DNA from: Burkholderia sp. BCC0506
GTDB taxonomy: Bacteria > Pseudomonadota > Gammaproteobacteria > Burkholderiales > Burkholderiaceae
Length of the DNA: 64,000 bases
Reading direction: 5' to 3'
Assembly: GCF_902833145.1 (NCBI RefSeq)
Contig: NZ_CADFEN010000002.1
Span: 124,001 to 188,000 of the forward strand
This document shows, one piece after another, positions 1-64,000 of this stretch. The notes below the pieces were generated by a model. It saw nothing but the letters and a program-made list of their open reading frames with translations, was not told the origin of the DNA and ran no database searches. The translations under genes and the position numbers were made by a program. Positions within the stretch are counted from its first letter, which is position 1, and every line of letters starts with the position of its first letter.

Positions 1-111
1 TTTGCCGTTGTGCCGCTTTTTGCCGTTTTCACCGCGGCGTGCGTAGCCGGCTCCCGATGCCGATGGCCGCCGCGCCGCGCTTCACCGACAAACAGACCGA
101 GGACCGACATC

Positions 112-1824
112 ATGATGCTGAAGAACCCCGCGACGAAATACCGACCGTTCACGCCCGTCAACCTGCCCGACCGCACGTGGCCGTCGCGCACGATCACGCA
201 GGCGCCGATCTGGATGAGCACCGACCTGCGCGACGGCAACCAGGCGCTGTTCGAACCGATGGACGCCACGCGCAAGATGCGGATGTTCAAGACGCTGGTC
301 GCGATTGGTTTCAAGGAGATCGAGGTCGCGTTCCCGTCCGCGTCCGAAACCGATTTCAACTTCGTGCGCGAACTGATCGAAGGCGGCCATATTCCCGACG
401 ACGTGACGATCGAAGTGCTGACGCAGGCGCGCGACGACCTGATCGAGCGCACCTTCGCGTCGCTGCGCGGCGCGAAGCGCGCGATCGTGCACCTGTACAA
501 CGCAACCGCGCCGGAATTCCGCAAGATCGTGTTCGGCCTCGATCGCGACGGCGTGAAGCAGCTCGCGGTGAACGCGGCGCGCACGATCAAGCGGTGCGCC
601 GATGCGGCGACCGACACGCAATTCACGCTGCAATACAGCCCCGAAACATTTACGGCGACCGAACTCGATTTCGCGAAGGAAGTCTGCGACGCGGTGTTCG
701 ACGTGTGGCAGCCGACACCCGAGCGCAAGTCGATCGTGAACCTGCCGGCCACGGTGGAAATCGGCACGCCGAACTACTATGCGGACCAGATCGAATGGAT
801 GCACCGGAACCTCGCGCGCCGCGATTCGCTGATCCTGTCCGTGCATCCGCACAACGATCGCGGCACGGCAGTCGCCGCGGCCGAGCTCGCGGTGATGGCC
901 GGCGCCGACCGGATCGAGGGCTGCCTGTTCGGCAACGGCGAACGCACGGGTAACGTCGATCTCGTGACGCTCGCGTTGAACCTGTACACGCAGGGTGTCG
1001 ATCCGGGCCTCGATTTCTCGCAGATCAACGAAGTCGCGCGCACGGCCGAGGCATGCACACAGTTGCCGGTCCACCCGCGCCATCCGTATGTCGGCGACCT
1101 CGTATTCACCGCGTTCTCGGGCTCGCACCAGGACGCGATCAAGAAGGGCTTTGCCGTGCAGCGCGCCGACGCGATGTGGGAAGTCCCGTACCTGCCGATC
1201 GATCCGAACGATCTCGGCCGCACGTACGATTCGATCATTCGCGTGAACAGCCAGTCGGGCAAGGGCGGTATCGCGTATCTGCTCGAACAGGGCTACGGCG
1301 TCGCGCTGCCGCGCCGCATGCAGGTCGATTTCAGCGCGGCCGTGCAGCGCCTGACCGACGACAGCGGCCAGGAGGTGACGAGCGCGCAGATCTGGGCGCT
1401 GTTCCAGCAGGAATACGTCGACGGCGCCACGCCGCTGCGCTATGTCAGCCACGAACTGACCGAACGCGACGGCCGCGAGACGATCGTGCTGACCGCCGAC
1501 GTGCACGGCGAGCGGCGCGTGCTGCGCGGCGAGGGCAACGGCCCGCTCGACGCGCTGATGCATGCGCTGCACACGCCGCTGCGGATCCAGCATTACGAGG
1601 AACGCGCGCTGTCGCAGGGCGCCGATGCGAAGGCGATCGCGATCGCCGAGCTGGCCGGTACGGGCGTGCGCGGCAGCGCATTCGGTGTCGGTATCGACGC
1701 GAACCTGACGACCGCGTCGATCCGTGCGGTGATCAGCGGCGTGAACCGCGCGTATGCGCGTGCGGATGAGGTTGTGCAGGCAACCTTCTTTGCCGGCCAG
1801 CCGGCGGTGCAGGCTGTCGCGTAA
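112..1824 (+). CDS. leuA: 2-isopropylmalate synthase, long (LeuA2) form
   Basis: The enzyme condenses acetyl-CoA with 2-oxoisovalerate, the committed step of leucine synthesis in the cytoplasm. The 571-residue product carries the HMG-CoA-lyase-type barrel signature [11 protein letters not shown] near the N-terminus and the metal-binding HPHNDRG near residue 245, followed by a C-terminal regulatory domain. Length and the N-terminus ([12 protein letters not shown]) fit the long LeuA form of Pseudomonas and Burkholderia. The ATG at 112 is chosen because GAGGA lies 8 bases upstream; the reading frame is open back to position 10, but that extension is arginine-rich and unlike the family. An ATG at 115 is possible. 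The gene stands alone and converges on the LysR fragment. Confidence 0.95.
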
Positions 1825-1849
1825 CGGCGGCAGGGGCGGTCGCACCGGG

Positions 1850-1987
1850 ATTCTCGGGAGCGGCCGCGTCGCCCGCAGGGGCGCTGCATGGCCCGTCGAG
1901 CGCCGCCTGTGGCGCCTGCTTCATGAAATCCACCCACGCGCGTGTCTTCGCATCGAGATGCGGGCGCGACGGATACACCAGAAACAT
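1850..1987 (-). pseudogene. C-terminal fragment of a LysR-type regulator
   Basis: Immediately after the stop of the neighbouring glycosyltransferase, the minus strand reads FLVYPSRPHLDAKTRAWVDF (1984 down to about 1925). This is the classic last helix of LysR effector-binding domains. No HTH or effector domain precedes it: the upstream sequence is glycosyltransferase. The frame stays open into the leuA 3' end, so the native stop is uncertain. I read it as the stub of a LysR gene once convergent with leuA and cut by insertion or replacement of the DNA to its right. Confidence 0.7.
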
Positions 1988-1989
1988 CC

Positions 1990-2839
1990 TCACTTCGTCC
2001 GCGTCGCCAGCAGCGGCGCGAGCGACTTCGCCTGCGGTATCCGTCCGATCGTGTCCAGCGCGGCGGCTTCGAGCCGGTGGCGTTGCGCGGTATCGCGTAC
2101 CAGCTCGACGCAGGTGTCGACCAGCGCGTCGTACGGCGCCGCGCGGAAGCCGTCGGCGTAGTCGGGATCGACCGACGTCGTCGGCGATACCTCGCCGGCG
2201 ATCGCCCTGCCGTTCGTCATCAGATAGAACGCGCGCACGACCTCGAAGATGTGCGACGCGTAGTGATGCAGGTTCAGCACGACCTTCGCACGCGCGATGA
2301 AGGCGTCGCGTTCGGCACCGTAGATGCCGCCGCCGACGATCCCGATGTTCAGCCCGCGTGCCCGCAGCGCATCGAGAATCGCCGCGCGTCGCGGGCCGAT
2401 CGTGCCGTAGAACAGCACGTCGATATCCTGATCGACGTCGTCGCGCAATGCGACGCAGCTTCGGATGGAAACCGAGCTTCAGGTAGCGCGCGTGCCCGAT
2501 GCCGAGGCCGCGCAGCTTCGCGAGGTTGCGTTCGCTGTAGTCCCAGGTTTCATATCGCGACGCCCAGCGGTAGATGTTCCGGTTCCACGGCTGTTCGTCG
2601 ACATGCAACTGCTCGGTGTTGACGACGATCGTGTCGTCCGGCACGTGCGCGGTCATGCCCGGATCGGCGAGATGGCAGCCGATCAGGATGTTCCGCGCAT
2701 CCGGCATCATGTTGTTCTCGTTGACGTGCACGACGTGGCCGAGATCGTCGAGCCCGTACGCGATCACCTCGGCGCCTTCCGTGAAGGCGCCCGAATGCGT
2801 GTAGCCGGGCGGGCGGACGAGGCAGAGGTTGTAGTCCAT
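1990..2839 (-). pseudogene. Glycosyltransferase (group 1-like), frameshifted
   Basis: The coding sequence starts at ATG 2839 (AGGAG 8 bases upstream, 29 bp after the TPR glycosyltransferase) and encodes MDYNLCLVRPPGYTHSGAF and onward for about 130 residues. Near 2445 the frame breaks. It resumes in another frame with DQDIDVLFYGTIGPRRAAIL through to the stop at 1990. Continuity is restored by two extra bases: a GCGCGC run appears shortened to GCGCG, since an intact version would read LRRIA-RDDVDQ. The second half has the sugar-nucleotide-binding-like segment with GIVGGGIYG and a conserved EVVRAFYLMTNGRAI. The intact enzyme would be about 280 residues and probably decorates a surface polymer or protein. 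The break could be a real mutation, slippage or an assembly error. Confidence 0.75.
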
Positions 2840-2867
2840 GACGAAGCTCCTGTCGGGATGGCGACCG

Positions 2868-4439
2868 TCAACCCGCCAGATGGCGAAGATGGGCGGCGAT
2901 GGCGTCCAGCACCGGCTGCCATTCCGCGAACGTCTTCTGCCGATACAGCGACGCACTCGGGTAGAACGGGCTGTCGCGGCGATCGTGCTGCCAGACCCAG
3001 TGCGGGTTCGCATCGAGCAGCACCCACGTGCGCTGGCCGAGCGCACCGCTCAGGTGCGCGGCCGACGTGCAGACGGTGATCACGAGATCGAGCGTGCCGA
3101 TGAATGCGGCGGTGTCGTCGATCGTGCGCCAATCGCGTGTGCAGTCGTTCACGACGAAGCCGGCCGAGCGGGCGGCCTCGATGTCGTGCTGCGCGCCCGG
3201 TTGCAGCGAGTAGAACGCGACGTTCTGCTGCAGGCCGCCGAATGCTTCGGCATAACGTTCGAGGCCCACGCGGCGAAAGCGGTTGCGCTGGTGGGAGAGA
3301 CTGCCCGTCCACGCGAGGCCGACCTTCAGCCGCTTTTCGCCCGCGAGCGCCGTACGCCACGCATCGGTGGCTGCCGCATCGGCGTGGAGGTACGGCGCCG
3401 TCGTGGCGAGCGCGTCGCGGTCGAGACCGAGCATGCCCGGGATGCTCATCAGCGGCAGCTCGACATCGAACGCGGGCAGATCCTCGATACGCATGCTGGT
3501 GTCGAACACGTCGACGTGTCGTGCAAGGCTGCGCGCGAACAGGTCGCCCATCACCGGAAACGCATTCCACACGATCCGGCCGCCTTCGCGATGCACGCGT
3601 TCCGCGAGCAGCGGTACGTAGCGGCAGAACTGCAGTGCATCGCCGAGGCCCTGTTCGCCCCATACGAGCAGCGTCTTGCCCTTCAGCGATTCGCCGTGCC
3701 AGCGCGGCCCGGCAAACACCGGCAGGTTGCCGCGCAGTTCGGCCGACCCTTCCCAGCGCGCTTCGTAGTTGGGCCAGCCCGACGCGAAGTCGCCGCGCGC
3801 CAGCTGGAGCAGCGACAGGTTATGACGATACGTCGGGTGGTGCGGCGCGAGTTCGACGGCGCGTTGCGCGTGCCGTTCGGCCTGGCCCCACCATTGCGCT
3901 TCCTTCATGGCCGTCGCCGCGTTGTTTACGGCCAGCGCGCTGTCGGGCGCCAGCGTGACCGCGCGGGTGGCCGCGCGCAATGCGCCGTCGAGATCGAAAC
4001 GGTCGATGCGCGTGATGACCGCATTGGTCCATGCGCGTGCGTCGTCGGGGTCGTCGTCGAGCGCGCCTTCGATGAGCGCGAATTCCACTTCGGGATCGCC
4101 ACCCGTGAGGCGGATCGCGAGCGCGAGATTGTTCTTCAGCGACGGCCACGCGGGTGCGAGTTCGAGCGCGCGGCGATAGGGTGCGATCGCGTCCGCGTGA
4201 CGTCCGGCCATCTGCATCGCGTAGCCGCAGTTGAATGCCGCTGCCGGCGAGTCCGGACGCAGATCCCAATGGGCGATGGCCAGTTGGGCGGCGCGCTCGG
4301 CCTCACCGCGATCGATCAGCGTTTGCGTGGCGGTGGAGACGGCGTCGTCGCTATCGGGCGAGGCGGCATTGGCTGGCGTGGCGAGCATCGTGTCGTCGGT
4401 ATCGGCGAGCGCGGGCGCGTCGTGGGGCGTGAACTGCAT
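2868..4439 (-). CDS. TPR-containing glycosyltransferase (GT9/heptosyltransferase-like)
   Basis: The product is 523 residues. After a short variable N-terminus, several tetratricopeptide repeats span about 45-230 (for example AAFNCGYAMQMAGRHADAI and NNLALAIRL). A GT-B-type C-terminal half follows, with the hallmark WGEQGLGDALQFCRYVPLL and a late TVCTSAAHLSGALG donor-site segment. Such fusions are usually annotated as TPR glycosyltransferases and are thought to modify proteins or surface polysaccharide. Start 4439 is chosen for GGAG 7 bases upstream; the frame is open to 4574 but that part has no homology-like content. It is followed 29 bp later by the frameshifted glycosyltransferase, so the two form an operon. 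A palindromic box (4587-4600) lies upstream. Substrates in this adhesin locus could be the autotransporters, which is inference. Confidence 0.85.
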   Translation of the reverse strand: MQFTPHDAPALADTDDTMLATPANAASPDSDDAVSTATQTLIDRGEAERAAQLAIAHWDLRPDSPAAAFNCGYAMQMAGRHADAIAPYRRALELAPAWPSLKNNLALAIRLTGGDPEVEFALIEGALDDDPDDARAWTNAVITRIDRFDLDGALRAATRAVTLAPDSALAVNNAATAMKEAQWWGQAERHAQRAVELAPHHPTYRHNLSLLQLARGDFASGWPNYEARWEGSAELRGNLPVFAGPRWHGESLKGKTLLVWGEQGLGDALQFCRYVPLLAERVHREGGRIVWNAFPVMGDLFARSLARHVDVFDTSMRIEDLPAFDVELPLMSIPGMLGLDRDALATTAPYLHADAAATDAWRTALAGEKRLKVGLAWTGSLSHQRNRFRRVGLERYAEAFGGLQQNVAFYSLQPGAQHDIEAARSAGFVVNDCTRDWRTIDDTAAFIGTLDLVITVCTSAAHLSGALGQRTWVLLDANPHWVWQHDRRDSPFYPSASLYRQKTFAEWQPVLDAIAAHLRHLAG

Positions 4440-4586
4440 GTCGGGGCTCCGGAGGGCCGGCCGCGCGTCGAGGCAGCGGTCGGTGGCGGGGTTTGTCGTG
4501 AGGCGCCGGCGGCTTGTGTGTGTTGGGTACAAGCAGCATGGCGCCGGCTTGACGTCCACTTTATGGATCCGCACCCGGCAACTGAA

Positions 4587-4600
4587 TAAGACCAGTCCGA
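4587..4600. promoter_or_regulatory. RcsB-like palindromic box
   Basis: TAAGACCAGTCCGA, in the divergent region between the TPR glycosyltransferase and the small membrane protein. Both half-sites fit the RcsB pattern TRVGA/TSYGM. A weaker copy, TAGTCCCAGTCCTA, lies at 4657-4670. Confidence 0.55.
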
Positions 4601-4693
4601 ATCGATCCGACCGTGCGATACGCCCCCGGTCTCGAACGCGTGTTTCGTCGCGTTCGTAGTCCCAGTCCTATTTTTGGGTTCGGAGACTGCCAA

Positions 4694-4779
4694 TAAGACC
4701 TGTCTGATAGAGATCGCGTGCGGCGATCTTTGTAATACGCAGTATTCCGGCCGACGTCGTTCGGCAACTATCAGACAGG
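4694..4779 (+). promoter_or_regulatory. Structured leader with nested inverted repeats and a palindromic box
   Basis: A box, TAAGACCTGTCTGA (4694-4707), overlaps the left arm of a perfect 12-bp inverted repeat: CCTGTCTGATAG at 4699-4710 against CTATCAGACAGG at 4768-4779. Enclosed are three further hairpins: AGATCGC/GCGATCT (4711-4717, 4723-4729), AATAC/GTATT (4734-4738, 4742-4746) and CCGA/TCGG (4751-4754, 4761-4764). As RNA this would be a four-way junction ending 11 bases before the ATG of the next gene and covering its ribosome-binding region. The function is unknown. Confidence 0.5.
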
Positions 4780-4790
4780 GAGTACTGACG

Positions 4791-5105
4791 ATGAGCGCAG
4801 CAGATTTTCTGGTGAAAGGCACCGTGATCGGAATGGTCGCAAGCGCGGCCACGGTCGGGATGGTCCATGTGGTGGTCGAGTTCGGCACGCGCTGGTCGTC
4901 GAGCGGCATGGTCGTGACGATGGCGACTGCCTTGCTGATGGCGATGCTGCTGCTCGTGCCGCCGCTCGTCACTGCCTGGCGCAACCGCGAGGATGTGGTC
5001 GATCCGTTCTACGAGCCGGCGGCATTGAAGCCGATGTTGCAGGGGCGGACGATCGGCATCGTCGTCGGCATCGTGTTCGGCATTTCGATCGTGACGGGGT
5101 GGTGA
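4791..5105 (+). CDS. Small integral membrane protein, unknown function
   Basis: A 104-residue protein with about three hydrophobic segments (roughly 8-30, 40-60 and 85-103) separated by a charged loop, TAWRNREDVVDPFYEP. I recognise no family. Start ATG 4791 sits after GGGAG and directly behind the branched leader. The downstream GT25 gene begins 2 bases after its stop, so the two are co-transcribed and probably translationally coupled. A role in membrane transfer of sugars or in anchoring the glycosyltransferase is possible, but nothing in the sequence proves it. The promoter region has up to three copies of the palindromic box, so it is a good candidate member of the regulon. Confidence 0.8.
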   Translation: MSAADFLVKGTVIGMVASAATVGMVHVVVEFGTRWSSSGMVVTMATALLMAMLLLVPPLVTAWRNREDVVDPFYEPAALKPMLQGRTIGIVVGIVFGISIVTGW

Positions 5106-5107
5106 CG

Positions 5108-5908
5108 ATGTCGATGCCCGTGACCGACCGAACCGATCCGGCCATGGCATTCGCCAGCGCTCCCTTGATCGATGCGCCGACCGTCTGCAAGACGCTTCGC
5201 GTGATCTCGCTGCGAGGCGAGTGTGGCCGCCGCGATGCGTTTCGCGCGAATAATCCGGCGCTCGCGTTCGAATTCGTCGATGCGATCGACGGCCGGGCGC
5301 TGTCGGATGACGATATCGCGCGAAGCGGCCTGTTCGCGCCGGCGTTGCCGTACACGCGCGGCGCGATCGGCATCGCGATGACCACGCATCGCCTGTGGAC
5401 CGACATCGCCGCAGGCAACGAACTGGTCACGATCGTCGAGGACGACGCGATCTTCCGCCCGGACTTCGACGAAACGGCGATGCAATTCCTCGCCGCGCAT
5501 GCCGGCCGCTACGACTTCGTCGCGTGGGGCTACAACTTCGATTCGATCCTGCGCGGCGCGATCTTCAACAGCCGCACGCCGGTGACGATGCGCTTCGACG
5601 AAGCGGCGCTCGCGCAGGCCGTCGACGATTTCCGCACCGACCGCGGCCCCGTGCTCGTGATGGACCTGCTCGAGTTCTACGGGATCTGCGCGTACACGAT
5701 CTCGCCGGCCGGTGCGCGCTTCCTGCTCGATCACTGCTTTCCGCTGCAACCGGAGACGCTGTTTTCGCACGGGCTCGGCCGCACGCTGCCGAACTACGGG
5801 ATCGACGTCGCGATGAACAAGTTCTATGGCGCGATGCGCAGCGTCGCTGCCTTTCCACCGCTCGCCGTGACGATGAACGCGCGCGAGACGTCGACGATTC
5901 AACGGTGA
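5108..5908 (+). CDS. Glycosyltransferase family 25 (LPS-type) protein
   Basis: The product is 266 residues. After a variable N-terminus the GT25 pattern begins with VISLRG (33-38). It continues with the ISL/FVDAIDG region, the GAIGIAMTTHRLW segment and the acidic metal-binding VTIVEDDA (EDD at 111-113). Family members move hexoses onto lipooligosaccharide or, in some lineages, onto protein. ATG 5108 is used because the upstream membrane-protein stop is at 5105; ATG 5114 is an alternative, and both lack a strong Shine-Dalgarno, consistent with coupling. With the two glycosyltransferases on the other strand it forms a divergent glycosylation locus beside the adhesins. Confidence 0.85.
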   Translation: MSMPVTDRTDPAMAFASAPLIDAPTVCKTLRVISLRGECGRRDAFRANNPALAFEFVDAIDGRALSDDDIARSGLFAPALPYTRGAIGIAMTTHRLWTDIAAGNELVTIVEDDAIFRPDFDETAMQFLAAHAGRYDFVAWGYNFDSILRGAIFNSRTPVTMRFDEAALAQAVDDFRTDRGPVLVMDLLEFYGICAYTISPAGARFLLDHCFPLQPETLFSHGLGRTLPNYGIDVAMNKFYGAMRSVAAFPPLAVTMNARETSTIQR

Positions 5909-5920
5909 CGTCATGCGGAA

Positions 5921-5934
5921 TAGGACCAGGCTGA
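5921..5934. promoter_or_regulatory. RcsB-like palindromic box
   Basis: TAGGACCAGGCTGA, 13 bp after the GT25 stop. The left half is perfect and the right half has one mismatch. No coding gene starts before 6443, so the target may be an untranslated transcript ending at the 6031 terminator. Confidence 0.4.
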
Positions 5935-6030
5935 TTGTGCCGATGCCGTATGCGCTTCGACAATGCGAAGGTCGGGCCGCTGCATGGTTTGCGCCCGATA
6001 CCTCGTATCCGAAGCGCAGCTTCGTTGGAC

Positions 6031-6063
6031 GCGCTGCCCGTTCGCCGGGCAGCGCATTTTTCT
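6031..6063 (+). terminator. Rho-independent terminator
   Basis: GCGCTGCCCG and CGGGCAGCGC (10 bp, short loop) followed by ATTTTTCT. It ends the glycosylation transcript or a short RNA starting near the 5921 box. Confidence 0.75.
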
Positions 6064-6121
6064 CCGCACGCGGCCGATGCGAACGGCGTTGCCTGCACGG
6101 CCCGGTCCGGATGGCAAGCGG

Positions 6122-6216
6122 TGAATGCCTTGCGGCGACCGGTGGGCTCGGTCGCATCTGCACCATTCGGGTCGCAGGTTGGGAGAACGATGCCTCATGC
6201 GAGCGCAGGGCATTCA
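6122..6216. repeat. Dispersed intergenic repeat, copy 1
   Basis: A 95-bp unit bounded by TGAATGCC and GGCATTCA. Its ends match a second copy at 57762-57861: 5' TGAATGCCTTGCGGCG against TGAATGCCTTGTGGCG, and 3' ATGCGAGCGCAGGGCATTCA against ATGCGAGCACAGGGCATTCA. The middle differs. This looks like a short mobile-type or REP-like intergenic element. The rest of 5935-6442 shows only the terminator and no gene. Confidence 0.6.
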
Positions 6217-6442
6217 TCGCTGTCCTTCCCTTCGTCTGTCGCCGTCGCCCCGCCGACGGCGTCGACGCTGCTCGGCAACGCGCGGCCGGCTCGAACGGTT
6301 CGCGCTTCAGGTCTGGCCGTGGCGCGATCGCGCGTGCGGCCTGTCAGGCACCGACCCGATCGGTTGCCCGCGGTGAAGCTGCCGCATCTCCTCCCGGCCG
6401 CCATCGCGCGCGGCATCTCCCTCCATCGATGAAGGAATCGTC

Positions 6443-7285
6443 ATGAAGAAGCATCACATTTCCATTGTTTCCACCCTGATCGCACTCGCGTGCGCCTGCG
6501 GCGCTCCCGTCGCGCGCGCCGCAGGCACGAAAACCGAAACGCCGCTGCCGCCGGGCGTCGAAGCGGTCGTCAACGACACACCCATCGCGCGCAGCGATGT
6601 GGACAGCATGATCGAAGCCACCGGGCAGGCTGTCACGCCCGAACTGCGAGCACAGGCCAAGCGAGAGCTGATCGCCCAGCATCTGGTCGAGCAGGCGGCG
6701 GAAAAGGCCAACTACGGCAGCCGCCCCGAAGTGAATCGCGTCGTGATGCGTGCGCGCACGGTCGCGGCGACGGATCTCTACCTGCGTGACAACGTGCGCC
6801 CGCAAGCGGTGACCGATGCGCAGGTGAAGGCACGTTACGACGATATCGTCGCGAGTGCCGCGCAGTTCGAATATCGCGCGGACGTGATCGCCGTGGCCGA
6901 TCCGGCCGAAGTGAACGCGCTGGTCGCGGAGCTGAAGCAGGGCGCCGCGTTCGACGCGGTGGCGAAGAAGTACAACACGACGCCGAACGGCGGTGTCGCG
7001 CAGTGGGTCGAGTTGCGCACACCGGTGGCCGAAGGGAAGACGGGTGGTTTGCCGTTGCCGCTCGCGCAGGCGATTACGTCGCTGCAGCCGGGTGCCGTTG
7101 CAGGCCCGATCCGGGTCGGCAATGCGTTCGCGATCGTGAAACTCGACGAGAAGCGCGCGACGGTCGTGCCGACCTTCGACGCGGCGAAGAACGTGCTGCG
7201 TCAGCAGCTCGAAGCGCAGGCGCAGCAGCGTGCGATGACGGCGCTGGTGGACAAGCTGGCCGGGCAGGCGACGATTCAGCAGTAA
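6443..7285 (+). CDS. Periplasmic peptidyl-prolyl isomerase, PpiC/parvulin type
   Basis: A 280-residue exported protein. The N-terminal signal peptide is about 26 residues (MKKHHISIVST... cut near ARA-AG). A helical SurA/PrsA-like N-domain follows (PELRAQAKRELIAQHLVEQA). A parvulin-like domain at about 135-250 includes the NGGVAQWVELRT and GAVAGPIRVGNAFAIVKLDE segments. Such proteins assist folding of outer-membrane and exported proteins, so a role in adhesin or OmpA biogenesis next door is plausible but not shown. Start 6443 has AAGGAA upstream, and a strong terminator follows. Confidence 0.85.
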   Translation: MKKHHISIVSTLIALACACGAPVARAAGTKTETPLPPGVEAVVNDTPIARSDVDSMIEATGQAVTPELRAQAKRELIAQHLVEQAAEKANYGSRPEVNRVVMRARTVAATDLYLRDNVRPQAVTDAQVKARYDDIVASAAQFEYRADVIAVADPAEVNALVAELKQGAAFDAVAKKYNTTPNGGVAQWVELRTPVAEGKTGGLPLPLAQAITSLQPGAVAGPIRVGNAFAIVKLDEKRATVVPTFDAAKNVLRQQLEAQAQQRAMTALVDKLAGQATIQQ

Positions 7286-7329
7286 GCGGGTGTATCGGGA
7301 AGACGGCGGATCGGGTGATCCGTCGGGTT

Positions 7330-7363
7330 AGCCGCTGCCGTGGACCACGGTGGCGGCTTTTTT
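7330..7363 (+). terminator. Rho-independent terminator after the isomerase gene
   Basis: Long stem AGCCGC...GCGGCT with an inner CCGTGG/CCACGG, followed by a T run (7358-7363). Confidence 0.85.
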
Positions 7364-7457
7364 CTTTGTGTCGAGCACGTACGGTCGCTATTGTTTGAAC
7401 TTCATTCGCACAGCATTGCGGGTATCGTCCGCAGGTAATCGAAGGAGGAAATCTACT

Positions 7458-7649
7458 ATGACAGATTCTTACGCAGACGAAGATCGGTATGTTCCGGTGC
7501 CGCATACCGCGGCCGACACGGCGCGCCTGCTTGCCGATCCGGCCATCAAGGCGGCATACGATGAGATGGCGGATGAGTTCGCTGCGCTCCGCGCACGACT
7601 TGAACAGAATCAGCCCAGTCCGATTGGTTGTAACGATTGTTCACGTTAA
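7458..7649 (+). pseudogene. Truncated HigA-type antitoxin (N-terminal part only)
   Basis: A 63-residue ORF with a very strong ribosome-binding site (AGGAGG 9 bases before the ATG). The segment LADPAIKAAYDEMADEFAAL matches the helical N-terminal extension found ahead of the HTH in HigA/XRE-type antitoxins. The HTH itself is missing: the frame runs into an unrelated tail, QPSPIGCNDCSR. No toxin gene lies beside it. I read it as a degenerate antitoxin, though a free-standing short protein cannot be excluded. Confidence 0.55.
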
Positions 7650-7746
7650 ATTGAACGAGTGTGGCGCCGGAACCGCTTCGGCGGCGGCCGTTGGGCCCGG
7701 CCGTCGTCATGCTATGTGTTTGATAGCACCTACTCCTAACGCTGCC

Positions 7747-7959
7747 TCATGCGAGCGCCGAGGCGCTTCCGGCCGCCACACATTTCTTGAGGACGTACTC
7801 GGCCTCGTAGCGTTCAACCAGGATCACCAGCCTCTCCAGTTCGTCACCCTGCGGCGTGCCTCGCGCCGGATCCAGATCGACGAGAGTGGATACCCCCTTG
7901 AGGGCGGCCTTGTAAGCGGCCTCGGTTCGAATCCGGTGAGTGTTCGCTTTGATAGTCAT
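7747..7959 (-). pseudogene. COG5499-like HigA antitoxin fragment
   Basis: 70 residues reading MTIKANTHRIRTEAAYKAAL, then GTPQGDELERLVILVERYE. This matches the N-terminal region of the HTH antitoxins that accompany HigB-type toxins. The usual HTH half, starting after a PIDPPDP-like linker, is absent and the frame ends in CVAAGSASALA. No intact toxin is found in 7960-8098. This is the second antitoxin remnant within 500 bp. Confidence 0.5.
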
Positions 7960-8098
7960 GGTGATTCAACTTTGCTCTCGTGCTTGCCCGTCGCGGACAA
8001 GCACGATTGGCCATCGGGTATCGATTTTCTCCACGTTCGACCGACGCGTAGCTATGCCGGACGTGAATGCCTGATGGTGCTGGTCTTTGGTCAGGCCG

Positions 8099-8419
8099 TC
8101 AGACCGAAACCGTAATCCCCGCCGGCCCGAATTTCCCCGCCGGCTTCACCACGATCTCCACGTGCTGGCCGAACGACGCCAGCGTCAGCATCAGTTGATC
8201 CAGCGTCACGTTCCGGAGCCGCTCGCGCTGCTCGGGCGTAACCGCCGGTCGCGCCATCTCGGCGAGCGCCGCGGCCTCTTCCTCGTTCAGGCCGCGCGAT
8301 GCGATCAGGGCGTTGAGCTTCAGCACGAGGGCGGACTTGGCCGCCAGTTCACCGACGTCGTAATAGTCGAAATCGTCCGGCACGTTGTCGGCGTGTTGAT
8401 TCGATGCGTCGTAGTGCAT
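8099..8419 (-). CDS. HTH_37-type XRE regulator/antitoxin partner of SymE
   Basis: A 106-residue protein whose core, KSALVLKLNALIASRGLNEEEAAAL through LDQLMLTLASFGQHVEIVVKPA, follows the HTH_37 pattern of RelB/HigA-like antitoxins. The recognition part (EMARPAVTPEQRERLRN) is diverged. Its ATG overlaps the SymE stop by one base (TAATG), so translation is coupled. I read it as the antitoxin or regulator of the pair. This differs from classical symE, which is controlled by an antisense RNA, and is inference from gene order. Confidence 0.7.
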   Translation of the reverse strand: MHYDASNQHADNVPDDFDYYDVGELAAKSALVLKLNALIASRGLNEEEAAALAEMARPAVTPEQRERLRNVTLDQLMLTLASFGQHVEIVVKPAGKFGPAGITVSV

Positions 8420-8754
8420 TACGCGTCCTCCGTCATCATCGAAAGTTGCCGCTGTTGCCCTGTTCCGCAATCGGCATCGTGGAATCCATCCTTTCCAGCA
8501 GGGCTCGGGTCCGTATCATCGATCGGCGTGATCACCAGCCGCTTGTGCGATACCTCGACGTGCAGACGCTGCTCGGGATCGAAGCCCGCCGCCTCGATCC
8601 ATCGGCCGGACAGCTTCATCCACAGATGCACGACAGGCGGCGCCATGTCGGCGAGCCGGAGGTGCGGGACGATACGGCGGGATTGAATAGACGATCGAGG
8701 GGAGACAAAACGATCGCGGAAATACGTCGGTGCGTTATGATTCGCGCCAGCCAT
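8419..8754 (-). CDS. symE: SymE-family toxin
   Basis: 111 residues. The central segment (VPHLRLADMAPPVVHLWMKL, then GRWIEAAGFDPEQRLHVEV) carries the SymE toxin fold pattern, an AbrB-like domain with toxic RNA- or nucleoid-related activity in Escherichia coli. ATG 8754 has AGGAG 8 bases upstream. It is the first gene of a two-gene unit with the HTH protein. The tail after residue 90 is variable. A large hairpin lies 35 bp upstream of the start. Confidence 0.75.
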   Translation of the reverse strand: MAGANHNAPTYFRDRFVSPRSSIQSRRIVPHLRLADMAPPVVHLWMKLSGRWIEAAGFDPEQRLHVEVSHKRLVITPIDDTDPSPAGKDGFHDADCGTGQQRQLSMMTEDA

Positions 8755-8788
8755 GGTCAACTCTCCTGTGTTGAGTTGGTTGTGGTCA

Positions 8789-8822
8789 GCGGCCCGCAGG
8801 TGCTGTTTCACCTGCGGGCCGC
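8789..8822. promoter_or_regulatory. Perfect 14-bp hairpin upstream of symE
   Basis: GCGGCCCGCAGGTG and CACCTGCGGGCCGC around a 6-nt loop. Neither strand has a T run, so a plain terminator is unlikely. It could be a leader structure or part of an antisense RNA. The rest of 8823-9088 holds only a weak CCGGCGC/GCGCCGG hairpin (9011-9028) after the kinase gene. Confidence 0.5.
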
Positions 8823-9088
8823 GCTCGTTTACGCAACGGATTTCGAGCGCCGCATCATCACATGCATCGCATGTCGAAGCGGCCTGAGAATCCTGGCGAA
8901 AACGTGCAACCACTTTAGTCGAGAACATCCGGCGTCAGGGTTCAGTCACGTACGAATTCATCGGTATTGGCCATCAGGCCAGTGCGTCAAACGCTTGCTG
9001 CATAACGAATCCGGCGCAATCGCGCCGGCTGACTGCATCGTCGATTCATTCCCGATGTGTCAGAAATCGTTTCAACCGACGGCTTCGA

Positions 9089-12070
9089 TCACCCCGCCGC
9101 ACGCCGCATGAGGATCTCGTTCGCGCTCTGTCGATAGCGCTCGAACTCCCGCGCGAACGCCGCCGCATCGCCCGCCAGCGCCAGCGCTTCCATCGACGCG
9201 CAGAGCCCTGAAATCTCCCGCTCGCCGATCATCGCGAACGCCCCGCGCATGCTGTGAATCTCCGAACGCGCGACCTTCAGATCACCGTCCTGCAAGGCCC
9301 GTGCGATCGTCGCGCTCGAGCGTCGCGTGGCATCGACGAGCACCGTGTGCAGGTCTTTCGGCAACGGGCCGGGCGCGCGCGCCGGTGCGGGCGGATACGT
9401 CGGCCGCCGCCACGTCCCCGCATATTTCGCGATCGCCTGTTCGAGCGATTTCAGCGACGTCGGCTTCGTGACGATCTCGTCGATACCCGCTTCCCACGCC
9501 AGCCGCAACTCGTCCGGTTCGGCATGCGCGGTTACCGCCAGGATCGGCTGCACGCGGCCGCGTTCGCGCAGCACGCGGGCGAACGCGTAGCCGTCGAGGC
9601 CCGGCATGTTGAGATCGGTGAGCACGACCGCGTAGTCGTGGCGGTCCACCAGATCGAGCGCATCGGCAACGTTCGACGCGATATCGGCCTGATAGCCGAG
9701 TACGTCCAGCTGATCGTGGACGAGCGAACGGTTGACCGGGTTGTCGTCGACGAACAGCACGCGTCCGTTCGGCGCATCCTCGCCCGACGGCGCCTGCGCG
9801 GCACCCGGCTGGCGGTCGAGCGGCAGCGGCAACGTGACGACGAAGGTCGAGCCGACGCCCGGCACGCTGTTCGCCTCGATGCGCCCGCCCATCGATTCCG
9901 CGAGCTTGTAGCTCAGCGCGAGGCCGATGCCCGTGCCGCCGAAGCGGCGCGCGATCGACTCGTCGGCCTGCGCGAATGGCTCGAACACGTGCGCGAGCTG
10001 ATCGGCCGTCATGCCGATGCCCGAATCGCTGACGCGGATCGTCACGGGCGTCGCGTCGCCGCCCGGGGCCGACACCGACAACGCCACCGCGCCGCGATCG
10101 GTGAACTTGATCGCGTTGCTGACCAGGTTCACGACGATCTGCCGCACGCGCATCGGGTCGCCGACATACGTATGCGTGACCGCCGGATCGACGTCGATGC
10201 GCAACGCGATGCCCTTCGCGCCGGCCACCGGCTCGAACAGGTCCGCGACGTCGCGCATCAGCTCGTCGATCCGGAAGCCGGTCGCCTCGAGCGTCATCCG
10301 GTCGGCCTCGATCTTCGTCATGTCGAGCACGTTGTTCAGCATGTCGAGCAGCATCCGCGCGGCCGACGTGACCGCATGCAGGCGCGGCTTCTGCCGGCTC
10401 GGGTCAGGTGCCTTGTCGAGCAGTTCGAGATTGCCGAGCATCGCGTTCAGCGGCGTGCGGATCTCGTGGCTGATCGTAGCGAGGAACGTCGACTTCGCTC
10501 GGTTCGCGCTATCGAGCGCGCGTTCAGCGTCGGCGCGCGTCGTGATGTCGGAGAAGCTGCACAGCAGCGCGTCCTTGCCCTTGTAGCGCACGCGGACGAA
10601 ATTGATGAGCAGGTCGCGCGTGCGCCCGTCGGAGAGCGTCACCGGCAGTTCGACGTCGAGCTGCACCGGCGACGCATCCGAGTGCTCGCGGTAGCGCGCC
10701 AGCAGCCGCTCGTGCAGCGGCGGGTCGCCGGCCTCGCGGTCGTACAGCTCGAGCATCCGGTTGCGCAGCAGCACCTGATGCGTGTCGGGGGACACGAGGC
10801 CGATGCCGAACGGTGCAGTCGCGATGATCGTGCGGCTCATCCGCTCGCTTTCGAACACGCGGCGCGAGCGGCGGAACAGCGGCGCGAACACGCGCAGGTC
10901 GAATGCGATCACGAGCGTCCACAGCACGATCAGGATGGTCGCGGTCGCACCGAATTCGCGCAGCATCGTTGACCAGATCGCCCGGGCGATCGTGCGCCAC
11001 GAATACGCATAGACGATCGCGTAGCCGGTATCCGAGATCCGGTCGGTAATCGTGAACACGCCGTGCCGGTAGCTTTCGTCGAAATGCACGAGGCCACGTC
11101 GCCACGTACCTTCGGCGAGCGCGTGCTTCATCAGCGCGGCGCCGTCCTCCGCATCGCCGGTGCGATCGGCGTCGAGCACCACGCGGCCGTGTTCGTCGAC
11201 CAGCATCGCGACGGCGTCCTCGGGCGCGTGCCTGAGCCGGTCGGCGATCACGTCGACGTCGAAATCGCTGACGAAGGTCATGAAATGCTTTTGCCCGTCG
11301 AACGCGGGCTCGACCAGACGGAACACCGTCTTGCCGGTCAGCGGATCGATCGCCGGCGCCTGCCACGCGATCCGGCGCGACAGACGCCAGTAGCGTGCGA
11401 TGGCCGGATCGGACCAGTCGGCCACATCGAACGCGAGGTGTTGGATCAGCGCATGCGTGTCGGGCACGCCGATGCGCGTGAGCACGTCCGGATACGGCAT
11501 CGACGGCGGGGGCGTGATCGCGATCACGTTGCGATCGGGGCTGTACGCGTAGCCCCGCACGGCGCGCCCGGTCTGCCGTTCGGCGGCAGCAACTGAAATC
11601 GTTTGTCGCTCCATCAACTGCACGTAGCGATCGGTTTCGTCGCTGGCCAGCGCATCGGGCGACGCGGCCAGGAAGATCTCGCTCACGCCGCGCATCGGCG
11701 CGAGCAGTACGTGACCGTCCTTGCGAAGCGCGTCGGATGCTTCGCGCGCATGCGGCGGATGACCGTTCCACAGCAGTTCGGCGTTGATCACCGCGCGGCG
11801 CATCGACGCCTGCTTCGCGTCCATTTCGAGTTGCACGAGCGCCTTGTGCGTGATGAACAGGTCGCGCCGCTCAGCGACGTAGTCGCGCACCGAGCCGACC
11901 AGCAGGATGCCGGCCGTGATCAGGATCACGAGCGACAGCACGACCGCGCCGCCGTACAGCGTGAAGCGCTGATAGCGGTTCAGCAGGCTCAGGTCGCGCG
12001 CGTCGTCGTCGATCGACGCGAACGGCGCGCTGGCATCCGTGTGGGACGCGAAGAGGTGGCGGATGGGCAT
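9089..12070 (-). CDS. Hybrid sensor histidine kinase with receiver and Hpt domains (kinase 1)
   Basis: A 993-residue inner-membrane phosphorelay protein. TM1 is about 38-61, the periplasmic sensor about 62-370, TM2 about 374-396, and a PAS-like region about 410-510. HisKA has ISHEIRTPLNAML (His535). The HATPase has the N box SNAIKF and G boxes near 682 and 711. The receiver has VVLTDLNMPG (Asp819) and the Hpt domain EIHSMRGAF (His939). All phosphotransfer residues are present. Architecture resembles RcsC/BvgS-type relays, and the paralogue at 38184 has the same order. It is divergent from adhesin 1. Its promoter has a box at 12256-12269 and a -10 GATAAT at 12200-12195. Likely partners are the RcsB-like regulators, by inference. 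The Shine-Dalgarno is weak. Confidence 0.92.
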   Translation of the reverse strand: MPIRHLFASHTDASAPFASIDDDARDLSLLNRYQRFTLYGGAVVLSLVILITAGILLVGSVRDYVAERRDLFITHKALVQLEMDAKQASMRRAVINAELLWNGHPPHAREASDALRKDGHVLLAPMRGVSEIFLAASPDALASDETDRYVQLMERQTISVAAAERQTGRAVRGYAYSPDRNVIAITPPPSMPYPDVLTRIGVPDTHALIQHLAFDVADWSDPAIARYWRLSRRIAWQAPAIDPLTGKTVFRLVEPAFDGQKHFMTFVSDFDVDVIADRLRHAPEDAVAMLVDEHGRVVLDADRTGDAEDGAALMKHALAEGTWRRGLVHFDESYRHGVFTITDRISDTGYAIVYAYSWRTIARAIWSTMLREFGATATILIVLWTLVIAFDLRVFAPLFRRSRRVFESERMSRTIIATAPFGIGLVSPDTHQVLLRNRMLELYDREAGDPPLHERLLARYREHSDASPVQLDVELPVTLSDGRTRDLLINFVRVRYKGKDALLCSFSDITTRADAERALDSANRAKSTFLATISHEIRTPLNAMLGNLELLDKAPDPSRQKPRLHAVTSAARMLLDMLNNVLDMTKIEADRMTLEATGFRIDELMRDVADLFEPVAGAKGIALRIDVDPAVTHTYVGDPMRVRQIVVNLVSNAIKFTDRGAVALSVSAPGGDATPVTIRVSDSGIGMTADQLAHVFEPFAQADESIARRFGGTGIGLALSYKLAESMGGRIEANSVPGVGSTFVVTLPLPLDRQPGAAQAPSGEDAPNGRVLFVDDNPVNRSLVHDQLDVLGYQADIASNVADALDLVDRHDYAVVLTDLNMPGLDGYAFARVLRERGRVQPILAVTAHAEPDELRLAWEAGIDEIVTKPTSLKSLEQAIAKYAGTWRRPTYPPAPARAPGPLPKDLHTVLVDATRRSSATIARALQDGDLKVARSEIHSMRGAFAMIGEREISGLCASMEALALAGDAAAFAREFERYRQSANEILMRRAAG

Positions 12071-12194
12071 GAGACGAAGACCGGTGAATCAATGCGCAAA
12101 TCGGGAGACGCGCCGCGGCGAGGCCGGAACGCGAACGATATCCGCGAGCCGCATGAAGGCAGCGCGATGCGCCGCCGGCTCAAGGAACGGGAAA

Positions 12195-12269
12195 ATTATC
12201 GGGATAGCAGGCGGGTCTGTATGTAGGGCAGTCCGAAACACTCGCGCGCGATGGATAGGACCAGTCCTA
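12195..12269 (-). promoter_or_regulatory. Two-box promoter of kinase 1
   Basis: Strong box TAGGACCAGTCCTA at 12256-12269, a perfect palindrome with flanks A and T. A weaker box lies at 12224-12237, read TTCGGACTGCCCTA on the minus strand. The -10 GATAAT lies at 12200-12195. Box-to-box distance is 32 bp, and the -10 begins 56 bases beyond the strong box, as at the other three promoters of this set. Confidence 0.6.
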
Positions 12270-12393
12270 TTCGTGCAATCGGTTGCGCGCTGCGTATATA
12301 AGGCCGGCGATACGCTCGTGTCAAACGGAATCGATCAAGAGAACGTAGCGTCGGGTCGCGTGTTGCACGACCGATTGTCAAGCATCGTCATGT

Positions 12394-12468
12394 TAGGACT
12401 GGGCCTACGAAATAAGTCGCCGCACGTCCAGCCGTCTGATTATCGAAATGACAGGCGATCAATACATT
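12394..12468 (+). promoter_or_regulatory. Two-box promoter of adhesin 1
   Basis: Strong box TAGGACTGGGCCTA at 12394-12407, second box GTCCAGCCGTCTGA at 12426-12439 and -10 TACATT at 12463-12468. The predicted start of transcription is near 12475, giving a leader of about 50 nt. Spacing is identical to kinase 1, regulator 2 and adhesin 2. The remaining part of 12071-12523 shows no gene. Confidence 0.6.
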
Positions 12469-12523
12469 GGCATCTGTGGACGAGGAGCGTCCTTCTCCCC
12501 TTTTTTCTACAGAGGCAATCAAC

Positions 12524-15500
12524 ATGAACAAGAGTTATCGCACCGTCTGGAACGCGACGACGGGTACATGGACGGCGGCAGCCGAAACGGCGCGGATGCG
12601 CACGAAATCGAAGTCGAATTCCGCGATGCGGTCGTCGGTGACGGCGGCGGTGGCGGTCATGGCCGGCGTGGGCGGCGGTGCGATGTCGGCCGATGCGAAT
12701 GCGCAGGCGGCGAACGGCAATGGTTCGCTGACGCTGTGCACGCCGGGCGGTAGCGGTGGCTATTACGGGTCGGTTTTCGGCGGCGGATCCATCTCGGGTA
12801 CGCGATTGACCGGGTGTGGGTCCGCGGTCTCCACGTTCAGGCTCAGCGAAGGTCACGTAAGGTCGTTTCAGTTGTATAACAACAGCGCTGCGAACGGCTC
12901 TGGCGTAGGTCAGGCAAGTGCCGCGACCGAGGCCGGCATCAGCGGCACCGTCGACGGGCACCTCTTCTTGCTGGGCGGCTCCGGCGTGCACCTTCGTGGC
13001 CCGGTGGACGTCGACAGCAACGTCAACATGACGAACCACCGCATCAACAACCTCCAGGCGGGTGTGGCGGGTACGGATGCGGTCAACGTGAACCAGTTGA
13101 ATGCGGCGATTGCGGCGGCCAATACGACGAATCCGTACGTGGTGACCAACACGGGTACGTACGCGGCCGCGACACCGGCGCGCGCAGGCAACAGCGCGAC
13201 CGCGATCGGCGCCAACGCTGACGCGACGGGTATCTTGGCCGTGGCGCTCGGCGGCAACACTGTGGCGAGCAATCAGAACGCTACGGCTATCGGCACGTTG
13301 GCGCGTGCGACCGGGTCGGAAAGCGTCGCGGTGGGTACAAGCGCAAATGCCGCGGGTGCCAACGCATCTGCCCTCGGGCGGGCCGCTGCCGCCCAGGCCG
13401 CTAATACGACTGCCGTGGGCACCGTTTCCGCCGCTACCGCGGATGGCGCAACCGCGCTCGGCTATTCGGCGAGCGCCGTCGGCACGAATGCCATTGCCGT
13501 CGGTCGTCAGGCGAGCACCAGCGGCACGTACGGCACCGCGATCGGCTATCAGGCGAAGGGCACCACCAACGCCGTCGGGATGGGTGTGCTCGCGGATGCG
13601 AGCGGGAGTGCCAGCGTCGCGCTGGGCAATCGCGCAAGCAGCGCGGGCACGAACGCGGTTGCTATCGGCAGCGGAGCGGTGGCCGGCAATGCGAACTCGG
13701 TCGCACTGGGAACCGGGTCGGTAACGAATCGGGACAACTCGGTTTCCGTTGGGTCGGCGAGCGTTCAACGGCAGATCACGAACGTGGCCGTCGGCACGCA
13801 GGGCACGGACGCGGTCAACGTGAACCAGTTGAATGCGGCGATTGCCGGCGTGAAGACGCCGGACAATCCCTATGTGCGTATCAACAGTACCGGCGCGGCT
13901 GCAGCGGCTGCGGGCGGCAATGCCATCGCCGTTGGACAAAACGCGAGTGCGCAGGGTAATCAGTCGATTGCAATGGGCACCAACGCATTGACGAACGCCA
14001 CGAGCTCCGGTTCGGTTGCGTTGGGTTCGAACGCGTCCGCCACGGGCGACTGGAGCGTCGCTTTGGGCGGTGCGACAGGAACTGGCCGAGGCGCGGTTGC
14101 AACCGGAACCCACGCGGTAGCGCTGGGGACGCTTTCCCAGGCGACTGCCACGGACTCCGTCGCGTTGGGTTATGGGTCGGTGGCCGACCGCAGTAATACG
14201 GTATCTGTCGGTGCGGGCGGGCCGAATGGCACGCGACAAATCGTCAACGTCGGTGCGGGTACGCAGGCAACCGATGCGGTGAACGTCAGCCAGTTGAAGG
14301 GCGTGACGGATTCGCTCGGCGGTGGCACGACGATCGGTGCGGACGGCAGCATCACGAAGCCGACGTACAACGTGGGCGGCACGGATTACCACAACGTCGG
14401 CGACGCCCTCGATGCATTGAACAAGAACAGCAGCGGAAATCCGCTTGCGGTGGCATACGACAGCGCGGCGAAGGACACCGTGACGCTGGGCGGCGCGGGC
14501 GCCACGACGCCGGTCGCCCTGAAGAACGTGGCCGACGCGAAGGACGACCACGATGCGCTGAACCTCGGTCAGCTGAAGAACGCCGGCCTGGTCGGCGACG
14601 ACGGCTCGGGCAACCTGACGTCGCTCGCCGTGACGTACGACGACGCGAAGAAGGACAGCGTGACGCTGGGCGGCACGGGCGCGACCACACCGGTGGCGCT
14701 GCACAACGTGGCGGACGGCGTGCTGTCGGCGACGAGCAAGGATGCCGTGAATGGCTCGCAACTGTTCGCGACGAACACGCGCGTCGGTGATCTGGAGGAC
14801 TCGCTGTCGAAGGGCGGCGTGATCGATCCGGTGACGGGTGAATCGCTGGCCGTGGTGTACGACAGCAATGCGAAGGACACCGTGACGCTGAAGGGCACGA
14901 ATGGCACGACGCTGTCGAACGTGAAGGCCGGTGTTGCGGACATGGACGCGGTGAACGTGTCGCAGTTGAAGGGTTCGGGTCTGATCGGAGACGACGGCAA
15001 GTCGATCGCCGCGGTGACGTACGACCGTAATGCGGACGGCACGCCGAACTATGGCACGGTGACGCTGGGCAACGGCAATGGCCCGACGCAAGTCAAGAAC
15101 GTCGCGGACGCGACGGACGACGGCGACGCACTGAACCTCGGTCAGTTGAAGGACGCGGGCCTGGTCGGCGACGACGGTGCAGGCAAGCTGACGTCGGCTG
15201 CGGTGACGTACGACAAGAACGCGGATGGCACGATCAACCACGACAAGGCGACACTGGCGGGCACGAGCGGCACGACGCTGTCGAACGTGAAGGCAGGCGT
15301 GGCCGACATGGACGCGGTGAACGTGTCGCAGCTGAAGGGTTCGGGCCTGATCGGAGACGACGGCAAGTCGATCGCCGCGGTGACGTACGACCGTAACGCG
15401 GACGGCACGCCGAACTACGGCACGGTGACGCTGGGCAACGGCAATGGCCCGACGCAGGTCAAGAATGTCGCGGATGCAAAGGACGACCACGACGCGCTGA

Positions 15501-18500
15501 ACCTCGGTCAGCTGAAGAACGCCGGCCTGGTCGGCGACGACGGCGCAGGCAACCTGACGTCGCTCGCCGTGACGTACGACGACGCGAAGAAGGACAGCGT
15601 GACGCTGGGCGGCACGGGCGCGACCACGCCGGTGGCGCTGCACAACGTGGCGGACGGCGTGCTGTCGGCGACGAGCAAGGATGCCGTGAACGGCTCGCAA
15701 CTGTTCGCGACGAACACGCGCGTCGGTGATCTGGAAGACTCGCTGTCGAAGGGTGGCGTGATCGATCCGGTGACGGGCGAATCGCTGGCCGTGGTGTACG
15801 ACAGCAATGCGAAGGACACCGTGACGCTGAAGGGCACGAATGGCACGACGCTGTCGAACGTGAAGGCGGGTGTTGCGGACATGGACGCGGTGAACGTGTC
15901 GCAGTTGAAGGGTTCGGGTCTGATCGGAGACGACGGCAAGTCGATCGCCGCGGTGACGTACGACCGTAACGCGGACGGCACGCCGAACTACGGCACGGTG
16001 ACGCTGGGCAACGGCAATGGCCCGACGCAAATCAAGAACGTCGCGACCGGCGTCGACGACACCGACGCGGTCAACGTCAAGCAACTGACGTCCGGCCTGT
16101 CGGATCTGAAGGACGAAATGTCCCGCGTCGACCTGCGCTTCGTCAAGGTCAATGCCGACCCGGTCACGGGCACGCCGGCTATCGCAAGCGGCGCGCTGGC
16201 TGTCGCCATCGGCTCCGACGCGCGTGCGACCAGCGCCAACTCGCTGGCGCTCGGCAGCGGTGCGCGCGTGACGGGCGCCGGCTCGGTCGCGATCGGCTAC
16301 AACTCGGTTGCAAACCAGAACAACGTCGTGTCGGTGGGCGACGTGGGCCGGGAACGCAAGATCGTCAACGTGGCGGATGGTGACGTCGCGTTCCAGAGCA
16401 CCGACGCGGTCAACGGCGGCCAGCTCTATGCAGCGCTGAACACGCTCTCGACGTCGGTGACCTCGAAGACGCAGCAGGCGATCGACAACTTCTCGTCGGA
16501 GATCGACAAGAAGACGAAGGCCGCGATCGACGAGGTGAGCTCGCGTTCGATGCAGACGATGGACGTCAGCGATCCGCTCGTCGCGATCGAAGGCCTGCAG
16601 GGCAACAACGTCGCTTCGCTGAACGGCGCGGATCCGGCTACGGCAACGGCAGCCGCGATCGGTTCGTCGACCGCGGCAAGCGGCGCCAACGCGGTGGCGA
16701 TCGGCCTGCAAAGCGGCGCGGGTTCCAACAACTCGGTCGCGCTCGGCAGCTTTGCGCAAACCGGCGCCGGCCAGGACTACTCGGTCGCGATGGGTTCGAA
16801 CGTCCAGACGAACGGCACGCAAGCCGTCGCGATGGGTGCGAACACGCAGGCGAACGGCAACTATGCACTGGCGATCGGCAACAACGGCGCACAGGCGGTG
16901 GGCGACAGCTCGATCGCGGTCGGTAACGGTGCGAACGTGCGCGCCGGCGCGACCAACGCGATGGCGATCGGTACGGGTGCGAACGTCGCCCGCAACGTCG
17001 AAGGCGCGATGGCGCTCGGCGCGAACGCGACCGCGGGCGCGACCAACAGCATCGCGCTCGGCGCGAATGCGTTCTCGGATCGTGCAAATGCACTGTCGAT
17101 CGGCCGTGCGGGCGCGGAACGCCAGATCGTCAACGTCGCAGCCGGTACGCAGGCAACCGATGCGGTGAACGTCAGCCAGTTGAAGGGCGTGACGGATTCG
17201 CTCGGCGGCGGCACGACGATCGGCGCGGACGGCAGCATCACGAAGCCGACGTACAAGGTCGACGGCAGCGACTACCACAACGTGGGCGACGCGCTGGATG
17301 CGCTCGCATCGCGCAGTGCTGGCGATCCGAACGCGGTCGCATACGACAGCGCGGCGAAGGACACCGTGACGCTGGGCGGCGCGGGCGCCACGACGCCGGT
17401 CGCACTGAAGAACGTGGCCGACGCGAAGGACGACCACGACGCGCTGAACCTCGGCCAGCTGAAGAACGCCGGTCTGGTCGGCGACGACGGTTCGGGCAAC
17501 CTGACGTCGGCTGCGGTGACGTACGACAAGAACGCGGATGGCACGATCAACCACGACAAGGCCACGCTGGCGGGCACGAGCGGCACGACGCTGTCGAACG
17601 TGAAGGCGGGTGTTGCCGACATGGACGCGGTGAACGTGTCGCAGCTGAAGGGCTCGGGCCTGATCGGCGACGACGGCAAGTCGATCGCCGCGGTGACGTA
17701 CGACCGTAACGCGGACGGCACGCCGAACTACGGTTCGGTGACGCTGGGCAACGGCAATGGCCCGACGCAAGTCAAGAACGTCGCGGATGCGACGGACGAC
17801 GGCGACGCGCTGAACCTCGGTCAGCTGAAGGACGCGGGTCTGGTCGGCGACGACGGCGCAGGCAAGCTGACGTCGGCCGCAGTGACGTACGACAAGAACG
17901 CGGACGGCACGATCAACCACGACAAGGCCACGCTCGCGGGCACGAACGGCACGACGCTGTCGAACGTGAAGGCAGGTGTTGCCGACATGGACGCGGTGAA
18001 CGTGAGCCAGCTGAAGGACGCTGGCCTGATCGATCCGTCGACGGGCAAGTCGATCGCCGCAGTCACGTACGACAGCGCGGCGAAGGACACCGTGACGCTG
18101 GGCGGCGCGGGCGCCACGACGCCGGTCGCACTGAAGAACGTCGCCGACGCGAAGGACGATCACGATGCGCTGAACCTCGGCCAGATGAAGGATGCGGGCC
18201 TGGTGGGTGAAGACGCCTCGGGCAACCTGACGTCGCTCGCCGTGACATACGACAGCGCGTCGAAGAACAGCGTGACGCTGGGCAACGCCGGTACGCCGGT
18301 GGGTATCCACAACCTTGCAGCCGGTGCGGTCAACGCGACGAGCAACGATGCGATCAACGGTTCGCAGCTGTTCACCGTGTCGAAGAGCGTCGCGGACAAG
18401 ATCGGCGGCGGCGCGGGTGTCGGCGCGGACGGCTCGATCACGGACCCGACCTACTCGGTCGGCGGCCAGGACTACCACAGCGTGGGTGATGCTCTCGATG

Positions 18501-21500
18501 CGCTCGACAAGAACAGCGGTAACAATCCGCTGGCCGTGGCGTACGACAGCAATGCGAAGGACACCGTGACGCTGGGCGGCGTGGGCGCCACGACGCCGGT
18601 CGCACTGAAGAACGTGGCCGACGCGAAGGACGACCACGACGCGCTGAACCTCGGCCAGCTGAAGAACGCCGGTCTGGTCGGCGACGACGGTTCGGGCAAC
18701 CTGACGTCGGCGGCGGTGACGTACGACAAGAACGCGGACGGCACGATCAACCACGACAAGGCCACGCTGGCGGGCACGAGCGGCACGACGCTGTCGAACG
18801 TGAAGGCGGGTGTTGCCGACATGGACGCGGTGAACGTGTCGCAGCTGAAGGGTTCGGGCCTGATCGGAGACGACGGCAAGTCGATCGCCGCGGTGACGTA
18901 CGACCGTAACGCGGACGGCACGCCGAACTACGGTTCGGTGACGCTGGGCAACGGCAATGGTCCGACGCAAGTCAAGAACGTCGCGGACGCGACGGACGAC
19001 GGCGATGCACTGAACCTCGGCCAGCTGAAGGACGCAGGTCTGGTCGGCGACGACGGCGCAGGCAAGCTGACGTCGGCCGCAGTGACGTACGACAAGAACG
19101 CGGACGGCACGATCAACCACGACAAGGCCACGCTGGCGGGCACGAACGGCACGACGCTGTCGAACGTGAAGGCAGGCGTTGCCGACATGGACGCGGTGAA
19201 CGTGAGTCAGTTGAAGGACGCTGGCCTGATCGATCCGTCGACGGGCAAGTCGATGGCAGCAGTGACGTACGACAGCGCGGCGAAGGACACCGTGACGCTG
19301 GGCGGCGCGGGCGCCACGACGCCGGTCGCACTGAAGAACGTGGCCGACGCGAAGGACGATCACGATGCGCTGAACCTCGGCCAGATGAAGGATGCGGGCC
19401 TGGTGGGTGAAGACGCCTCGGGCAAGCTGACGTCTGCCGCGGTGACGTACGACAAGAACGCGGACGGCACGATCAACCACGACAAGGCGACGCTGGCGGG
19501 CACGAACGGCACGACGCTGTCGAACGTGAAGGCGGGTGTTGCCGACATGGACGCGGTGAACGTGAGTCAGCTGAAGGACGCTGGCCTGATCGATCCGTCG
19601 ACGGGCAAGTCGATCGCGGCGGTGACGTACGACAGCGCGGCGAAGGACACCGTGACGCTGGGCGGCGCGGGTGCCACGACGCCGGTCGCACTGAAGAACG
19701 TGGCCGACGGCACGGATCGTCACGACGCGATCAACCTCGGCCAGTTGCAGGACGCGGGCCTGGTGGCGCCGGTCGATCCGACGGACCCGGGTAAGGGCCT
19801 GAAGTCGCTCGCCGTCGCATACGACAGCGCGACGCAGGACGTGGTCACGCTGAAGGGCGCGGACGGCACGACGATCACGAACGTGAAGGCGGGCGCGGTC
19901 ACGGCCACCAGCACGGACGCGATCAACGGTTCGCAACTGCACGCGACGGCGCAAAGCGTGGCCGATTCGCTGGGCGGCGGCTCGACCGTCGACGCGGACG
20001 GCAAGGTGACGAACCCGTCGTACTCGCTGGCCGACCCGACGGATGCGTCGAAGAAGGCTGAGTACAGCAACGTGGGTGACGCGCTGGCGAACCTCGACGG
20101 CCGTACGTCGACGAACACGGAGAACATCACCGTGATCAACAAGCAGCTCGCCGATTCGGGTCTGGTCGATCCGGTGACGGGCCAGTCGATCGCGGCGGTG
20201 ACGTACGACCGCAATGCCGACGGCACGCCGAACAAGGGTTCGGTGACGCTCGGCGGCGCGGGCGCGACGACTCCGGTGGCGTTGAAGAACGTGGCGGACG
20301 GTGTGGATGCGCATGACGCGGTGAACCTCGGTCAGCTGCAGAGCGCGGGCCTGGTGGCGCCGGTCGATCCGACGAACCCGGGTGCGGGCCTGACGTCGCT
20401 GGCGGTGACGTACGACAAGCACGCGGACGGTTCGGCGAACTTCGACCAGATTACGCTGAAGGGTGCGAACGGCTCGACGATCACGAACGTGAAGGCAGGC
20501 GCGGTATCGGCCACCAGCACGGACGCGGTGAATGGCGCGCAGTTGCACGGCGTGTCGCAGAGCGTCGCGAAGTCGCTCGGCGGCGGCGCGTCCGTCGATG
20601 CGAACGGCAACGTGACGAACCCGTCGTACAAGGTCAGCGACAAGACGTTCGACAACGTCGGCGATGCGATCGAGAACATCTCGAACAGCCTCGTCCACGG
20701 CTCGATCGGCCTGGTCCAGCAGGACGACGTGACGCGCGACATCACGGTCGCGAAGGATACGGACGGCACGACCGTGAACTTCGCGGGCACGGCGGGCGAC
20801 CGCGTGCTGACCGGCGTGGGTGCGGGTGCGGTGAGCCCGACGAGCAACGACGCGATCAACGGCTCGCAACTGCACGGCACCGCGCAGAGCGTGGCGGACG
20901 TGATCGGCGGCGGCACGACGGTCGATGCGGACGGCAAGCTCGCGGATACGTCGATCGAGGTGAACGGCAACAAGTACAAGACCGTGGCCGAAGCAGTCCA
21001 GGCCGCGGCGCAGTACGGTGCGACCGATTCGCTCGCGGTGCGTTACGACCTGAATGCTGACGGTACGCCGAACTACGGCTCGGTGACCTTCGGCGGCTCG
21101 GGCTCGGCACCGGTGCGCGTGACCAACGTCGCGGATGGCGCAAGCAAGTACGACGCCGTGAACTTCGGTCAGTTGAGTGAACTGAACGACAAGATCGGCG
21201 GCCTCGACGACCGCGTCGGCGCCCTGGAGCAGAACCCGGGCACGGGCAACCCGAACCCTGGCGGCCCCGGCAACGAGTACTTCGCCGGCACCGACATCGG
21301 TTCGGACGGCACGACGCCGGCGAACGCAGGCGACGGCACGGGCAACACGGCCGCCGGCTCGAACGCGCGGGTCAGCACGGGCGTGAGCAACGGCACGGCG
21401 ATTGGTTCGGGCGCCGGCGTGTCGAAGGACGGCGGTGTGGCGATTGGCTCCAACGCGGCGAGCGCCGCCGAAGGGGCGGTCGCGATCGGCCGCGGTTCGG

Positions 21501-21973
21501 ACGCATCGGGCAGCAAGTCGAGCGCGATCGGCGACGGCGCGAAGGCGACGGGTGCGAATTCGGTGGCGCTGGGTTCGGGTTCGCAGGCAACTGAAGCGAA
21601 CACCGTCTCGTTCGGCGATGGCAGCGAGGACGGCAACCGCCGGATCGTCAACATCCGCGACGGTATCAACGAGACCGACGCGGCCACGAAGGGTCAGCTC
21701 GACCGCGCAGTGGGCGGCTTGCAAGGCCAGGTCAACGACCTGTCGCGCAATGCGTACTCGGGTATCGCCGCAGCCACCGCACTGACGATGATTCCGGGCG
21801 TCGATCCGGGCAAGACCGTGTCGTTCGGTATCGGCGGCGCGACCTACAAGGGCTATCAGGCGGTGGCGTTTGGCGGCGAAGCCCGCATCACGCAGAACCT
21901 GAAGATGAAGGCCGGCGTGGGTCTGTCGAGCGGTGGCAACACCGTCGGCGTGGGCGCTTCGTATCAGTGGTAA
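12524..21973 (+). CDS. Giant trimeric autotransporter adhesin (adhesin 1)
   Basis: A 3149-residue surface adhesin. The N-terminus is an extended signal peptide (MNKSYRTVWNATTGTW, cleavage near ANAQA-A at about 61). A non-repetitive head segment containing two cysteines follows, then YadA-head repeats of about 14 residues (SxAIGxxAxAxG). A long stalk follows, built from neck motifs ([10 protein letters not shown]) and 120-residue modules. The last 70 residues or so are the YadA membrane anchor, ending GVGASYQW. Three subunits form one beta-barrel that exports the passenger. The stalk between about 14500 and 19700 contains near-identical DNA blocks (offsets 939 and 1200 bp). ATG 12524 is preferred over an upstream in-frame start because the extended signal peptide begins there. 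It is probably co-transcribed with the OmpA lipoprotein. Confidence 0.95.
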   Translation: MNKSYRTVWNATTGTWTAAAETARMRTKSKSNSAMRSSVTAAVAVMAGVGGGAMSADANAQAANGNGSLTLCTPGGSGGYYGSVFGGGSISGTRLTGCGSAVSTFRLSEGHVRSFQLYNNSAANGSGVGQASAATEAGISGTVDGHLFLLGGSGVHLRGPVDVDSNVNMTNHRINNLQAGVAGTDAVNVNQLNAAIAAANTTNPYVVTNTGTYAAATPARAGNSATAIGANADATGILAVALGGNTVASNQNATAIGTLARATGSESVAVGTSANAAGANASALGRAAAAQAANTTAVGTVSAATADGATALGYSASAVGTNAIAVGRQASTSGTYGTAIGYQAKGTTNAVGMGVLADASGSASVALGNRASSAGTNAVAIGSGAVAGNANSVALGTGSVTNRDNSVSVGSASVQRQITNVAVGTQGTDAVNVNQLNAAIAGVKTPDNPYVRINSTGAAAAAAGGNAIAVGQNASAQGNQSIAMGTNALTNATSSGSVALGSNASATGDWSVALGGATGTGRGAVATGTHAVALGTLSQATATDSVALGYGSVADRSNTVSVGAGGPNGTRQIVNVGAGTQATDAVNVSQLKGVTDSLGGGTTIGADGSITKPTYNVGGTDYHNVGDALDALNKNSSGNPLAVAYDSAAKDTVTLGGAGATTPVALKNVADAKDDHDALNLGQLKNAGLVGDDGSGNLTSLAVTYDDAKKDSVTLGGTGATTPVALHNVADGVLSATSKDAVNGSQLFATNTRVGDLEDSLSKGGVIDPVTGESLAVVYDSNAKDTVTLKGTNGTTLSNVKAGVADMDAVNVSQLKGSGLIGDDGKSIAAVTYDRNADGTPNYGTVTLGNGNGPTQVKNVADATDDGDALNLGQLKDAGLVGDDGAGKLTSAAVTYDKNADGTINHDKATLAGTSGTTLSNVKAGVADMDAVNVSQLKGSGLIGDDGKSIAAVTYDRNADGTPNYGTVTLGNGNGPTQVKNVADAKDDHDALNLGQLKNAGLVGDDGAGNLTSLAVTYDDAKKDSVTLGGTGATTPVALHNVADGVLSATSKDAVNGSQLFATNTRVGDLEDSLSKGGVIDPVTGESLAVVYDSNAKDTVTLKGTNGTTLSNVKAGVADMDAVNVSQLKGSGLIGDDGKSIAAVTYDRNADGTPNYGTVTLGNGNGPTQIKNVATGVDDTDAVNVKQLTSGLSDLKDEMSRVDLRFVKVNADPVTGTPAIASGALAVAIGSDARATSANSLALGSGARVTGAGSVAIGYNSVANQNNVVSVGDVGRERKIVNVADGDVAFQSTDAVNGGQLYAALNTLSTSVTSKTQQAIDNFSSEIDKKTKAAIDEVSSRSMQTMDVSDPLVAIEGLQGNNVASLNGADPATATAAAIGSSTAASGANAVAIGLQSGAGSNNSVALGSFAQTGAGQDYSVAMGSNVQTNGTQAVAMGANTQANGNYALAIGNNGAQAVGDSSIAVGNGANVRAGATNAMAIGTGANVARNVEGAMALGANATAGATNSIALGANAFSDRANALSIGRAGAERQIVNVAAGTQATDAVNVSQLKGVTDSLGGGTTIGADGSITKPTYKVDGSDYHNVGDALDALASRSAGDPNAVAYDSAAKDTVTLGGAGATTPVALKNVADAKDDHDALNLGQLKNAGLVGDDGSGNLTSAAVTYDKNADGTINHDKATLAGTSGTTLSNVKAGVADMDAVNVSQLKGSGLIGDDGKSIAAVTYDRNADGTPNYGSVTLGNGNGPTQVKNVADATDDGDALNLGQLKDAGLVGDDGAGKLTSAAVTYDKNADGTINHDKATLAGTNGTTLSNVKAGVADMDAVNVSQLKDAGLIDPSTGKSIAAVTYDSAAKDTVTLGGAGATTPVALKNVADAKDDHDALNLGQMKDAGLVGEDASGNLTSLAVTYDSASKNSVTLGNAGTPVGIHNLAAGAVNATSNDAINGSQLFTVSKSVADKIGGGAGVGADGSITDPTYSVGGQDYHSVGDALDALDKNSGNNPLAVAYDSNAKDTVTLGGVGATTPVALKNVADAKDDHDALNLGQLKNAGLVGDDGSGNLTSAAVTYDKNADGTINHDKATLAGTSGTTLSNVKAGVADMDAVNVSQLKGSGLIGDDGKSIAAVTYDRNADGTPNYGSVTLGNGNGPTQVKNVADATDDGDALNLGQLKDAGLVGDDGAGKLTSAAVTYDKNADGTINHDKATLAGTNGTTLSNVKAGVADMDAVNVSQLKDAGLIDPSTGKSMAAVTYDSAAKDTVTLGGAGATTPVALKNVADAKDDHDALNLGQMKDAGLVGEDASGKLTSAAVTYDKNADGTINHDKATLAGTNGTTLSNVKAGVADMDAVNVSQLKDAGLIDPSTGKSIAAVTYDSAAKDTVTLGGAGATTPVALKNVADGTDRHDAINLGQLQDAGLVAPVDPTDPGKGLKSLAVAYDSATQDVVTLKGADGTTITNVKAGAVTATSTDAINGSQLHATAQSVADSLGGGSTVDADGKVTNPSYSLADPTDASKKAEYSNVGDALANLDGRTSTNTENITVINKQLADSGLVDPVTGQSIAAVTYDRNADGTPNKGSVTLGGAGATTPVALKNVADGVDAHDAVNLGQLQSAGLVAPVDPTNPGAGLTSLAVTYDKHADGSANFDQITLKGANGSTITNVKAGAVSATSTDAVNGAQLHGVSQSVAKSLGGGASVDANGNVTNPSYKVSDKTFDNVGDAIENISNSLVHGSIGLVQQDDVTRDITVAKDTDGTTVNFAGTAGDRVLTGVGAGAVSPTSNDAINGSQLHGTAQSVADVIGGGTTVDADGKLADTSIEVNGNKYKTVAEAVQAAAQYGATDSLAVRYDLNADGTPNYGSVTFGGSGSAPVRVTNVADGASKYDAVNFGQLSELNDKIGGLDDRVGALEQNPGTGNPNPGGPGNEYFAGTDIGSDGTTPANAGDGTGNTAAGSNARVSTGVSNGTAIGSGAGVSKDGGVAIGSNAASAAEGAVAIGRGSDASGSKSSAIGDGAKATGANSVALGSGSQATEANTVSFGDGSEDGNRRIVNIRDGINETDAATKGQLDRAVGGLQGQVNDLSRNAYSGIAAATALTMIPGVDPGKTVSFGIGGATYKGYQAVAFGGEARITQNLKMKAGVGLSSGGNTVGVGASYQW
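14580..15990 (+). repeat. 939-bp tandem stalk duplication in adhesin 1
   Basis: Sequence from about 14582 to 15050 recurs 939 bp (313 codons) downstream with only scattered changes; it encodes the modules LTSLAVTYDDAKKDSVTLGG to VIDPVTGESLAVVYDSN. The frame is kept, so copy-number change would lengthen or shorten the stalk without breaking the gene. Confidence 0.8.
17340..19435 (+). repeat. 1200-bp tandem stalk duplication in adhesin 1
   Basis: About 890 bp from 17340 to 18232 is repeated almost base for base at 18540-19432, offset exactly 1200 bp (400 codons). Several 60-base lines are identical. It encodes the neck and the modules with NADGTINHDKATLAG and NADGTPNYGSVTLG. A third partial module follows at 19440-19690. 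Confidence 0.85.
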
Positions 21974-21977
21974 TGCG

Positions 21978-21999
21978 CCGGGCGGGGCGTGAGCCCCGC
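21978..21999 (+). terminator. Hairpin after adhesin 1
   Basis: GGGCGGGGC and GCCCCGCCC around GTGA, 5 bp after the stop. There is no T run, so it may only attenuate or protect the 3' end, allowing read-through to the lipoprotein gene. Confidence 0.45.
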
Positions 22000-22081
22000 C
22001 CGCGTCGTCCACCTGACTGAATCCGAATCCATTCAACCTTTTTCAGGCGTCCGCCTTCGCGGCGGGCGTTTCACCATGACC

Positions 22082-22789
22082 ATGAAAACCTTGTTGTTGC
22101 GCGCCGCATCGATCGGCGCGATCGCGATGGCGCTCGGTGCGTGTACGACGCAATCGGGCCTCACCTACGACATCCGCGCGGTGTCGATTCCCGGCAAGCC
22201 GGACAACGTGTTCCGCGTGAGCTGCGACGGGCTGCTCGGCAGCGCGAATGCGTGCGCCCGCGCGGCGGAAGAATTCTGCCAGGGCAAGGGCTTCACGCCG
22301 CTCGAGATGATCGACCGCGTGTACAGCCGTGCGCCGATGAAGGACCCGCGCGAGATCACGTTCATGTGCGGCAAGCCGCAGCCGGTCGTGCAGGCCGCGC
22401 CGCCGGCTCCGGCGCCGCAACCGGCTCCGCAGCCCGTGCCGCAGCGCCAGGTGCTGCTGCAAGGCGACGCGAACTTCGCGTTCGACAGCGCGGCGCTGAC
22501 GCCGGAAGCGCGCAGCCAACTCGACCGCTTCGTGCAGATCAACAACGGCGTCGAATTCCGCCGCGTGGCGATCACCGGCTTCACCGATTCGACGGGCAGC
22601 AACACGCACAACCTCGCGCTGTCGGCTTCGCGGGCCCGCAACGTGATGAACTACCTGCGCAGCAACGGCCTGAAGGCGCAGTCGTTCGTTTCCGAAGGTC
22701 TCGGCGCCGCCGAACCGGTCGCGTCCAACGCGACCGCGGAAGGCCGTGCGCAGAACCGCCGTGTCGAGATCAGGATCGACGCCAAGTAA
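22082..22789 (+). CDS. OmpA-family outer-membrane lipoprotein
   Basis: About 235 residues. A lipoprotein signal peptide ends in the lipobox ALGAC, so the mature protein is lipidated. A unique N-domain (about 20-110) contains three cysteines, then a Pro/Ala/Gln-rich linker (QAAPPAPAPQPAPQ). The C-terminal OmpA peptidoglycan-binding domain runs from GDANFAFDSAALTPEA to NRRVEIRI, including the TGFTDSTGS and LSASRARNV motifs. It would tether the outer membrane to peptidoglycan, perhaps bracing the adhesin anchor. It follows adhesin 1 in the same direction. ATG 22076, two codons earlier, is equally possible. A strong terminator follows. Confidence 0.9.
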   Translation: MKTLLLRAASIGAIAMALGACTTQSGLTYDIRAVSIPGKPDNVFRVSCDGLLGSANACARAAEEFCQGKGFTPLEMIDRVYSRAPMKDPREITFMCGKPQPVVQAAPPAPAPQPAPQPVPQRQVLLQGDANFAFDSAALTPEARSQLDRFVQINNGVEFRRVAITGFTDSTGSNTHNLALSASRARNVMNYLRSNGLKAQSFVSEGLGAAEPVASNATAEGRAQNRRVEIRIDAK

Positions 22790-22882
22790 CGCGTAACGGA
22801 TGACGCTCTACCGGTACGTGCGGGGATCCGGTCGGCGCTGAGCCGATTGAAGGACGCTCCCTCCACCCGCCCTGTACCTGGA

Positions 22883-22915
22883 ACCGCCGGCTCGTCACGA
22901 GCCGGCGGTTTTTTT
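22883..22915 (+). terminator. Rho-independent terminator after the OmpA lipoprotein
   Basis: ACCGCCGGCTCG and CGAGCCGGCGGT around a 3-nt loop, followed by seven T. Confidence 0.9.
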
Positions 22916-23086
22916 ACGGGTGCGCACCCCGACCGGCCGCGGCCGGCCGGCCGGGCCGATGGCTGATGCGCCCGTTTTCGTGCGAAGATAGCGCCCAATT
23001 ACGATCCACGACGCCGCGATGCGCGCCGTCGCCGCCCGCCGGGCGGCGAGCCGGCCGCGACGATTGCCGCGCAAATCTGGACGACT

Positions 23087-23806
23087 ATGGGAAGCTATCT
23101 GATACGCGTGGTACTGGCCGACGACCACCCGGCGATGCTGGTCGGTGTCGAGCACGGCCTGTCGTCGGTGCCGACGATCCAGTTGACCGGCAAGGCCGTC
23201 AATTCGACCGAGCTGATCCGGCTCGTCGAGGCCGGCGTGTGCGACGTCGTGGTGTCCGACTATGCGATGCCCGGCAGCGCGCACGGCGACGGCATCACGC
23301 TGTTCTCCTATCTCCAGCGCAATCACCCGGCCGTGAAGCTCGTCGTGCTGACCATGCTCGACAACCCGGCCGTGATCGGCGCGCTGACGCGGCTCGGCAT
23401 CGAGTGCATCGTCAGCAAGTCCGACACGATCGATCACCTGATTCCCGCGATTCATGCGGCCGCGACGGGCGGCACGTATTTCTCGCCGTCGGTCGAGAAG
23501 GTCGTGCGCACGCTCACGTCGCATTCGAGTGCACGGGCCGCCGACCAGAAGCGCGAGCTGAGCGACCGCGAACTCGAAGTCGTGCGGCTCTATGCATCGG
23601 GCCTGACGGTCAACGAGATCGCCGACAAACTCAGCCGCAGCAAGAAGACGATCAGCACGCAGAAGGCGCGCGCGATGGAAAAGCTCGGGATCGAGAAGGA
23701 TATCGACCTGCTGCGTTACGCGATCGAACACGGGATCGTCGCCGCATCGGCCAGCGAAGGGCGGGGCGGCGATGCCAAGGAGGAAGGCAGCGTCGATCCT
23801 GCCTGA
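23087..23806 (+). CDS. RcsB-like response regulator (LuxR/NarL type), regulator 1
   Basis: A 239-residue DNA-binding regulator. The receiver has ADDHP (11-15), phospho-acceptor Asp58 in VVVSDYAMPG, and Lys110. The segments GDGITL and VVLTMLDNPAV closely follow E. coli RcsB. The LuxR-type HTH lies at about 155-205, with recognition helix SKKTISTQKARAMEKLG against RcsB RSIKTISSQKKSAMMKLG. All phosphorylation residues are intact, so it is a credible output of the Hpt-containing kinases here. It converges on regulator 2. No palindromic box is seen in 22916-23086, unlike regulator 2. Confidence 0.92.
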   Translation: MGSYLIRVVLADDHPAMLVGVEHGLSSVPTIQLTGKAVNSTELIRLVEAGVCDVVVSDYAMPGSAHGDGITLFSYLQRNHPAVKLVVLTMLDNPAVIGALTRLGIECIVSKSDTIDHLIPAIHAAATGGTYFSPSVEKVVRTLTSHSSARAADQKRELSDRELEVVRLYASGLTVNEIADKLSRSKKTISTQKARAMEKLGIEKDIDLLRYAIEHGIVAASASEGRGGDAKEEGSVDPA

Positions 23807-23885
23807 CGGCAGGCGCGACGATGCTCGCCACGCAGGATGGCGGCGATGAAGGAAGGTGATTGCGCCGGCTTGTACCGGCGCACCA

Positions 23886-23923
23886 AAACCCCGGCACCGC
23901 AAGGTCGCCGGGGCTTTTTGTTT
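23886..23923. terminator. Bidirectional terminator between the two regulators
   Basis: AAAACCCCGGC and GCCGGGG with T/A tracts on both sides, so it can end both convergent transcripts. Confidence 0.8.
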
Positions 23924-23941
23924 CAGGTCGCAGCGACGGGG

Positions 23942-24634
23942 TTATGTGCTGGTTTCGTCGTTGCGCACGGGCGGCGCATAGCCGTAGTCGGTTACGAGCC
24001 CGCACGCGATTGCGTAGCGCACCAGGTCGACGTCGCGCTCGATGCCGAGCTTCTGCATCGCCGAGCTTTTTTGCGTGCTGATCGTCTTCTTGCTGCGGTT
24101 CAGCTTTTCGGCGATCTCGTTGACCGACAGCCCCGACGCAAAGAGGCGAATCACCTCGACCTCGCGCACCGACAGCGCGGGTGCCCTGCCGCCGACGCTG
24201 CCCGTGTTGCGCAGGATCCGGTCCATCGACGGCGACAGGTAGCGGCCGTTCGTATAGGCCGCGTGGATCGCCATCGTCAGGTGGTTGGGCATGTCCGATT
24301 TGCTGACGATGCACGCGATGCCGATATCGATCAGCGCGCGCAGCGCCACTGCGTTTTCCATCATCGTCATCACGACGATCTTCAGCCCCGGAAACCGCTT
24401 GAGCAGGGTCGTGAACATCGCGAGGCCGTCGCCGTATTCGGTGCCGGGCATCGCATAGTCGGACACCAGCACGTCGCACGGATGGTTCGACAGCGCATCC
24501 ATCAGCTCCGTCGAGTTGTGCGCGGTCGCGACGACCGCGACGGTGTTCGTGGCCGACAGCTCGTAGCGGGCGCCGATGACGACGGCCGGATGATCGTCGG
24601 CGATCACGATGCGAATGGGGAAGGTTCTGTTCAT
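23942..24634 (-). CDS. RcsB-like response regulator (LuxR/NarL type), regulator 2
   Basis: A 230-residue paralogue of regulator 1. The receiver has IADDHP, Asp59 in VLVSDYAMPG and Lys112. GDGLAMF and VVMTMMENAVAL match the RcsB-like pattern. The HTH at about 150-200 has recognition helix SKKTISTQKSSAMQKLG, nearly identical to regulator 1, so both should read the same or very similar DNA. Its own promoter has two boxes and a -10 in the shared geometry, suggesting autoregulation or cross-regulation (inference). The leader is about 70 nt. Confidence 0.92.
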   Translation of the reverse strand: MNRTFPIRIVIADDHPAVVIGARYELSATNTVAVVATAHNSTELMDALSNHPCDVLVSDYAMPGTEYGDGLAMFTTLLKRFPGLKIVVMTMMENAVALRALIDIGIACIVSKSDMPNHLTMAIHAAYTNGRYLSPSMDRILRNTGSVGGRAPALSVREVEVIRLFASGLSVNEIAEKLNRSKKTISTQKSSAMQKLGIERDVDLVRYAIACGLVTDYGYAPPVRNDETST

Positions 24635-24708
24635 GGGTTTCTCATGCGTTGCACCGTGCCTCGCGGCGCGGGCTCGGCATCGTTGACGCGAGTGCCGGTC
24701 TTAGGTTC

Positions 24709-24783
24709 ATGGTAGGGTGCGTGCGCTGATTAATCCGTCGTCCGTGGCTGATTCGAGATTGCATCTTTGTAGGACTCGTCTGA
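24709..24783 (-). promoter_or_regulatory. Two-box promoter of regulator 2
   Basis: Strong box at 24770-24783 (plus strand TAGGACTCGTCTGA), second box at 24738-24751 (minus strand TCAGCCACGGACGA) and -10 TACCAT at 24714-24709. Alignment with the adhesin 2 promoter shows extra identity outside the boxes, notably TCTCGAAT just before box 2. Confidence 0.6.
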
Positions 24784-24901
24784 CGGGTGCGACGGAGTGC
24801 TTGAGTACGATGAGGAGGCACGGAAACATGCGCGTGACCCGTCGCGCTGTCCGCATTTCAGTGAGCGCTCGATACTCGCAATGCGAGGCATTGCGCGGGC
24901 G

Positions 24902-25005
24902 CAAAAAGAGAAGCCCCGGGTGCGGCCGGGGCGTTGTCAAGCGTTGAGGAAAATCGCCCGCTTCCGGCGAGGCAAACGAAGCCTCGGGATTGTCGGAAGG
25001 CGGGC
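24902..25005 (-). terminator. Double terminator after adhesin 2
   Basis: On the minus strand, first a long stem, CGCCCGC...TTCCG against CGGAAGCGGGCG (about 25005-24954, with an inner CCGAGGC/GCCTCGC), then ATTTTCC. A second stem follows, GCCCCGG/CCGGGGC (24932-24913), with TTCTCTTTTTG after it. Confidence 0.75.
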
Positions 25006-25037
25006 GCGTTGCATGGCGGTCGTGCCGCCTCGACGAC

Positions 25038-28000
25038 TTACCAGTAGAACCCGCCGCCGATCACGCCGCCGACTTCACCACGGCTGCTCGTGTTGACTGC
25101 GGCCTTGACCGTCCACTTGCCGTCGCGGGTCATGTACGACAGACCCATCGCGGAACCGTACTCGCCACCGTACGTGCTGCCGGCCATCGACACGAACGTG
25201 CGGCCCGGCAGCGTCGACTGCGGCAGGCCCGCCACCGCCATCGCCGCGGCAACGCCGCCCATCGCGTCCTGACGTGCGCTGCTGACTGAGTTGTTCATCT
25301 GCTGCACGTTGACCGCATCGGTCGGCGCCGTACCGGCCGCGACGTTCGTGATCTGGCGTTCGGCACCTGCGGAGCCGACGGACACCGTGTTGTCGCGATC
25401 CGCGACCGAGCCCGCACCGAGTGCGACCGAGTTGTTGCCCGATGCGATCGAGCCCTGACCGATGGCCGAGCCGTTGTTGCCCGACGCAACCGCACCCTGA
25501 CCGACGGCCGTACCGTTGTTGCCCGACGCGACCGCGCCCTGGCCAATGGCCGTGCCGTTGTTGCCCGATGCGACCGCACCTTGACCGACGGCCGAACCGT
25601 TGCTGCCCGACGCGACCGCGCCTTGACCGATGGCCGAGCTGTTCGAGCCGGACGCGTCGGCGCCATCGCCAACGACGATCGAACCGGGACCGCCCGTGCC
25701 GGTACCGACACCGCTGCCCGAACCACCGTCCGAACCACCGTCCGAGCCACCGCCTGCCTCGAGGTCGCCGACGCGCCCGGCGAGGTCGCCGTACTGCTTC
25801 GCGAACTCTTGCTGCAGATCGTAGAGCTGGCTGCCGTTGATGGCTTCCATGCTAGTCGCGCTGATTTCGCCTGCCGCCACCTTGCGCAGGACCGTGCCAT
25901 TCGTGCCGGCGAAGGTCACGCTGTCGAACGACAGGCCGGTGTCATACGTGACCGCGCCGACTTCCTTGCCCGTGTAATCGATCAGACCGGTGGCGCGCAA
26001 CTGCGACATCGTCACGACATCGTCGTCGTCCACGCCGTTCGCGACGCCGGACAGCACGCGTGCACCATTGGTGCCGGCGAAGTTCACCACCGAGCCGCCG
26101 CTGGCCGCGCCGACCGTGATCGCACCCGACATCGGATCCTGCTGGACGAGGCCGAGTGTGCCGCTGCCGATCTGGGCGGCAAGGTTCGTGATCGCACCTT
26201 CATTGGCCGTCGTGCGACCGTCGAGGTTCGACACCGCATCCGCGACCGTGCCGACCGTGGTCGTGCCGCCGCTGCCGTCGCCGACCGTGAAGCTCGGTGC
26301 GGAGATCGAGCCGTCCGGGTTGACCGTCGAGCCGCCGCCGATGGCCGATGCGACGCTTTCGGACACGCCGTGCAGTTGCGAGCCGTTCACCGCTTCGGTG
26401 CTGGCCGCCGACACGTCGCCGGCTGCGACGCCCGTCAGCTTGCGGTTACCGGCCGTGCCGGCGAAGTTGACCGCTGCGCCGTCGGTATTCGCGCCGACCG
26501 TGAGATCGGCGCCGGCGCCAGCCTGCTGGACGAGGCCGAGCGTGCCGCTACCGATTTCGTTGGCAAGCTGGGTGATCGCGCCTTCGTTGATCGTCACACG
26601 GTTGTCGAGGTTCGTGATCGCACCTTCATTGGCCGTCGTGCGACCGTCGAGGTTCGACACCGCATCCGCGACCGTGCCGACCGTGGTCGTGCCGCCGCTG
26701 CCGTCGCCGACCGTGAAGCTCGGTGCGGAGATCGAGCCGTCCGGGTTGACCGTCGAGCCGCCGCCGATGGCCGATGCGACGCTGCTCGACACGCCGTGCA
26801 GTTGCGAGCCGTTCACCGCTTCGGTGCTCGTCGCCGAGACCGCGCCTGCCTTGATGCCGGTCAGTGTGCGATCGCCGGCCGTGCCCGCGAAGTTGACCGC
26901 CGCACCGTCGGTGTCCTTGCCGACGGTGAGGTCTGCACCCGCACCGGCCTGCCGCACCAGGCCGACCGAACCCGAGCCCACCGCAGCCTGCAGGTCGCCG
27001 ATGTCGGTTTCGGCGGTATCCATGCGGGTGGTGAGGGCGCTCACGTTGCCGTTCGTGGTTGTCAGCGCACCGTCCAGTGCGGTGAATGCTCCGCCGATCG
27101 TGGTTTGCGTGCCGCCGTTGGCGAGCGTGTACGTCGGGCCGGTAACGGCGCCCGTCGTCGGATCGATGGCGGCGCCGCCGCCGAGCGCGGTCACGACCGG
27201 CTCGAGCTGCGAGACGTTCACGGCGTCGGTGGCTGCCGTGCCGGCAGCCATGTTGGTGATCTGGCGTTGCAGCGTCGGCGAGCCAACCGACACGCTCTTT
27301 TCGCGGTCCGTGGCAGAGCTGTCGCCGAGCGCGACCGATTGCGCATGGGTGGCATTCGCGGACGAGCCGAGCGCGACGGTCTGATTGGCGCTTGCAATCG
27401 CGCTTGCGCCGAGGGCCGTGGAGTAATCGCCCGTTGCGCTCACCAGATAGCCGACCGCCGTGGATCGACCGCCGCTCGCGGCCGTGCCACCGCCGATCGC
27501 GACGCCACGATTCACTGCATTCGAGCCGGCACCGACGGCCAGCGCGTTACCTGTCGCGGTTGCATCGTTGCCGATCGCGACCGCCGGGTAGACTGCGCCG
27601 GTCGCGTTGGCCGACGCATTGTTGCCGATCGCGATTGCGCCAGCGACCGTCGCGGTGGCTGCGGTGGTGCCGTTCACCTTGACGTACGCGTTGTCGACCT
27701 TCGTCGACAGACGGGTATTCATCTGGCCGACGTTCACGGCATCGGTGTCTTGCGTACCGGCGTCCAGGTTGGTGATCCGGCGTTGCTGCGTGGCCGAGCC
27801 AACCGATACGGTGTATTCCTTGTCGGCGATCGAACTCGCGCCGAGCGCGACGGAATTCGCGGCGCTTACCGTTGCGCCTGCGCCGAGGGCCATGCTTTGG
27901 GTGCTGTCGGCCGTTACTTGCGCCAGACGACCGATTGCCACGCCGTACTGAGCGGTATCGACGACTGTCGCGGCGGAGCCAACGGCCACGGCACGGTCGC

Positions 28001-28388
28001 CATCTGCGTGGGACAGGGCGCCAAGAGCAACCGCATTGCCCCCACCGGCCGCGGATTGAATCCCCATCGCGATGGCGTTACCACCAGTCGCCACCGCCGA
28101 GGGACCCGAAGTTGTATTGATCTTGAGGTAGGTATCCTCGACCGCAGCGTTCACGCCGATCGGGCTGGTGCTTACCGAGTTCGCCGCCATGCGCAGAATG
28201 GCCGACTGCTCTTCGACGGCGTCTTCGTCGTCAGTAGCAAACGCGGCGCCAGCCGGGAGCGCCAGCATGGCGGCCACGGCCATCGCCAGCGCGGTCTTTC
28301 CGGATTTCGTGCGGCCCTTGGCCAGTTCGGATGCGACGGCCCACGTGCCTGCGGCTGCGTTGAAAACGGTGCGATAGGTCTTGTTCAT
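25038..28388 (-). CDS. Trimeric autotransporter adhesin (adhesin 2)
   Basis: A 1116-residue adhesin. The extended signal peptide, [18 protein letters not shown], ends near AGAAFA (51). Head repeats run about 85-340 ([16 protein letters not shown]), followed by neck motifs and coiled-coil stalk with [15 protein letters not shown] segments occurring twice. A second block of head-like 14-residue repeats ([11 protein letters not shown]) lies near 920-1000. The last 80 residues or so form the YadA anchor, ending [15 protein letters not shown] lies 7 bases before ATG 28388. By position it corresponds to the adhesin known as BCAM0223. It is controlled by the two-box promoter at 28425-28499. Confidence 0.95.
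25431..25645 (-). repeat. 42-bp tandem repeats in adhesin 2
   Basis: About five copies of a 42-bp unit encoding a 14-residue head repeat ([11 protein letters not shown] plus SAI, TAI or TAV). Between copies mainly the third codon positions vary. In-frame gain or loss of units would change the membrane-proximal head length. Confidence 0.8.
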
Positions 28389-28424
28389 TTCCCTACTCCT
28401 TTCAGTTTGTCAGGTAACAAACCC

Positions 28425-28499
28425 ATGGTAGGGATCGGACGCGTCCCGATCTGTCGTCCGGGGCCTATTCGAGATAGCGATTGCGTAGGGCTAGTCTTA
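28425..28499 (-). promoter_or_regulatory. Two-box promoter of adhesin 2
   Basis: Strong box at 28486-28499 (plus strand TAGGGCTAGTCTTA), second box at 28454-28467 (minus strand TAGGCCCCGGACGA) and -10 TACCAT at 28430-28425. The leader is about 30 nt before ATG 28388. Spacings equal those of regulator 2. Confidence 0.6.
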
Positions 28500-28640
28500 C
28501 GATTTACTTTCGATTGTGTCGCCGAAACCTAAACATGTTCGGGCAGAAAAACGGGGACGGGTGTAAGCGGCCCTCAAGCAAAGACGTGGAGATCCGGTTT
28601 TTGATGGGCGGCCGCGGGGGCAGCACAGTCGACCCGCCCG

Positions 28641-28790
28641 GCATGAGGGTTTCCGTGTCCGGGAGCCGTGTATCGAATGACATCAAGCTTGCTGGTGCGA
28701 CGATAGATTGAAGTTCGCCGATCGCGCCGCTTACCACCCGCTCGTGAATCGTCACGAATCCGCTGCGCGACGAGCTCATGGCGCTGTGGA
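28641..28790 (-). pseudogene. Relic of a hybrid kinase C-terminus (Hpt domain)
   Basis: The minus strand reads FVTIHERVVSGAIGELQSIV and then SFDTRLPDTETL. The Hpt end of kinase 2 reads FATIHEHAVADAVGELQALV and SFDARLADTETL. DNA identity is also obvious (for example CTCGTGAATCGTCACGAA against CTCATGAATCGTCGCGAA). The phospho-histidine segment (ELHSLRG) is scrambled, and nothing of the receiver or kinase core remains. This is a leftover of a third kinase or of recombination with the 38-kb kinase gene. No other gene is seen in 28500-28945. Confidence 0.75.
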
Positions 28791-28892
28791 AGCGTGCCGT
28801 CGAATGGCATCTGTATATCCGCACCGTAGCTGCAGGCTCAGGATGAGAGGGAGTCGCGATGCACTCCGATTCGACTTGACTAAAGTAAAGCG

Positions 28893-28916
28893 CCCGCCGC
28901 AACAGTTCGCGGCGGG
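28893..28916 (-). terminator. Hairpin after adhesin 3
   Basis: CCCGCCGC and GCGGCGGG with an 8-nt loop, followed on the minus strand by the T-rich CGCTTTACTTTA, 30 bp after the stop of the adhesin-like gene. Confidence 0.65.
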
Positions 28917-28945
28917 ACGTATTTGAATCTACACGTCAAGAGATA

Positions 28946-31900
28946 TCAACTTGCGTTGAGGCGAATCCGGAGTTCGTGAATTTCGGCTCGCAATGCTGCG
29001 ATGCTCCTCTCCAATTCGGCGCGCGATTCCGCAATGGCCCTCTCCGATTCGGCTCGCAATTCTGCAATGACCCTCGCTGACTCGGCGAGAAGTGCCTCTC
29101 GAACTTGCCCGACAGTCACTGCGTCCGTCAATTGCTCCCCGTTCGCTACGTTGACGATCTGACGTAGCTTTGCAGTCGAGCCGACAGAAAGCGTATCCGG
29201 GCGATCGGCTACGGATTCGTAACCGATCGCCATGCTGCTCTGGGCGCTCGCCGTTGCAAGTCGGCCAATCGCAAGAGTTTGCGCTGCGGATGCGGTTGCT
29301 CCCGACCCGATCGCAGTTGTTTCCGGCCCAGTTGCAATCGTCCGCCGGCCAATTGCGATTGCACCTCCTACCGGAGCTTGGGCTTCATAGCCAACTGCAA
29401 CACTGCTCTCGTTTGTGCCCTCCGCTCCTGCAACTGCCCTGCCACCCAACGCTATGGAGTACGGGTATGCAGTGGCTCCCGTATTGTTACCTCGGACGGC
29501 GATAAACTGGCTGTCCGCCTTCGCCGACAGGGCCGCTTTCGTTTGACCCCAGGTGGCCGCGTCGTTGTCTTGCGTGCCGTTGGCAATACCTGTCAGCCGG
29601 CGCTCACCGGTTGTTCCCTTGAAGTCGACCGCTGCGCCATTGGTGGCAGCGCCCACGGTCAGATTCGCACCCACGCCCGCTTGCTGCACCAGACCCGTCG
29701 TGCCGGCTTCCAGCTCGCTCACCTTGCCGTCGATCGTCGTGACCTTGCCTCCGACATTCGCCACGCGACCGTCAAGCTCGGCTACGCCCGTGTTCAGGTG
29801 GGTGATGGCGGCGGTATTCTCTGCGACGGCCTCGTTGGTCGCATGCAGTTGACTACCGTTCACCGCGTGGGTGCTGGCACTCGACAGTTCGCCCTCGTCC
29901 ACGCCCATCAGCCTGCGCGCGCCTTCCGTGCCGGCGAAGCTGGCGGACGTGCCCGCACTGCCCGCAGCCACCGTGATCGCATTCGTAGTCGGGTTCTGCT
30001 TGACCAGGCCCAGCTCGCCACTAACCAGATCGTTGCGGATGTTCGTGACCGCCGTTTCGTTGTTCGTCACACGCGCATCGACGCTATCCACTCGGGTGGA
30101 CAGGTTCTTCACGCTGACGTTGGTGGTGTTCAGTTGCTTGCCGTTCACCGCGTCGTTGCTGGCGCTCGACACTTCGCCCTCGGCCACGCCCATCAGCTTG
30201 CGAGCACCGTCCGTGCCGGCGAAGTTGGCCGACGTGCCGCCGCTGGCCTCGGCCACGGTGATCGCATGTGTGATCGGATTCTGCTGAACCAGCCCCACCG
30301 AGCCGCTACCCAGTTCATTGCGAATGTTCGTGACGGCCGTCTCGTTGTTCGTCACGCGCGTGTTGAGGCCTTCCATATTATTGGACAGGTTCTTCACGGT
30401 GACGTTGGTGGCGTTCAGCTGCTTGCCGGTCACCGCGTCGTTGCTGGAGCCCGACACTTCGCCCTCGCTCAAGCCCGTCACCCTGCGCGTACCCTCGGTG
30501 CCGGCGACGTTGACCAACGTACCTCCGCTGGCCTCGGCCACGGTGATCGTATTCGTGACCGGATTCTGCTGGACCAGGCCCAGCTCGCCACTAACCAGAT
30601 CGTTGCGGATGTTCGTGACCGCCGTCTCGTTGTTCGTCACGCGCGCATCGACCCCATCCACTCGGGTGGACAGGTTGTTCACGTTGACGTTGGTGGCGTA
30701 CAACTGCTTGCCGTTCACCGCGTCGTTGCTGGCGGTCGACACTTCGCCCTCGGTCACGCCCGTCAGCTTGCGGTCGCCGTCCGTGCTCGTAAAGTTGACG
30801 GCCGCGCCATCTGTCGCCTTACCGACGGTCAAATCCGCACCCGGTGACGATTGCTGCACCAGGCCGATGGTGCCGCCGGTCAGGTCGGTGCGGATTTGCG
30901 TGATGTCCTGCGTATTCTTCGTTACCTGGACGCTGATGCCATCCACCGTGGTGTTCAGTGCCGTGACACGAGCGTCGACCGCATTCAGTTGGCGAAGGTT
31001 CACGGCGTCGGTGGCAGTTGTCGCGTCAGCCACGTTGACGATCTGGCGCTGCTGCGTGGCGGAGCCGACGGAAACCGTGTTCTCACGGTCAGCCGAAGAC
31101 CCGTAACCGAGCGCCACCGCATTCGAGGCCGTGGCGCTGCTGGTCGGGCCGATGGCGGTGCTGTTTTGCGCGTATGCATGCGTGCGGAGGCCAATGGCAA
31201 TGGCGGACTGCGCAGTTGCTTCAGCATTCGTGCCCAACGCAATCGATCCTGCATCACCGGTTGCCCTGGTGCTTTCGCCCAAAGCAATCGTCGCGCTGTT
31301 GCTTGCGGCACCTGTCGATTGCGCGTCACTGCCGATGGCAATGTTGCTGGCTCGGCCGCTGACAGTGGCGTTGACAGTACCGCCAACCTTGACGCGTGCG
31401 TCATCCACCTTCGGCGACACCGTGGAAACCAACTGCCGGAGGTTCACGGCATCCGTTTCCGCTGTACCGTTATTCACGTTCGTGATACGTCGCCACAATG
31501 TCGCCGAGCCGACCGACACCGTATTTTCGGTCTCAGCCACGCTGTTTGCGCCAAGTGCCACCGCCCTAGTTGCCGTCGCGCTGGCGCTGGCACCGATAGC
31601 GGTCGCATGCAAACCCGATGCACTCGAGCTGCTCCCGATCGCGAGGCTGAAACTGTTCGCCCCCGCCAAGGCTTTCGCCCCGTCCCCGATCGCATAGTTG
31701 GCGGCGTTCGACTGAGCACCAAATCCGATTGCGCCGCCACCCGCATAGCCGCTCGTACCAGCGATTGCGTTCACACCAATAGCCATCGTGCCGTAGCCGC
31801 CGAGTCCCCCCGACGCCGTATCTGCTTTCGCACTACTACCGATTGCAATATTAGCGCTATTGCTACCGGACCTAGCCAACGCACCACTTCCGATTGCCAC

Positions 31901-32155
31901 CGACCCGCCACCGGACGCAGTAGCGGCAGGCGTCGTCCCGTTTGCGAGAACCTTGATATAGGTGTCTTCAAGCGCCGCCGCAGTTCCAGTCGCCTCCATA
32001 CTGCCGGGAATCGGGTTATTCAAATTGTGACTGGCCGCCTGAGAAGTCCGTCCATCCATGTCGGCATTATCTGCGCCGGCTGGCAGCGAGCCAGATCTGA
32101 TGTTCTGGTCGGGCTCAGCGGCTTTGGCACCATTGGAGCTAAGGGCTTTGTTCAT
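28946..32155 (-). CDS. Trimeric-autotransporter-like protein lacking signal peptide and anchor (adhesin 3)
   Basis: A 1069-residue protein. Head repeats run about 85-360 (GSVAIGSGALA, SIALGTNAEA), followed by neck motifs (DAVNLRQL) and three to four near-identical stalk modules of about 90 residues (VTNNETAVTNIRN..., GELGLVQQNP). A second head block lies near 895-1000. The N-terminus (MNKALSSNGAKAAEPDQNIR) is hydrophilic, with no extended signal peptide or hydrophobic core. The C-terminus is a charged coiled coil (ESARVIAELRAESERAIAES) ending LRIRLNAS, with no beta-barrel anchor. The ribosome site AAGGTG fits ATG 32155, so the N-terminus seems real. It could be a decayed adhesin, or need another protein for export. 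By position it matches BCAM0224. Confidence 0.85.
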   Translation of the reverse strand: MNKALSSNGAKAAEPDQNIRSGSLPAGADNADMDGRTSQAASHNLNNPIPGSMEATGTAAALEDTYIKVLANGTTPAATASGGGSVAIGSGALARSGSNSANIAIGSSAKADTASGGLGGYGTMAIGVNAIAGTSGYAGGGAIGFGAQSNAANYAIGDGAKALAGANSFSLAIGSSSSASGLHATAIGASASATATRAVALGANSVAETENTVSVGSATLWRRITNVNNGTAETDAVNLRQLVSTVSPKVDDARVKVGGTVNATVSGRASNIAIGSDAQSTGAASNSATIALGESTRATGDAGSIALGTNAEATAQSAIAIGLRTHAYAQNSTAIGPTSSATASNAVALGYGSSADRENTVSVGSATQQRQIVNVADATTATDAVNLRQLNAVDARVTALNTTVDGISVQVTKNTQDITQIRTDLTGGTIGLVQQSSPGADLTVGKATDGAAVNFTSTDGDRKLTGVTEGEVSTASNDAVNGKQLYATNVNVNNLSTRVDGVDARVTNNETAVTNIRNDLVSGELGLVQQNPVTNTITVAEASGGTLVNVAGTEGTRRVTGLSEGEVSGSSNDAVTGKQLNATNVTVKNLSNNMEGLNTRVTNNETAVTNIRNELGSGSVGLVQQNPITHAITVAEASGGTSANFAGTDGARKLMGVAEGEVSSASNDAVNGKQLNTTNVSVKNLSTRVDSVDARVTNNETAVTNIRNDLVSGELGLVKQNPTTNAITVAAGSAGTSASFAGTEGARRLMGVDEGELSSASTHAVNGSQLHATNEAVAENTAAITHLNTGVAELDGRVANVGGKVTTIDGKVSELEAGTTGLVQQAGVGANLTVGAATNGAAVDFKGTTGERRLTGIANGTQDNDAATWGQTKAALSAKADSQFIAVRGNNTGATAYPYSIALGGRAVAGAEGTNESSVAVGYEAQAPVGGAIAIGRRTIATGPETTAIGSGATASAAQTLAIGRLATASAQSSMAIGYESVADRPDTLSVGSTAKLRQIVNVANGEQLTDAVTVGQVREALLAESARVIAELRAESERAIAESRAELERSIAALRAEIHELRIRLNAS

Positions 32156-33155
32156 GTCTCGTCACCTTATTTCAGTTGAGTCGGAGCGAAATGGGTGCTG
32201 CTGCATCAATCCAGCCACCGCGAGACGCGCGCTGCTGCTAAGGGCTGGCAATCGACGGTCACTTCGAAGGAGAGTTTGCCGTTGCAGGGCACAATTCGAG
32301 AAAGCCTGAAATATCGGTCATCCGTTCTTCTTGGCGATCGGCGGACAAGTCATTTTTGCACGCCACGATAAGATTTGCTGCCACATAAACGGCTAAAAAA
32401 TCATATCAAAAACAAGCAAATAATCTACGGTTCCGCAATTTATTTATTGATCAAAAATTGGATACTGTTGTCGAATTAATTTAATGATTCGTGTCAGATC
32501 GTCAAGTTCCTGGTCTGTCCCGTACCTTGCTCACAGTTCACATTCCGCGTGGACCATTTTCACCGCTGCGCAACCCTAGGACCCCAACAAATGTGGCTGC
32601 TACGTGGAGTCGATGTCTTCAATGTGTATTCGACGCAACATTGAGTCTCCGAGCGGATCATGGAACAATTTTCCGCGAGATTAGTATTCCGGGATTCGTA
32701 ATTGTCGCTATATAAATCACGAAAAGCGAAGCAATGTCCATCGACGTGGCTGAGAAAATTCACGTGTCCATACAGATTAGGATCGGGAAGCAGGCGTGGA
32801 ATTTTCAGAAATGGGTAGACGAGTAGTTTTGGTCAGCACCTGCCCGTCGATATGGACGGTATTCAAGCGATGGGGGAATACTCCACACTTGATGCGGCCG
32901 GAGCAATCGATGAGCACAAGATGTCGCGCGATCCCATGCACGACGCTTCCCACCGCCGCCAAATCCTGTGATCGCCGCGCTTGGGCGGCGGTAGCTCGGC
33001 GAAGGGCTCGTTAACAATACGATCGTGGTCGCTATTCGTATCGACGGCACAATCGTGAAGGTGCTCCGAGCACCGTGCCGGCGAGCTGCGACCTGTGCCG
33101 CTTGCCGGTGAGCGGCCGTTCAGCGCGCATGGCGCGCCATGCGTCCGCGTCCTTT
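32156..33155. other. AT-rich region upstream of adhesin 3, no gene seen
   Basis: About 1 kb without a convincing gene. The part 32340-32500 is strikingly AT-rich for this replicon (runs such as AAATAATCTACG, TTTATTTATTGATC). Only a half-box TAGGAC (32577) is found, so adhesin 3 is probably not controlled like adhesin 2. Such AT-rich DNA is a typical silencer target for H-NS-like proteins (inference). Confidence 0.5.
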
Positions 33156-34628
33156 TCAGAAAATCAGCGTGTTGTTCATCGCACGCAGGCAGACGGTCAG
33201 CAACTGGCTCGGGAAGAGGCCGAGCAGCACGACCGCGAGGCCGTTCACCACAAGGATCGTGCGCTTGCAGAAATCGCCCGAGATCGGCGTCGAATCCTGC
33301 GGGGCATCGAAGTACATCAGCTTGACGATGCGCAGGTAGTAGAACGCGCCGAACAGCGACGTGATCACGGCCAGCACGGCCAGCCACGTGAGACCGGCAT
33401 TGACGGTCGCCTCGAGCACGGCGAGCTTCGCGTAGAAACCGACGGTCGGCGGGATGCCGGCCAGCGAGAACATCATGACCATCATCACGAACGCGAACAC
33501 CGGGCTGCGCTTGTTGAGGCCCTTGAAGTCGTCGATCGTCTCCGCCTCGAAATCGCGGCGCGCGAGCAGCATCACCACGCCGAACGAGCCGAGCGTCGTG
33601 ATCAGGTAGACGATCGCGTAGAACATCGCCGAGCTGTACGCGTTCGCCGGTGCCGCCGCGTCGCCCTTCACGATGCCCGCGAGCAGGCCGAGCAGCACGA
33701 AGCCCATGTTCGAGATCGCCGAGTACGCGAGCATCCGCTTGATGTTGCGCTGGACGATACCGGTGATGTTGCCGACGATCAGCGACAGCGCGGCCAGGAT
33801 CATGAGCGCGGTCTGCCAGTTCTGGGCGAGCGGCAGCAGGCCCATCACCAGGAAGCGCAGACCCCACGCGAACGCGGCCACCTTCGGGCCGCCGCCGACG
33901 AACAGCGTCATCGCGGTCGGTGCGCCCTGGTAGACGTCCGGCACCCACATGTGGAACGGCACGGCGCCGAGCTTGAACGCGATACCGGCGACGATGAAGA
34001 TCACGCCAAGCATCAGAATGGCCGAGTCAGTGTTGCCTTCGACGGCCTTGTAGACCTCAGAGAGGTTAAGCGAGCCGGTCGCGCCGTAGAGCATCGAGAT
34101 ACCGTACAGCACGAAGCCCGACGCGAGCGCGCCCAGTACGTAGTACTTCATCGCGGCTTCGCTCGACTGCGCGGCATCGCGACGCAGCGCGATGACCGCG
34201 TACAGCGACAGCGACATCAGTTCGAGACCGAGGTACAGCGTCAGGAAGTTGTTGCCCGAAATCATGACCAACTGCCCGAGCAGCGAGAACATGCCGAGCA
34301 GGATCGTGTGATCCTGGAACAGATTCCTGTCCTCGAGGTATCTGCGCGAGTAGGTGAGCGTTATGGCAAAACCCAGTGATGCAACCGATTTCATTACGTA
34401 GGAAAACGAATCGACGACGATCATTTGCGAGAAGTAGTAGTGCCTTGCTGCTCCCGTCGATGCGTACGCGAACCAGGTGCCTGAAGCCAGGGTTGCGATT
34501 ACGGCGATCCAATAGATGATGCGCGTCGATTTTGCACTCGACGTGAAATCTCCTATCCGCATGGAAACGACGATTGCAACGACCAGCAGGAGATCCGGGA
34601 ACAAATGATGTATGGGAGCGCTTTGCAT
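33156..34628 (-). CDS. nuoN: Lone NADH-quinone oxidoreductase subunit N
   Basis: A 490-residue, 14-helix proton-pumping subunit of complex I. Diagnostic segments include NNFLTLYLGLELMSLSLYA, AFKLGAVPFHMWVPDVYQG, and KRMLAYSAISNMGFVLLG with the key lysines. No other nuo gene is present: the gene sits alone between adhesin 3 and sugE, so it is a second copy or a transferred one rather than part of the 14-gene operon. ATG 34628 is chosen over 34655 because GAGG lies upstream and MQSAPIHHLFPD fits the family start. Codon use is like the neighbours. It may serve another cation/proton transporter-like complex or be a decaying duplicate. Confidence 0.9.
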   Translation of the reverse strand: MQSAPIHHLFPDLLLVVAIVVSMRIGDFTSSAKSTRIIYWIAVIATLASGTWFAYASTGAARHYYFSQMIVVDSFSYVMKSVASLGFAITLTYSRRYLEDRNLFQDHTILLGMFSLLGQLVMISGNNFLTLYLGLELMSLSLYAVIALRRDAAQSSEAAMKYYVLGALASGFVLYGISMLYGATGSLNLSEVYKAVEGNTDSAILMLGVIFIVAGIAFKLGAVPFHMWVPDVYQGAPTAMTLFVGGGPKVAAFAWGLRFLVMGLLPLAQNWQTALMILAALSLIVGNITGIVQRNIKRMLAYSAISNMGFVLLGLLAGIVKGDAAAPANAYSSAMFYAIVYLITTLGSFGVVMLLARRDFEAETIDDFKGLNKRSPVFAFVMMVMMFSLAGIPPTVGFYAKLAVLEATVNAGLTWLAVLAVITSLFGAFYYLRIVKLMYFDAPQDSTPISGDFCKRTILVVNGLAVVLLGLFPSQLLTVCLRAMNNTLIF

Positions 34629-35040
34629 AAAACGTGCCTCGAAATATAAAAACACGCACGGAAGCCTTGCGGGAAATCGCTCCTTTCAGTGCAGCCGATC
34701 TGACGTATTGGCCCGCCACTTGTCGCTACCGTTTCAATTCCAGTCAAGCGATAGGGAAGGCTGCGTAACGGCAGGAGTGACGAACCCGTCGGAGCGATTG
34801 CGGCAAGACTCCGAAAAAAATAGGGAAGCTGTCTGATCACCGGCGCAGTGCTTGCTCGAAATTCCGGGATGGAACGAAGAGGCAATCGCGCGGCGGGTTT
34901 CGCAAATCTGGTCGAATGCGTTTTCGGAATACGGCCGGCAGAAACGTCTTCGCAAATTCCCGGACGAGAACGGGATCGATTCAATGAATTGTGCGTCTTT
35001 GACGATCTCGCCAGGAAATAACGGGAATCGCGATGGCGGA
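34629..35040. other. Intergenic region between nuoN and sugE
   Basis: No intact gene. TAGGGAAGCTGTCTGA (34821-34836) resembles the palindromic box but has a 6-base centre, so it is not counted. A plus-strand stretch 34852-34990 reads protein-like (PGWNEEAIARRVSQIWSNAF) but has no family I recognise and no clear start. Confidence 0.3.
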
Positions 35041-35355
35041 TCAGGCGGCGATTTTCATGATGATCAAGCCACTGACGATCAGGAGGGCGGCCACGACTCG
35101 CATGAGGTTGGCGGCCTCGCCAAGCACGAAAAGACCCACGAGAAAGGCGCCCACCGCTCCGATGCCGGTCCAGATCGTATAAGCAGTTCCCAACGGGAGC
35201 GCTCTCATGGAGATCGACAGCAGACCAAAGCTCGCAATCATCGTGGCGACCGTAACGACAGACGGCCACAATCTCGTAAATCCGAGTGACTGCTTCATGG
35301 AGAAGGCCCACACGACTTCCAGCAGGCCAGCAAGAATCAAGAAAATCCAGGCCAT
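35041..35355 (-). CDS. sugE: SMR-family guanidinium exporter (SugE/Gdx)
   Basis: A 104-residue, four-helix small multidrug resistance protein. The conserved Glu13 lies in LLEVVWAFSMKQS, and the WAFSMK signature separates Gdx/SugE from EmrE-type exporters. Gdx proteins exchange guanidinium for protons across the inner membrane as dual-topology dimers. The leader carries ACGG-loop and Shine-Dalgarno-sequestering hairpins typical of guanidine-II control, which independently supports guanidinium as substrate. The gene is monocistronic. Confidence 0.9.
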   Translation of the reverse strand: MAWIFLILAGLLEVVWAFSMKQSLGFTRLWPSVVTVATMIASFGLLSISMRALPLGTAYTIWTGIGAVGAFLVGLFVLGEAANLMRVVAALLIVSGLIIMKIAA

Positions 35356-35356
35356 T

Positions 35357-35423
35357 CGGCTCTCCTAAAAAAGAGCCGGGCCGTCCCGGACATTTTCCCT
35401 TGATGGGTGAGGGCGTGGCCTCA
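35357..35423 (-). promoter_or_regulatory. Guanidine-II (mini-ykkC)-like riboswitch
   Basis: On the minus strand, a first hairpin, TGAGG/CCTCA with an ACGC-containing loop, lies at 35423-35408. A second, CCGGG-ACGG-CCCGG (35389-35376), has the hallmark ACGR loop. A third, CGGCTCT/AGAGCCG (35378-35357), buries the Shine-Dalgarno AGGAG and overlaps hairpin 2 by three bases, so the two exclude each other. Ligand binding would free the ribosome site. The first loop deviates (ACGC), so the match is not perfect. Confidence 0.6.
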
Positions 35424-35657
35424 TTTTGATGAAAGTGGATTGTAATGTCTTTCCCGGGAGGAGGCAACCGATCGACATCGAAGCGATGCGATGCGGACCG
35501 TCGGGCCACGGACGGAAAGGTGTCGCTTGAAATCCGGCGGCGGCTTCGCGGCTGGCAGGCGTCGGTCCCGTTCGTTCTACGCTTTTGAATTCCCTATGGA
35601 ACTTTATTCCCGCCTGCGGCGCCTGCCGGGGCGCGCCGTCGCTTCCGTTGCCGCAGG

Positions 35658-36572
35658 TTACGCCGCGCCCGAGCCCTTGGCCCACGATGCGTAGTAGCTT
35701 TTCATGTGCTCGACGAACACGCGCACTCTCGCCGGCGTGTGCCGATGTCGTGGATAAACCGCGTAGTAGCTCAGTTGCCCAAGCCGGTAACCGGGCAGGA
35801 TACGCACGAGCCGGCCTTCGGCAATATCGCGCGCCACCGTGAGATGCGTGAACGCGGCGATGCCGAGCCCCGCGACCGCTGCCGCGTGAACCGCGGTAAT
35901 GGCGTCGATCCGCAGCGCGGCTTGCCCTGCGATGCCCGTCGTGTCGCCGTTGTCGGCCGTCAGCGTCCAGTCGCCGTCACCCTGCGGTTTGCGATGCATC
36001 AGCAGGTCATGGCCGGCGAGGTCGACCGGCGACCTCGGCAGGCCGCGGCGCGCGACATAGGCAGGCGCGGCGACGAGGATCTCGTCCGAACGCGTCAGCG
36101 TCCTCGCGACCAGTTCCGAATCCGACAGCGCCCCGGTGATGCGCAATGCCACGTCGAAGCCGTCCGCGACGAGATTGACGAACCGGTCGCTGCACGAAAT
36201 ATCCAGTTGGACCTTCGGATAGCACGCCCGGAACGCCGGCAGCCACGCGCCCATTTCGAACGTGCCGATCGCCATCGGTATCGACACGCGCAACAGCCCG
36301 CTCGGCTCCGCACGTTCGGTCGACAGCGCGTCGGCTGCGGCATCCACGCGATCGAGAATGTCGACACACGATGCGTAGTACCGCTCGCCGTCGTCCGTCA
36401 GCGAGAAATGGCGCGTGCTGCGCTGTACGAGCTGCACGCCGAGCACGGCCTCGAGCTGTCGCAACTGGCGCGAGACCGTCGAGTGCGTCATGTCCAGCCG
36501 ATCGCCCGCGATCGAGAAGCTGCGCGTCTCGGCCAGCGTGCGGTACACGCGCATTGCAAGCAGTTGATCCAT
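35658..36572 (-). CDS. LysR-family transcriptional regulator
   Basis: 304 residues. The winged HTH at 1-60 (MRVYRTLAETRSFSIAGDRL, then THSTVSRQLRQLEAVLGVQL) is followed by an effector-binding domain (from about 88) ending HTPARVRVFVEHMKSYY. It belongs to the CrgA/AaeR-like group. ATG 36572 has GGGAG upstream. It is divergent from the isochorismatase-like hydrolase gene, the usual arrangement for control of the neighbour. The spacer contains a palindromic box at 36690, giving a possible link to the adhesin regulon. Confidence 0.9.
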   Translation of the reverse strand: MDQLLAMRVYRTLAETRSFSIAGDRLDMTHSTVSRQLRQLEAVLGVQLVQRSTRHFSLTDDGERYYASCVDILDRVDAAADALSTERAEPSGLLRVSIPMAIGTFEMGAWLPAFRACYPKVQLDISCSDRFVNLVADGFDVALRITGALSDSELVARTLTRSDEILVAAPAYVARRGLPRSPVDLAGHDLLMHRKPQGDGDWTLTADNGDTTGIAGQAALRIDAITAVHAAAVAGLGIAAFTHLTVARDIAEGRLVRILPGYRLGQLSYYAVYPRHRHTPARVRVFVEHMKSYYASWAKGSGAA

Positions 36573-36689
36573 GGAACGGCTCCCTACGCTTTTCCGGTTC
36601 GTCTGTCGGCCCGACGACGATGGCCGGCGCACATCTTATCCCGAGTCGCGGATACGGATGAAACCGGCCGACTCGCGCCGGCGAACGAA

Positions 36690-36703
36690 TAAGACGGGTC
36701 CTA
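36690..36703. promoter_or_regulatory. RcsB-like palindromic box
   Basis: TAAGACGGGTCCTA, flanked by A and T, in the divergent LysR/hydrolase spacer. It lies 118 bp from the LysR start and 159 bp from the hydrolase start. The 56-base -10 spacing of the adhesin promoters is not met on either side. Confidence 0.5.
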
Positions 36704-36861
36704 TTCAGTCGCCTTCAGCGTTGATCGATACTCGATTCGATCGCATGGCCACGCCCTCCGCAACTGTGCGCGGCGCGCACAGATCATGTGCGCACGCGCG
36801 GTAGCCGGACATCGGCCCGCTCCCTAAACTCGCTTCATCCACTGACGAACCGGAGTACGAC

Positions 36862-37473
36862 ATGTCTCACCCGACCATTCTCGCCATCGTCGGCGCTTCG
36901 CAGCCGACCGTCCTGTCCCGCGCCAGCACGGCGCTGCTCGTCATCGACTTCCAGAACGAGTATTTCAGCGGTCGCATGCCGATTCCCGACGGCATGGCGG
37001 CCTTGAGCAATGCGAAGCGACTCGTCGATATGGCGGACCGTTACGAAATGCCGGTGTATCACGTGCAGCACGTGAATCCGGCTGGCGCGCCGGTATTCGC
37101 CGAAGATTCGCCGACCGTCGAATTCCACGAGGCCCTTCGACCCGAGCCGCGTCATCGCATCGTGCAGAAGTCCAACGTCAGCGTGTTTCAGGGCACCGAC
37201 ATCGAACAACGGCTGAAGACCGACGGCATCGAGACCGTGATCATCGCCGGCCTGATGACGCACGCGTGCGTCGCCGGCGCCGCGCGGGATGCGGCGCCAG
37301 CCGGGTTCGACGTGATTGTCGCGTCCGATGCGGCGGCGACGCGCGATATCGATTCGCCGGCCGGCGGAACCGTCGGCCATGCCGCGCTGCACGCGGCGTC
37401 GCTGGTTACTGTCGCCGATACGTTCGGCGCGGTGATGTCGACCGACGCGATCCTGGCCTTGCACATTCTCTGA
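36862..37473 (+). CDS. Isochorismatase-like cysteine hydrolase
   Basis: 203 residues. The catalytic triad is visible: Asp29 in LLVIDFQNEY, Lys103 in RIVQKSNVSVF and Cys136 in GLMTHACVAGAARDA. The family hydrolyses small amides or enol ethers (nicotinamidase, isochorismatase, biuret-type enzymes); the substrate cannot be told from sequence. It is followed 26 bp later by an exported cupin protein, and the LysR regulator is divergent. Confidence 0.9.
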   Translation: MSHPTILAIVGASQPTVLSRASTALLVIDFQNEYFSGRMPIPDGMAALSNAKRLVDMADRYEMPVYHVQHVNPAGAPVFAEDSPTVEFHEALRPEPRHRIVQKSNVSVFQGTDIEQRLKTDGIETVIIAGLMTHACVAGAARDAAPAGFDVIVASDAAATRDIDSPAGGTVGHAALHAASLVTVADTFGAVMSTDAILALHIL

Positions 37474-37499
37474 TCGGAAGAGTAATCTAAGGAATACAA

Positions 37500-37967
37500 A
37501 TGAAATCGCTCTCGAAGTATCTCGCCGCTGCCACTGCCGTGTTCGCACTCGCCGCGCCGTTTGCCACCGCGACGCATGCCGCGGAACAGGCCAAGGCGGT
37601 CCCGCAGCCGCTCGTGTCCTTTCCCGCCTCCGACCTGAAATGGCGTGAGTTGCCGGGCACCGGCGGCATCAAGGTCGCCGACCTGCGCGGCAGCATCACC
37701 GGACACGGTCCGTACGACGCATTCGTGATCTTCCCGGCCGGCAAGGACAATCCGTATCACCTGCATACGCAGAACCTGCCGACGGTCGTGCTGAAGGGCA
37801 CGTTCTACGCGATCATCGACGGCAAGCGTACCGAGTACCCGGCGGGCTCCTTCTACAACTTGCCCGCCGACATGCCGCATTACAGCGGCTGCGAGAAGGG
37901 CGAGGACTGCCTGCTGTTCCAGTACCAGGCCGATCACTTCGATCTCGTGCCGGTGGCAAGGAAGTAA
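37500..37967 (+). CDS. Exported cupin-domain protein
   Basis: A 155-residue protein with a signal peptide of about 28 residues (cleavage near ATHA-AE). The remainder is a small cupin barrel: GPYDAFVIFPAG, then NPYHLHTQNLPTVVLKGTFY, then EYPAGSFYNLPADMPHYSGC. The histidines (HLH, H) could hold a metal, as in ChrR-like or DUF4437-type cupins. AAGGA lies 8 bases before the ATG. It is likely in an operon with the hydrolase. The function is unknown, and the catalytic role remains inference. Confidence 0.8.
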   Translation: MKSLSKYLAAATAVFALAAPFATATHAAEQAKAVPQPLVSFPASDLKWRELPGTGGIKVADLRGSITGHGPYDAFVIFPAGKDNPYHLHTQNLPTVVLKGTFYAIIDGKRTEYPAGSFYNLPADMPHYSGCEKGEDCLLFQYQADHFDLVPVARK

Positions 37968-37999
37968 GCCGGGCGGCCGCTCCGGAGGTGCGTCTGGAT

Positions 38000-38180
38000 T
38001 CAGACAGGTTCTGATAGACGCCGCCGGGGCTGCCCGCAATCTCGGCCGCCTGATGACCCGGCGCCAGGGCACCTTCGACGTACCGCGCGATATCCTTCGT
38101 TCTTCCGCAAGGTCGACATCGCGGTGCTGGTGCTCACCGTCGCGAGTGTGCCTGTCGTGATGGCCGTCCTGCTCGCGCTG
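38000..38180 (+). pseudogene. 5' fragment of a voltage-gated channel gene with its operator
   Basis: The plus strand reads YPSFFRKVDIAVLVLTVASV (about 38087-38146). The intact channel at 48952 reads RPSFLRKLDIAVLALIVASV. Homology extends upstream into a box-like palindrome: TCAGACAGGTTCTGA at 38000-38014 corresponds to TCGGACAGGTCCGA before the intact gene. It stops abruptly at the 3' end of kinase 2. Only about 35 codons survive. Confidence 0.7.
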
Positions 38181-38183
38181 GCT

Positions 38184-41100
38184 TCAGGCGGACGGTGCGT
38201 GCGTCGCGCGCCGTTGAAGCGCTTCCTTCGCGAGGGTTTCCGTATCCGCGAGCCGCGCGTCGAACGACGTCAGGTCGCCACCGTGGACGAGGGCTTGCAG
38301 TTCGCCGACCGCATCGGCCACCGCATGCTCATGAATCGTCGCGAACGCGCCGCGCAGGGAATGAAGTTCGTGCCGCAGCGCGGCGATGTCATCGCGTGCC
38401 CGAGCATCGCGAATCCCCGCGAGCGATTGCACGAGACTCGTTTCGAGCAACGCATGCACATCCGGCGGCAACGGCCCTTCCGCCAGATCGACGAGCGCCC
38501 GCCGGGCCGGCGCCTGCGCGGCGGCATGCGCATACCGCCGCACGGTGTGATCGATCGTGTCGAGCAGCACCGGCTTCACCAGCACCGCGACGATCCCCGC
38601 TTCCGCACAGCGCGCATGCTCGGCCGCGCTCGCATGCGCGGTGACGGCCACTACCGGCATCTCCGGATACTGCGAACGCAGCACACGCGCGAGCGTATAG
38701 CCGTCCATCCCCGGCATGTTCAGGTCGGTCATCACGAGGTCGTAGCGCGCATCGGCGCATCGGCGCAGCGCCGCGGCCCCTTCCTCGGCCGCATCCGCCG
38801 CATAGCCGAGCGTGACGAGCTGCCCCTGCAGCAGCGTGCGGTTCACCGGATGATCGTCGACGACGAGCACGCGCGCGGTCACGGCCGGCAGCGCGGCATC
38901 GTCGGCCTGTGCGGCGTCGTGTTCGGCCACCTGCGCGTCGGTGGCCGGACGCAGCGGCAGCGTGACGACGAACGTGCTGCCCTTGTCGGGTTCGCTCTTC
39001 ACGTCGACCGTGCCGTGCATCATCTGCGTGAGCTGCTTCGTCAGCGCGAGCCCGAGCCCCGTGCCGCCATAGCGGCGCGTGATCGACGTATCGGCCTGCG
39101 TGAATGGGCGGAACAGCGTCGCGCGCTGCGCTTCAGTCATCCCGATACCCGTGTCGCTCACGCCGATCGCGATCGGCGAAGCCGGGTCCGTGTCGTCGCG
39201 CAGGTACACCTCGAGCGTGATTTCGCCGTGGTTCGTGAACTTGATCGCGTTGCCGACGAGGTTCGCGGCGATTTGCCGGATCCGCGTCGGGTCGCCGAGA
39301 TGGCGCGCGGGGAGCGCATCGTCGACGAACACGTCGAACTGCAGGCCCTTGGCCGCTGCGAGCGGCTCGAACATCGCGCCGGTCTGCCGGATCGTCTCCG
39401 CGAGATCGAACGGGATCGCCTCGATCGTCATCTGGCCGGCCTCGATCTTCGACAGGTCGAGGATGTCGTTGATCAGGTCGAGCAGCACCGACGACGCGCC
39501 TTCGACCGTATGCAGCCGCTCGCGCTGCGTGTCGGCCAGCGGCTCGCGGCCGATCAGTTCGAGGTTGCCGAGGATCGCGTTCAGCGGCGTGCGGATCTCG
39601 TGGCTCATCGTGGCCAGGAACGCGGATTTCGCGTTGTTCGCGGCGTCGGCGGCGCGCGCCGCTTCGTCGAGCCGGCGCTCGATGTTCTTCTGCGACGTGA
39701 TGTCGGAGAAGTTGCACAGCACGACGTCCGTGTCGCGGAAGCGCGTGCGCACGAGGTTGACGAGCAGGTCGACGGTTTCGCCGCCGGCGGTCGGCAGCGT
39801 CACGTGCAGATCGGGTTGCCATGCGGCGGCGGCAGGCGAGCGGTCGAAGCGTTCGAGCAGCCGTGCCGGCAACGACGGTTCTCCCGCGCGGCGCGCATCG
39901 TAGTCGCGCATCGTGTCGTTCTGCAGCAGCACCGCGCCATCGGCGAGCGACAGCAGCGCGATGCCGGACGGCGCGGCTTCGACGATCGTCCGGTTCAGGT
40001 TCTCGCTGTCGATCACGCGGCGCGTGCGCGCGTCGTCGGGTTTCAGCACGCGGCGGTCAAAGCGCACGAGCAGCCACCACACGAGCGCGATCACCGCGAG
40101 CATGATCGCGACGTACCAGCCCGCGCGCAGGCCGATCGTCGCGAGCAGCGAGCGCAGCGTGAAGGCTTGCACGAGGGTCCAGTCGGTCTCGGGAATTGGC
40201 TGGCTCAGCGAAAACAGCCCGTCGCCGAAGGCCGTGCGCGGGTCGCCGCGGCGCGCGGCCTCGCGCGTACGCGCGGCGAGGCGTTCGATCGCGGCGCGCG
40301 TGGCGTCGTCATCGGCCGCAGTGCCCGCGCGCAGCAACGTGCGGCCGTGTGCATCGACGACGATCGCCGCGTCGGTCGTATCGCCCGTCGACAAGCGCGT
40401 GCGCAGCACGTCGACCGGCAGCGTCGACAGGAACACGGCGCGCGGCGATTGCCCGTCGTACACGGCGCCGGCGATCCGGAATACGTCGCGCCGCTGCACG
40501 GGGTCGTAGACGGGCGGATGCCATTCGTATTGCCCGGGCGGCGGCGTGCCGACGCCGGCGGCGACCTTGGCGACGAGCGTGGCCGCATCGGTGGCGGGCG
40601 ACGCGGTGAGCGGATCGGGCGGCACCGGTTCGGGAATCACGACCGCGAAGCTGCGGTCGGGGCGATACGCGTAGCCGGCGATCGAGCGGTCGGCGTCGTG
40701 CTTCGCGACGTATGCGCCGACGCGATAGCTCATGTCGCTCGCCATCGCGAGATCGTGGGCGTAGCTGTCGGCCGGGTGCGCGGGCGACAGGTCGGCCAGC
40801 ACGAGCGTCGGCGGGAAAGCCGGGCTGCCCTGGATGATCAATCGGCCGCGGCCGGCCGCGAGGGCGGCCACGCGGGCGGGATCGGTCGCGCGCGAATTCC
40901 ACACGGCTTCGTCGTGCGTGACGAGCGTGTCCATGCCCGTCGTACGCATCTTGAATTCGATCTGGACGAGAAACTGCCGCACCGCGAAGGTCGTATAGCG
41001 CGCCTGGATCGCCTCGCGCGCCATCGTGTACAGCATCAGGCCGCTCGCGAGCAGGATCGCGACCGTCACGGCCGCGCCGCCGGCATAGAGCAGCGCGCGC

Positions 41101-41216
41101 TGGCGACGGCCGACGCGGGTCGGCGCGGCGGACGCGTGCGCGGCGGCTGAGCGGGAATGATCGGGTGCGGCGCGGTGGTCCATCGGGAGCGGGGCGGTCG
41201 GCCAGGGTGCCCCCAT
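38184..41216 (-). CDS. Hybrid sensor histidine kinase with receiver and Hpt domains (kinase 2)
   Basis: A 1010-residue paralogue of kinase 1. TM1 is about 42-64, the periplasmic sensor about 65-360, TM2 about 365-385, and a PAS-like region about 405-505. HisKA has MSHEIRTPLNAIL (His539). The HATPase has GNAIKF, DTGIGM and GGTGLGLAL. The receiver has LVMTDLNMPG (Asp831), and Hpt has ELHSLRGAF (His952). All relay residues are present. By gene order it corresponds to BCAM0227, which has been reported in B. cenocepacia as responsive to the signal cis-2-dodecenoic acid (recalled, not searched). The start is uncertain: ATG 41183, 11 codons in, is also possible. It lies downstream of the OmpR-type regulator on the same strand. 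Confidence 0.9.
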   Translation of the reverse strand: MGAPWPTAPLPMDHRAAPDHSRSAAAHASAAPTRVGRRQRALLYAGGAAVTVAILLASGLMLYTMAREAIQARYTTFAVRQFLVQIEFKMRTTGMDTLVTHDEAVWNSRATDPARVAALAAGRGRLIIQGSPAFPPTLVLADLSPAHPADSYAHDLAMASDMSYRVGAYVAKHDADRSIAGYAYRPDRSFAVVIPEPVPPDPLTASPATDAATLVAKVAAGVGTPPPGQYEWHPPVYDPVQRRDVFRIAGAVYDGQSPRAVFLSTLPVDVLRTRLSTGDTTDAAIVVDAHGRTLLRAGTAADDDATRAAIERLAARTREAARRGDPRTAFGDGLFSLSQPIPETDWTLVQAFTLRSLLATIGLRAGWYVAIMLAVIALVWWLLVRFDRRVLKPDDARTRRVIDSENLNRTIVEAAPSGIALLSLADGAVLLQNDTMRDYDARRAGEPSLPARLLERFDRSPAAAAWQPDLHVTLPTAGGETVDLLVNLVRTRFRDTDVVLCNFSDITSQKNIERRLDEAARAADAANNAKSAFLATMSHEIRTPLNAILGNLELIGREPLADTQRERLHTVEGASSVLLDLINDILDLSKIEAGQMTIEAIPFDLAETIRQTGAMFEPLAAAKGLQFDVFVDDALPARHLGDPTRIRQIAANLVGNAIKFTNHGEITLEVYLRDDTDPASPIAIGVSDTGIGMTEAQRATLFRPFTQADTSITRRYGGTGLGLALTKQLTQMMHGTVDVKSEPDKGSTFVVTLPLRPATDAQVAEHDAAQADDAALPAVTARVLVVDDHPVNRTLLQGQLVTLGYAADAAEEGAAALRRCADARYDLVMTDLNMPGMDGYTLARVLRSQYPEMPVVAVTAHASAAEHARCAEAGIVAVLVKPVLLDTIDHTVRRYAHAAAQAPARRALVDLAEGPLPPDVHALLETSLVQSLAGIRDARARDDIAALRHELHSLRGAFATIHEHAVADAVGELQALVHGGDLTSFDARLADTETLAKEALQRRATHAPSA

Positions 41217-41357
41217 GATAATGGAGTCCGATCAGCGCGCAATGGGGCCTGTCAGGGTTGCGGGGGCGGGCCGTCGAGTCGACCGGGCGACGCACGCGCG
41301 ATGAAGGCGCGGCGACTGGCGACCGCGCGAGCCGGCAGGATGCCGATGCGCCGCCGA

Positions 41358-42149
41358 CTATTGTCGCGTCGCGTCTTCCTCCGCGGGCTCCGTACCCGGC
41401 TCGCACGTGACGAGCCGATAGCCGAACCCGTACATCGTCATCATCTTCACGCCATGCCGGCCGTCGAGTTCGAGCCGGTCGCGCAGATACGCGACGTGCG
41501 TGTCGAGCCGCCGGCTGGAGGCGGCGACGAGCGATCCCCACACGAGCTGGCTCACGTGCGCGCGGTCGAGCGCGCGGCCCATGTTCAGGAAGAACGCGGT
41601 CGCGATCTGGAAATGCTTCTCGGTCAGCACGTGCTCGCGGCCGGCCACGTTCACGCTGCGTGCGGCCGTATCGAATTCGAACGCACCGATCCGCCAATGA
41701 CGATGATGGGTCGCACGATGATGCGACCAGCGCAGCCATGTCGCGATGCTGGCGATCAGCGTGTCCGGCGGCACGCCGTACGGATGGTGTTCGTTGGCGC
41801 CGGCGACGAAACACGCGGAGCGCGCGAGCTCCGCGTCGCGCTGGCTGATCGACACGATCGCCACGGTGCCGGCGAATCGCGCGCGCAGCGCCTGGATCGC
41901 GTCGGTCGTGCGGCGGCAAGCCGATTCGCATTGCACGATGAAGAGATCGAACGCGCGCGTGTCGCAGGCCGCGAGCAGGTCGGGCAGATACTCGAAGCGC
42001 GACGGCCGGTAGCCGGCGCGGCGCAGGATATCGTCGATGCGCAGGCGGTCGTAGCCGTAACCGGCACGCCGCAGCCGATCGTCGAACGTGCCGCGGCTCG
42101 GATGGTCGATCGTCAGGATCGCGATGGCGGTGGAAGGGGCGTCGGTCAC
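41358..42149 (-). CDS. OmpR-type response regulator with degenerate receiver
   Basis: 263 residues from a GTG start. The C-terminal winged helix (HWRIGAFEFDTAARSV to KMMTMYGFGYRL) is a normal OmpR/PhoB DNA-binding domain. The N-terminal domain has receiver-like strands, but DLFIVQCESA stands where DLxxxD is expected, so the phospho-acceptor Asp is Gln, and the conserved Lys site reads HHPYG. It also contains a short internal duplication (RLRRAGYGY / ILRRAGYRP). Regulation is therefore probably not by Asp phosphorylation. The frame is open to 42410, but a terminator at 42263-42290 and lack of homology argue for GTG 42149. By order it corresponds to BCAM0228. Confidence 0.8.
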   Translation of the reverse strand: MTDAPSTAIAILTIDHPSRGTFDDRLRRAGYGYDRLRIDDILRRAGYRPSRFEYLPDLLAACDTRAFDLFIVQCESACRRTTDAIQALRARFAGTVAIVSISQRDAELARSACFVAGANEHHPYGVPPDTLIASIATWLRWSHHRATHHRHWRIGAFEFDTAARSVNVAGREHVLTEKHFQIATAFFLNMGRALDRAHVSQLVWGSLVAASSRRLDTHVAYLRDRLELDGRHGVKMMTMYGFGYRLVTCEPGTEPAEEDATRQ

Positions 42150-42262
42150 GATGCGGGCGGACGAAGCCGGCGCGGCGCGGGTGCGGCGTGCGTACGCGGT
42201 CGGACGAAAAGAGGCGGGATCATGGCCGGACAGTTCCGGGCAGCTAGCGGCGTGACGCCGTC

Positions 42263-42290
42263 CAAAAAAAGTCCCGCCGGGGAGGGCGGG
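42263..42290 (-). terminator. Terminator-like hairpin upstream of the OmpR-type gene
   Basis: On the minus strand CCCGCC-CTCCCC-GGCGGG followed by ACTTTTTTTGG. It lies between a box-like site (42376) and the regulator start, so it either ends an older transcript or attenuates this one. Confidence 0.6.
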
Positions 42291-42375
42291 AAAAGTATCG
42301 ACTATGGAGCCTGTACTCCAGGAGGCAACGGAGGACAAGCAAGCCGATTGTGTTCGGTTCGGACTCTGAAGAAAA

Positions 42376-42389
42376 TCAGTCTGGTCTGA
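42376..42389. promoter_or_regulatory. RcsB-like palindromic box (weak)
   Basis: TCAGTCTGGTCTGA, 227 bp upstream of the OmpR-type regulator start. One half is perfect, the other has one mismatch. Confidence 0.4.
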
Positions 42390-42490
42390 AATTGTGCACG
42401 ACGAGTGCATTCCATCCGGTACCCTCGTTCAAACAAAGCGATCTTCTTGTCGCTTTCTGTCGGCAGCAATCCTTCGTTAGAGCGATCTGC

Positions 42491-42622
42491 ATGATTTTTG
42501 TCTATCGCTACCGGGTGAAATCGCTCAACGGACTGCTCAACAAGCAGAGCCGTGCGATGAACTCCGTCTGGAACTTCTGTAACGACACGCGGAAGCACGC
42601 GCTCAAGTGGAACAAGGGGCAA
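42491..42622 (+). pseudogene. Fragment of an IS200/IS605-family tnpB (OrfB)
   Basis: About 44 codons reading RYRVKSLNGLLNKQSRAM and NSVWNFCNDTRKHALKW, the well-known N-terminus of TnpB/OrfB proteins. The RuvC-like catalytic part is absent: the sequence then changes to NVETGFNTFSSRINARDAQL, which I do not recognise. No left- or right-end hairpins were found. It is a relic of an insertion between the regulator and the next gene. Confidence 0.7.
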
Positions 42623-42811
42623 CGTCGAGACCGGCTTCAACACGTTCTCGAGCCGTATCAACGCGCGTGACGCGCAACTGAAGGCGAAGCTGTCGTCGAA
42701 CGTGGTTGTTCATGGGCCTGCGCGGCCGGTTCTGATGGCGATGCGTCGTCGTGTGAGTCGGCGCGTGCATGCGTGAGGAAGGGTATCCGGCCCGGTTTCC
42801 CGTCGTTGCGA

Positions 42812-42887
42812 TAGGACTGGGCCTACCGCCGCGTGTGGCGCGATGTATCGTGGTCCGATTTACCGAAACCGGTGCCAAAGCGATACT
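42812..42887 (+). promoter_or_regulatory. RcsB-like box with candidate -10
   Basis: TAGGACTGGGCCTA at 42812-42825, identical to the adhesin 1 box. A weaker right half, TCCGA (42854-42858), and a -10 GATACT (42882-42887) follow with the same geometry as the adhesin promoters shifted by one base. It would drive the gene at 42958. Confidence 0.5.
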
Positions 42888-42957
42888 CGAAGCCATTCGT
42901 TCAACTACGGGAGCACGGATTGCCGCGGCGGATGTCGCGCAATGCGTCGTCGACATC

Positions 42958-43968
42958 ATGAGCATGCAGGACATCACCGGGCATTACGCGATTCCGCTCG
43001 CGCATCCGTTCTCCGATGTGCCGCCGCCGTACGGCCGGCGACGCCGGCCGTTCGTGGCGAGCCGACGCGCGCGGCAACACGTGTTCGATATCTACGGCCC
43101 GCCCCGCATGCCGGCACCCGCGGCGGGCGGCGGCAACGTCGCCAAGGCTGCGCGGCCGGTCAAGACCGTTCGCGCGGCCGACTTCGGCTCCGACAACCGC
43201 GCGTGGGTGCGCCCACATCCGCTGCGTCGCCGCTGGCGGCTCACGCTGATGGCGTGCGCACTGTTCGGCGCGACGTGCGTGCTCGCGACGCATCTGGTCG
43301 ACGAGCGCCAGCACGCGGCCGAGCAGGGTGCGGTCTATTCGGCGGTGATTTCGGCCGGGCCGACGGCGGCCGTCGCGGCGACCGAAGTCGCGCGGGCGAC
43401 CGGCCGCCCGGCGGAAGTGTCGATCGTGCGGGCGGATCGTGCGGCGCCGACGGATGCGCAGATGAAGGCCGCCGCGACGGTGGTGGCGGAAACCGCGTCC
43501 GCGCAGGCGCGCGCGTTGCACGTCGCAGGCAGCGGGTCGGCGGGCGAGCCGGTGGCGGTGGCGATGGCGGTTGCGTCGAATGCCGTCGTCGCCGAAGCCG
43601 CCGCGCCGCGTGCGGATCGTGGATCGTCGGCGAGCAAGCCGGTTGCGGTGGCTGAGCGCTCGGCGGCGACGAAGTCCGCTGCGGCGCCGCGCGGCAAGGC
43701 GGCGCGTCAGGCGGGCGCGAACGCACCTGCCGCGCAACATGCGACGAATGCGGCACGCGGTGCGACGCCGCATGCTGCGCAGCAAATGACCCGTGCGACC
43801 GATGTGCCGCCACCTGCGCCGATATCGAGTTCGGCCCAGGCCGTCGGCATGACGGCCGCGGAGTTCACGCAATGGCTCGCCGCGACGCGCGACACGTCGC
43901 GACCGACCGCGGGCGGCACCGATCTCGCGGTCGAGCTGCCGAGCCACACGCGGTTGATCGAGCGCTGA
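42958..43968 (+). CDS. Single-pass membrane protein of unknown function, Ala-rich
   Basis: 336 residues from ATG 42958. A basic cytoplasmic N-terminus (RRRRPFVASRRARQ) precedes one transmembrane helix at about 93-113 (WRLTLMACALFGATCVLATH). A long Ala/Val/Arg-rich low-complexity region (about 130-290) and a short conserved-looking tail (MTAAEFTQWLAATRDTSR) follow. I recognise no family. Topology suggests an N-in protein exposing a disordered stalk to the periplasm. The frame is open to 42769, but that part contains the promoter box, so the shorter start is preferred; no good Shine-Dalgarno is visible. If the box works, this is a new regulon member. Confidence 0.7.
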   Translation: MSMQDITGHYAIPLAHPFSDVPPPYGRRRRPFVASRRARQHVFDIYGPPRMPAPAAGGGNVAKAARPVKTVRAADFGSDNRAWVRPHPLRRRWRLTLMACALFGATCVLATHLVDERQHAAEQGAVYSAVISAGPTAAVAATEVARATGRPAEVSIVRADRAAPTDAQMKAAATVVAETASAQARALHVAGSGSAGEPVAVAMAVASNAVVAEAAAPRADRGSSASKPVAVAERSAATKSAAAPRGKAARQAGANAPAAQHATNAARGATPHAAQQMTRATDVPPPAPISSSAQAVGMTAAEFTQWLAATRDTSRPTAGGTDLAVELPSHTRLIER

Positions 43969-44046
43969 CCGGCGAGCGTTACGCGGCTGATGTATCGACG
44001 GGCGGAGCAGCCCCGGGGCGACGCCCTGCATCGGCGTCGCTTTCCC

Positions 44047-44084
44047 GGTTTCCATATTTCGACTATTATCGAAATATGGAAACC
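44047..44084. promoter_or_regulatory. ArsR operator: perfect 16-bp inverted repeat over -10 and start codon
   Basis: GGTTTCCATATTTCGA and TCGAAATATGGAAACC around CTATTA. The -10 TATTAT (44064-44069) lies in the centre and the arsR ATG (44076) in the right arm. With a -10 there, transcription would begin at or within a base of the ATG, so the mRNA is probably leaderless. Confidence 0.8.
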
Positions 44085-44423
44085 AACGAAACCATTGCCG
44101 CGCTCGCGGCGCTCGCGCATGAATCGCGCCTCGCGGTCTTTCGCGCGCTCGTGCAGGCCGGGCCGCAAGGCATGCCGGCCGGCCAGATCGCCACGCTGCT
44201 CGCCGTGCCGCCGTCGTCGCTGTCCTTTCACCTGAAAGAACTCGCGCATGCGCGGCTCGTGACGAGCCACCAGGACGGCCGCTTCGTGTTCTATTGCGCG
44301 AACTTCGACACGATGAACGGGCTGCTGGGCTATCTCACGGAAAACTGTTGCGGCGGCAATCCGTGCTCGCCGGTGTCCGGCTGTTCGCCTTCCGGAAAGA
44401 CCAATCGCCCCCGTCAATCCTGA
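44076..44423 (+). CDS. arsR: ArsR-family arsenite-responsive repressor
   Basis: A 115-residue winged-helix repressor: ALAHESRLAVFRALVQAG, then the recognition region AVPPSSLSFHLKELAHARLV. As(III)-binding cysteines are probably in the C-terminal CCGGNPC cluster (Cys91, 92 and 97) rather than in the helix 3 site of the plasmid-type repressors. It heads the ars operon, and arsC follows 22 bp later. ATG 44076 is chosen because METNE matches the family and it sits in the operator; the longer upstream frame would be read through the operator. Confidence 0.93.
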   Translation: METNETIAALAALAHESRLAVFRALVQAGPQGMPAGQIATLLAVPPSSLSFHLKELAHARLVTSHQDGRFVFYCANFDTMNGLLGYLTENCCGGNPCSPVSGCSPSGKTNRPRQS

Positions 44424-44445
44424 CGCGCATTCGCGCGACCGCCCT

Positions 44446-44940
44446 ATGACCACGAACGTCCTGATCCTCTGCACCCACAACTCGGCGCGCAGCGTGCTGG
44501 CGGAAGGCATGCTCAATCACTGGGCCGCGAAGCTCGGCAAGGATGTGCGTGCCTACAGTGCCGGCAGCGCGCCGAGCGGCCGGCTGAATCCGTTCGCGCT
44601 GGAGGCGCTGACGAACGCCGGCGTCGACGTTGACGGGTACCGCAGCAAAAGCTGGGACGAGTTCGTCGGTGATGGCGCTCCGGAGATGCGCGTCGTCATC
44701 ACGGTGTGCGACAGCGCGGCGTCCGAGACGTGTCCGTATTGGCCCGGCAGCCCGGTCAAAGTGCATTGGGGCTACGCCGATCCGTCGCACGCGACGGGCG
44801 GCGACGACGGCAAGCGTCTCGCCTTCGAACTGACGCGGCAAGCGATCGGGTACCGGATGCTGCAGTTGCTGGCGCTGCCGCTCGATCGCATGAGCGACGA
44901 CGCACTCCGCGCAGCGCTGATCGAGATTGCCCAACACTGA
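44446..44940 (+). CDS. arsC: Arsenate reductase, low-molecular-weight phosphatase type
   Basis: 164 residues. The P-loop CTHNSARS (Cys9, Arg15) is the CX5R motif of the LMW-PTP class of ArsC. The SKSWDEF segment and a D-P loop (GYADPSHA) complete the active site. It reduces arsenate to arsenite using thioredoxin or glutaredoxin-type thiols. It is the second gene of the ars operon. Confidence 0.93.
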   Translation: MTTNVLILCTHNSARSVLAEGMLNHWAAKLGKDVRAYSAGSAPSGRLNPFALEALTNAGVDVDGYRSKSWDEFVGDGAPEMRVVITVCDSAASETCPYWPGSPVKVHWGYADPSHATGGDDGKRLAFELTRQAIGYRMLQLLALPLDRMSDDALRAALIEIAQH

Positions 44941-45003
44941 TCGCTGACAAGGCGATGTGCGCGAAACGCGCGCCGCCTCGACTTCAAGACCGACCCGCGC
45001 CCG

Positions 45004-46077
45004 ATGCCTACGTCCAACGTCACGCCGCCCGACACGGCGGTCGCCAAATCCGCCATCAACTTCTTCGAACGCTATCTGACCGTCTGGGTGGCGCTGTGCA
45101 TCGTCGTGGGCATGGCGCTCGGCCAGGCGCTGCCGGCCCTGTTTCAGGCAATTGGCCGGATGGCCTACGCCCAGGTCAATCTGCCGGTCGGATTGCTGAT
45201 CTGGGTGATGATCATCCCGATGCTGGTCAAGGTCGATTTCGGCGCATTGCATGAAGTGCGTCAGCATGTCAAAGGCATCGGCGTCACGCTCGTCGTGAAC
45301 TGGCTCGTCAAGCCGTTCTCGATGGCGTTCCTCGGCTGGCTGTTCATCCGCCACCTGTTTGCACCGCTGCTGCCGGCGGACCAGATCGACAGCTATATCG
45401 CCGGGCTGATCCTGCTGGCGGCCGCGCCGTGCACGGCGATGGTATTCGTGTGGAGCCGGCTCACGGGCGGCGATCCGCTGTTCACGCTGTCGCAGGTCGC
45501 GCTGAACGACAGCATCATGGTGATCGCGTTCGCGCCGCTGGTCGGCCTGCTGCTGGGCATGTCGGCCATCACGGTGCCGTGGGCGACGTTGCTCACGTCG
45601 GTTGCGCTCTACATCGTCATTCCGGTGATCCTCGCGCAGATGCTGCGCAAGCGATTGCTCGCGAACGGCCAGGCGGCGTTCGATGCCGCGATGACGAAGA
45701 TCGGCCCGTGGTCGATCGCCGCGCTGCTGGCCACGCTGGTGCTGTTGTTTGCGTTTCAGGGTGAAGCGATCCTGAAGCAGCCGCTGGTGATCGCGCTGCT
45801 CGCGGTGCCGATCCTGATCCAGGTGTTTTTCAATTCCGCGCTCGCGTACTGGCTCAATCGCGCGGTAGGCGAACAGCACAGCGTGGCCTGCCCTTCGGCG
45901 CTGATCGGCGCATCCAACTTTTTCGAACTGGCGGTTGCGGCCGCGATCAGCCTGTTCGGTTTTCATTCTGGCGCAGCGCTGGCCACCGTCGTCGGCGTGC
46001 TGATCGAAGTGCCGGTGATGTTGCTGGTCGTGCGCATCGTCAACCGGTCGAAGGGCTGGTACGAGTGCCGGGCTTGA
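45004..46077 (+). CDS. acr3: Arsenite efflux transporter, ACR3 family
   Basis: A 357-residue, ten-helix inner-membrane carrier. The conserved cysteine lies in [18 protein letters not shown] (Cys143), with [10 protein letters not shown] near the end. It extrudes arsenite produced by ArsC, probably in exchange for protons. It starts 63 bp after arsC, and arsH follows 20 bp after its stop. Confidence 0.94.
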
Positions 46078-46097
46078 GATCACGAAACCCTCTACCC

Positions 46098-46820
46098 ATG
46101 ACCGACTATCTGAACGATCTGCCGCAACTCGACGCCACGCTGTTTCGCGTGCCGGACGTCGCGCAACTGCGGCCTGCGGCGCCATCGACGCGTCCGCCGC
46201 GGTTCCTGCTGCTGTACGGCTCGCTGCGCGAGCGTTCGTTCAGCCGTCTGCTGGTCGAGGAAGCCGCGCGCCTGCTCGCGGCGATGGGCGCCGAGGTGCG
46301 GGTGTTCAATCCGAGCGGCCTGCCGCTGCCCGATGACGCGCCGGAGAGCCACCCGAAAGTGGTCGAGCTGCGCGAGCTCGTAATGTGGTCGGAAGGCATG
46401 GTGTGGTGTTCGCCGGAACGGCATGGCGCGATGACCGGGATCATGAAAGCGCAGATCGACTGGATTCCGCTGTCGGTCGGCGCCGTCCGGCCGACGCAGG
46501 GCAAGACGCTCGCGGTGATGCAGGTGAGCGGCGGCTCGCAGTCGTTCAACGCGGTGAACCAGATGCGCGTGCTCGGGCGCTGGATGCGCATGCTGACCAT
46601 CCCGAACCAGTCGTCGGTGGCCAAGGCGTTCATGGAATTCGACGAGGCGGGGCGGATGAAGCCGTCCGCGTATTTCGATCGCGTGGTGGACGTGATGGAA
46701 GAACTGGTGAAGTTCACGCTGCTCACGCGCGACGTTGGCCCCTATCTGGTCGACCGGTATAGCGAGCGCAAGGAAAGCGCGGAAGAACTTTCGAAACGCG
46801 TCAATCAAGCGCGTATCTAG
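46098..46820 (+). CDS. arsH: ArsH NADPH-dependent FMN reductase (organoarsenical oxidase)
   Basis: A 240-residue flavoprotein. The FMN phosphate-binding loop is [16 protein letters not shown]. The conserved [20 protein letters not shown] and [19 protein letters not shown] segments are diagnostic of ArsH. The enzyme oxidises trivalent organoarsenicals to less toxic pentavalent forms. ATG 46098 ([11 protein letters not shown]) is the family start. Confidence 0.93.
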
Positions 46821-46931
46821 CGTTCGTCGTCGAATCGACGCCGGGGCGCTCGGGCACGTGCCGGTGCGCAGTGTCGGATTGGCGGGAGCGTGTTGGATCC
46901 AGGGATGTGACAGCAAACCAGGAGTGGAACG

Positions 46932-47384
46932 ATGACACATATTCGTCAAGCGATCGAATCCGATCTGGCCTCGATCGAGGCGCTGCTTCGGGCCAGCGGT
47001 TTGCCGACCGAGGGCGTCGCCGTTTATCTGCCGCATTTCGTTGTTGCCGACGCGGCATCTGGCATCGTCGGATGTGGCGGAATCGAGTTCCACGGATGTC
47101 ATGCGCTCATTCGTTCGATCGCTGTCGTCGAACACGCGCGTCGTGCCGGCGTCGGGCGGATGCTGGTGGCCCGTTTGCTCGCGGCATGCCGCGAGCGTGC
47201 CGTCCGGTCGGTCGGGTTGCTGACCACGACGGCGGAAGATTACTTCGCCGGGCAGGGTTTCGTCCGTATTGCCCGCGAAGATGTACCGGCACCGTTGTTG
47301 GCGTCCAGCCAGTTTCAGGGCGTCTGTCCGGGGTCGGCCGTCGCGATGCTGATGACGTGCGACGGCAAAATCAGACTCGACTGA
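46932..47384 (+). CDS. arsN2: ArsN2-type GNAT N-acetyltransferase
   Basis: 150 residues with a GNAT fold: IRSIAVVEHARRAGVGRMLV is the acetyl-CoA loop, and GLLTTTAEDYFAGQGF follows. These match the arsenic-resistance acetyltransferase ArsN2. Related ArsN1 acetylates arsinothricin or phosphinothricin; the ArsN2 substrate is less certain. AGGAG lies 7 bases before the ATG. A terminator follows and closes the operon. Confidence 0.85.
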   Translation: MTHIRQAIESDLASIEALLRASGLPTEGVAVYLPHFVVADAASGIVGCGGIEFHGCHALIRSIAVVEHARRAGVGRMLVARLLAACRERAVRSVGLLTTTAEDYFAGQGFVRIAREDVPAPLLASSQFQGVCPGSAVAMLMTCDGKIRLD

Positions 47385-47471
47385 TTCCCTTCCCGATTCA
47401 CATTCCCGACAATTCAGTTTCTGCGGCCCGGCATACCCCTGTGTGCCGGATCATGGAGATATCTCCTCTTC

Positions 47472-47502
47472 GCGGCCGGTCGTCTCGACTGGCCGCTTTT
47501 TT
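47472..47502 (+). terminator. Rho-independent terminator of the ars operon
   Basis: GCGGCCGGTC and GACTGGCCGC (one G-U pair) around a 5-nt loop, followed by six T. Confidence 0.88.
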
Positions 47503-47534
47503 ATTCCCGTTCGTTACCGGAGAGCACGATCGCG

Positions 47535-48206
47535 ATGCAGCTCGACCGCCTGATCCCTGAAATCCTGTTCGGCTTCACGGGCCTGATCGGCATCATCAAC
47601 CCGTTCGGCATGGCGTTCGTGTTTCTCGAACGCACGCAGTCGCTGAGCGAAGCCGAGCGCGCGATCCTGTCGAAGCAGCTCGCGACGAACGTGTTCTTCA
47701 CGCTGCTCGTGATCTTCTTCGTCGGCGCGCCGGTGCTGAACTTCTTCGGGATCTCGATGGAGGCGCTGCGGATCGGCGGCGGCTTCGCGGTCGCGGTGGC
47801 CGGCTGGTCGATGCTGAATGCGCCGGACGTCCCGGCCGGCGGCGACGTGGCCGCGCACGGCGACGACTTGCAGAAGCTGATGTCGCGCGCGTTCTTTCCG
47901 CTGACGGTGCCGCTGACGATCGGCCCAGGCTCGATCGCGGCCGGCATCGCGCTGCATGCCAATCGCGCGCATACCGCGAGCGATTACCTGCTGTCGGGCG
48001 TCGTGTCGGTGGCGGTCGCGGCGCTCGTCGCGTTCGCGATCTGGCAGATCTACAGCCGCGCGACGACGCTCGCGCGTTATCTCGGCAGCGAAGGGACGAA
48101 GGTCGCGATGCGCGTGTCCGCATTCCTGCTGCTGTGCGTGGGCGTGCAGATCATGCTGACCGGGTTGGCCGCGTTCGTGCAGATGCTGGGCGGGCAGGCG
48201 GGGTGA
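47535..48206 (+). CDS. MarC-family integral membrane protein
   Basis: A 223-residue protein with six predicted helices. The hallmarks are GIINPFGMAFVFLERTQ near the N-terminus and FFPLTVPLTIGPGSIAAGI in the middle. Despite the historical name it is not proven to give multidrug resistance; the function is unknown. It is monocistronic, with its own GGAG site. Confidence 0.9.
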   Translation: MQLDRLIPEILFGFTGLIGIINPFGMAFVFLERTQSLSEAERAILSKQLATNVFFTLLVIFFVGAPVLNFFGISMEALRIGGGFAVAVAGWSMLNAPDVPAGGDVAAHGDDLQKLMSRAFFPLTVPLTIGPGSIAAGIALHANRAHTASDYLLSGVVSVAVAALVAFAIWQIYSRATTLARYLGSEGTKVAMRVSAFLLLCVGVQIMLTGLAAFVQMLGGQAG

Positions 48207-48313
48207 CGGATGGCATAGGCGCCGACCGTTCGTGCATGAAGTGTTTGCTCGTCTACAACTGAGTAAGGTGATAAAAGTGGTGCGTTATTGCATCAATTTT
48301 GATGGGGGAGACA

Positions 48314-48520
48314 ATGCGAACCACGGTCACTATCGACGACGATCTCTACACGAAGGCCCTCCAAATGGCCGAGCCCGGAATGGATAAGGCGGACTTGTTC
48401 AGGGAGACAATCAAGACGTTCGTACGTGTCCAGGCCGCCAAACGCCTGGCAGCACTGGGCGGATCCATGCCCGGCATGGCAGATATTCCGCGACGTCGCC
48501 AGGAACCGGAATCGCAATGA
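48314..48520 (+). CDS. vapB: VapB-type antitoxin
   Basis: 68 residues: [20 protein letters not shown] is the DNA-binding beta-strand and helix of VapB (DUF2191-like), and [21 protein letters not shown] is the toxin-wrapping helix. A GGGGGAG ribosome site is present. It overlaps vapC by 4 bp (ATGA). Confidence 0.88.
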
Positions 48521-48893
48521 ATGTGTTGATTGACACGTCAGTCTGGGTTGATCACTTTCGAAACAGAAATCGGACACTTTTCGAGTTGCTTGCGCTGGAT
48601 GCCGTGCTGATGCATCCGATGGTGCTGGGTGAACTCGCTTGCGGGACGGCGCCGGCGCCACGACTGCGAACGCTGAACGACCTCGGATTGCTTCAGGAAT
48701 GCAATCAGGCCAGCGTGCCTGAGGTAATGGCATTCGTGGAGCGCGAGAAGCTCTACGGGATGGGGGGCTCGCCGATCTGACCTTGTTGGCGTCCATGTTG
48801 ATCACGCCGGGGGCGCGCTTCTGGACCCTGGATCGTCGTCTTGCAGCGTTGGCGGATCGTTTCTCGGTCGAATTCCGTTCGACTTCAAAGTGA
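48517..48893 (+). pseudogene. vapC: VapC PIN-domain toxin, frameshifted in a G6 run
   Basis: The first frame, [18 protein letters not shown] to REKLYGMGGSPI, ends at 48780. The next frame continues LADLTLLASMLITPGARFW and TLDRRLAALADRFSV to 48893. All four PIN acidic residues are present across the two frames (Asp6, the Glu in LGELACG, and Asp in LADLT and TLDRRL). The break falls in GGGGGG at 48762-48767: one more G restores a 125-residue toxin. The run could be a slippage switch, a neutralising mutation or a sequencing error. Confidence 0.85.
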
Positions 48894-48940
48894 GCTAAGG
48901 ACGGCATGCGCCGGCGTCGGCCGCAGGAAAGGAATCGGAA

Positions 48941-48954
48941 TAGAACAGGGCCTA
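48941..48954. promoter_or_regulatory. RcsB-like palindromic box
   Basis: TAGAACAGGGCCTA in the 58-bp gap between the vapC end and the channel stop. The right half and C..G centre are kept. There is no start codon nearby to be controlled, so its role is unclear. Confidence 0.35.
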
Positions 48955-49788
48955 CTCCGGTCGTCGTGGCGCAGCAGCGTCAATTGGCTCGGGCGGCGGA
49001 ACCGCCGCGCCGCAGTTCGGGCAGCAGCGTGTATCCGTATCAGCATTCGGGCGCTTGCGCTCCATCGCCGATGCAACCAGCTCAGCGCCCATGATCCCGG
49101 TCGGAAACGCGATGATCCCGTAGCCGAGCAGGATCGCGCACGACGTGATCAGCCGGCCGAGCGGCGTGACGGGCGTCAGGTCGCCATAGCCGGTCGTGCT
49201 CATCGTCACGGCCGCCCAGTAGACGCCCACCGGAATGCTCGTGATCCCGTGCTCCGGCCCTTCGACGAGAAAGATCACGGTGCCGAGAATCACGACGAGC
49301 ACGAACATCCCGCCGATGAACACGAAGATCTTGCGTCGCGCGCGCGTGAGCGCCCGGATCAGCATCTGCCCTTCCTCGAGATAGATCGACAGCCCGAGGA
49401 TGCGGAACACGCGCAGCAGCCGCAGCAGCCGCACGTCGATCAGCGCGTGCAGGCCGGGGAAGAAGAACGCGAGATAGGTCGGCAGCACCGACACGAGATC
49501 GACGATGCCGAAGAAGCTGCGCGCATACGCGGCCGGTTTCTTCGCGGTGCAGAGGCGCAGCAGGTACTCGGCGGAAAACAGCAGCGTGAACGCCCATTCG
49601 GCCGCGTAGAGCGCGTGACCGTATTGCGCGTGCAGTTCCTGCACGCTGTCGGCCATCACGACGAGCACGCTCGCGACGATGAGCGCGAGCACCGCGATGT
49701 CGAGCTTGCGCAGGAACGACGGGCGGCGCGCGACATGCGTGACGGCATCGCGCGCCGCATCGAGGGAGGACTGGATCGGCGAAATCAT
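48952..49788 (-). CDS. Voltage-gated potassium-type ion channel
   Basis: A 278-residue six-helix channel. S1 is about 28-45; S4 has regularly spaced arginines (DVRLLRLLRVFRILG); the pore loop has the selectivity filter TMSTTGYGDLTPV; S6 follows. The cytoplasmic tail ends in a small zinc-ribbon-like CCPNCGA. It is a KvAP/Kv-like prokaryotic channel. The ATG at 49788 follows 36 bp after a perfect palindromic box. A decayed duplicate of its 5' end, including the box, lies at 38000. Confidence 0.92.
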   Translation of the reverse strand: MISPIQSSLDAARDAVTHVARRPSFLRKLDIAVLALIVASVLVVMADSVQELHAQYGHALYAAEWAFTLLFSAEYLLRLCTAKKPAAYARSFFGIVDLVSVLPTYLAFFFPGLHALIDVRLLRLLRVFRILGLSIYLEEGQMLIRALTRARRKIFVFIGGMFVLVVILGTVIFLVEGPEHGITSIPVGVYWAAVTMSTTGYGDLTPVTPLGRLITSCAILLGYGIIAFPTGIMGAELVASAMERKRPNADTDTRCCPNCGAAVPPPEPIDAAAPRRPE

Positions 49789-49824
49789 GGGCCCGAGTGT
49801 ACGGACGGCGTCTGGCCGAGCCAA

Positions 49825-49838
49825 TCGGACCTGTCCGA
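49825..49838. promoter_or_regulatory. RcsB-like palindromic box upstream of the channel gene
   Basis: TCGGACCTGTCCGA is a perfect palindrome (with A/T flanks, 16 bp). It begins 36 bp before the start codon, so it must overlap or follow the core promoter and could repress. It is conserved in the 38000 duplicate. Confidence 0.55.
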
Positions 49839-50088
49839 TATGAGGTTTTTCGGGCGTCTACGACGAACCTGCCTGCGATGAGCGTTGGTTCCCTGGCGAG
49901 CGTGACGAGCGCGTTGGCTTCGCGGATTTCCACGGAAAGTCGTTACCGCTTTGCCGTTGCTCCCTGCGTTTTCTCACTTCAACTGCTCTCGCAAATTCGC
50001 GAGTCAAAGCCGTAATACACCGGACGTGGATCCATTAAGCCAGATTATGAAAAAAGCGTGTACCTGAGAATTCCACGCTTTCCCTTTC

Positions 50089-50274
50089 ATGAGAATTGTG
50101 GCGATCGTATTAAATACAAAATCTACGTCTCGCATACGGTTTTTTCAACGAATACGAAAGATTGTTGAGTTTTGCGAAGAATTGGTTGGAGGGGATGGCA
50201 AACGTTTGCGACTCGGGCCTATATTTGATTCAAGATCGTTGAGAGAGGCGGTCGGATCGAACGGCGGAAGTTGA
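50089..50274 (+). CDS. Short ORF of unknown function (61 aa), coupled to the next
   Basis: Starts MRIVAIVLNTKSTSRIRF and is rich in Arg/Ile. It contains a GG at 34-35 but lacks a standard leader. No Shine-Dalgarno is seen. Its stop overlaps the start of the next ORF (TGATG), the main reason to list it. Confidence 0.25.
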   Translation: MRIVAIVLNTKSTSRIRFFQRIRKIVEFCEELVGGDGKRLRLGPIFDSRSLREAVGSNGGS

Positions 50275-50483
50275 TGGGCAATAACGGGCAATCGCCGACT
50301 GGTTATTTTACTGGAATGAATTATGCGTTCGTTTACATGACCCAAGGCGCAGCCACAAGCGGGAATCCGTATATACGGCAGTTTGAAATGCATGGGCAGG
50401 CACACGACGGGAAACAGTCGACAGGGAGGATTCCGGAATCGTCTGAAACACATCAACTTCTCGGTGGAAAATTTACCGGGTAG
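50274..50483 (+). CDS. Short ORF of unknown function (69 aa)
   Basis: MGNNGQSPTGYFTGMNYAFV and onward; hydrophilic, Gly/Ser-rich. The ATG overlaps the previous stop, and GGCGGAAG lies 5 bases upstream. There is no family match I know. It could be a product of the microcin locus, but this is speculative. Confidence 0.3.
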   Translation: MGNNGQSPTGYFTGMNYAFVYMTQGAATSGNPYIRQFEMHGQAHDGKQSTGRIPESSETHQLLGGKFTG

Positions 50484-50904
50484 TGGGGGAGGGGGTAAAA
50501 GTAAAATATGCCGATTCAATAATCGTTGTCGATTGATTCTTGTTTGTTTTTAATTCGATCGCTCTCTTCCGACGGGTGACGGGGGCGGTGCATTTTAAAA
50601 AATTCACCGAATCGTATTCCAGTATTTGCCCTCGGCATTTTGAATGCGTCGAGGAATGGCTGACCTCGGATTGTCCAGTGGTGTTTAGATCGGCGGCAGC
50701 ATCGGCGCCCCCATGCTGTACGGCAATCCGTGTGGAAGTTCCGAGGGTATGAGATCGGTCGAGATATCGAGTGCGTAACGAATTTTTAATCTCCGTGTTT
50801 CGGCGATATACGAGATTGGCGCGCGACCGTCATGATGGTCCGGGCCGATAACCCTGCCAGATGGGGCATCTGGTGTGCATGTAACAATGACAGGAAGGTC
50901 GATC

Positions 50905-51165
50905 ATGCAAGAGCTCAACATGCAGGAAGTGAATGCCGTGTCCGGTGCGGGCCTCGAAGGCGCGCTCCTCGGCTTGGTCAATGGTGCCGCGTACGGCTCG
51001 ACGACCACCGCTGCAGAAGGTGGCTGGGTGACCGGCATGTACGGTAGCGCCGGTCTCGGCGCACCCGCGGCGTCGCTGGCCGGTGCCGTTCTCGGCTACC
51101 TTGCCGGTGGCGTCGTAGGAGGCGTTGCCGGCGCCGTCAACGGCTTCTTCGCACCTGGGGTGTAA
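50905..51165 (+). CDS. Class II (colicin V-type) microcin precursor
   Basis: An 86-residue precursor. The leader MQELNMQEVNAVSGA matches the double-glycine leader consensus (compare MRxLTLNELxxVSGG), with cleavage expected after Ala15. The mature part of about 71 residues is extremely Gly/Ala-rich with GxxxG-type helices (GALLGLVNGAAYG, then GYLAGGVVGGVAGAVNG), as in membrane-active class II microcins and two-peptide bacteriocins. AGGAAGG lies 7 bases before ATG 50905. A dedicated C39-peptidase ABC exporter, membrane fusion protein and outer-membrane channel follow in the same direction. No second peptide or immunity gene lies in the 277-bp gap before the exporter. Confidence 0.85.
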   Translation: MQELNMQEVNAVSGAGLEGALLGLVNGAAYGSTTTAAEGGWVTGMYGSAGLGAPAASLAGAVLGYLAGGVVGGVAGAVNGFFAPGV

Positions 51166-51442
51166 TTGCGGCGGTAAAAATGCCGCAGTAACGGGTCGCC
51201 CGGACAGCGCGCGCGTTGTCCGGTTCCACGCCTGCTCCGGCACATACGTTCCGGCCCGCGTCGTCCGTCAACTTCCTTCGAATTTCGTCGTGGGGATGAA
51301 TTTGCGATGTCGTCGTCGGTTCGTTGGCCGCCCGCGAATTTTTCCTGCCACGGCGGGAGACGCTGGATATGTCGGCCGATAACTGGCGCGGAATGCTTTA
51401 CTTGTCTGTTATCGAAAGACATTTACCGGAAAGCGGGATCTT

Positions 51443-52702
51443 ATGGCGAGGGATGATCTTTTTCGCCCGGAAGCCCGGGATGCGCAACGCACGTCGACGC
51501 TGGGCGAGATCGTGCTGGTGCGCCCGGTGTCGTTCACGTTCCTCACGGCCGCGGCCGTTTGCATGGCGCTTGGCGTGGCATTGTTGTTCGGCTTCGGCAG
51601 CTATACGCGCCGCACGACGGTCGACGGCGTGATCGTGCCGGACACGGGGCTTGTCAAGGTGTACCCGCAGCAGCCCGGCATCGTGTTGCGCAAGACGGTG
51701 ATCGAGGGGCAGCACGTGACGCGCGGGATGGTGCTCTACAGCGTGTCCTCCGATCTGCAGAGCGCCACCGAAGGCCGCACGCAGGCCGCGCTGATCGAGC
51801 AGGCGCGCCAGCGCAAGTCGTCGCTGCTGCAGGAGATCGGCAAGACGCGGCAGTTGCAGCAGGACGAGCGCGGCACGCTGCAGGCCAAGCTCGCCAGCCA
51901 GCGCGCCGAACTCGCGCGCCTCGACGATCAGCTCGCCAGCCAGCGAGCGCGCACGTCGATTGCCGCCAATGGCGTCGCGCGCTACCAGCGCCTGCTCAAG
52001 CAGGACTACATCTCGACCGACCAGTTCCAGCAGCGCGAGGCCGATCTGCTCGACCAGCAATCGAAGCTGATGGGCCTGCAGCGCGAGCGTGCGAATGCGG
52101 CGCAGGCGGTGACCGAGACCGCGAACGCACTCGAGAGCCTGGCGCTCAAGCAACAGAACCAGATTTCGCAGATTGAACGCAACGTGATCGACGTCGACCG
52201 GGCTCTGGTCGAGAGCGAGGCGAAGCGCGAACTCGTCGTCACGGCGCCGGAGACCGGCGTGGCGACGGCCGTGATCGCCGAGCCGGGACAGATGATCGAC
52301 GCGACCCACCCGGTCGTGAGCATCGTGCCGGACGGCACGCACTGGCAGGCGCACCTGTTCGTGCCGAGCGCGGCGGTCGGCTTCGTGCATGCCGGCGACG
52401 CGGTGCTCGTGCGGTATCTGGCTTATCCGTACCAGAAGTTCGGCCAATACCGCGCCCGCGTGACGTCGATCGCGCGCACCGCGCTGTCGGCCGCTGAATT
52501 GTCGACGAGCGGCGTGCCCGCGGCGCGCGACGGCGCGTTTTACCGGATCACCGTCGCGCTCGACGCCCAGCACGTGACGGCCTACGGCAAGCCGCAGCCG
52601 CTGCAGGCCGGAATGGCGCTGCAAGCCAGCATCCTGCAGGAGCGCCGGCACCTGTTCGAATGGGTGCTCGAGCCGCTTTACAGCCTCACCGGCAAACTCT
52701 GA
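51443..52702 (+). CDS. HlyD-family membrane fusion protein of the microcin exporter
   Basis: A 419-residue CvaA-like adaptor. One transmembrane helix lies near 33-52. A lipoyl/barrel half (VDGVIVPDTGLVKVYPQQ) is followed by a long coiled coil (about 105-245) and the returning lipoyl/barrel domain (ELVVTAPETGVATAVIAEPG). It bridges the ABC transporter and the TolC-like channel. The next gene starts 16 bp after its stop. Confidence 0.92.
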   Translation: MARDDLFRPEARDAQRTSTLGEIVLVRPVSFTFLTAAAVCMALGVALLFGFGSYTRRTTVDGVIVPDTGLVKVYPQQPGIVLRKTVIEGQHVTRGMVLYSVSSDLQSATEGRTQAALIEQARQRKSSLLQEIGKTRQLQQDERGTLQAKLASQRAELARLDDQLASQRARTSIAANGVARYQRLLKQDYISTDQFQQREADLLDQQSKLMGLQRERANAAQAVTETANALESLALKQQNQISQIERNVIDVDRALVESEAKRELVVTAPETGVATAVIAEPGQMIDATHPVVSIVPDGTHWQAHLFVPSAAVGFVHAGDAVLVRYLAYPYQKFGQYRARVTSIARTALSAAELSTSGVPAARDGAFYRITVALDAQHVTAYGKPQPLQAGMALQASILQERRHLFEWVLEPLYSLTGKL

Positions 52703-52718
52703 ACGCACCGCACCGATC

Positions 52719-54941
52719 ATGCCCCTTCTCGACCGTCTCTCGTTCGGGCTCGGCAACAAGCTGCCGATGCTCCTGCAGACCGAAGCGACCGAATGCGGGC
52801 TCGCGTGCCTCGCGATGATCGCCGGCTACCACGGCCACCACGTGGACGTCGCGACGCTGCGCGGCCGTTTCCCGGTGTCCCTCAAGGGCGCCGGCCTGGC
52901 GCGCGTGATCGAAATCGCGCAGCGGCTCGATCTCGGCACCCGCGCGCTGAAGCTTGATCTCGATCAGCTCGGCCAGTTGCGGATGCCGTGCATCCTGCAC
53001 TGGAATTTCAACCACTTCGTCGTATTGAAGGAAGTGAGCGGCAAGAGCGCGGTGATCCACGATCCCGCGCAGGGCATCCGCAAGGTGCCGCTCGACGTGC
53101 TGTCGCGCTCGTTTACCGGCGTCGCATTGGAGTTGTGGCCAACCAGCGGCTTCGAGCCGCGCGAAGCGGCGCCCGCGGTCAAGCTGCGCGCGCTGCTCGG
53201 CCCGGTGTCCGGGCTGTCGCGTTCGCTTGTCCAGGTGCTGGTGCTCGCGATCGCACTCGAGGTGTTCACGCTGGTGCAGCCGTTTTTTCTGCAGTGGGTG
53301 ATCGACGAGGTGATCGTCAGCGCCGACCGCGACCTGCTCACCGTGCTCGCGCTCGGCTTCGGCCTGCTGGTGCTGATGCAGCAGGCGACGAGCGCGATCC
53401 GCGGGTGGACGCTGATGTATTTCGGCACGATGCTCAATGTGCAGTGGCGGGCAAACGTGTTTTCGCATCTGCTCGGTCTGCCCGTGCGTTATTTCGAGCA
53501 GCGTCATCTCGGCGACGTCGTGTCGCGCTTCGGTTCGATCGACGCGATCCAGCAGACGTTGACCACGTCGTTCCTCAGTGCGGTGATCGACGGCCTGATG
53601 ACGATCGTCACGCTCGCGATGATGTTCGTCTACAGCCGTGTGCTCGGCTGCGTCGCGCTCGTCGCGATAGGGTTGTACGCGCTGCTGCGCTGGCTCTGGT
53701 ACCGGCCGCTGCGCCGCGCCACCGAAGAGCAGATCGTGCGGGCCGCGAAGCAGCAGAGCCATTTTCTCGAGACCGTGCGCGGCGTCAAGACGATCAAGCT
53801 GTTCAACCGGCAGGACGAGCGCCGCGCGAGCTGGCTGTCCCTGCTGGTCGAGCAGGTCAATGCCGGGTTGCACGTGCAGAAGCTGCAATTGCTCTACCAG
53901 CAGCTCAACGGGCTGCTGTTCGGCCTCGAGGGCGTCCTCGTCATCTGGCTCGGCGCGCGGATGGTGATGGACGGCCAGTTCACGGTAGGCGTGCTGATGG
54001 CGTTCAACGCGTACAGAGGGCAGTTCGACAGCCGCGTCGGCAGCCTGATCGACAAGTATTTCGAGGTCAAGATGCTGCAACTGCAGGGCGAACGGCTCGC
54101 GGACATCGTGTTCGAACGGCCGGAACCCGACGTGGCGCTGCGCCACGTGCCGGGCGAGGCGGACGATCTGTCTGCGAGCATCGAGGTCGACGCGATCGGT
54201 TTTCGTTATGCGGACGGCGAGCCGACGGTGCTCGACGGCGTGTCGTTCGCGATCAAGCCCGGCGAATCGGTTGCGCTCGTCGGGCCGTCCGGTTGCGGCA
54301 AGACCACGCTCGTCAACGTGCTGCTCGGCGTGCTGGCGCCGACGGCGGGCAAGGTGCGGATCGGCGGGGTCGACCTCGACAGGCTCGGGCTCGACCGGAT
54401 GCGCTCGCTCGTCGGCACCGTACTGCAGGACGACGTGCTGTTTGCCGGGTCCATCGGCGAGAACATCAGCTTTTTCGATCCGGATGCCGACCCGACATGG
54501 ATCGCAGAGTGTGCGCAGCTCGCCGCGGTGCATGCGGACATCGCGGCGATGCCGATGGGCTACAACACGCTGGTCGGCGACATGGGAACCGTGCTGTCCG
54601 GCGGGCAGAAACAACGTGTGCTGCTTGCTCGCGCGCTCTACAAGCGACCGAAGATTCTCGTGCTCGACGAGGCGACGAGCCACCTCGACCTGCAGCGGGA
54701 ACAGCAGGTCAACGCCGCCGTGAGTGCGCTGCGGATGACGCGCGTGATCGTCGCGCACCGGCCGGAGACGATCGCGTCTGCCGATCGCGTCGTGATGCTG
54801 AACGGCGGTCGAATCGTGCTCGACCGGCCGACGGCTACGCTTGCTCAGGCTGCGACTGCGACTTCGACTCCGACTCCGACTTCAGTCAACGCCCGGACCT
54901 CGACCCCATCGCCGACCGTCGCAGGGCAGGTTGGCCGATGA
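52719..54941 (+). CDS. Peptidase-containing ABC transporter (C39 + TM + ATPase)
   Basis: A 740-residue CvaB/PCAT exporter. The C39 peptidase domain (about 1-130) is intact: Gln20 and Cys26 in LLQTEATECGLACLAM, His99 in NFNHFVVL and Asp115 in HDPAQG. Six helices follow at about 165-440. The ATPase has Walker A GPSGCGKTT (about 521-529), signature LSGGQKQR (about 625) and Walker B ILVLDEATSHLD. It cleaves the double-glycine leader and drives the microcin out in one step. The tail is low-complexity Thr/Ser/Pro. The stop overlaps the next gene (ATGA). Confidence 0.95.
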   Translation: MPLLDRLSFGLGNKLPMLLQTEATECGLACLAMIAGYHGHHVDVATLRGRFPVSLKGAGLARVIEIAQRLDLGTRALKLDLDQLGQLRMPCILHWNFNHFVVLKEVSGKSAVIHDPAQGIRKVPLDVLSRSFTGVALELWPTSGFEPREAAPAVKLRALLGPVSGLSRSLVQVLVLAIALEVFTLVQPFFLQWVIDEVIVSADRDLLTVLALGFGLLVLMQQATSAIRGWTLMYFGTMLNVQWRANVFSHLLGLPVRYFEQRHLGDVVSRFGSIDAIQQTLTTSFLSAVIDGLMTIVTLAMMFVYSRVLGCVALVAIGLYALLRWLWYRPLRRATEEQIVRAAKQQSHFLETVRGVKTIKLFNRQDERRASWLSLLVEQVNAGLHVQKLQLLYQQLNGLLFGLEGVLVIWLGARMVMDGQFTVGVLMAFNAYRGQFDSRVGSLIDKYFEVKMLQLQGERLADIVFERPEPDVALRHVPGEADDLSASIEVDAIGFRYADGEPTVLDGVSFAIKPGESVALVGPSGCGKTTLVNVLLGVLAPTAGKVRIGGVDLDRLGLDRMRSLVGTVLQDDVLFAGSIGENISFFDPDADPTWIAECAQLAAVHADIAAMPMGYNTLVGDMGTVLSGGQKQRVLLARALYKRPKILVLDEATSHLDLQREQQVNAAVSALRMTRVIVAHRPETIASADRVVMLNGGRIVLDRPTATLAQAATATSTPTPTSVNARTSTPSPTVAGQVGR

Positions 54942-56362
54942 AGCGCATTTTCCTGCTCGCCGCGCTTTTGTGGGTAACCGCCGCCGACGCGGAGACGTTG
55001 GACGTGTTTCGCACCGGCGACGACGTGCCGGCCAGTCCATCCGCGCCGATGGTGCGCGACGCATCATGCCGGCCGACGCCGGACGATCGCCCGCTCGAAC
55101 TCGACGACGCGATCCTGGAAGCGATCTGCGCTCACCCGAGTGCGCGTCGGGCATGGGCGGACGCGCGCGCGCAAGCCGCGGCCGTCGGCATCGCGGAGGC
55201 CGCCTACTTGCCGACGCTGAATGCGACAGCCGGCATTCAGCGCAATACGCTGTCGACGACTTACGACTACAGTGCGATCGGTCTCGGCTCGCAAAGTCAG
55301 TCGCAGAATTCGAGCAGCAAGTACGGCATGCTCAACCTGAGCTGGGTGCTGTTCGATTTCGGCAAGCGCAGTGCGGGCTTGCGTCAGGCGCGCGCGCTGC
55401 TCGCGGCGGCCAACGCGGAGCATGGCGGCGCGCTGCAGACGGTGTTCTTCGACGCCGCGCAGGCGTACTACGCGATGCATAGCGCCCAGGCTTCCGTCGA
55501 TGCGGCGAAGCAGGCGGAACGCATCGCGCGCGATAGTCTTGCCGCGGCAAGCGCGAAGCATGCCGCAGGCGCCGGTACGCTGAGCGATCAGTTGCAGGCG
55601 CAAACGCTGTATAGCCGTGCCGTGCTGGATCGCGTCGGCGCCGAAGGCGACCTGCGCGCGGCAACCGGCGTGCTCGCGGTTGCGATGGGGCGGGAGGCGA
55701 ACATGCCGGTGCGGATCGCCGCGGAAAAACCTGTCCCGAACGATGCGGCCATCACGCAAGGCGTCGATCAACTGATCACGGAAGCGGCAGCCCGCAATCC
55801 GAGGCTTTTGGCGGCACGGGCGAAACTCGACGCGGCGCGCGCGAATGTCGATGCGGCACGCGCACAGCGCCGGCCGACGGTTTCTCTGCTCGGCAGCTAT
55901 ACGCGCAACAATCCGTCGTACCAGCAGCAGCCTGAATCGTTTCCGATCACGCACAGCCATGGCAGCACGATCGGCGTCCAGGTGACCATTCCGTTGTTCG
56001 AGGGTTTCGCGTCCGGCTACCGGGTCGAACAGGCGCAGGCGCAAGCCGACGCGCAGGAGGCGGCGCTGCGCGACACCGAGCTTCAGGTGTCGCTCGACGT
56101 GTGGAAGTGCTATCAATCGCTGCTGGCCGACACGTCGAATCTGCAGACTTCCAGTGCACTGCTGAGCGACGCGCAGCGCTCGCTCGAGATCGCACGCGGG
56201 CGTTACAAGGAAGGCGTTGGCAGCTTCACGGAGTTGCTGAATGCGCAAACCGCGTTCGTCGATGCGCAAAAACAGCGCGTGCTTGCCGTTTCGAAATGGC
56301 ACACCGAGCGACTCAAGCTTGCGGCCAGTCTCGGAAAGCTGGGGATATGGGCCGAGCAATAG
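54938..56362 (+). CDS. TolC-like outer-membrane efflux protein
   Basis: 474 residues. The signal peptide ends near AADA-ET. Two TolC-type repeats follow: LDDAILEAICAHPSARRAWA with the LSWVLFDFGKR motif, and NPRLLAARAKLDAARANVDA with VTIPLFEGFASGYRVEQAQA. It forms the trimeric channel-tunnel of the microcin type I exporter. Translational coupling to the transporter supports a dedicated role. Confidence 0.92.
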   Translation: MKRIFLLAALLWVTAADAETLDVFRTGDDVPASPSAPMVRDASCRPTPDDRPLELDDAILEAICAHPSARRAWADARAQAAAVGIAEAAYLPTLNATAGIQRNTLSTTYDYSAIGLGSQSQSQNSSSKYGMLNLSWVLFDFGKRSAGLRQARALLAAANAEHGGALQTVFFDAAQAYYAMHSAQASVDAAKQAERIARDSLAAASAKHAAGAGTLSDQLQAQTLYSRAVLDRVGAEGDLRAATGVLAVAMGREANMPVRIAAEKPVPNDAAITQGVDQLITEAAARNPRLLAARAKLDAARANVDAARAQRRPTVSLLGSYTRNNPSYQQQPESFPITHSHGSTIGVQVTIPLFEGFASGYRVEQAQAQADAQEAALRDTELQVSLDVWKCYQSLLADTSNLQTSSALLSDAQRSLEIARGRYKEGVGSFTELLNAQTAFVDAQKQRVLAVSKWHTERLKLAASLGKLGIWAEQ

Positions 56363-56385
56363 CGTGACTGGATCGTTTTCGCTCA

Positions 56386-56568
56386 TGCCACGACGCCTTC
56401 CTTTCACCGGTCGCGCCGCATACGCATACGGCGTGACGGCTTCCGTCTCCTGGCCGATGCGCACGCCGTCGCGCGAGTCGAACACGATCGCGCTGACGCC
56501 TTCGACGAGGCCTGTCGGGGAAGTGTTCGTGTACAGGCCGGTCGCGCTCGACGCGCCGATGTAACCCG
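56386..56568 (-). pseudogene. Coding remnant of an unrecognised protein
   Basis: The minus strand reads GYIGASSATGLYTNTSPTG, then SAIVFDSRDGVRIGQETEAV and PYAYAARPVKGRRRGMSEN, with strongly GC3-biased codons. There is no start, and the frame runs into the antisense of the TolC-like gene. It looks like the C-terminal end of a real protein cut off beside the tlpA-like gene. I do not know the family. Confidence 0.4.
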
Positions 56569-56598
56569 GCGTCGCCGCTTCCCGTCGGCCGCCGGCCG

Positions 56599-57408
56599 TT
56601 ACTGGCCGAAGCGCTGTGTCACGGCGTCCTTCAGCCGCGCGGCGCTCAGCTCGCCCATGTGCGATTCGACGAGTTCGCCTTTCGCGTTGAAGAACAACGT
56701 GGTCGGCAGCCCGCGCGAACCATACGCGTGCATCGCGTGCAGCGACGGATCGAGCAGCACGTGATCGAAGCGCAGGCCCTGCTGTTCGAGGAACGCGCGC
56801 ACGGCTTGCGCATTCTCGCCCTGGTTGAGCATCAGCACCGTGATGCCCGGATGGTCGCGCTGCGCCTGCTCGAGGATCGGCATCTCGCGGCGGCACGGCG
56901 CGCACCACGTCGCCCACAGGTTCACGATGACGGGCTTGCCGACGAAGCCCGCCGGCAACACGGGCGTCGCATCGAGCGCCTGGAGCGGCATCGCGGCAAG
57001 CGGCGGCGCGCCACGCTGCAACGTCGCCAACGTGCCTTGCGCGATACCCCACGCACCGAGGCCCGCGACGATACCGGCCAGCACCGGCCGACGCAGCGCG
57101 GGCAAACGGCGCAAGCGCCAGCCGGCGAACGCCAGCGCGGCCGCGATACCGATGCGCGCATCGAAGCCGCCATCGCCGAGCGCGACGATCGCGCGCGGCG
57201 ACGCCGCATAGTCGGGCCACCATTGCGCGACATAGCCGACCCGTGCGGCAATCAATCCGAACAGCAGCACGTCGAGGATCAGGCTCGACGCGCTCTTGTG
57301 ATGCCCGTCCGGCGGACGGCGCTGGATGAAGCGCGCGACGAGCCACGCCAGCAGCGCGGCGACGGCTACCGCGACGACGCGGATCGAGAAGGGACCGATG
57401 CTCAGCAT
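56599..57408 (-). CDS. TlpA-like thiol-disulfide reductase with membrane domain
   Basis: 269 residues. An N-terminal part of about three or four hydrophobic segments (roughly 5-25, 42-64, 85-97 and 108-125) resembles the prolipoprotein-transferase-like domain often fused to TlpA. A periplasmic thioredoxin fold follows, with VNLWATWCAPCRREMP (Cys169, Cys172) and the cis-Pro in SRGLPTTLF. It likely keeps periplasmic cysteines reduced. ATG 57408 is chosen: the longer frame to 57858 runs through intergenic repeats. Confidence 0.85.
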   Translation of the reverse strand: MLSIGPFSIRVVAVAVAALLAWLVARFIQRRPPDGHHKSASSLILDVLLFGLIAARVGYVAQWWPDYAASPRAIVALGDGGFDARIGIAAALAFAGWRLRRLPALRRPVLAGIVAGLGAWGIAQGTLATLQRGAPPLAAMPLQALDATPVLPAGFVGKPVIVNLWATWCAPCRREMPILEQAQRDHPGITVLMLNQGENAQAVRAFLEQQGLRFDHVLLDPSLHAMHAYGSRGLPTTLFFNAKGELVESHMGELSAARLKDAVTQRFGQ

Positions 57409-57611
57409 GAGATTGGCGGAATGGATTGTGATCGAGCGGGGCAGGAGAGTGAATGGTCCGCCGCGGCGATCGGGCCGTCGACGGTCGTGCGGCGTTTCGA
57501 CCGGTTGCCGCGTATGGGGGTTCCCGCCGGGAACGTAACGGCGTGTTGCGGATCGCGACAGGCGCACGGGCAACCCAGGCGCGCGTGATGTTCGCGCCAG
57601 CGGGCAGCGAA

Positions 57612-57625
57612 TCAGACCGGTCTGA
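57612..57625. promoter_or_regulatory. RcsB-like palindromic box
   Basis: TCAGACCGGTCTGA, perfect (16 bp with A/T flanks). It is followed about 100 bp later by a plus-strand terminator but no recognised gene, so a small RNA or a 28-codon ORF starting at 57623 are candidates. Confidence 0.5.
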
Positions 57626-57711
57626 TGGTCAGCGGCATCCCGTTCATCAACAATATGCAGGCCGGTCTGGTGTGGTGTCCGCCGGTATCCCGTCCAGGGA
57701 TCTCTCCTTGA

Positions 57712-57742
57712 CGGCCGCTCCGCTCGCGAGCGGCCGCTTTTT
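57712..57742 (+). terminator. Rho-independent terminator
   Basis: CGGCCGCT and AGCGGCCG around a 9-nt loop, followed by CTTTTTA on the plus strand. Both flanking genes are on the minus strand, so it must serve a transcript starting within 57409-57711. Confidence 0.75.
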
Positions 57743-57761
57743 ATCGTCATGCGTGCGCGCG

Positions 57762-57861
57762 TGAATGCCTTGTGGCGGTCGGTGGGCGCGGCCGCGCTCC
57801 GATGCATATCGGCCGGTTTAACGGAATAGGAACGCTGCCAGATGCGAGCACAGGGCATTCA
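57762..57861. repeat. Dispersed intergenic repeat, copy 2
   Basis: A 100-bp unit bounded by TGAATGCC and GGCATTCA, sharing both ends with the copy at 6122-6216. The central part differs and contains CGATGCATATCGGCCGG. Confidence 0.6.
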
Positions 57862-57946
57862 CTCGCGTGCAACATGAATGACGCGGTAGACGGCGCTGTC
57901 GCGTCGTGCGCTCGCCGTTCGTTTGATTCGCTCGCGAGGTGCTTCG

Positions 57947-58948
57947 TTACCGCACGTTGTCCGCCCCCGCTTCGCCGAGCCGATAGGCGGTAAAGAACTC
58001 GTACCACGGCGAGCCTTGCGCGACCGGCACGCCGAGCGCAGCCGTGCGCCGTTTCAGCGCGCCGAATACATCGTTGATGAGCGCGTTCAGCGTTGGGTCG
58101 CGGAATGGAACCGGTTGCGTCCGCCCGGCGGCGAATGCGCCGTACGCGATGGCCAGCAGACGTGCGCGGTCATCGGTGTCCGCGATGGCCTTGACGATCG
58201 TTTCGACGAAGCGCGGCCGGTCTTCCTCGCGCGCGGCGGACAGGCACAGGAACACGATGGCCGACAGTTCATGCCGGTCTTTCGTTCGCAGCAGCGCAGG
58301 CAGCCGTGCAACGATGCGTTCCGCCGGTTCCTCGCGCAGCGCGTCGCCGAAGTCGAGCACGGCGGTCATCGGGTTCGTGTCGGTATTCAGCCGGTCGAGC
58401 GCTGGCTGTGAGGAGGACGCGCCATCGGGTATCGAAGGCGGCGCGGCTCGCAACGCATCGGCCACCTGCTGCGCCCATTCCGGAAAGATCATCCGCACGT
58501 TGCCGAACTGCTCGCCGCCTTCCGCGGCCGGATTCCATCGATAGACGATCGTGCCGCCGCGAATGAACGGCGAATACAGGTGCTCGGGCGTTTGAGGCAA
58601 CGGCCGCCGGTTGATCGGCACCCACGTGAGCGTGAGCCAGTCGTAGCGGCCCGTTGCGGGCACGGTGGGGCTCGAGCTCGCGACGACTTGCCACGTACCG
58701 CGATTCGCATAGCGGCGGCGCGCGTCGGGTACCGGGACGGTCCGGCCTTTCGCGGTGTCGAAATACGTATCGCCCGTGACGCTCTTGCCGCTGTCGGCGG
58801 CCGGCGTGAGGGTCGAGATGACCCACGACGCGCCGTCGGCCGAGCGGTAGTCGGACAGCTTCAGCGTCGCCACGTCGTGCACCATGCGCGTTTCCGCCGC
58901 GACGGGGCTGGGCTGGGCATCGGCGAGCGCGGCGAAGATACCTGGCAT
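57947..58948 (-). CDS. Hypothetical protein, unknown function
   Basis: 333 residues with normal codon bias. AGGAAAG lies just before ATG 58948 (MPGIFAALADAQPSP). No signal peptide or transmembrane helix is evident. The N-terminal half is beta-rich (VHDVATLKLSDYRSADGASW, then WLTLTWVPINRRPLP), and the C-terminal half is helical with repeated Arg/Asp (LREEPAERIVARLPALLRTK). I recognise no family. It is divergent from the truncated methyltransferase. Confidence 0.8.
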   Translation of the reverse strand: MPGIFAALADAQPSPVAAETRMVHDVATLKLSDYRSADGASWVISTLTPAADSGKSVTGDTYFDTAKGRTVPVPDARRRYANRGTWQVVASSSPTVPATGRYDWLTLTWVPINRRPLPQTPEHLYSPFIRGGTIVYRWNPAAEGGEQFGNVRMIFPEWAQQVADALRAAPPSIPDGASSSQPALDRLNTDTNPMTAVLDFGDALREEPAERIVARLPALLRTKDRHELSAIVFLCLSAAREEDRPRFVETIVKAIADTDDRARLLAIAYGAFAAGRTQPVPFRDPTLNALINDVFGALKRRTAALGVPVAQGSPWYEFFTAYRLGEAGADNVR

Positions 58949-59141
58949 GAGCTTTCCTCGGATTCGGGTGCGCATCGCCGAACGAGGCGATGCGCAGTGG
59001 CACGGGTGGCTGTGTCGTAACTGTAGAACGTCGCGACCGGAAACGGAAACTGGCCAAACGGGGTAGTCGGTACACGCCGCTCGCCGCTTCGGCTTACCAT
59101 GCGCATCCTGAGCCAACGACGCATACCGGGCGGGAGTACGC

Positions 59142-59459
59142 ATGACCGACACGAAAGCCATGACCGACCACTGGACGCGGGTGGCCGACCAATGGATCGG
59201 CTGGGCCGGCAAGCCGGGCCACGATGCGTTCTGGAAATATCGCGCGGGGCTCGCGGCCTGCATCGGTCGCGGCACCGGCGTCGCGCTGGAGATCGGCTGC
59301 GGCGAGGGCCGCGTGAGCCGCGAGCTGAAGGCGCTCGGCTACGACGTGACCGCGAGCGACGCGGTGCCCGCGATGCTCCACGCCGCGCGTCACGCGGATT
59401 CCGCGCATCGCTATCGGCTGGCCGATGCAGCCGCGCTGCCGTTCGACGCGGCCAGCTGA
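59142..59459 (+). pseudogene. Truncated SAM-dependent methyltransferase
   Basis: 105 residues: HWTRVADQWIGWAGKPGHD, then motif I ALEIGCGEGRVSRELKALGY and DVTASDAVPAML, and the start of motif IV (ALPFDAAS), where it stops. Class I enzymes of this type need another 100-150 residues for substrate binding. The break coincides with the 3' end of hipA, suggesting that the hipBA module replaced the rest. Confidence 0.8.
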
Positions 59460-59496
59460 GTGCGGCCGGGGCTTGGCGGATTGAATTGAGCGGACG

Positions 59497-60840
59497 TCAG
59501 TGTTTCTTGTCGTGGTTTGCCAGCAATTCCGAGCGGCCAATGATCGCTTTCTTGTTATCGGCCTGATCGGCGTCTGAAAAACCGGCGGCCTCAATGACTG
59601 GCGTGAGCGCTTTGAGTGCGACCTGCGGTTTGGCGCTGCGGAGCGATCCCATTCCTGCGTTCCATGCGTGCAGCATCTGCTTGGCGATCCAATGCCATCG
59701 CGTCTCGTTTTTTGCTGCTTCGACGATATCTTTTCCCGTCGATACGGCGGAGTCGCACAGTGCTTCGACCATCTCACGGTATTGCTTCGGCGGGATGCCC
59801 AGACGCGTGTTGAAAAAACGTTCCAGCGTCTTCCCGGGAGCCCACGTTTTTCGGCCGTCGATGCTCAGCCCCGGCGGATTGTTTGCAAAGCGCGGATAAG
59901 CCTCCGTGGTGACAATGTCATAGGCGGGCGTGTAGACGACGTCGCCGATGTTCGAGTAGACGAGCGCGATGTTCTTCGCGTGACAGTCCGCGTTGCGCAC
60001 GACATAGTTGGTGATGAGTTGCCAACCGAGTTGCTCGGCCTCTCGCCGCCAATTGGCAGGACCGATGTAGGGCTTGGTTGCGTTGAGAACCTGTTCGGTC
60101 GACGGACGGTACTTCTCATGCGGCGGCAAGCCAAGCAGGCTGCAAGCGTCTTCCAGGCCAAACGCCGGTTTGCCTTGGTCGTCGATGTCGAACCGATCAA
60201 CGACGAGGACACGGCCGTCGTCCGACATCGTGGTCTTTGCAACTCGCGCGATGCCGAGCCTTGCCAGCACCTGCATCGAGTAATGCTCGTTGAAACCGAG
60301 ATAGGGTGTTTGCTCGTCGGACCCCTTGATGATGTGTCGGCTCGTGCGTAGTGTTTGCTTGCCCGGCGTTGCCTGAACTGACGGGGACTCCGGCGCGAGG
60401 AATTTGGGGACGGCGCCAGAAATTGCCGCGCGCGCGTAGTACCGAACAAGGTCCGCGAAGCGGGCGGTCGTTATGTCTTCGTGCAGCAAGCTTTTCAGGT
60501 CGAGCGGATCGAGTTCGCCGCCTGGCGTACCGCCTTCGGGTGTGACGGTGACACGGCCGATTCCGGAGCCGCCGATGATGGCCAGGAGCGAAAGATCGGT
60601 TCCGTCGAGATAAGGCCCGAACTCCTCGCGGATCACTTGAAAGAGAAATCCTTCCGGCAGGTTCTGCCGGAAGAAGGGATGCAGGTCGCGAGGCCAAATC
60701 CAGGCATCATCGCGAACGGGCATGGTCAAACTGGCAAAATCGGCGTCGAGGGCGTCTGCGGTGTAGCGCAATGCATAGTCGTCCGCCTGGCGATAGAGAT
60801 GAGCAACGAGTTTGCCCTTGACGTACACGTGAAGCCGCAT
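59497..60840 (-). CDS. hipA: HipA-family serine/threonine kinase toxin
   Basis: 447 residues. The HipA N-domain (VYVKGKLVAHLYRQADDYAL) is followed by the kinase core with ATP-binding SRHIIKGSDEQTPYLGFNEH, catalytic-loop VVRNADCHAKNIALVYSN and Mg-binding YTPAYDIVTTEAY. In E. coli HipA phosphorylates glutamyl-tRNA synthetase and causes persistence; the target of this divergent version is unknown. ATG 60840 lies 3 bp after the hipB stop. Confidence 0.92.
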   Translation of the reverse strand: MRLHVYVKGKLVAHLYRQADDYALRYTADALDADFASLTMPVRDDAWIWPRDLHPFFRQNLPEGFLFQVIREEFGPYLDGTDLSLLAIIGGSGIGRVTVTPEGGTPGGELDPLDLKSLLHEDITTARFADLVRYYARAAISGAVPKFLAPESPSVQATPGKQTLRTSRHIIKGSDEQTPYLGFNEHYSMQVLARLGIARVAKTTMSDDGRVLVVDRFDIDDQGKPAFGLEDACSLLGLPPHEKYRPSTEQVLNATKPYIGPANWRREAEQLGWQLITNYVVRNADCHAKNIALVYSNIGDVVYTPAYDIVTTEAYPRFANNPPGLSIDGRKTWAPGKTLERFFNTRLGIPPKQYREMVEALCDSAVSTGKDIVEAAKNETRWHWIAKQMLHAWNAGMGSLRSAKPQVALKALTPVIEAAGFSDADQADNKKAIIGRSELLANHDKKH

Positions 60841-60842
60841 GA

Positions 60843-61106
60843 TCACGCGTCTCCCATCGTGCGCTGTTCGGCCAGCACGTCGTCCAGCGTGCGACTGTGT
60901 CCGCGCTTTACGACGCGCAGGTCGTAGCCGGCAGCTTCGAGAAGACGAACGAGCGCTGATACGCTCATGTCGCCTCGCGCGAGCGTCTCCATGCGTGCAA
61001 GCGTCGTACGTGCGACACCGGCGTGCTCGGCTAGTTCTTTCTGTGAAAGTCCCGCGGAATGGCGAACCTCTCTCAGCATTTCTCCTACATCTGCCAATGT
61101 CGTCAT
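60843..61106 (-). CDS. hipB: HipB-family antitoxin and repressor
   Basis: 87 residues with a single HTH: LSQKELAEHAGVARTTLARM. The last part (RVVKRGHSRTLDDVLAEQRT) would contact HipA. ATG 61106 is chosen because the first operator copy abuts it. The gene precedes hipA, the usual order. Confidence 0.9.
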   Translation of the reverse strand: MTTLADVGEMLREVRHSAGLSQKELAEHAGVARTTLARMETLARGDMSVSALVRLLEAAGYDLRVVKRGHSRTLDDVLAEQRTMGDA

Positions 61107-61244
61107 TTGTAGCCCCTGGGCATCATAAATTGCCAAATTGACTAATATTGTAGCCCTCGTGCCACAAATTCGCATGTTGAAAATTGTGTCCTATGGGCTA
61201 CAAACCAGGGCCGACAGGCCGCTTTTGTGCCCTTTGGGCTACTG
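61107..61244. promoter_or_regulatory. Four-copy hipB operator array
   Basis: Four imperfect palindromes of the form TTGTRGCCC-NN-GGGCYACAA: 61107-61126, 61148-61167, 61184-61203 (TTGTGTCCTATGGGCTACAA) and 61225-61244. Start-to-start spacings are 41, 36 and 41 bp, placing sites on similar DNA faces. Four operators are also typical of the E. coli hipB promoter, though the sequence differs. Confidence 0.75.
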
Positions 61245-61327
61245 TGCGATGCCTCAACCAGCACCCTTTCACTCTGCTAGACTTTTCGGCCGTCTGTCGC
61301 CATCCGGCCGCGCCGGTTTTTCGCGCC

Positions 61328-62992
61328 ATGAACGAACACCACGCACCGAATCCGATCACCGAGGTGCTGCGCGCCTACTGGAAGGCCGATCGCTGGATGT
61401 TGCTGACGGTCGCGGCCGTCGTCGTCCTGTCGAGCGCCACCGCCGTTGCCGCGCCCTACCTGTTCTCGCGTCTGATCGACGCGCTGTCGCATCGCGGCGC
61501 GCTGCCCGCGCTCATGGCGGGTTTCGTGCTCTACGCGGTGTTGCTGGGCCTGTCCAGCGCGCTGCAACGCGTCGTGCAGTACCTGGCTTTCATGACTTCC
61601 GGGAATTTGGGATTCATCACCAGCACGCGCTTTTTCGAGCGCATCCTGAAGAAGACCACGGCGTTCTTCGTCGAGCACAATCCGGCGGAAATCCAGAGCG
61701 CGAATACGCGCGGCAGCCGCGCGCTGTCGGTGCTGGTGCAGCTTGCGCTGATGGATTTGATCCCCGGCACGCTGCAGATCGTCTTCACGCTCGTCACGCT
61801 CGGCGCACTGATCAACCTCGAAGTGGCGGCCATCACCGCGGCCTATGGCGCGATCGCGGTGACGATCGCGATCGTTTCGGCCCGGCGCTCGCGGGTGTAC
61901 CTCGATCGCGCGATTGAGGCCGGGCAGGAGAATGCGCGGTTCGTCGGCGGCGCGATCAACGCGATGGAAACGCTCCGGCATTTCGGCAGCCACCGCTGGA
62001 TGAGCGAGCGTTTCGCGGACAAGGCGCGCGCCGAGCGCGACAACTGGCGCGCCTACGTGATGCAGCATGTAGGCTTCCTTGCGCTGCTGGGGCTCGGCCT
62101 CGCGATTCAGTTCTCGGTGACGTTCTGGCTGCTGCTGCCGCGTCATGCTGCCGGCGCGCTGTCGCTCGGCGACCTCGTGCTGTTCAACACGCTGCTGCTG
62201 CAACTGAACCTGCCGTTCGACATGCTCGCGCGCTCGATCGACGAGAGTGTGCGCTCGCGCGCGGCGCTCGTGCCGTTCACTGCGCTGTGGACGGCGCCCG
62301 AGGAGCGGCAGGTGTCGCACGCGTCGGCGTTCGTGCCGCGCGAAGGGCGCATCGTGTTCGAGCGCGTCGGCTATGCGTACGGCAACGGACGCGGCGTGCG
62401 CGACATCGACTTCGTGGCCGAGCGCGGCGGCATCACGTTCATCGTCGGCGAAACCGGCGCGGGGAAGTCGACCGTCTTCAAGCTCGTGCTGAAATCGATC
62501 GAGCCGGCCGACGGACGCATTCTGGTCGACGGCATCGATCTCGCGACGATCGACCGCGCCGACTGGTACGGCGCGGTGGCCGTCGTGCCGCAGGACGTCG
62601 TGCTGCTGAACGAAAGCCTGGAGGACAACATCCTGCTCGGCCGCCCGCGCGATGCGCAGCGCCTGCGCGACGCGGCCGCGAAGGCCACGATCCTGCCGTT
62701 CATCGACGGCTTGCCGGACGGGTTCCGCACGACGGTCGGCGAGCGCGGACTCAAACTGTCTGGCGGCGAGCGTCAGCGTATCGCGATCGCCCGCGCGCTG
62801 TACGGCAATCCGACCGTGCTGTTTCTCGACGAGGCGAGTTCCGCGCTCGACGAAGCCACCGAGCGCGACATCATGGAGCACGTGCGGCTGCTGGCCCGCG
62901 ACGTCACGGTGATCGCGATCACGCACCGGCGCTCGGTCATCGTGCCGACCGACAAGGTCGTGCGGCTCGGCCAGGCACGCCTGCCGGCCTGA
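61328..62992 (+). CDS. ABC exporter, half-transporter of the ATM1/HMT1-like type
   Basis: 554 residues. A six-helix transmembrane domain (about 20-300; RRVVQYLAF-type loops, NTLLLQLNLPFDMLARSIDE near its end) is followed by an ATPase with Walker A VGETGAGKST (about 373), signature LSGGERQR (about 477) and Walker B VLFLDEASSALDE. TMD segments recall mitochondrial Atm1 and related exporters of glutathione-type compounds; the substrate is not certain. ATG 61328 is used. Its promoter shares the spacer with the hipB operators. Confidence 0.88.
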   Translation: MNEHHAPNPITEVLRAYWKADRWMLLTVAAVVVLSSATAVAAPYLFSRLIDALSHRGALPALMAGFVLYAVLLGLSSALQRVVQYLAFMTSGNLGFITSTRFFERILKKTTAFFVEHNPAEIQSANTRGSRALSVLVQLALMDLIPGTLQIVFTLVTLGALINLEVAAITAAYGAIAVTIAIVSARRSRVYLDRAIEAGQENARFVGGAINAMETLRHFGSHRWMSERFADKARAERDNWRAYVMQHVGFLALLGLGLAIQFSVTFWLLLPRHAAGALSLGDLVLFNTLLLQLNLPFDMLARSIDESVRSRAALVPFTALWTAPEERQVSHASAFVPREGRIVFERVGYAYGNGRGVRDIDFVAERGGITFIVGETGAGKSTVFKLVLKSIEPADGRILVDGIDLATIDRADWYGAVAVVPQDVVLLNESLEDNILLGRPRDAQRLRDAAAKATILPFIDGLPDGFRTTVGERGLKLSGGERQRIAIARALYGNPTVLFLDEASSALDEATERDIMEHVRLLARDVTVIAITHRRSVIVPTDKVVRLGQARLPA

Positions 62993-63010
62993 TGCCGGTA
63001 CCTGGGCGGC

Positions 63011-64000
63011 TTACCCGCGCATCGGCGGGTTGAGCCGCGCGAACGCCGCCTGCCGGCGATACGGGAAGTACGGATACGGCGCTTCCACCGCGCTCGCGGC
63101 GTCGAGCTTCGCGACCTGCGCATCCGTCAGCGCCCAGCCGACCGCACCGAGGTTCTGCCGCAACTGTTCCTCGTTGCGCGCGCCGACGATCACCGACGAC
63201 ACGGTCGGCCGCTGCAGCAGCCAGTTCAGCGCGATCTGCGGCACCGTCTTGCCGGTTTCCTCCGCGATCGCGTCGAGCGCATCGACCACGTCGTACAGGC
63301 GTTCGTCGTCGACCGGCGGTCCGTAGCTGGCCGTTTCATGCAGGCGGCTGCCTTCGGGCAGCGGCGCATTGCGCCGGATCTTGCCGGTGAGCCGGCCCCA
63401 GCCGAGCGGGCTCCACACGAGCGCGCCGAGGCCCTGGTCGGCGCCGAGCGGCATCAGATCCCATTCATAGTCGCGGCCGACGAGCGAGTAGTACACCTGG
63501 TTCGCCACGTAGCGCGACCAGCCGTGCCGGTCGGCCGCCGCGAGCGACTTCATGATTTGCCAGCCGGCGAAGTTCGACACGCCGATGTAGCGCAGCTTGC
63601 CCGCGCGCACGAGATCGTCGAGCGTCGACATCACTTCCTCGACCGGCGTGCCCGCATCGAACGCGTGCAGTTGCAGCAGGTCGATGTAGTCGGTGTCGAG
63701 GCGGCGCAGCGCGTCGTCGACGGCGCGCACCAGCCGTGCGCGCGACGTGCCCGCGTCGTTCGGGCCGTCGCCGGTCGGCAGGCCCGTCTTGGTGGAGATC
63801 AGCACCTGGTCGCGGCGCCCCTTGAGCGCGGCGCCGAGCACGCGTTCGGACGCGCCGTCGGAATACACGTCGGCCGTGTCGAACAGGTTGACGCCGGCTT
63901 CGACGCAGATGTCGATCAGGCGGCGCGCTTCGTCGACGCCGGTATGGCCCCATGCGCCGAACAGCGGCCCGGTGCCGCCGAAGGTGCCGGCGCCGAAGCT
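63011..64000 (-). CDS. Aldo/keto reductase, 5' end beyond the window
   Basis: 330 codons are visible, and the reading frame is open to the window edge. The NADPH-dependent AKR fold is evident: GAGTFGG, then NLFDTADVYSDGASE (catalytic Asp and Tyr), LISTKTG (Lys), DYIDLLQLHAFD (His), YIGVSNFAGWQ and VIVGARNEEQL. The strain-specific substrate is unknown. It converges on the ABC exporter gene, with an 18-bp gap. Confidence 0.92.
   Translation of the reverse strand, partial: SFGAGTFGGTGPLFGAWGHTGVDEARRLIDICVEAGVNLFDTADVYSDGASERVLGAALKGRRDQVLISTKTGLPTGDGPNDAGTSRARLVRAVDDALRRLDTDYIDLLQLHAFDAGTPVEEVMSTLDDLVRAGKLRYIGVSNFAGWQIMKSLAAADRHGWSRYVANQVYYSLVGRDYEWDLMPLGADQGLGALVWSPLGWGRLTGKIRRNAPLPEGSRLHETASYGPPVDDERLYDVVDALDAIAEETGKTVPQIALNWLLQRPTVSSVIVGARNEEQLRQNLGAVGWALTDAQVAKLDAASAVEAPYPYFPYRRQAAFARLNPPMRG

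Follow-up and report, generated by a model that had tools for sequence, protein, structure and literature searches.

The window analysed here, a stretch of 64,000 nucleotides from Burkholderia sp. BCC0506, contains genes of the same kinds and in the same order as the BCAM0218-BCAM0228 trimeric autotransporter cluster of B. cenocepacia, an equivalence that rests on gene order and domains and not on sequence comparison with that strain. In the available text of PMC3404963, that cluster comprises two kinases, three adhesins, an outer-membrane protein and three regulators, with the adhesins in bicistronic operons, and neither an operator nor an RNA is described for it there. A palindrome is dispersed among the genes of the window, which raises the question of what it controls and which protein binds it. 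The shared promoter signal suggests that relatives of the stress regulator RcsB jointly switch on a set of genes and structured RNAs. The cluster genes referred to below are as follows.

9089..12070, minus strand, HK1, hybrid sensor kinase with HisKA, HATPase, REC and Hpt domains (BCAM0218-like by gene order, from the available text of PMC3404963)
12524..21973, plus strand, TAA1, trimeric autotransporter adhesin 1
23087..23806, plus strand, RR1, RcsB-like response regulator
23942..24634, minus strand, RR2, RcsB-like response regulator
25038..28388, minus strand, TAA2, trimeric autotransporter adhesin 2
28946..32155, minus strand, third YadA-like adhesin gene
38184..41216, minus strand, HK2, hybrid sensor kinase (BCAM0227-like by gene order; its Hpt domain scores below the Pfam cut-off, 21.2 vs 24.6 bits)
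41358..42149, minus strand, winged-helix regulator (BCAM0228-like by gene order; Pfam finds no receiver domain)

A palindrome concentrated between the genes of one region

The palindrome was refined to AA-TMRGAC-NN-GTCYKA-TT, with a core 14-mer. An earlier note on this DNA had listed it at 15 places, and re-reading of the window letters found the described sequence at all 15: seven are exact matches to TMRGACNNGTCYKA (4587, 4694, 12256, 24770, 36690, 49825 and 57612, the complete set in the window), five carry one mismatch (5921, 12394, 28486, 42376 and 42812) and three carry two (4657, 38000 and 48941). That list lacked three sites: two with a single mismatch, at 7610 and 47371, and one with two mismatches, at 28435.

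The 7.29 Mb genome contains 12 exact matches, seven of them within the 64-kb window (binomial p 3e-12, for a pattern itself written from this window). When one mismatch is allowed, 14 of the 64 genome-wide sites fall in the window, as against 0.56 expected under even spread. The same pattern is not enriched across the genome (64 vs 128 for a reversed control), which marks the signal as local; the local regulon proposed earlier is supported. All 14 of these window sites are intergenic, although intergenic DNA makes up only 21% of the window by our own gene calls. The exact site at 57612 lies inside a longer open reading frame, yet outside the likely gene. Outside the window the genome has five exact sites, of which one falls within a gene and the other four are intergenic.

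When two mismatches are allowed, the count in the window comes close to background (28 sites in all vs a mean of 18.0, sd 4.5, in shuffles), and 7 of 14 two-mismatch sites lie inside genes. The weak sites at 4657, 38000 and 48941 were therefore dropped; the last overlaps the stop codon of the channel gene, so that the statement that every copy lies outside genes holds for sites with at most one mismatch and fails here. The 28435 site was retained despite its two mismatches, solely for its -10 and its 51-bp pairing.

Since the pattern was derived from the window, the window statistics are partly circular, and the relatives and the RNA test described below provide the better evidence. An unsupervised palindrome scan of the window intergenic DNA (4096 half-sites by 9 spacings) ranked TAGGAC-2-GTCCTA first. 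The palindrome recurs in the orthologous adhesin region of seven related genomes; the compared species, being closely related, do not provide independent evidence. A wider set was composed of the window, one adjoining stretch and 12 segments of 10 related genomes, picked for holding the cluster, the RNA or an RcsB-like regulator. In this set, 59 of 59 exact sites were intergenic vs 10.8 expected, as were 156 of 160 sites with at most one mismatch vs 29.6 expected.

Promoter geometry and predicted targets

Of 111 non-redundant oriented sites, 34 have a -10-like hexamer beginning exactly 23 bp past the 14-mer, whereas other offsets yield a mean of 1.41 such sites; among control pseudo-sites, only 3 of 207 show a -10 at this spacing. 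This offset places the centre of the palindrome near -42.5. A fixed distance to the -10 element, together with a site abutting the -35 element, is the usual layout for an activator. At the predicted promoters, the -10 distance is fixed and the palindrome overlaps or abuts the -35 position, as at class II activator sites, and the palindrome is thus very probably an activator site. The retained sites are listed below, with offsets counted from the 14-mer.

4587..4600, minus strand, exact; TAAAGT at offset 23, towards a TPR gene (2868-4439, minus strand) with upstream sites in 5/5 relatives
4694..4707, plus strand, exact; TGTAAT at offset 23, pointing to 4791-5105 and a GT25 glycosyltransferase gene (5099-5908, plus strand); sites in 5/5 relatives
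5921..5934, plus strand, one mismatch; GACAAT at offset 24, before a predicted non-coding transcript
7610..7623, plus strand, one mismatch; TAAATT at offset 23, before RNA copy B
12256..12269, no strand assigned, exact; between HK1 and adhesin 1; HK1 has upstream sites in 6/6 relatives
12394..12407, no strand assigned, one mismatch; 138 bp from the 12256 site
24770..24783, minus strand, exact; upstream of RR2, with no -10 at offset 23
28435..28448, minus strand, two mismatches; promoter-proximal to TAA2, GACAAA at offset 23
28486..28499, minus strand, one mismatch; 51 bp upstream of the 28435 site
36690..36703, plus strand, exact; GATACT at offset 23, towards an isochorismatase-fold gene (36862-37473)
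42376..42389, minus strand, one mismatch; CACAAT at offset 23, towards the BCAM0228-like gene and HK2; sites in 7/7 relatives
42812..42825, plus strand, one mismatch; before a gene of unknown kind (42958-43968), with no clear offset-23 -10 in the window; sites in 7/7 relatives
47371..47384, plus strand, one mismatch; GACAAT at offset 23, towards a MarC-family gene (47535-48206) with sites in 6/7 relatives
49825..49838, minus strand, exact; TACACT at offset 23, 8 nt 5' of the start of an ion-channel gene (48952-49788), a leaderless candidate; sites in 8/8 relatives, at -50 in 6 of these
57612..57625, plus strand, exact; AACAAT at offset 23, before a predicted non-coding transcript

Several sites are paired (12256/12394 and 28435/28486), and one member of a pair often has no offset-23 -10. 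In the window, a good one is absent from both sites of the HK1/TAA1 pair, with TATATA at offset 25 after 12256; pairs 51 bp apart recur near adhesin genes of relatives. Such pairing would suit a repressor operator, or an RcsB-like site used with a partner in the manner of RcsB-RcsA, and one repressing RcsB box is reported to sit in the -10 and -35 regions (PMC5651002, available text). The same text places RcsB sites usually upstream of the -35 element, which, with the fixed -10 distance found here, makes a repressor or partner-dependent site improbable in comparison with simple class II activation.

Conservation changes the set of targets that had been proposed. The adhesins, a kinase, the glycosylation genes and the channel remain predicted targets. 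Autoregulation of RR2 was rejected (upstream site in 0/7 relatives), and so was control of the LysR/hydrolase pair, where the site at 36690 is kept in 0/3 relatives; with its -10 at offset 23, that site may be real but private. The site at 57612 had been assigned to a membrane protein, but its -10 points away from that gene and towards an RNA. Genes with no site in the window mostly have none in relatives (RR1 0/10, OmpA 0/7, LeuA 0/4, AKR 0/6, ABC2 0/2), with PPIC as the exception (distant sites in 3/7). The counterparts of the dropped 48941 site in two relatives (G022 and G013) are better formed, with GAAACT at offset 23, whereas the window has no such -10.

A structured RNA family downstream of the palindrome

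The target set was also incomplete in that it missed a family of structured RNAs, which is probably the newest part of the finding. The family is restricted to Burkholderia, covaries and has no Rfam match, and its four copies in this genome all lie in this region. The copies and predicted transcripts in the window are listed below.

5970..6062, plus strand, predicted short transcript with an intrinsic-terminator-like hairpin and T run at about 6031-6062; similar in 5 aligned genomes, start placed from the -10
6102..6218, plus strand, RNA copy A; covariance model 86.0 bits, E 5e-20 for the genome
7654..7790, plus strand, RNA copy B; 91.1 bits (model spans 7654-7770, remainder by alignment)
57661..57742, plus strand, predicted short transcript ending in an intrinsic-terminator-like hairpin with T run; start placed from the -10
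57742..57863, plus strand, RNA copy C; covariance model 102.5 bits, E 1.3e-24 for the genome

In the helices, 13 of 23 pairs have changed on both sides, a number reached by 18 of 500 shuffles. Of the cells, 95.8% are paired, and covariation is 0.509, neither of which is reached in 500 shuffles, while slid versions of the structure attain at most 45.7% and 0.125; the structure was taken from the same alignment as was used for this test. Copy B, which has a fold z of -4.2, is alignable in 10 genomes and carries a conserved CUACUCCU at about 7730, is a candidate free-standing small RNA.

Across 30 genomes, 75 copies of the RNA were found. The motif lies upstream of 56 of them, 50 of which have a strong -10 at offset 23, and the other 19 have no site with at most one mismatch. 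In a control on the 75 copies at one mismatch, 1 of 150 permuted half-sites reached 50 copies, and this was almost certainly the near-synonym TCRGAM, as judged from five example sites tested; at two mismatches, the highest permutation reached 61 vs 63 observed. An RNA copy with an upstream motif occurs in 22 of 31 genomes that have RR1/2 or RR3, a third RcsB-like regulator described below, vs 0 of 6 without (Fisher p 0.002, uncorrected for kinship). The remaining nine regulator-bearing genomes have no motif-bearing copy, four of them having no copy at all, and in one genome (G004) all four copies are without the motif.

The RNAs and palindromes might instead belong to a mobile or repetitive element that is propagated whole, with the regulatory reading secondary, as might be suggested by a copy number that varies between 0 and 6 within the genus and by two nearly identical, inverted copies about 6 kb apart in G005. 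However, the distance between site and RNA depends on the class (44, about 130 and about 180), many unrelated genes are also preceded by sites and several RNA copies occupy orthologous places, which renders such an origin quite unlikely.

At the gathering score, Rfam 15 gave no matches in the window, and a permissive search around the RNA copies returned sub-threshold matches only, with no match to RprA; among these were RF00519 at 57681-57751 (E 0.033, 21.8 bits vs a cut-off of 41) and ncS037 (15.1 vs 112). A likeness of one segment to a ribozyme sequence was dropped, as the Rfam searches listed no ribozyme. No description of the operator or the RNA was found in the literature text available, the search being weak for motif letters; a term search of PMC10175445 found no BCAM02 numbers.

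Copy B bears CCUACUCCU, a perfect complement to the TAA2 ribosome-binding region AGGAGTAGG. Of 203 called gene starts, that of TAA2 shows the longest perfect complementarity to the copy B loop (9 nt), although it ranks only eighth by duplex energy, and the genome contains AGGAGTAGGN(2-8)ATG at four places. It is conceivable, though doubtful, that these genus-restricted three-helix small RNAs form a core RcsB-type output and, within the adhesin cluster, a second regulatory layer that limits TAA2 translation. If so, one regulator would turn on both the TAA2 adhesin and an RNA limiting its translation.

RcsB-like regulators and related systems

RR1 and RR2 both carry a PF00072 receiver and a PF00196 LuxR/GerE DNA-binding domain. 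Their nearest solved structures are those of RcsB (E 1.5e-42 and 6.4e-45, respectively), and the next family, EvgA, follows well behind (9.1e-18 and 1.1e-17). The two regulators in the middle of the cluster, noted before as having near-identical recognition helices, in fact have identical ones (RSKKTISTQK). The half-site matches the outer parts TARGA/TCYTA, which upholds the suggested RcsB-like pattern, and is degenerate at the second position (A in 33% and C in 66% of 111 sites). The inner positions are C-NN-G, whereas the RcsB box consensus is A/T-rich inside. The enterobacterial RcsB box is likewise an inverted repeat, with 7-bp half-sites whose GA is contacted by K180/S184 (PMC5829831, available text). 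Of the 14 DNA-touching RcsB residues named in that text, 10 are identical in RR1 and RR2, including the base-contacting K180; in the alignment, S184 is replaced by T in both, and the third contacted base, an A, falls on the palindrome position that is C in 66% of sites. The Pseudomonas RcsB-like proteins compared have Q in place of K180 and the motif is the same, which makes the contact argument loose. Six Pseudomonas loci show this motif with TANTGT at offset 23 beside RcsB-like regulators, and at the one locus checked it precedes a receiver-EAL gene.

A third RcsB-like regulator, RR3, is encoded 33 kb beyond the window (G000:C2:220583) and is present in 29 of 37 Burkholderia genomes, including this one. 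RR3 is counted among the likely binders because sites persist in genomes without RR1/RR2. A further RcsB-like paralogue (C4:36030) has an upstream site (C4:35856) that lacks the -10 geometry. The likely binders are therefore RR1, RR2 and RR3; the two cluster regulators, to which binding had been ascribed, are candidates but not the sole ones. Were RR1 and RR2 the only binders, as homo- or heterodimers, the regulon would be private to the adhesin cluster, as the earlier note proposed; the eight genomes with RR1/RR2 do have 10-15 exact sites (mean 12.4) vs 0-11 (mean 4.6) in the 29 others. Nevertheless, three genomes (G020, G013 and G005) have no RcsB-like protein more than 50% identical to RR2, yet have RR3 and sites, which lie at the channel, MarC and RNA genes in G020 and G013 and at the RNA copies in G005, and a private regulon is consequently unlikely. 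Two other regulators are encoded among the sites, the winged-helix BCAM0228-like protein and the LysR-type protein, and either is a very improbable binder. Winged-helix regulators usually bind direct repeats, and the BCAM0228-like gene occurs in only 8 of 37 genomes vs 22 of 37 for the motif-RNA pair, a phyletic pattern under which its product cannot be the sole binder; the LysR site is present in none of three relatives.

The palindrome is thus read, with a probability of about 0.82, as the operator of RcsB-family regulators that would activate the promoters of a joint regulon. The 14-mer, immediately upstream of the -35 and with its centre near -42.5, would be occupied by a phosphorylated dimer that brings RNA polymerase to promoters whose -35 elements are poor. 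The binders would be RR1 and RR2, from the adhesin cluster, together with RR3, which is widespread and encoded nearby; they may be phosphorylated by the hybrid kinases with Hpt encoded at 9089 and 38184. The predicted members are the adhesin operons, both hybrid kinases, the TPR, glycosyltransferase, ion-channel and MarC-family genes, the gene of unknown kind and the structured non-coding RNA family.

On this reading, the adhesin cluster in cystic-fibrosis-associated Burkholderia would gain a control element that is concrete and testable, along with a target list, and a locus with a reported quorum-signal sensor would be connected to its probable promoters, BCAM0227 being the reported BDSF receptor/sensor (PMC12838280, available text). 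It would further supply a candidate RNA family absent from Rfam, and an RcsB-type operator with fixed promoter geometry outside enterobacteria, the specificity of which may be compared across many natural paralogues.

The RNAs resemble the double-hairpin Burkholderia RNAs of RF02278 in being multi-copy and in having unpaired CU-rich stretches (PMC5688073, available text), but differ from them in that a long closing helix encloses their two or three inner hairpins. As described in the available text of PMC5651002, the enterobacterial RcsB regulon similarly has sites mostly near -35 and an RcsB-controlled small RNA, RprA; unlike that system, the present one has two or three RcsB paralogues and kinases that are one-piece hybrids with Hpt. 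A parallel in organization is PvrSR/RcsCB-cupD of P. aeruginosa PA14, in which, according to the available text of PMC3842833, a pathogenicity-island RcsB-like regulator, hybrid kinases and an RcsB-like box are combined as here. A receiver-EAL partner belongs to the PvrSR/RcsCB type of system, whereas no EAL domain was found among the window proteins scanned. Through that box, the PA14 system controls adhesive structures plus core-genome genes (PMC3842833, available text), the structures being fimbriae in that case and trimeric autotransporters in the window.

Occurrence of the palindrome in the window and its genome

The genome holding the window (contig 2, 124001-188000) comprises 7.29 Mb in 45 contigs. 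All 15 positions at which the earlier note had placed the palindrome TMRGAC-NN-GTCYKA hold sequences as described, and its claim that the sites lie outside genes was borne out, all 14 window matches with at most one mismatch falling between genes, where our own gene calls leave 21 % of the window as intergenic DNA. Exact matches to TMRGACNNGTCYKA number 12 in the genome, 7 of them inside the window. With up to one mismatch allowed, the pattern is not enriched genome-wide (64 matches versus 128 for a reversed control), and it is therefore the local cluster that needs explaining. When all 4096 six-base half-sites were combined with nine spacings and searched blindly in the window's intergenic DNA, TAGGAC-2-GTCCTA ranked first, with a score of 21.9 versus a top null score of 9.4. 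Applied to four relatives, the same search put a motif variant (TCGGAC or TCAGAC, spacing 2) at the top in all but G025, where first place went to a GC-rich palindrome, second to a shifted motif form and fifth to TAGGAC-2. Two-mismatch matches in the window are near noise (28 versus 18.0, sd 4.5). The extended consensus reads AA-TMRGAC-NN-GTCYKA-TT. The palindrome cluster is real and local, and is better supported than a note made from sequence only could show.

Promoter geometry and conservation in relatives

Sites were oriented to the neighbouring gene start, both ways where genes diverge, which gave 193 site–gene pairs and, once pairs at least 65 % alike downstream had been dropped, a non-redundant set of 111. 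Under a simple weighting based on the sigma-70 consensus, 34 of the 111 show a strong -10-like hexamer starting exactly 23 bp past the end of the 14-mer (offset 23), versus a mean of 1.41 and a maximum of 6 at the other 49 offsets. Pseudo-sites with permuted half-sites yielded 3/207 at offset 23, with no excess over other offsets. If the hexamer is set at -12 to -7, the palindrome would occupy about -49 to -36, its centre lying near -42.5 and its edge abutting the -35 element. At the channel gene (48952-49788) the ATG follows the -10 by at most 8 nt, and in six of eight relatives the distance from site to start is 50 bp; this closeness and the spacing kept in most relatives suggest a leaderless message. 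Paired sites 51 bp apart occur near adhesin genes.

Three regulators are referred to below:

RR1, 23087..23806 (+), RcsB-like regulator in the window
RR2, 23942..24634 (-), RcsB-like regulator in the window
RR3, contig 2:220583, RcsB-like regulator outside the window, next to a hybrid kinase, with a TPS-type adhesin gene close by

Proteins 79-91 % identical to RR2 occur in named Burkholderia (sp. Fux382, puraquae, metallica, anthina and territorii), and RR2 orthologues stand beside an RR1 in seven relatives (78-97 % identity). Exact sites crowd in the orthologous region of five relatives (G022, 8/12; G034, 8/10; G019, 9/13; G003, 5/12 in 80 kb; G025, 6/15 in 62 kb); G002 and G028 also have sites, with the region split over contigs and hence outside this comparison. 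Genomes with RR1/RR2 hold 10-15 exact sites (eight genomes, mean 12.4) and those without hold 0-11 (29 genomes, mean 4.6). Sites were likewise retained upstream of individual genes.

Conservation of upstream sites: relatives with a site (at most one mismatch, within 400 bp upstream of the orthologue) among those with a placeable start
TPR gene: 5/5
4791/GT25 operon: 5/5
HK1 (hybrid sensor kinase): 6/6
BCAM0228-like gene with HK2 (hybrid sensor kinase): 7/7
Unknown gene 42958: 7/7
Channel gene: 8/8
MarC: 6/7
LGT-like gene: 4/7
TAA1 (trimeric autotransporter adhesin): 9/10, but at least 3 match other adhesin genes
TAA2 (trimeric autotransporter adhesin): one cross-match only

Genes lacking a site in the window stay siteless in relatives (RR1 0/10, OmpA 0/7, LeuA 0/4, AKR 0/6, ABC2 0/2), and PPIC, also siteless in the window, has distant sites in 3/7. 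Two targets predicted by the earlier note became doubtful, the upstream site being kept in 0/7 relatives for RR2 and in 0/3 for the LysR/hydrolase pair.

Several further features of the region were recorded. In G022 (contig 2) and G013 (contig 6), the channel gene has at its 3' end a well-formed motif with GAAACT at offset 23, the window counterpart at 48941 being degenerate; a nearby 204-aa ORF (48293-48907) shows partial conservation. At 43872-46820 the region includes genes of arsenic-resistance type (ArsR-like, phosphatase-like, SBF transporter, FMN reductase), for which the stretches from G022 and G025 gave no counterpart. A short methyltransferase fragment (105 aa, 59142-59459) adjoins a HipA-like gene.

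Candidate binding proteins of the RcsB family

RR1 and RR2 both contain receiver and LuxR-type domains, and RcsB is by a wide margin their nearest solved relative. Among the 14 RcsB residues named in the available text of PMC5829831 as touching DNA or backbone, 10 are identical in both regulators, the substitutions being K154 to R, T169 to N, S184 to T and K187 to A or S. Of the three bases reported there as contacted, two correspond to the GA of the half-site (G in 100 % and A in 77 % of the 111 sites, which were chosen with at most one mismatch), and the third falls on a position that is C in 66 %. By homology, RR1 and RR2 are filed as RcsB-family proteins; the palindrome is a putative RcsB box.

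The earlier note had inferred these two regulators to be the binders, which agrees with the RcsB homology but is too narrow if they are taken as sole binders, since sites persist in two genomes without them. G020 has no RR1/RR2 orthologue (best RcsB-like match 49 %), no BCAM0228-like gene and, in the 60 kb examined, no HK1, HK2 or TAA match above reporting limits, and still has sites at MarC, channel and RNA; G013 retains them at channel, MarC, LGT, TPR and RNA genes. Both carry RR3, which is present in 29/37 genomes, including that of the window; conversely, G002 and G003 have RR1/RR2 and lack RR3. None of the six genomes without RR1, RR2 or RR3 (G006, G009, G017, G029, G032, G033) has a motif-preceded copy of the RNA described below, versus 22/31 with at least one (p 0.002, kinship not corrected).

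The BCAM0228-like protein (41358-42149) is a poor candidate binder, as it occurs in only 8/37 genomes, the same eight as RR1/RR2, and has no receiver domain by Pfam. Its pairing with the BCAM0227-like kinase is open to doubt. The literature counts its counterpart among response regulators, and the G002 orthologue has an in-frame TAG.

RcsB-like regulators are found here in the company of adhesins: a two-partner secretion adhesin with GLUG repeats (L144:17020-19950, -) adjoins the RR3/HK3 pair of regulator and kinase. Near RR3, a one-mismatch site, TCAGACGTGTACTA (contig 2:216580; L144:8580), precedes another hybrid kinase gene (L144:8733-11882), with similar sites in G020 and G005. On contig 4, TAAGACTTGTCCTA (35856; L146:9856) stands about 160 bp before another RcsB-like regulator (36030) and lacks the -10 geometry; a further paralogue (42456) has an in-frame TGA.

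Six Pseudomonas loci found via RR2 show TAGGACNNGTCCTA with a variable centre and TANTGT at offset 23, as read off the flanks. These motif-bearing loci are near relatives, and the motif is absent from L044 and L046, two other Pseudomonas loci of the set. Over 28 loci scanned the motif count was 7, a value reached by 3/719 permuted patterns. In L053, the single Pseudomonas locus family-searched, the downstream gene encodes a receiver-EAL protein and its neighbour a hybrid kinase.

A structured RNA family and the proposed circuit

The part of the finding that adds most interest is an RNA family. Behind a site at 7610, missing from the earlier note's list, about 180 bp are conserved in four genomes, unlike the sequence around them, and this segment has a markedly more stable fold than its shuffled versions (z -4.2; other strand z -3.5). 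Related copies follow sites 5921 and 57612 (copies A and C, with B after 7610). A structure of one closing helix with two hairpins accounts for 95.8 % of cells in a 24-copy alignment. Changes on both sides occur in 13 of 23 pairs (13 reached by 18/500 shuffles), and the covariation score is 0.509, where shuffles give 0.260 and slid structures no more than 0.125; since this alignment also served to predict the structure, the counts are biased in its favour. G-U pairs place the RNA on the strand read by the motif promoters.

Searched with a covariance model, the window's own genome yields four strong copies (E <1e-14), all within contig 2:123445-181863; two further matches (E 0.02, 0.07) were treated as noise. 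Across 61 genomes, with stricter filters that may lose weak matches, there were 75 matches in 30 genomes, all Burkholderia: the own genome and 29/36 genus relatives, versus 0/24 from other genera of the order. Because the model contains no upstream motif, counting motifs upstream is an independent test, shared ancestry of copies aside. Within up to 300 bp upstream, 56/75 copies have the motif with at most one mismatch and 63/75 with two, versus averages of 0.87 and 8.1 for permuted controls, of which only the near-synonym TCRGAM comes close. Reading towards the RNA, 50 of the 56 have a strong -10 exactly at offset 23; reading the opposite way, none of the 46 examined first has one there. A site is lacking in 19 copies, among them every one of the four from genomes without RR1, RR2 or RR3 and the full set of four in G004, a genome with RR3.

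Copy B begins beside the predicted transcription start. Copies A and C stand behind a terminator-like hairpin; here the motif-driven product may be a short leader, with transcription reading on into the element. A conserved CCUACUCCU of copy B matches AGGAGUAGG at the TAA2 ribosome-binding site, a possible pairing that is only a lead because part of it is the common Shine-Dalgarno sequence.

The fourth copy lies just left of the window (contig 2:123445-123556, -; L142:19445-19556), and is preceded at 129 bp by a one-mismatch site that has TATGCT at offset 23. G005 has near-identical inverted copies about 6 kb apart (L170:5645-5757, +; L170:11927-12039, -), each with the same motif upstream, which suggests duplication of the whole RNA and motif unit.

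Operators, geometry, conservation and RNA structure can be read directly from the DNA. In the mechanism that we propose, the hybrid kinases, one of them similar to BCAM0227, which is reported as a BDSF sensor in the accessible part of PMC12838280, would pass phosphate to the RcsB-like regulators, whose dimers would bind beside the -35 element and activate transcription. Adhesins, kinases, surface genes, channel genes and RNAs would rise together, and the RNAs would then tune translation. G020 and G013 suggest that RR3 already controlled the region when the adhesin cluster joined it, bringing regulators of the same specificity.

No prior description of the operator or the RNA was found in the literature searched on the motif, Burkholderia adhesin clusters, BCAM genes, RcsB and small RNAs. 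The gene order is that of the B. cenocepacia TAA cluster, as far as it is described in the portion of PMC3404963 at hand, BCAM equivalents being assigned by order and domains rather than by sequence comparison with that strain. In its way of working the system resembles the RcsB regulon and the PvrSR/RcsCB-cupD network of P. aeruginosa PA14, in which, according to the available sections of PMC3842833, an RcsB-like protein encoded on an island governs both adhesive fimbriae and genes of the core genome. It is set apart by the inner bases of its operator, by how many paralogues it has and by the RNA family.
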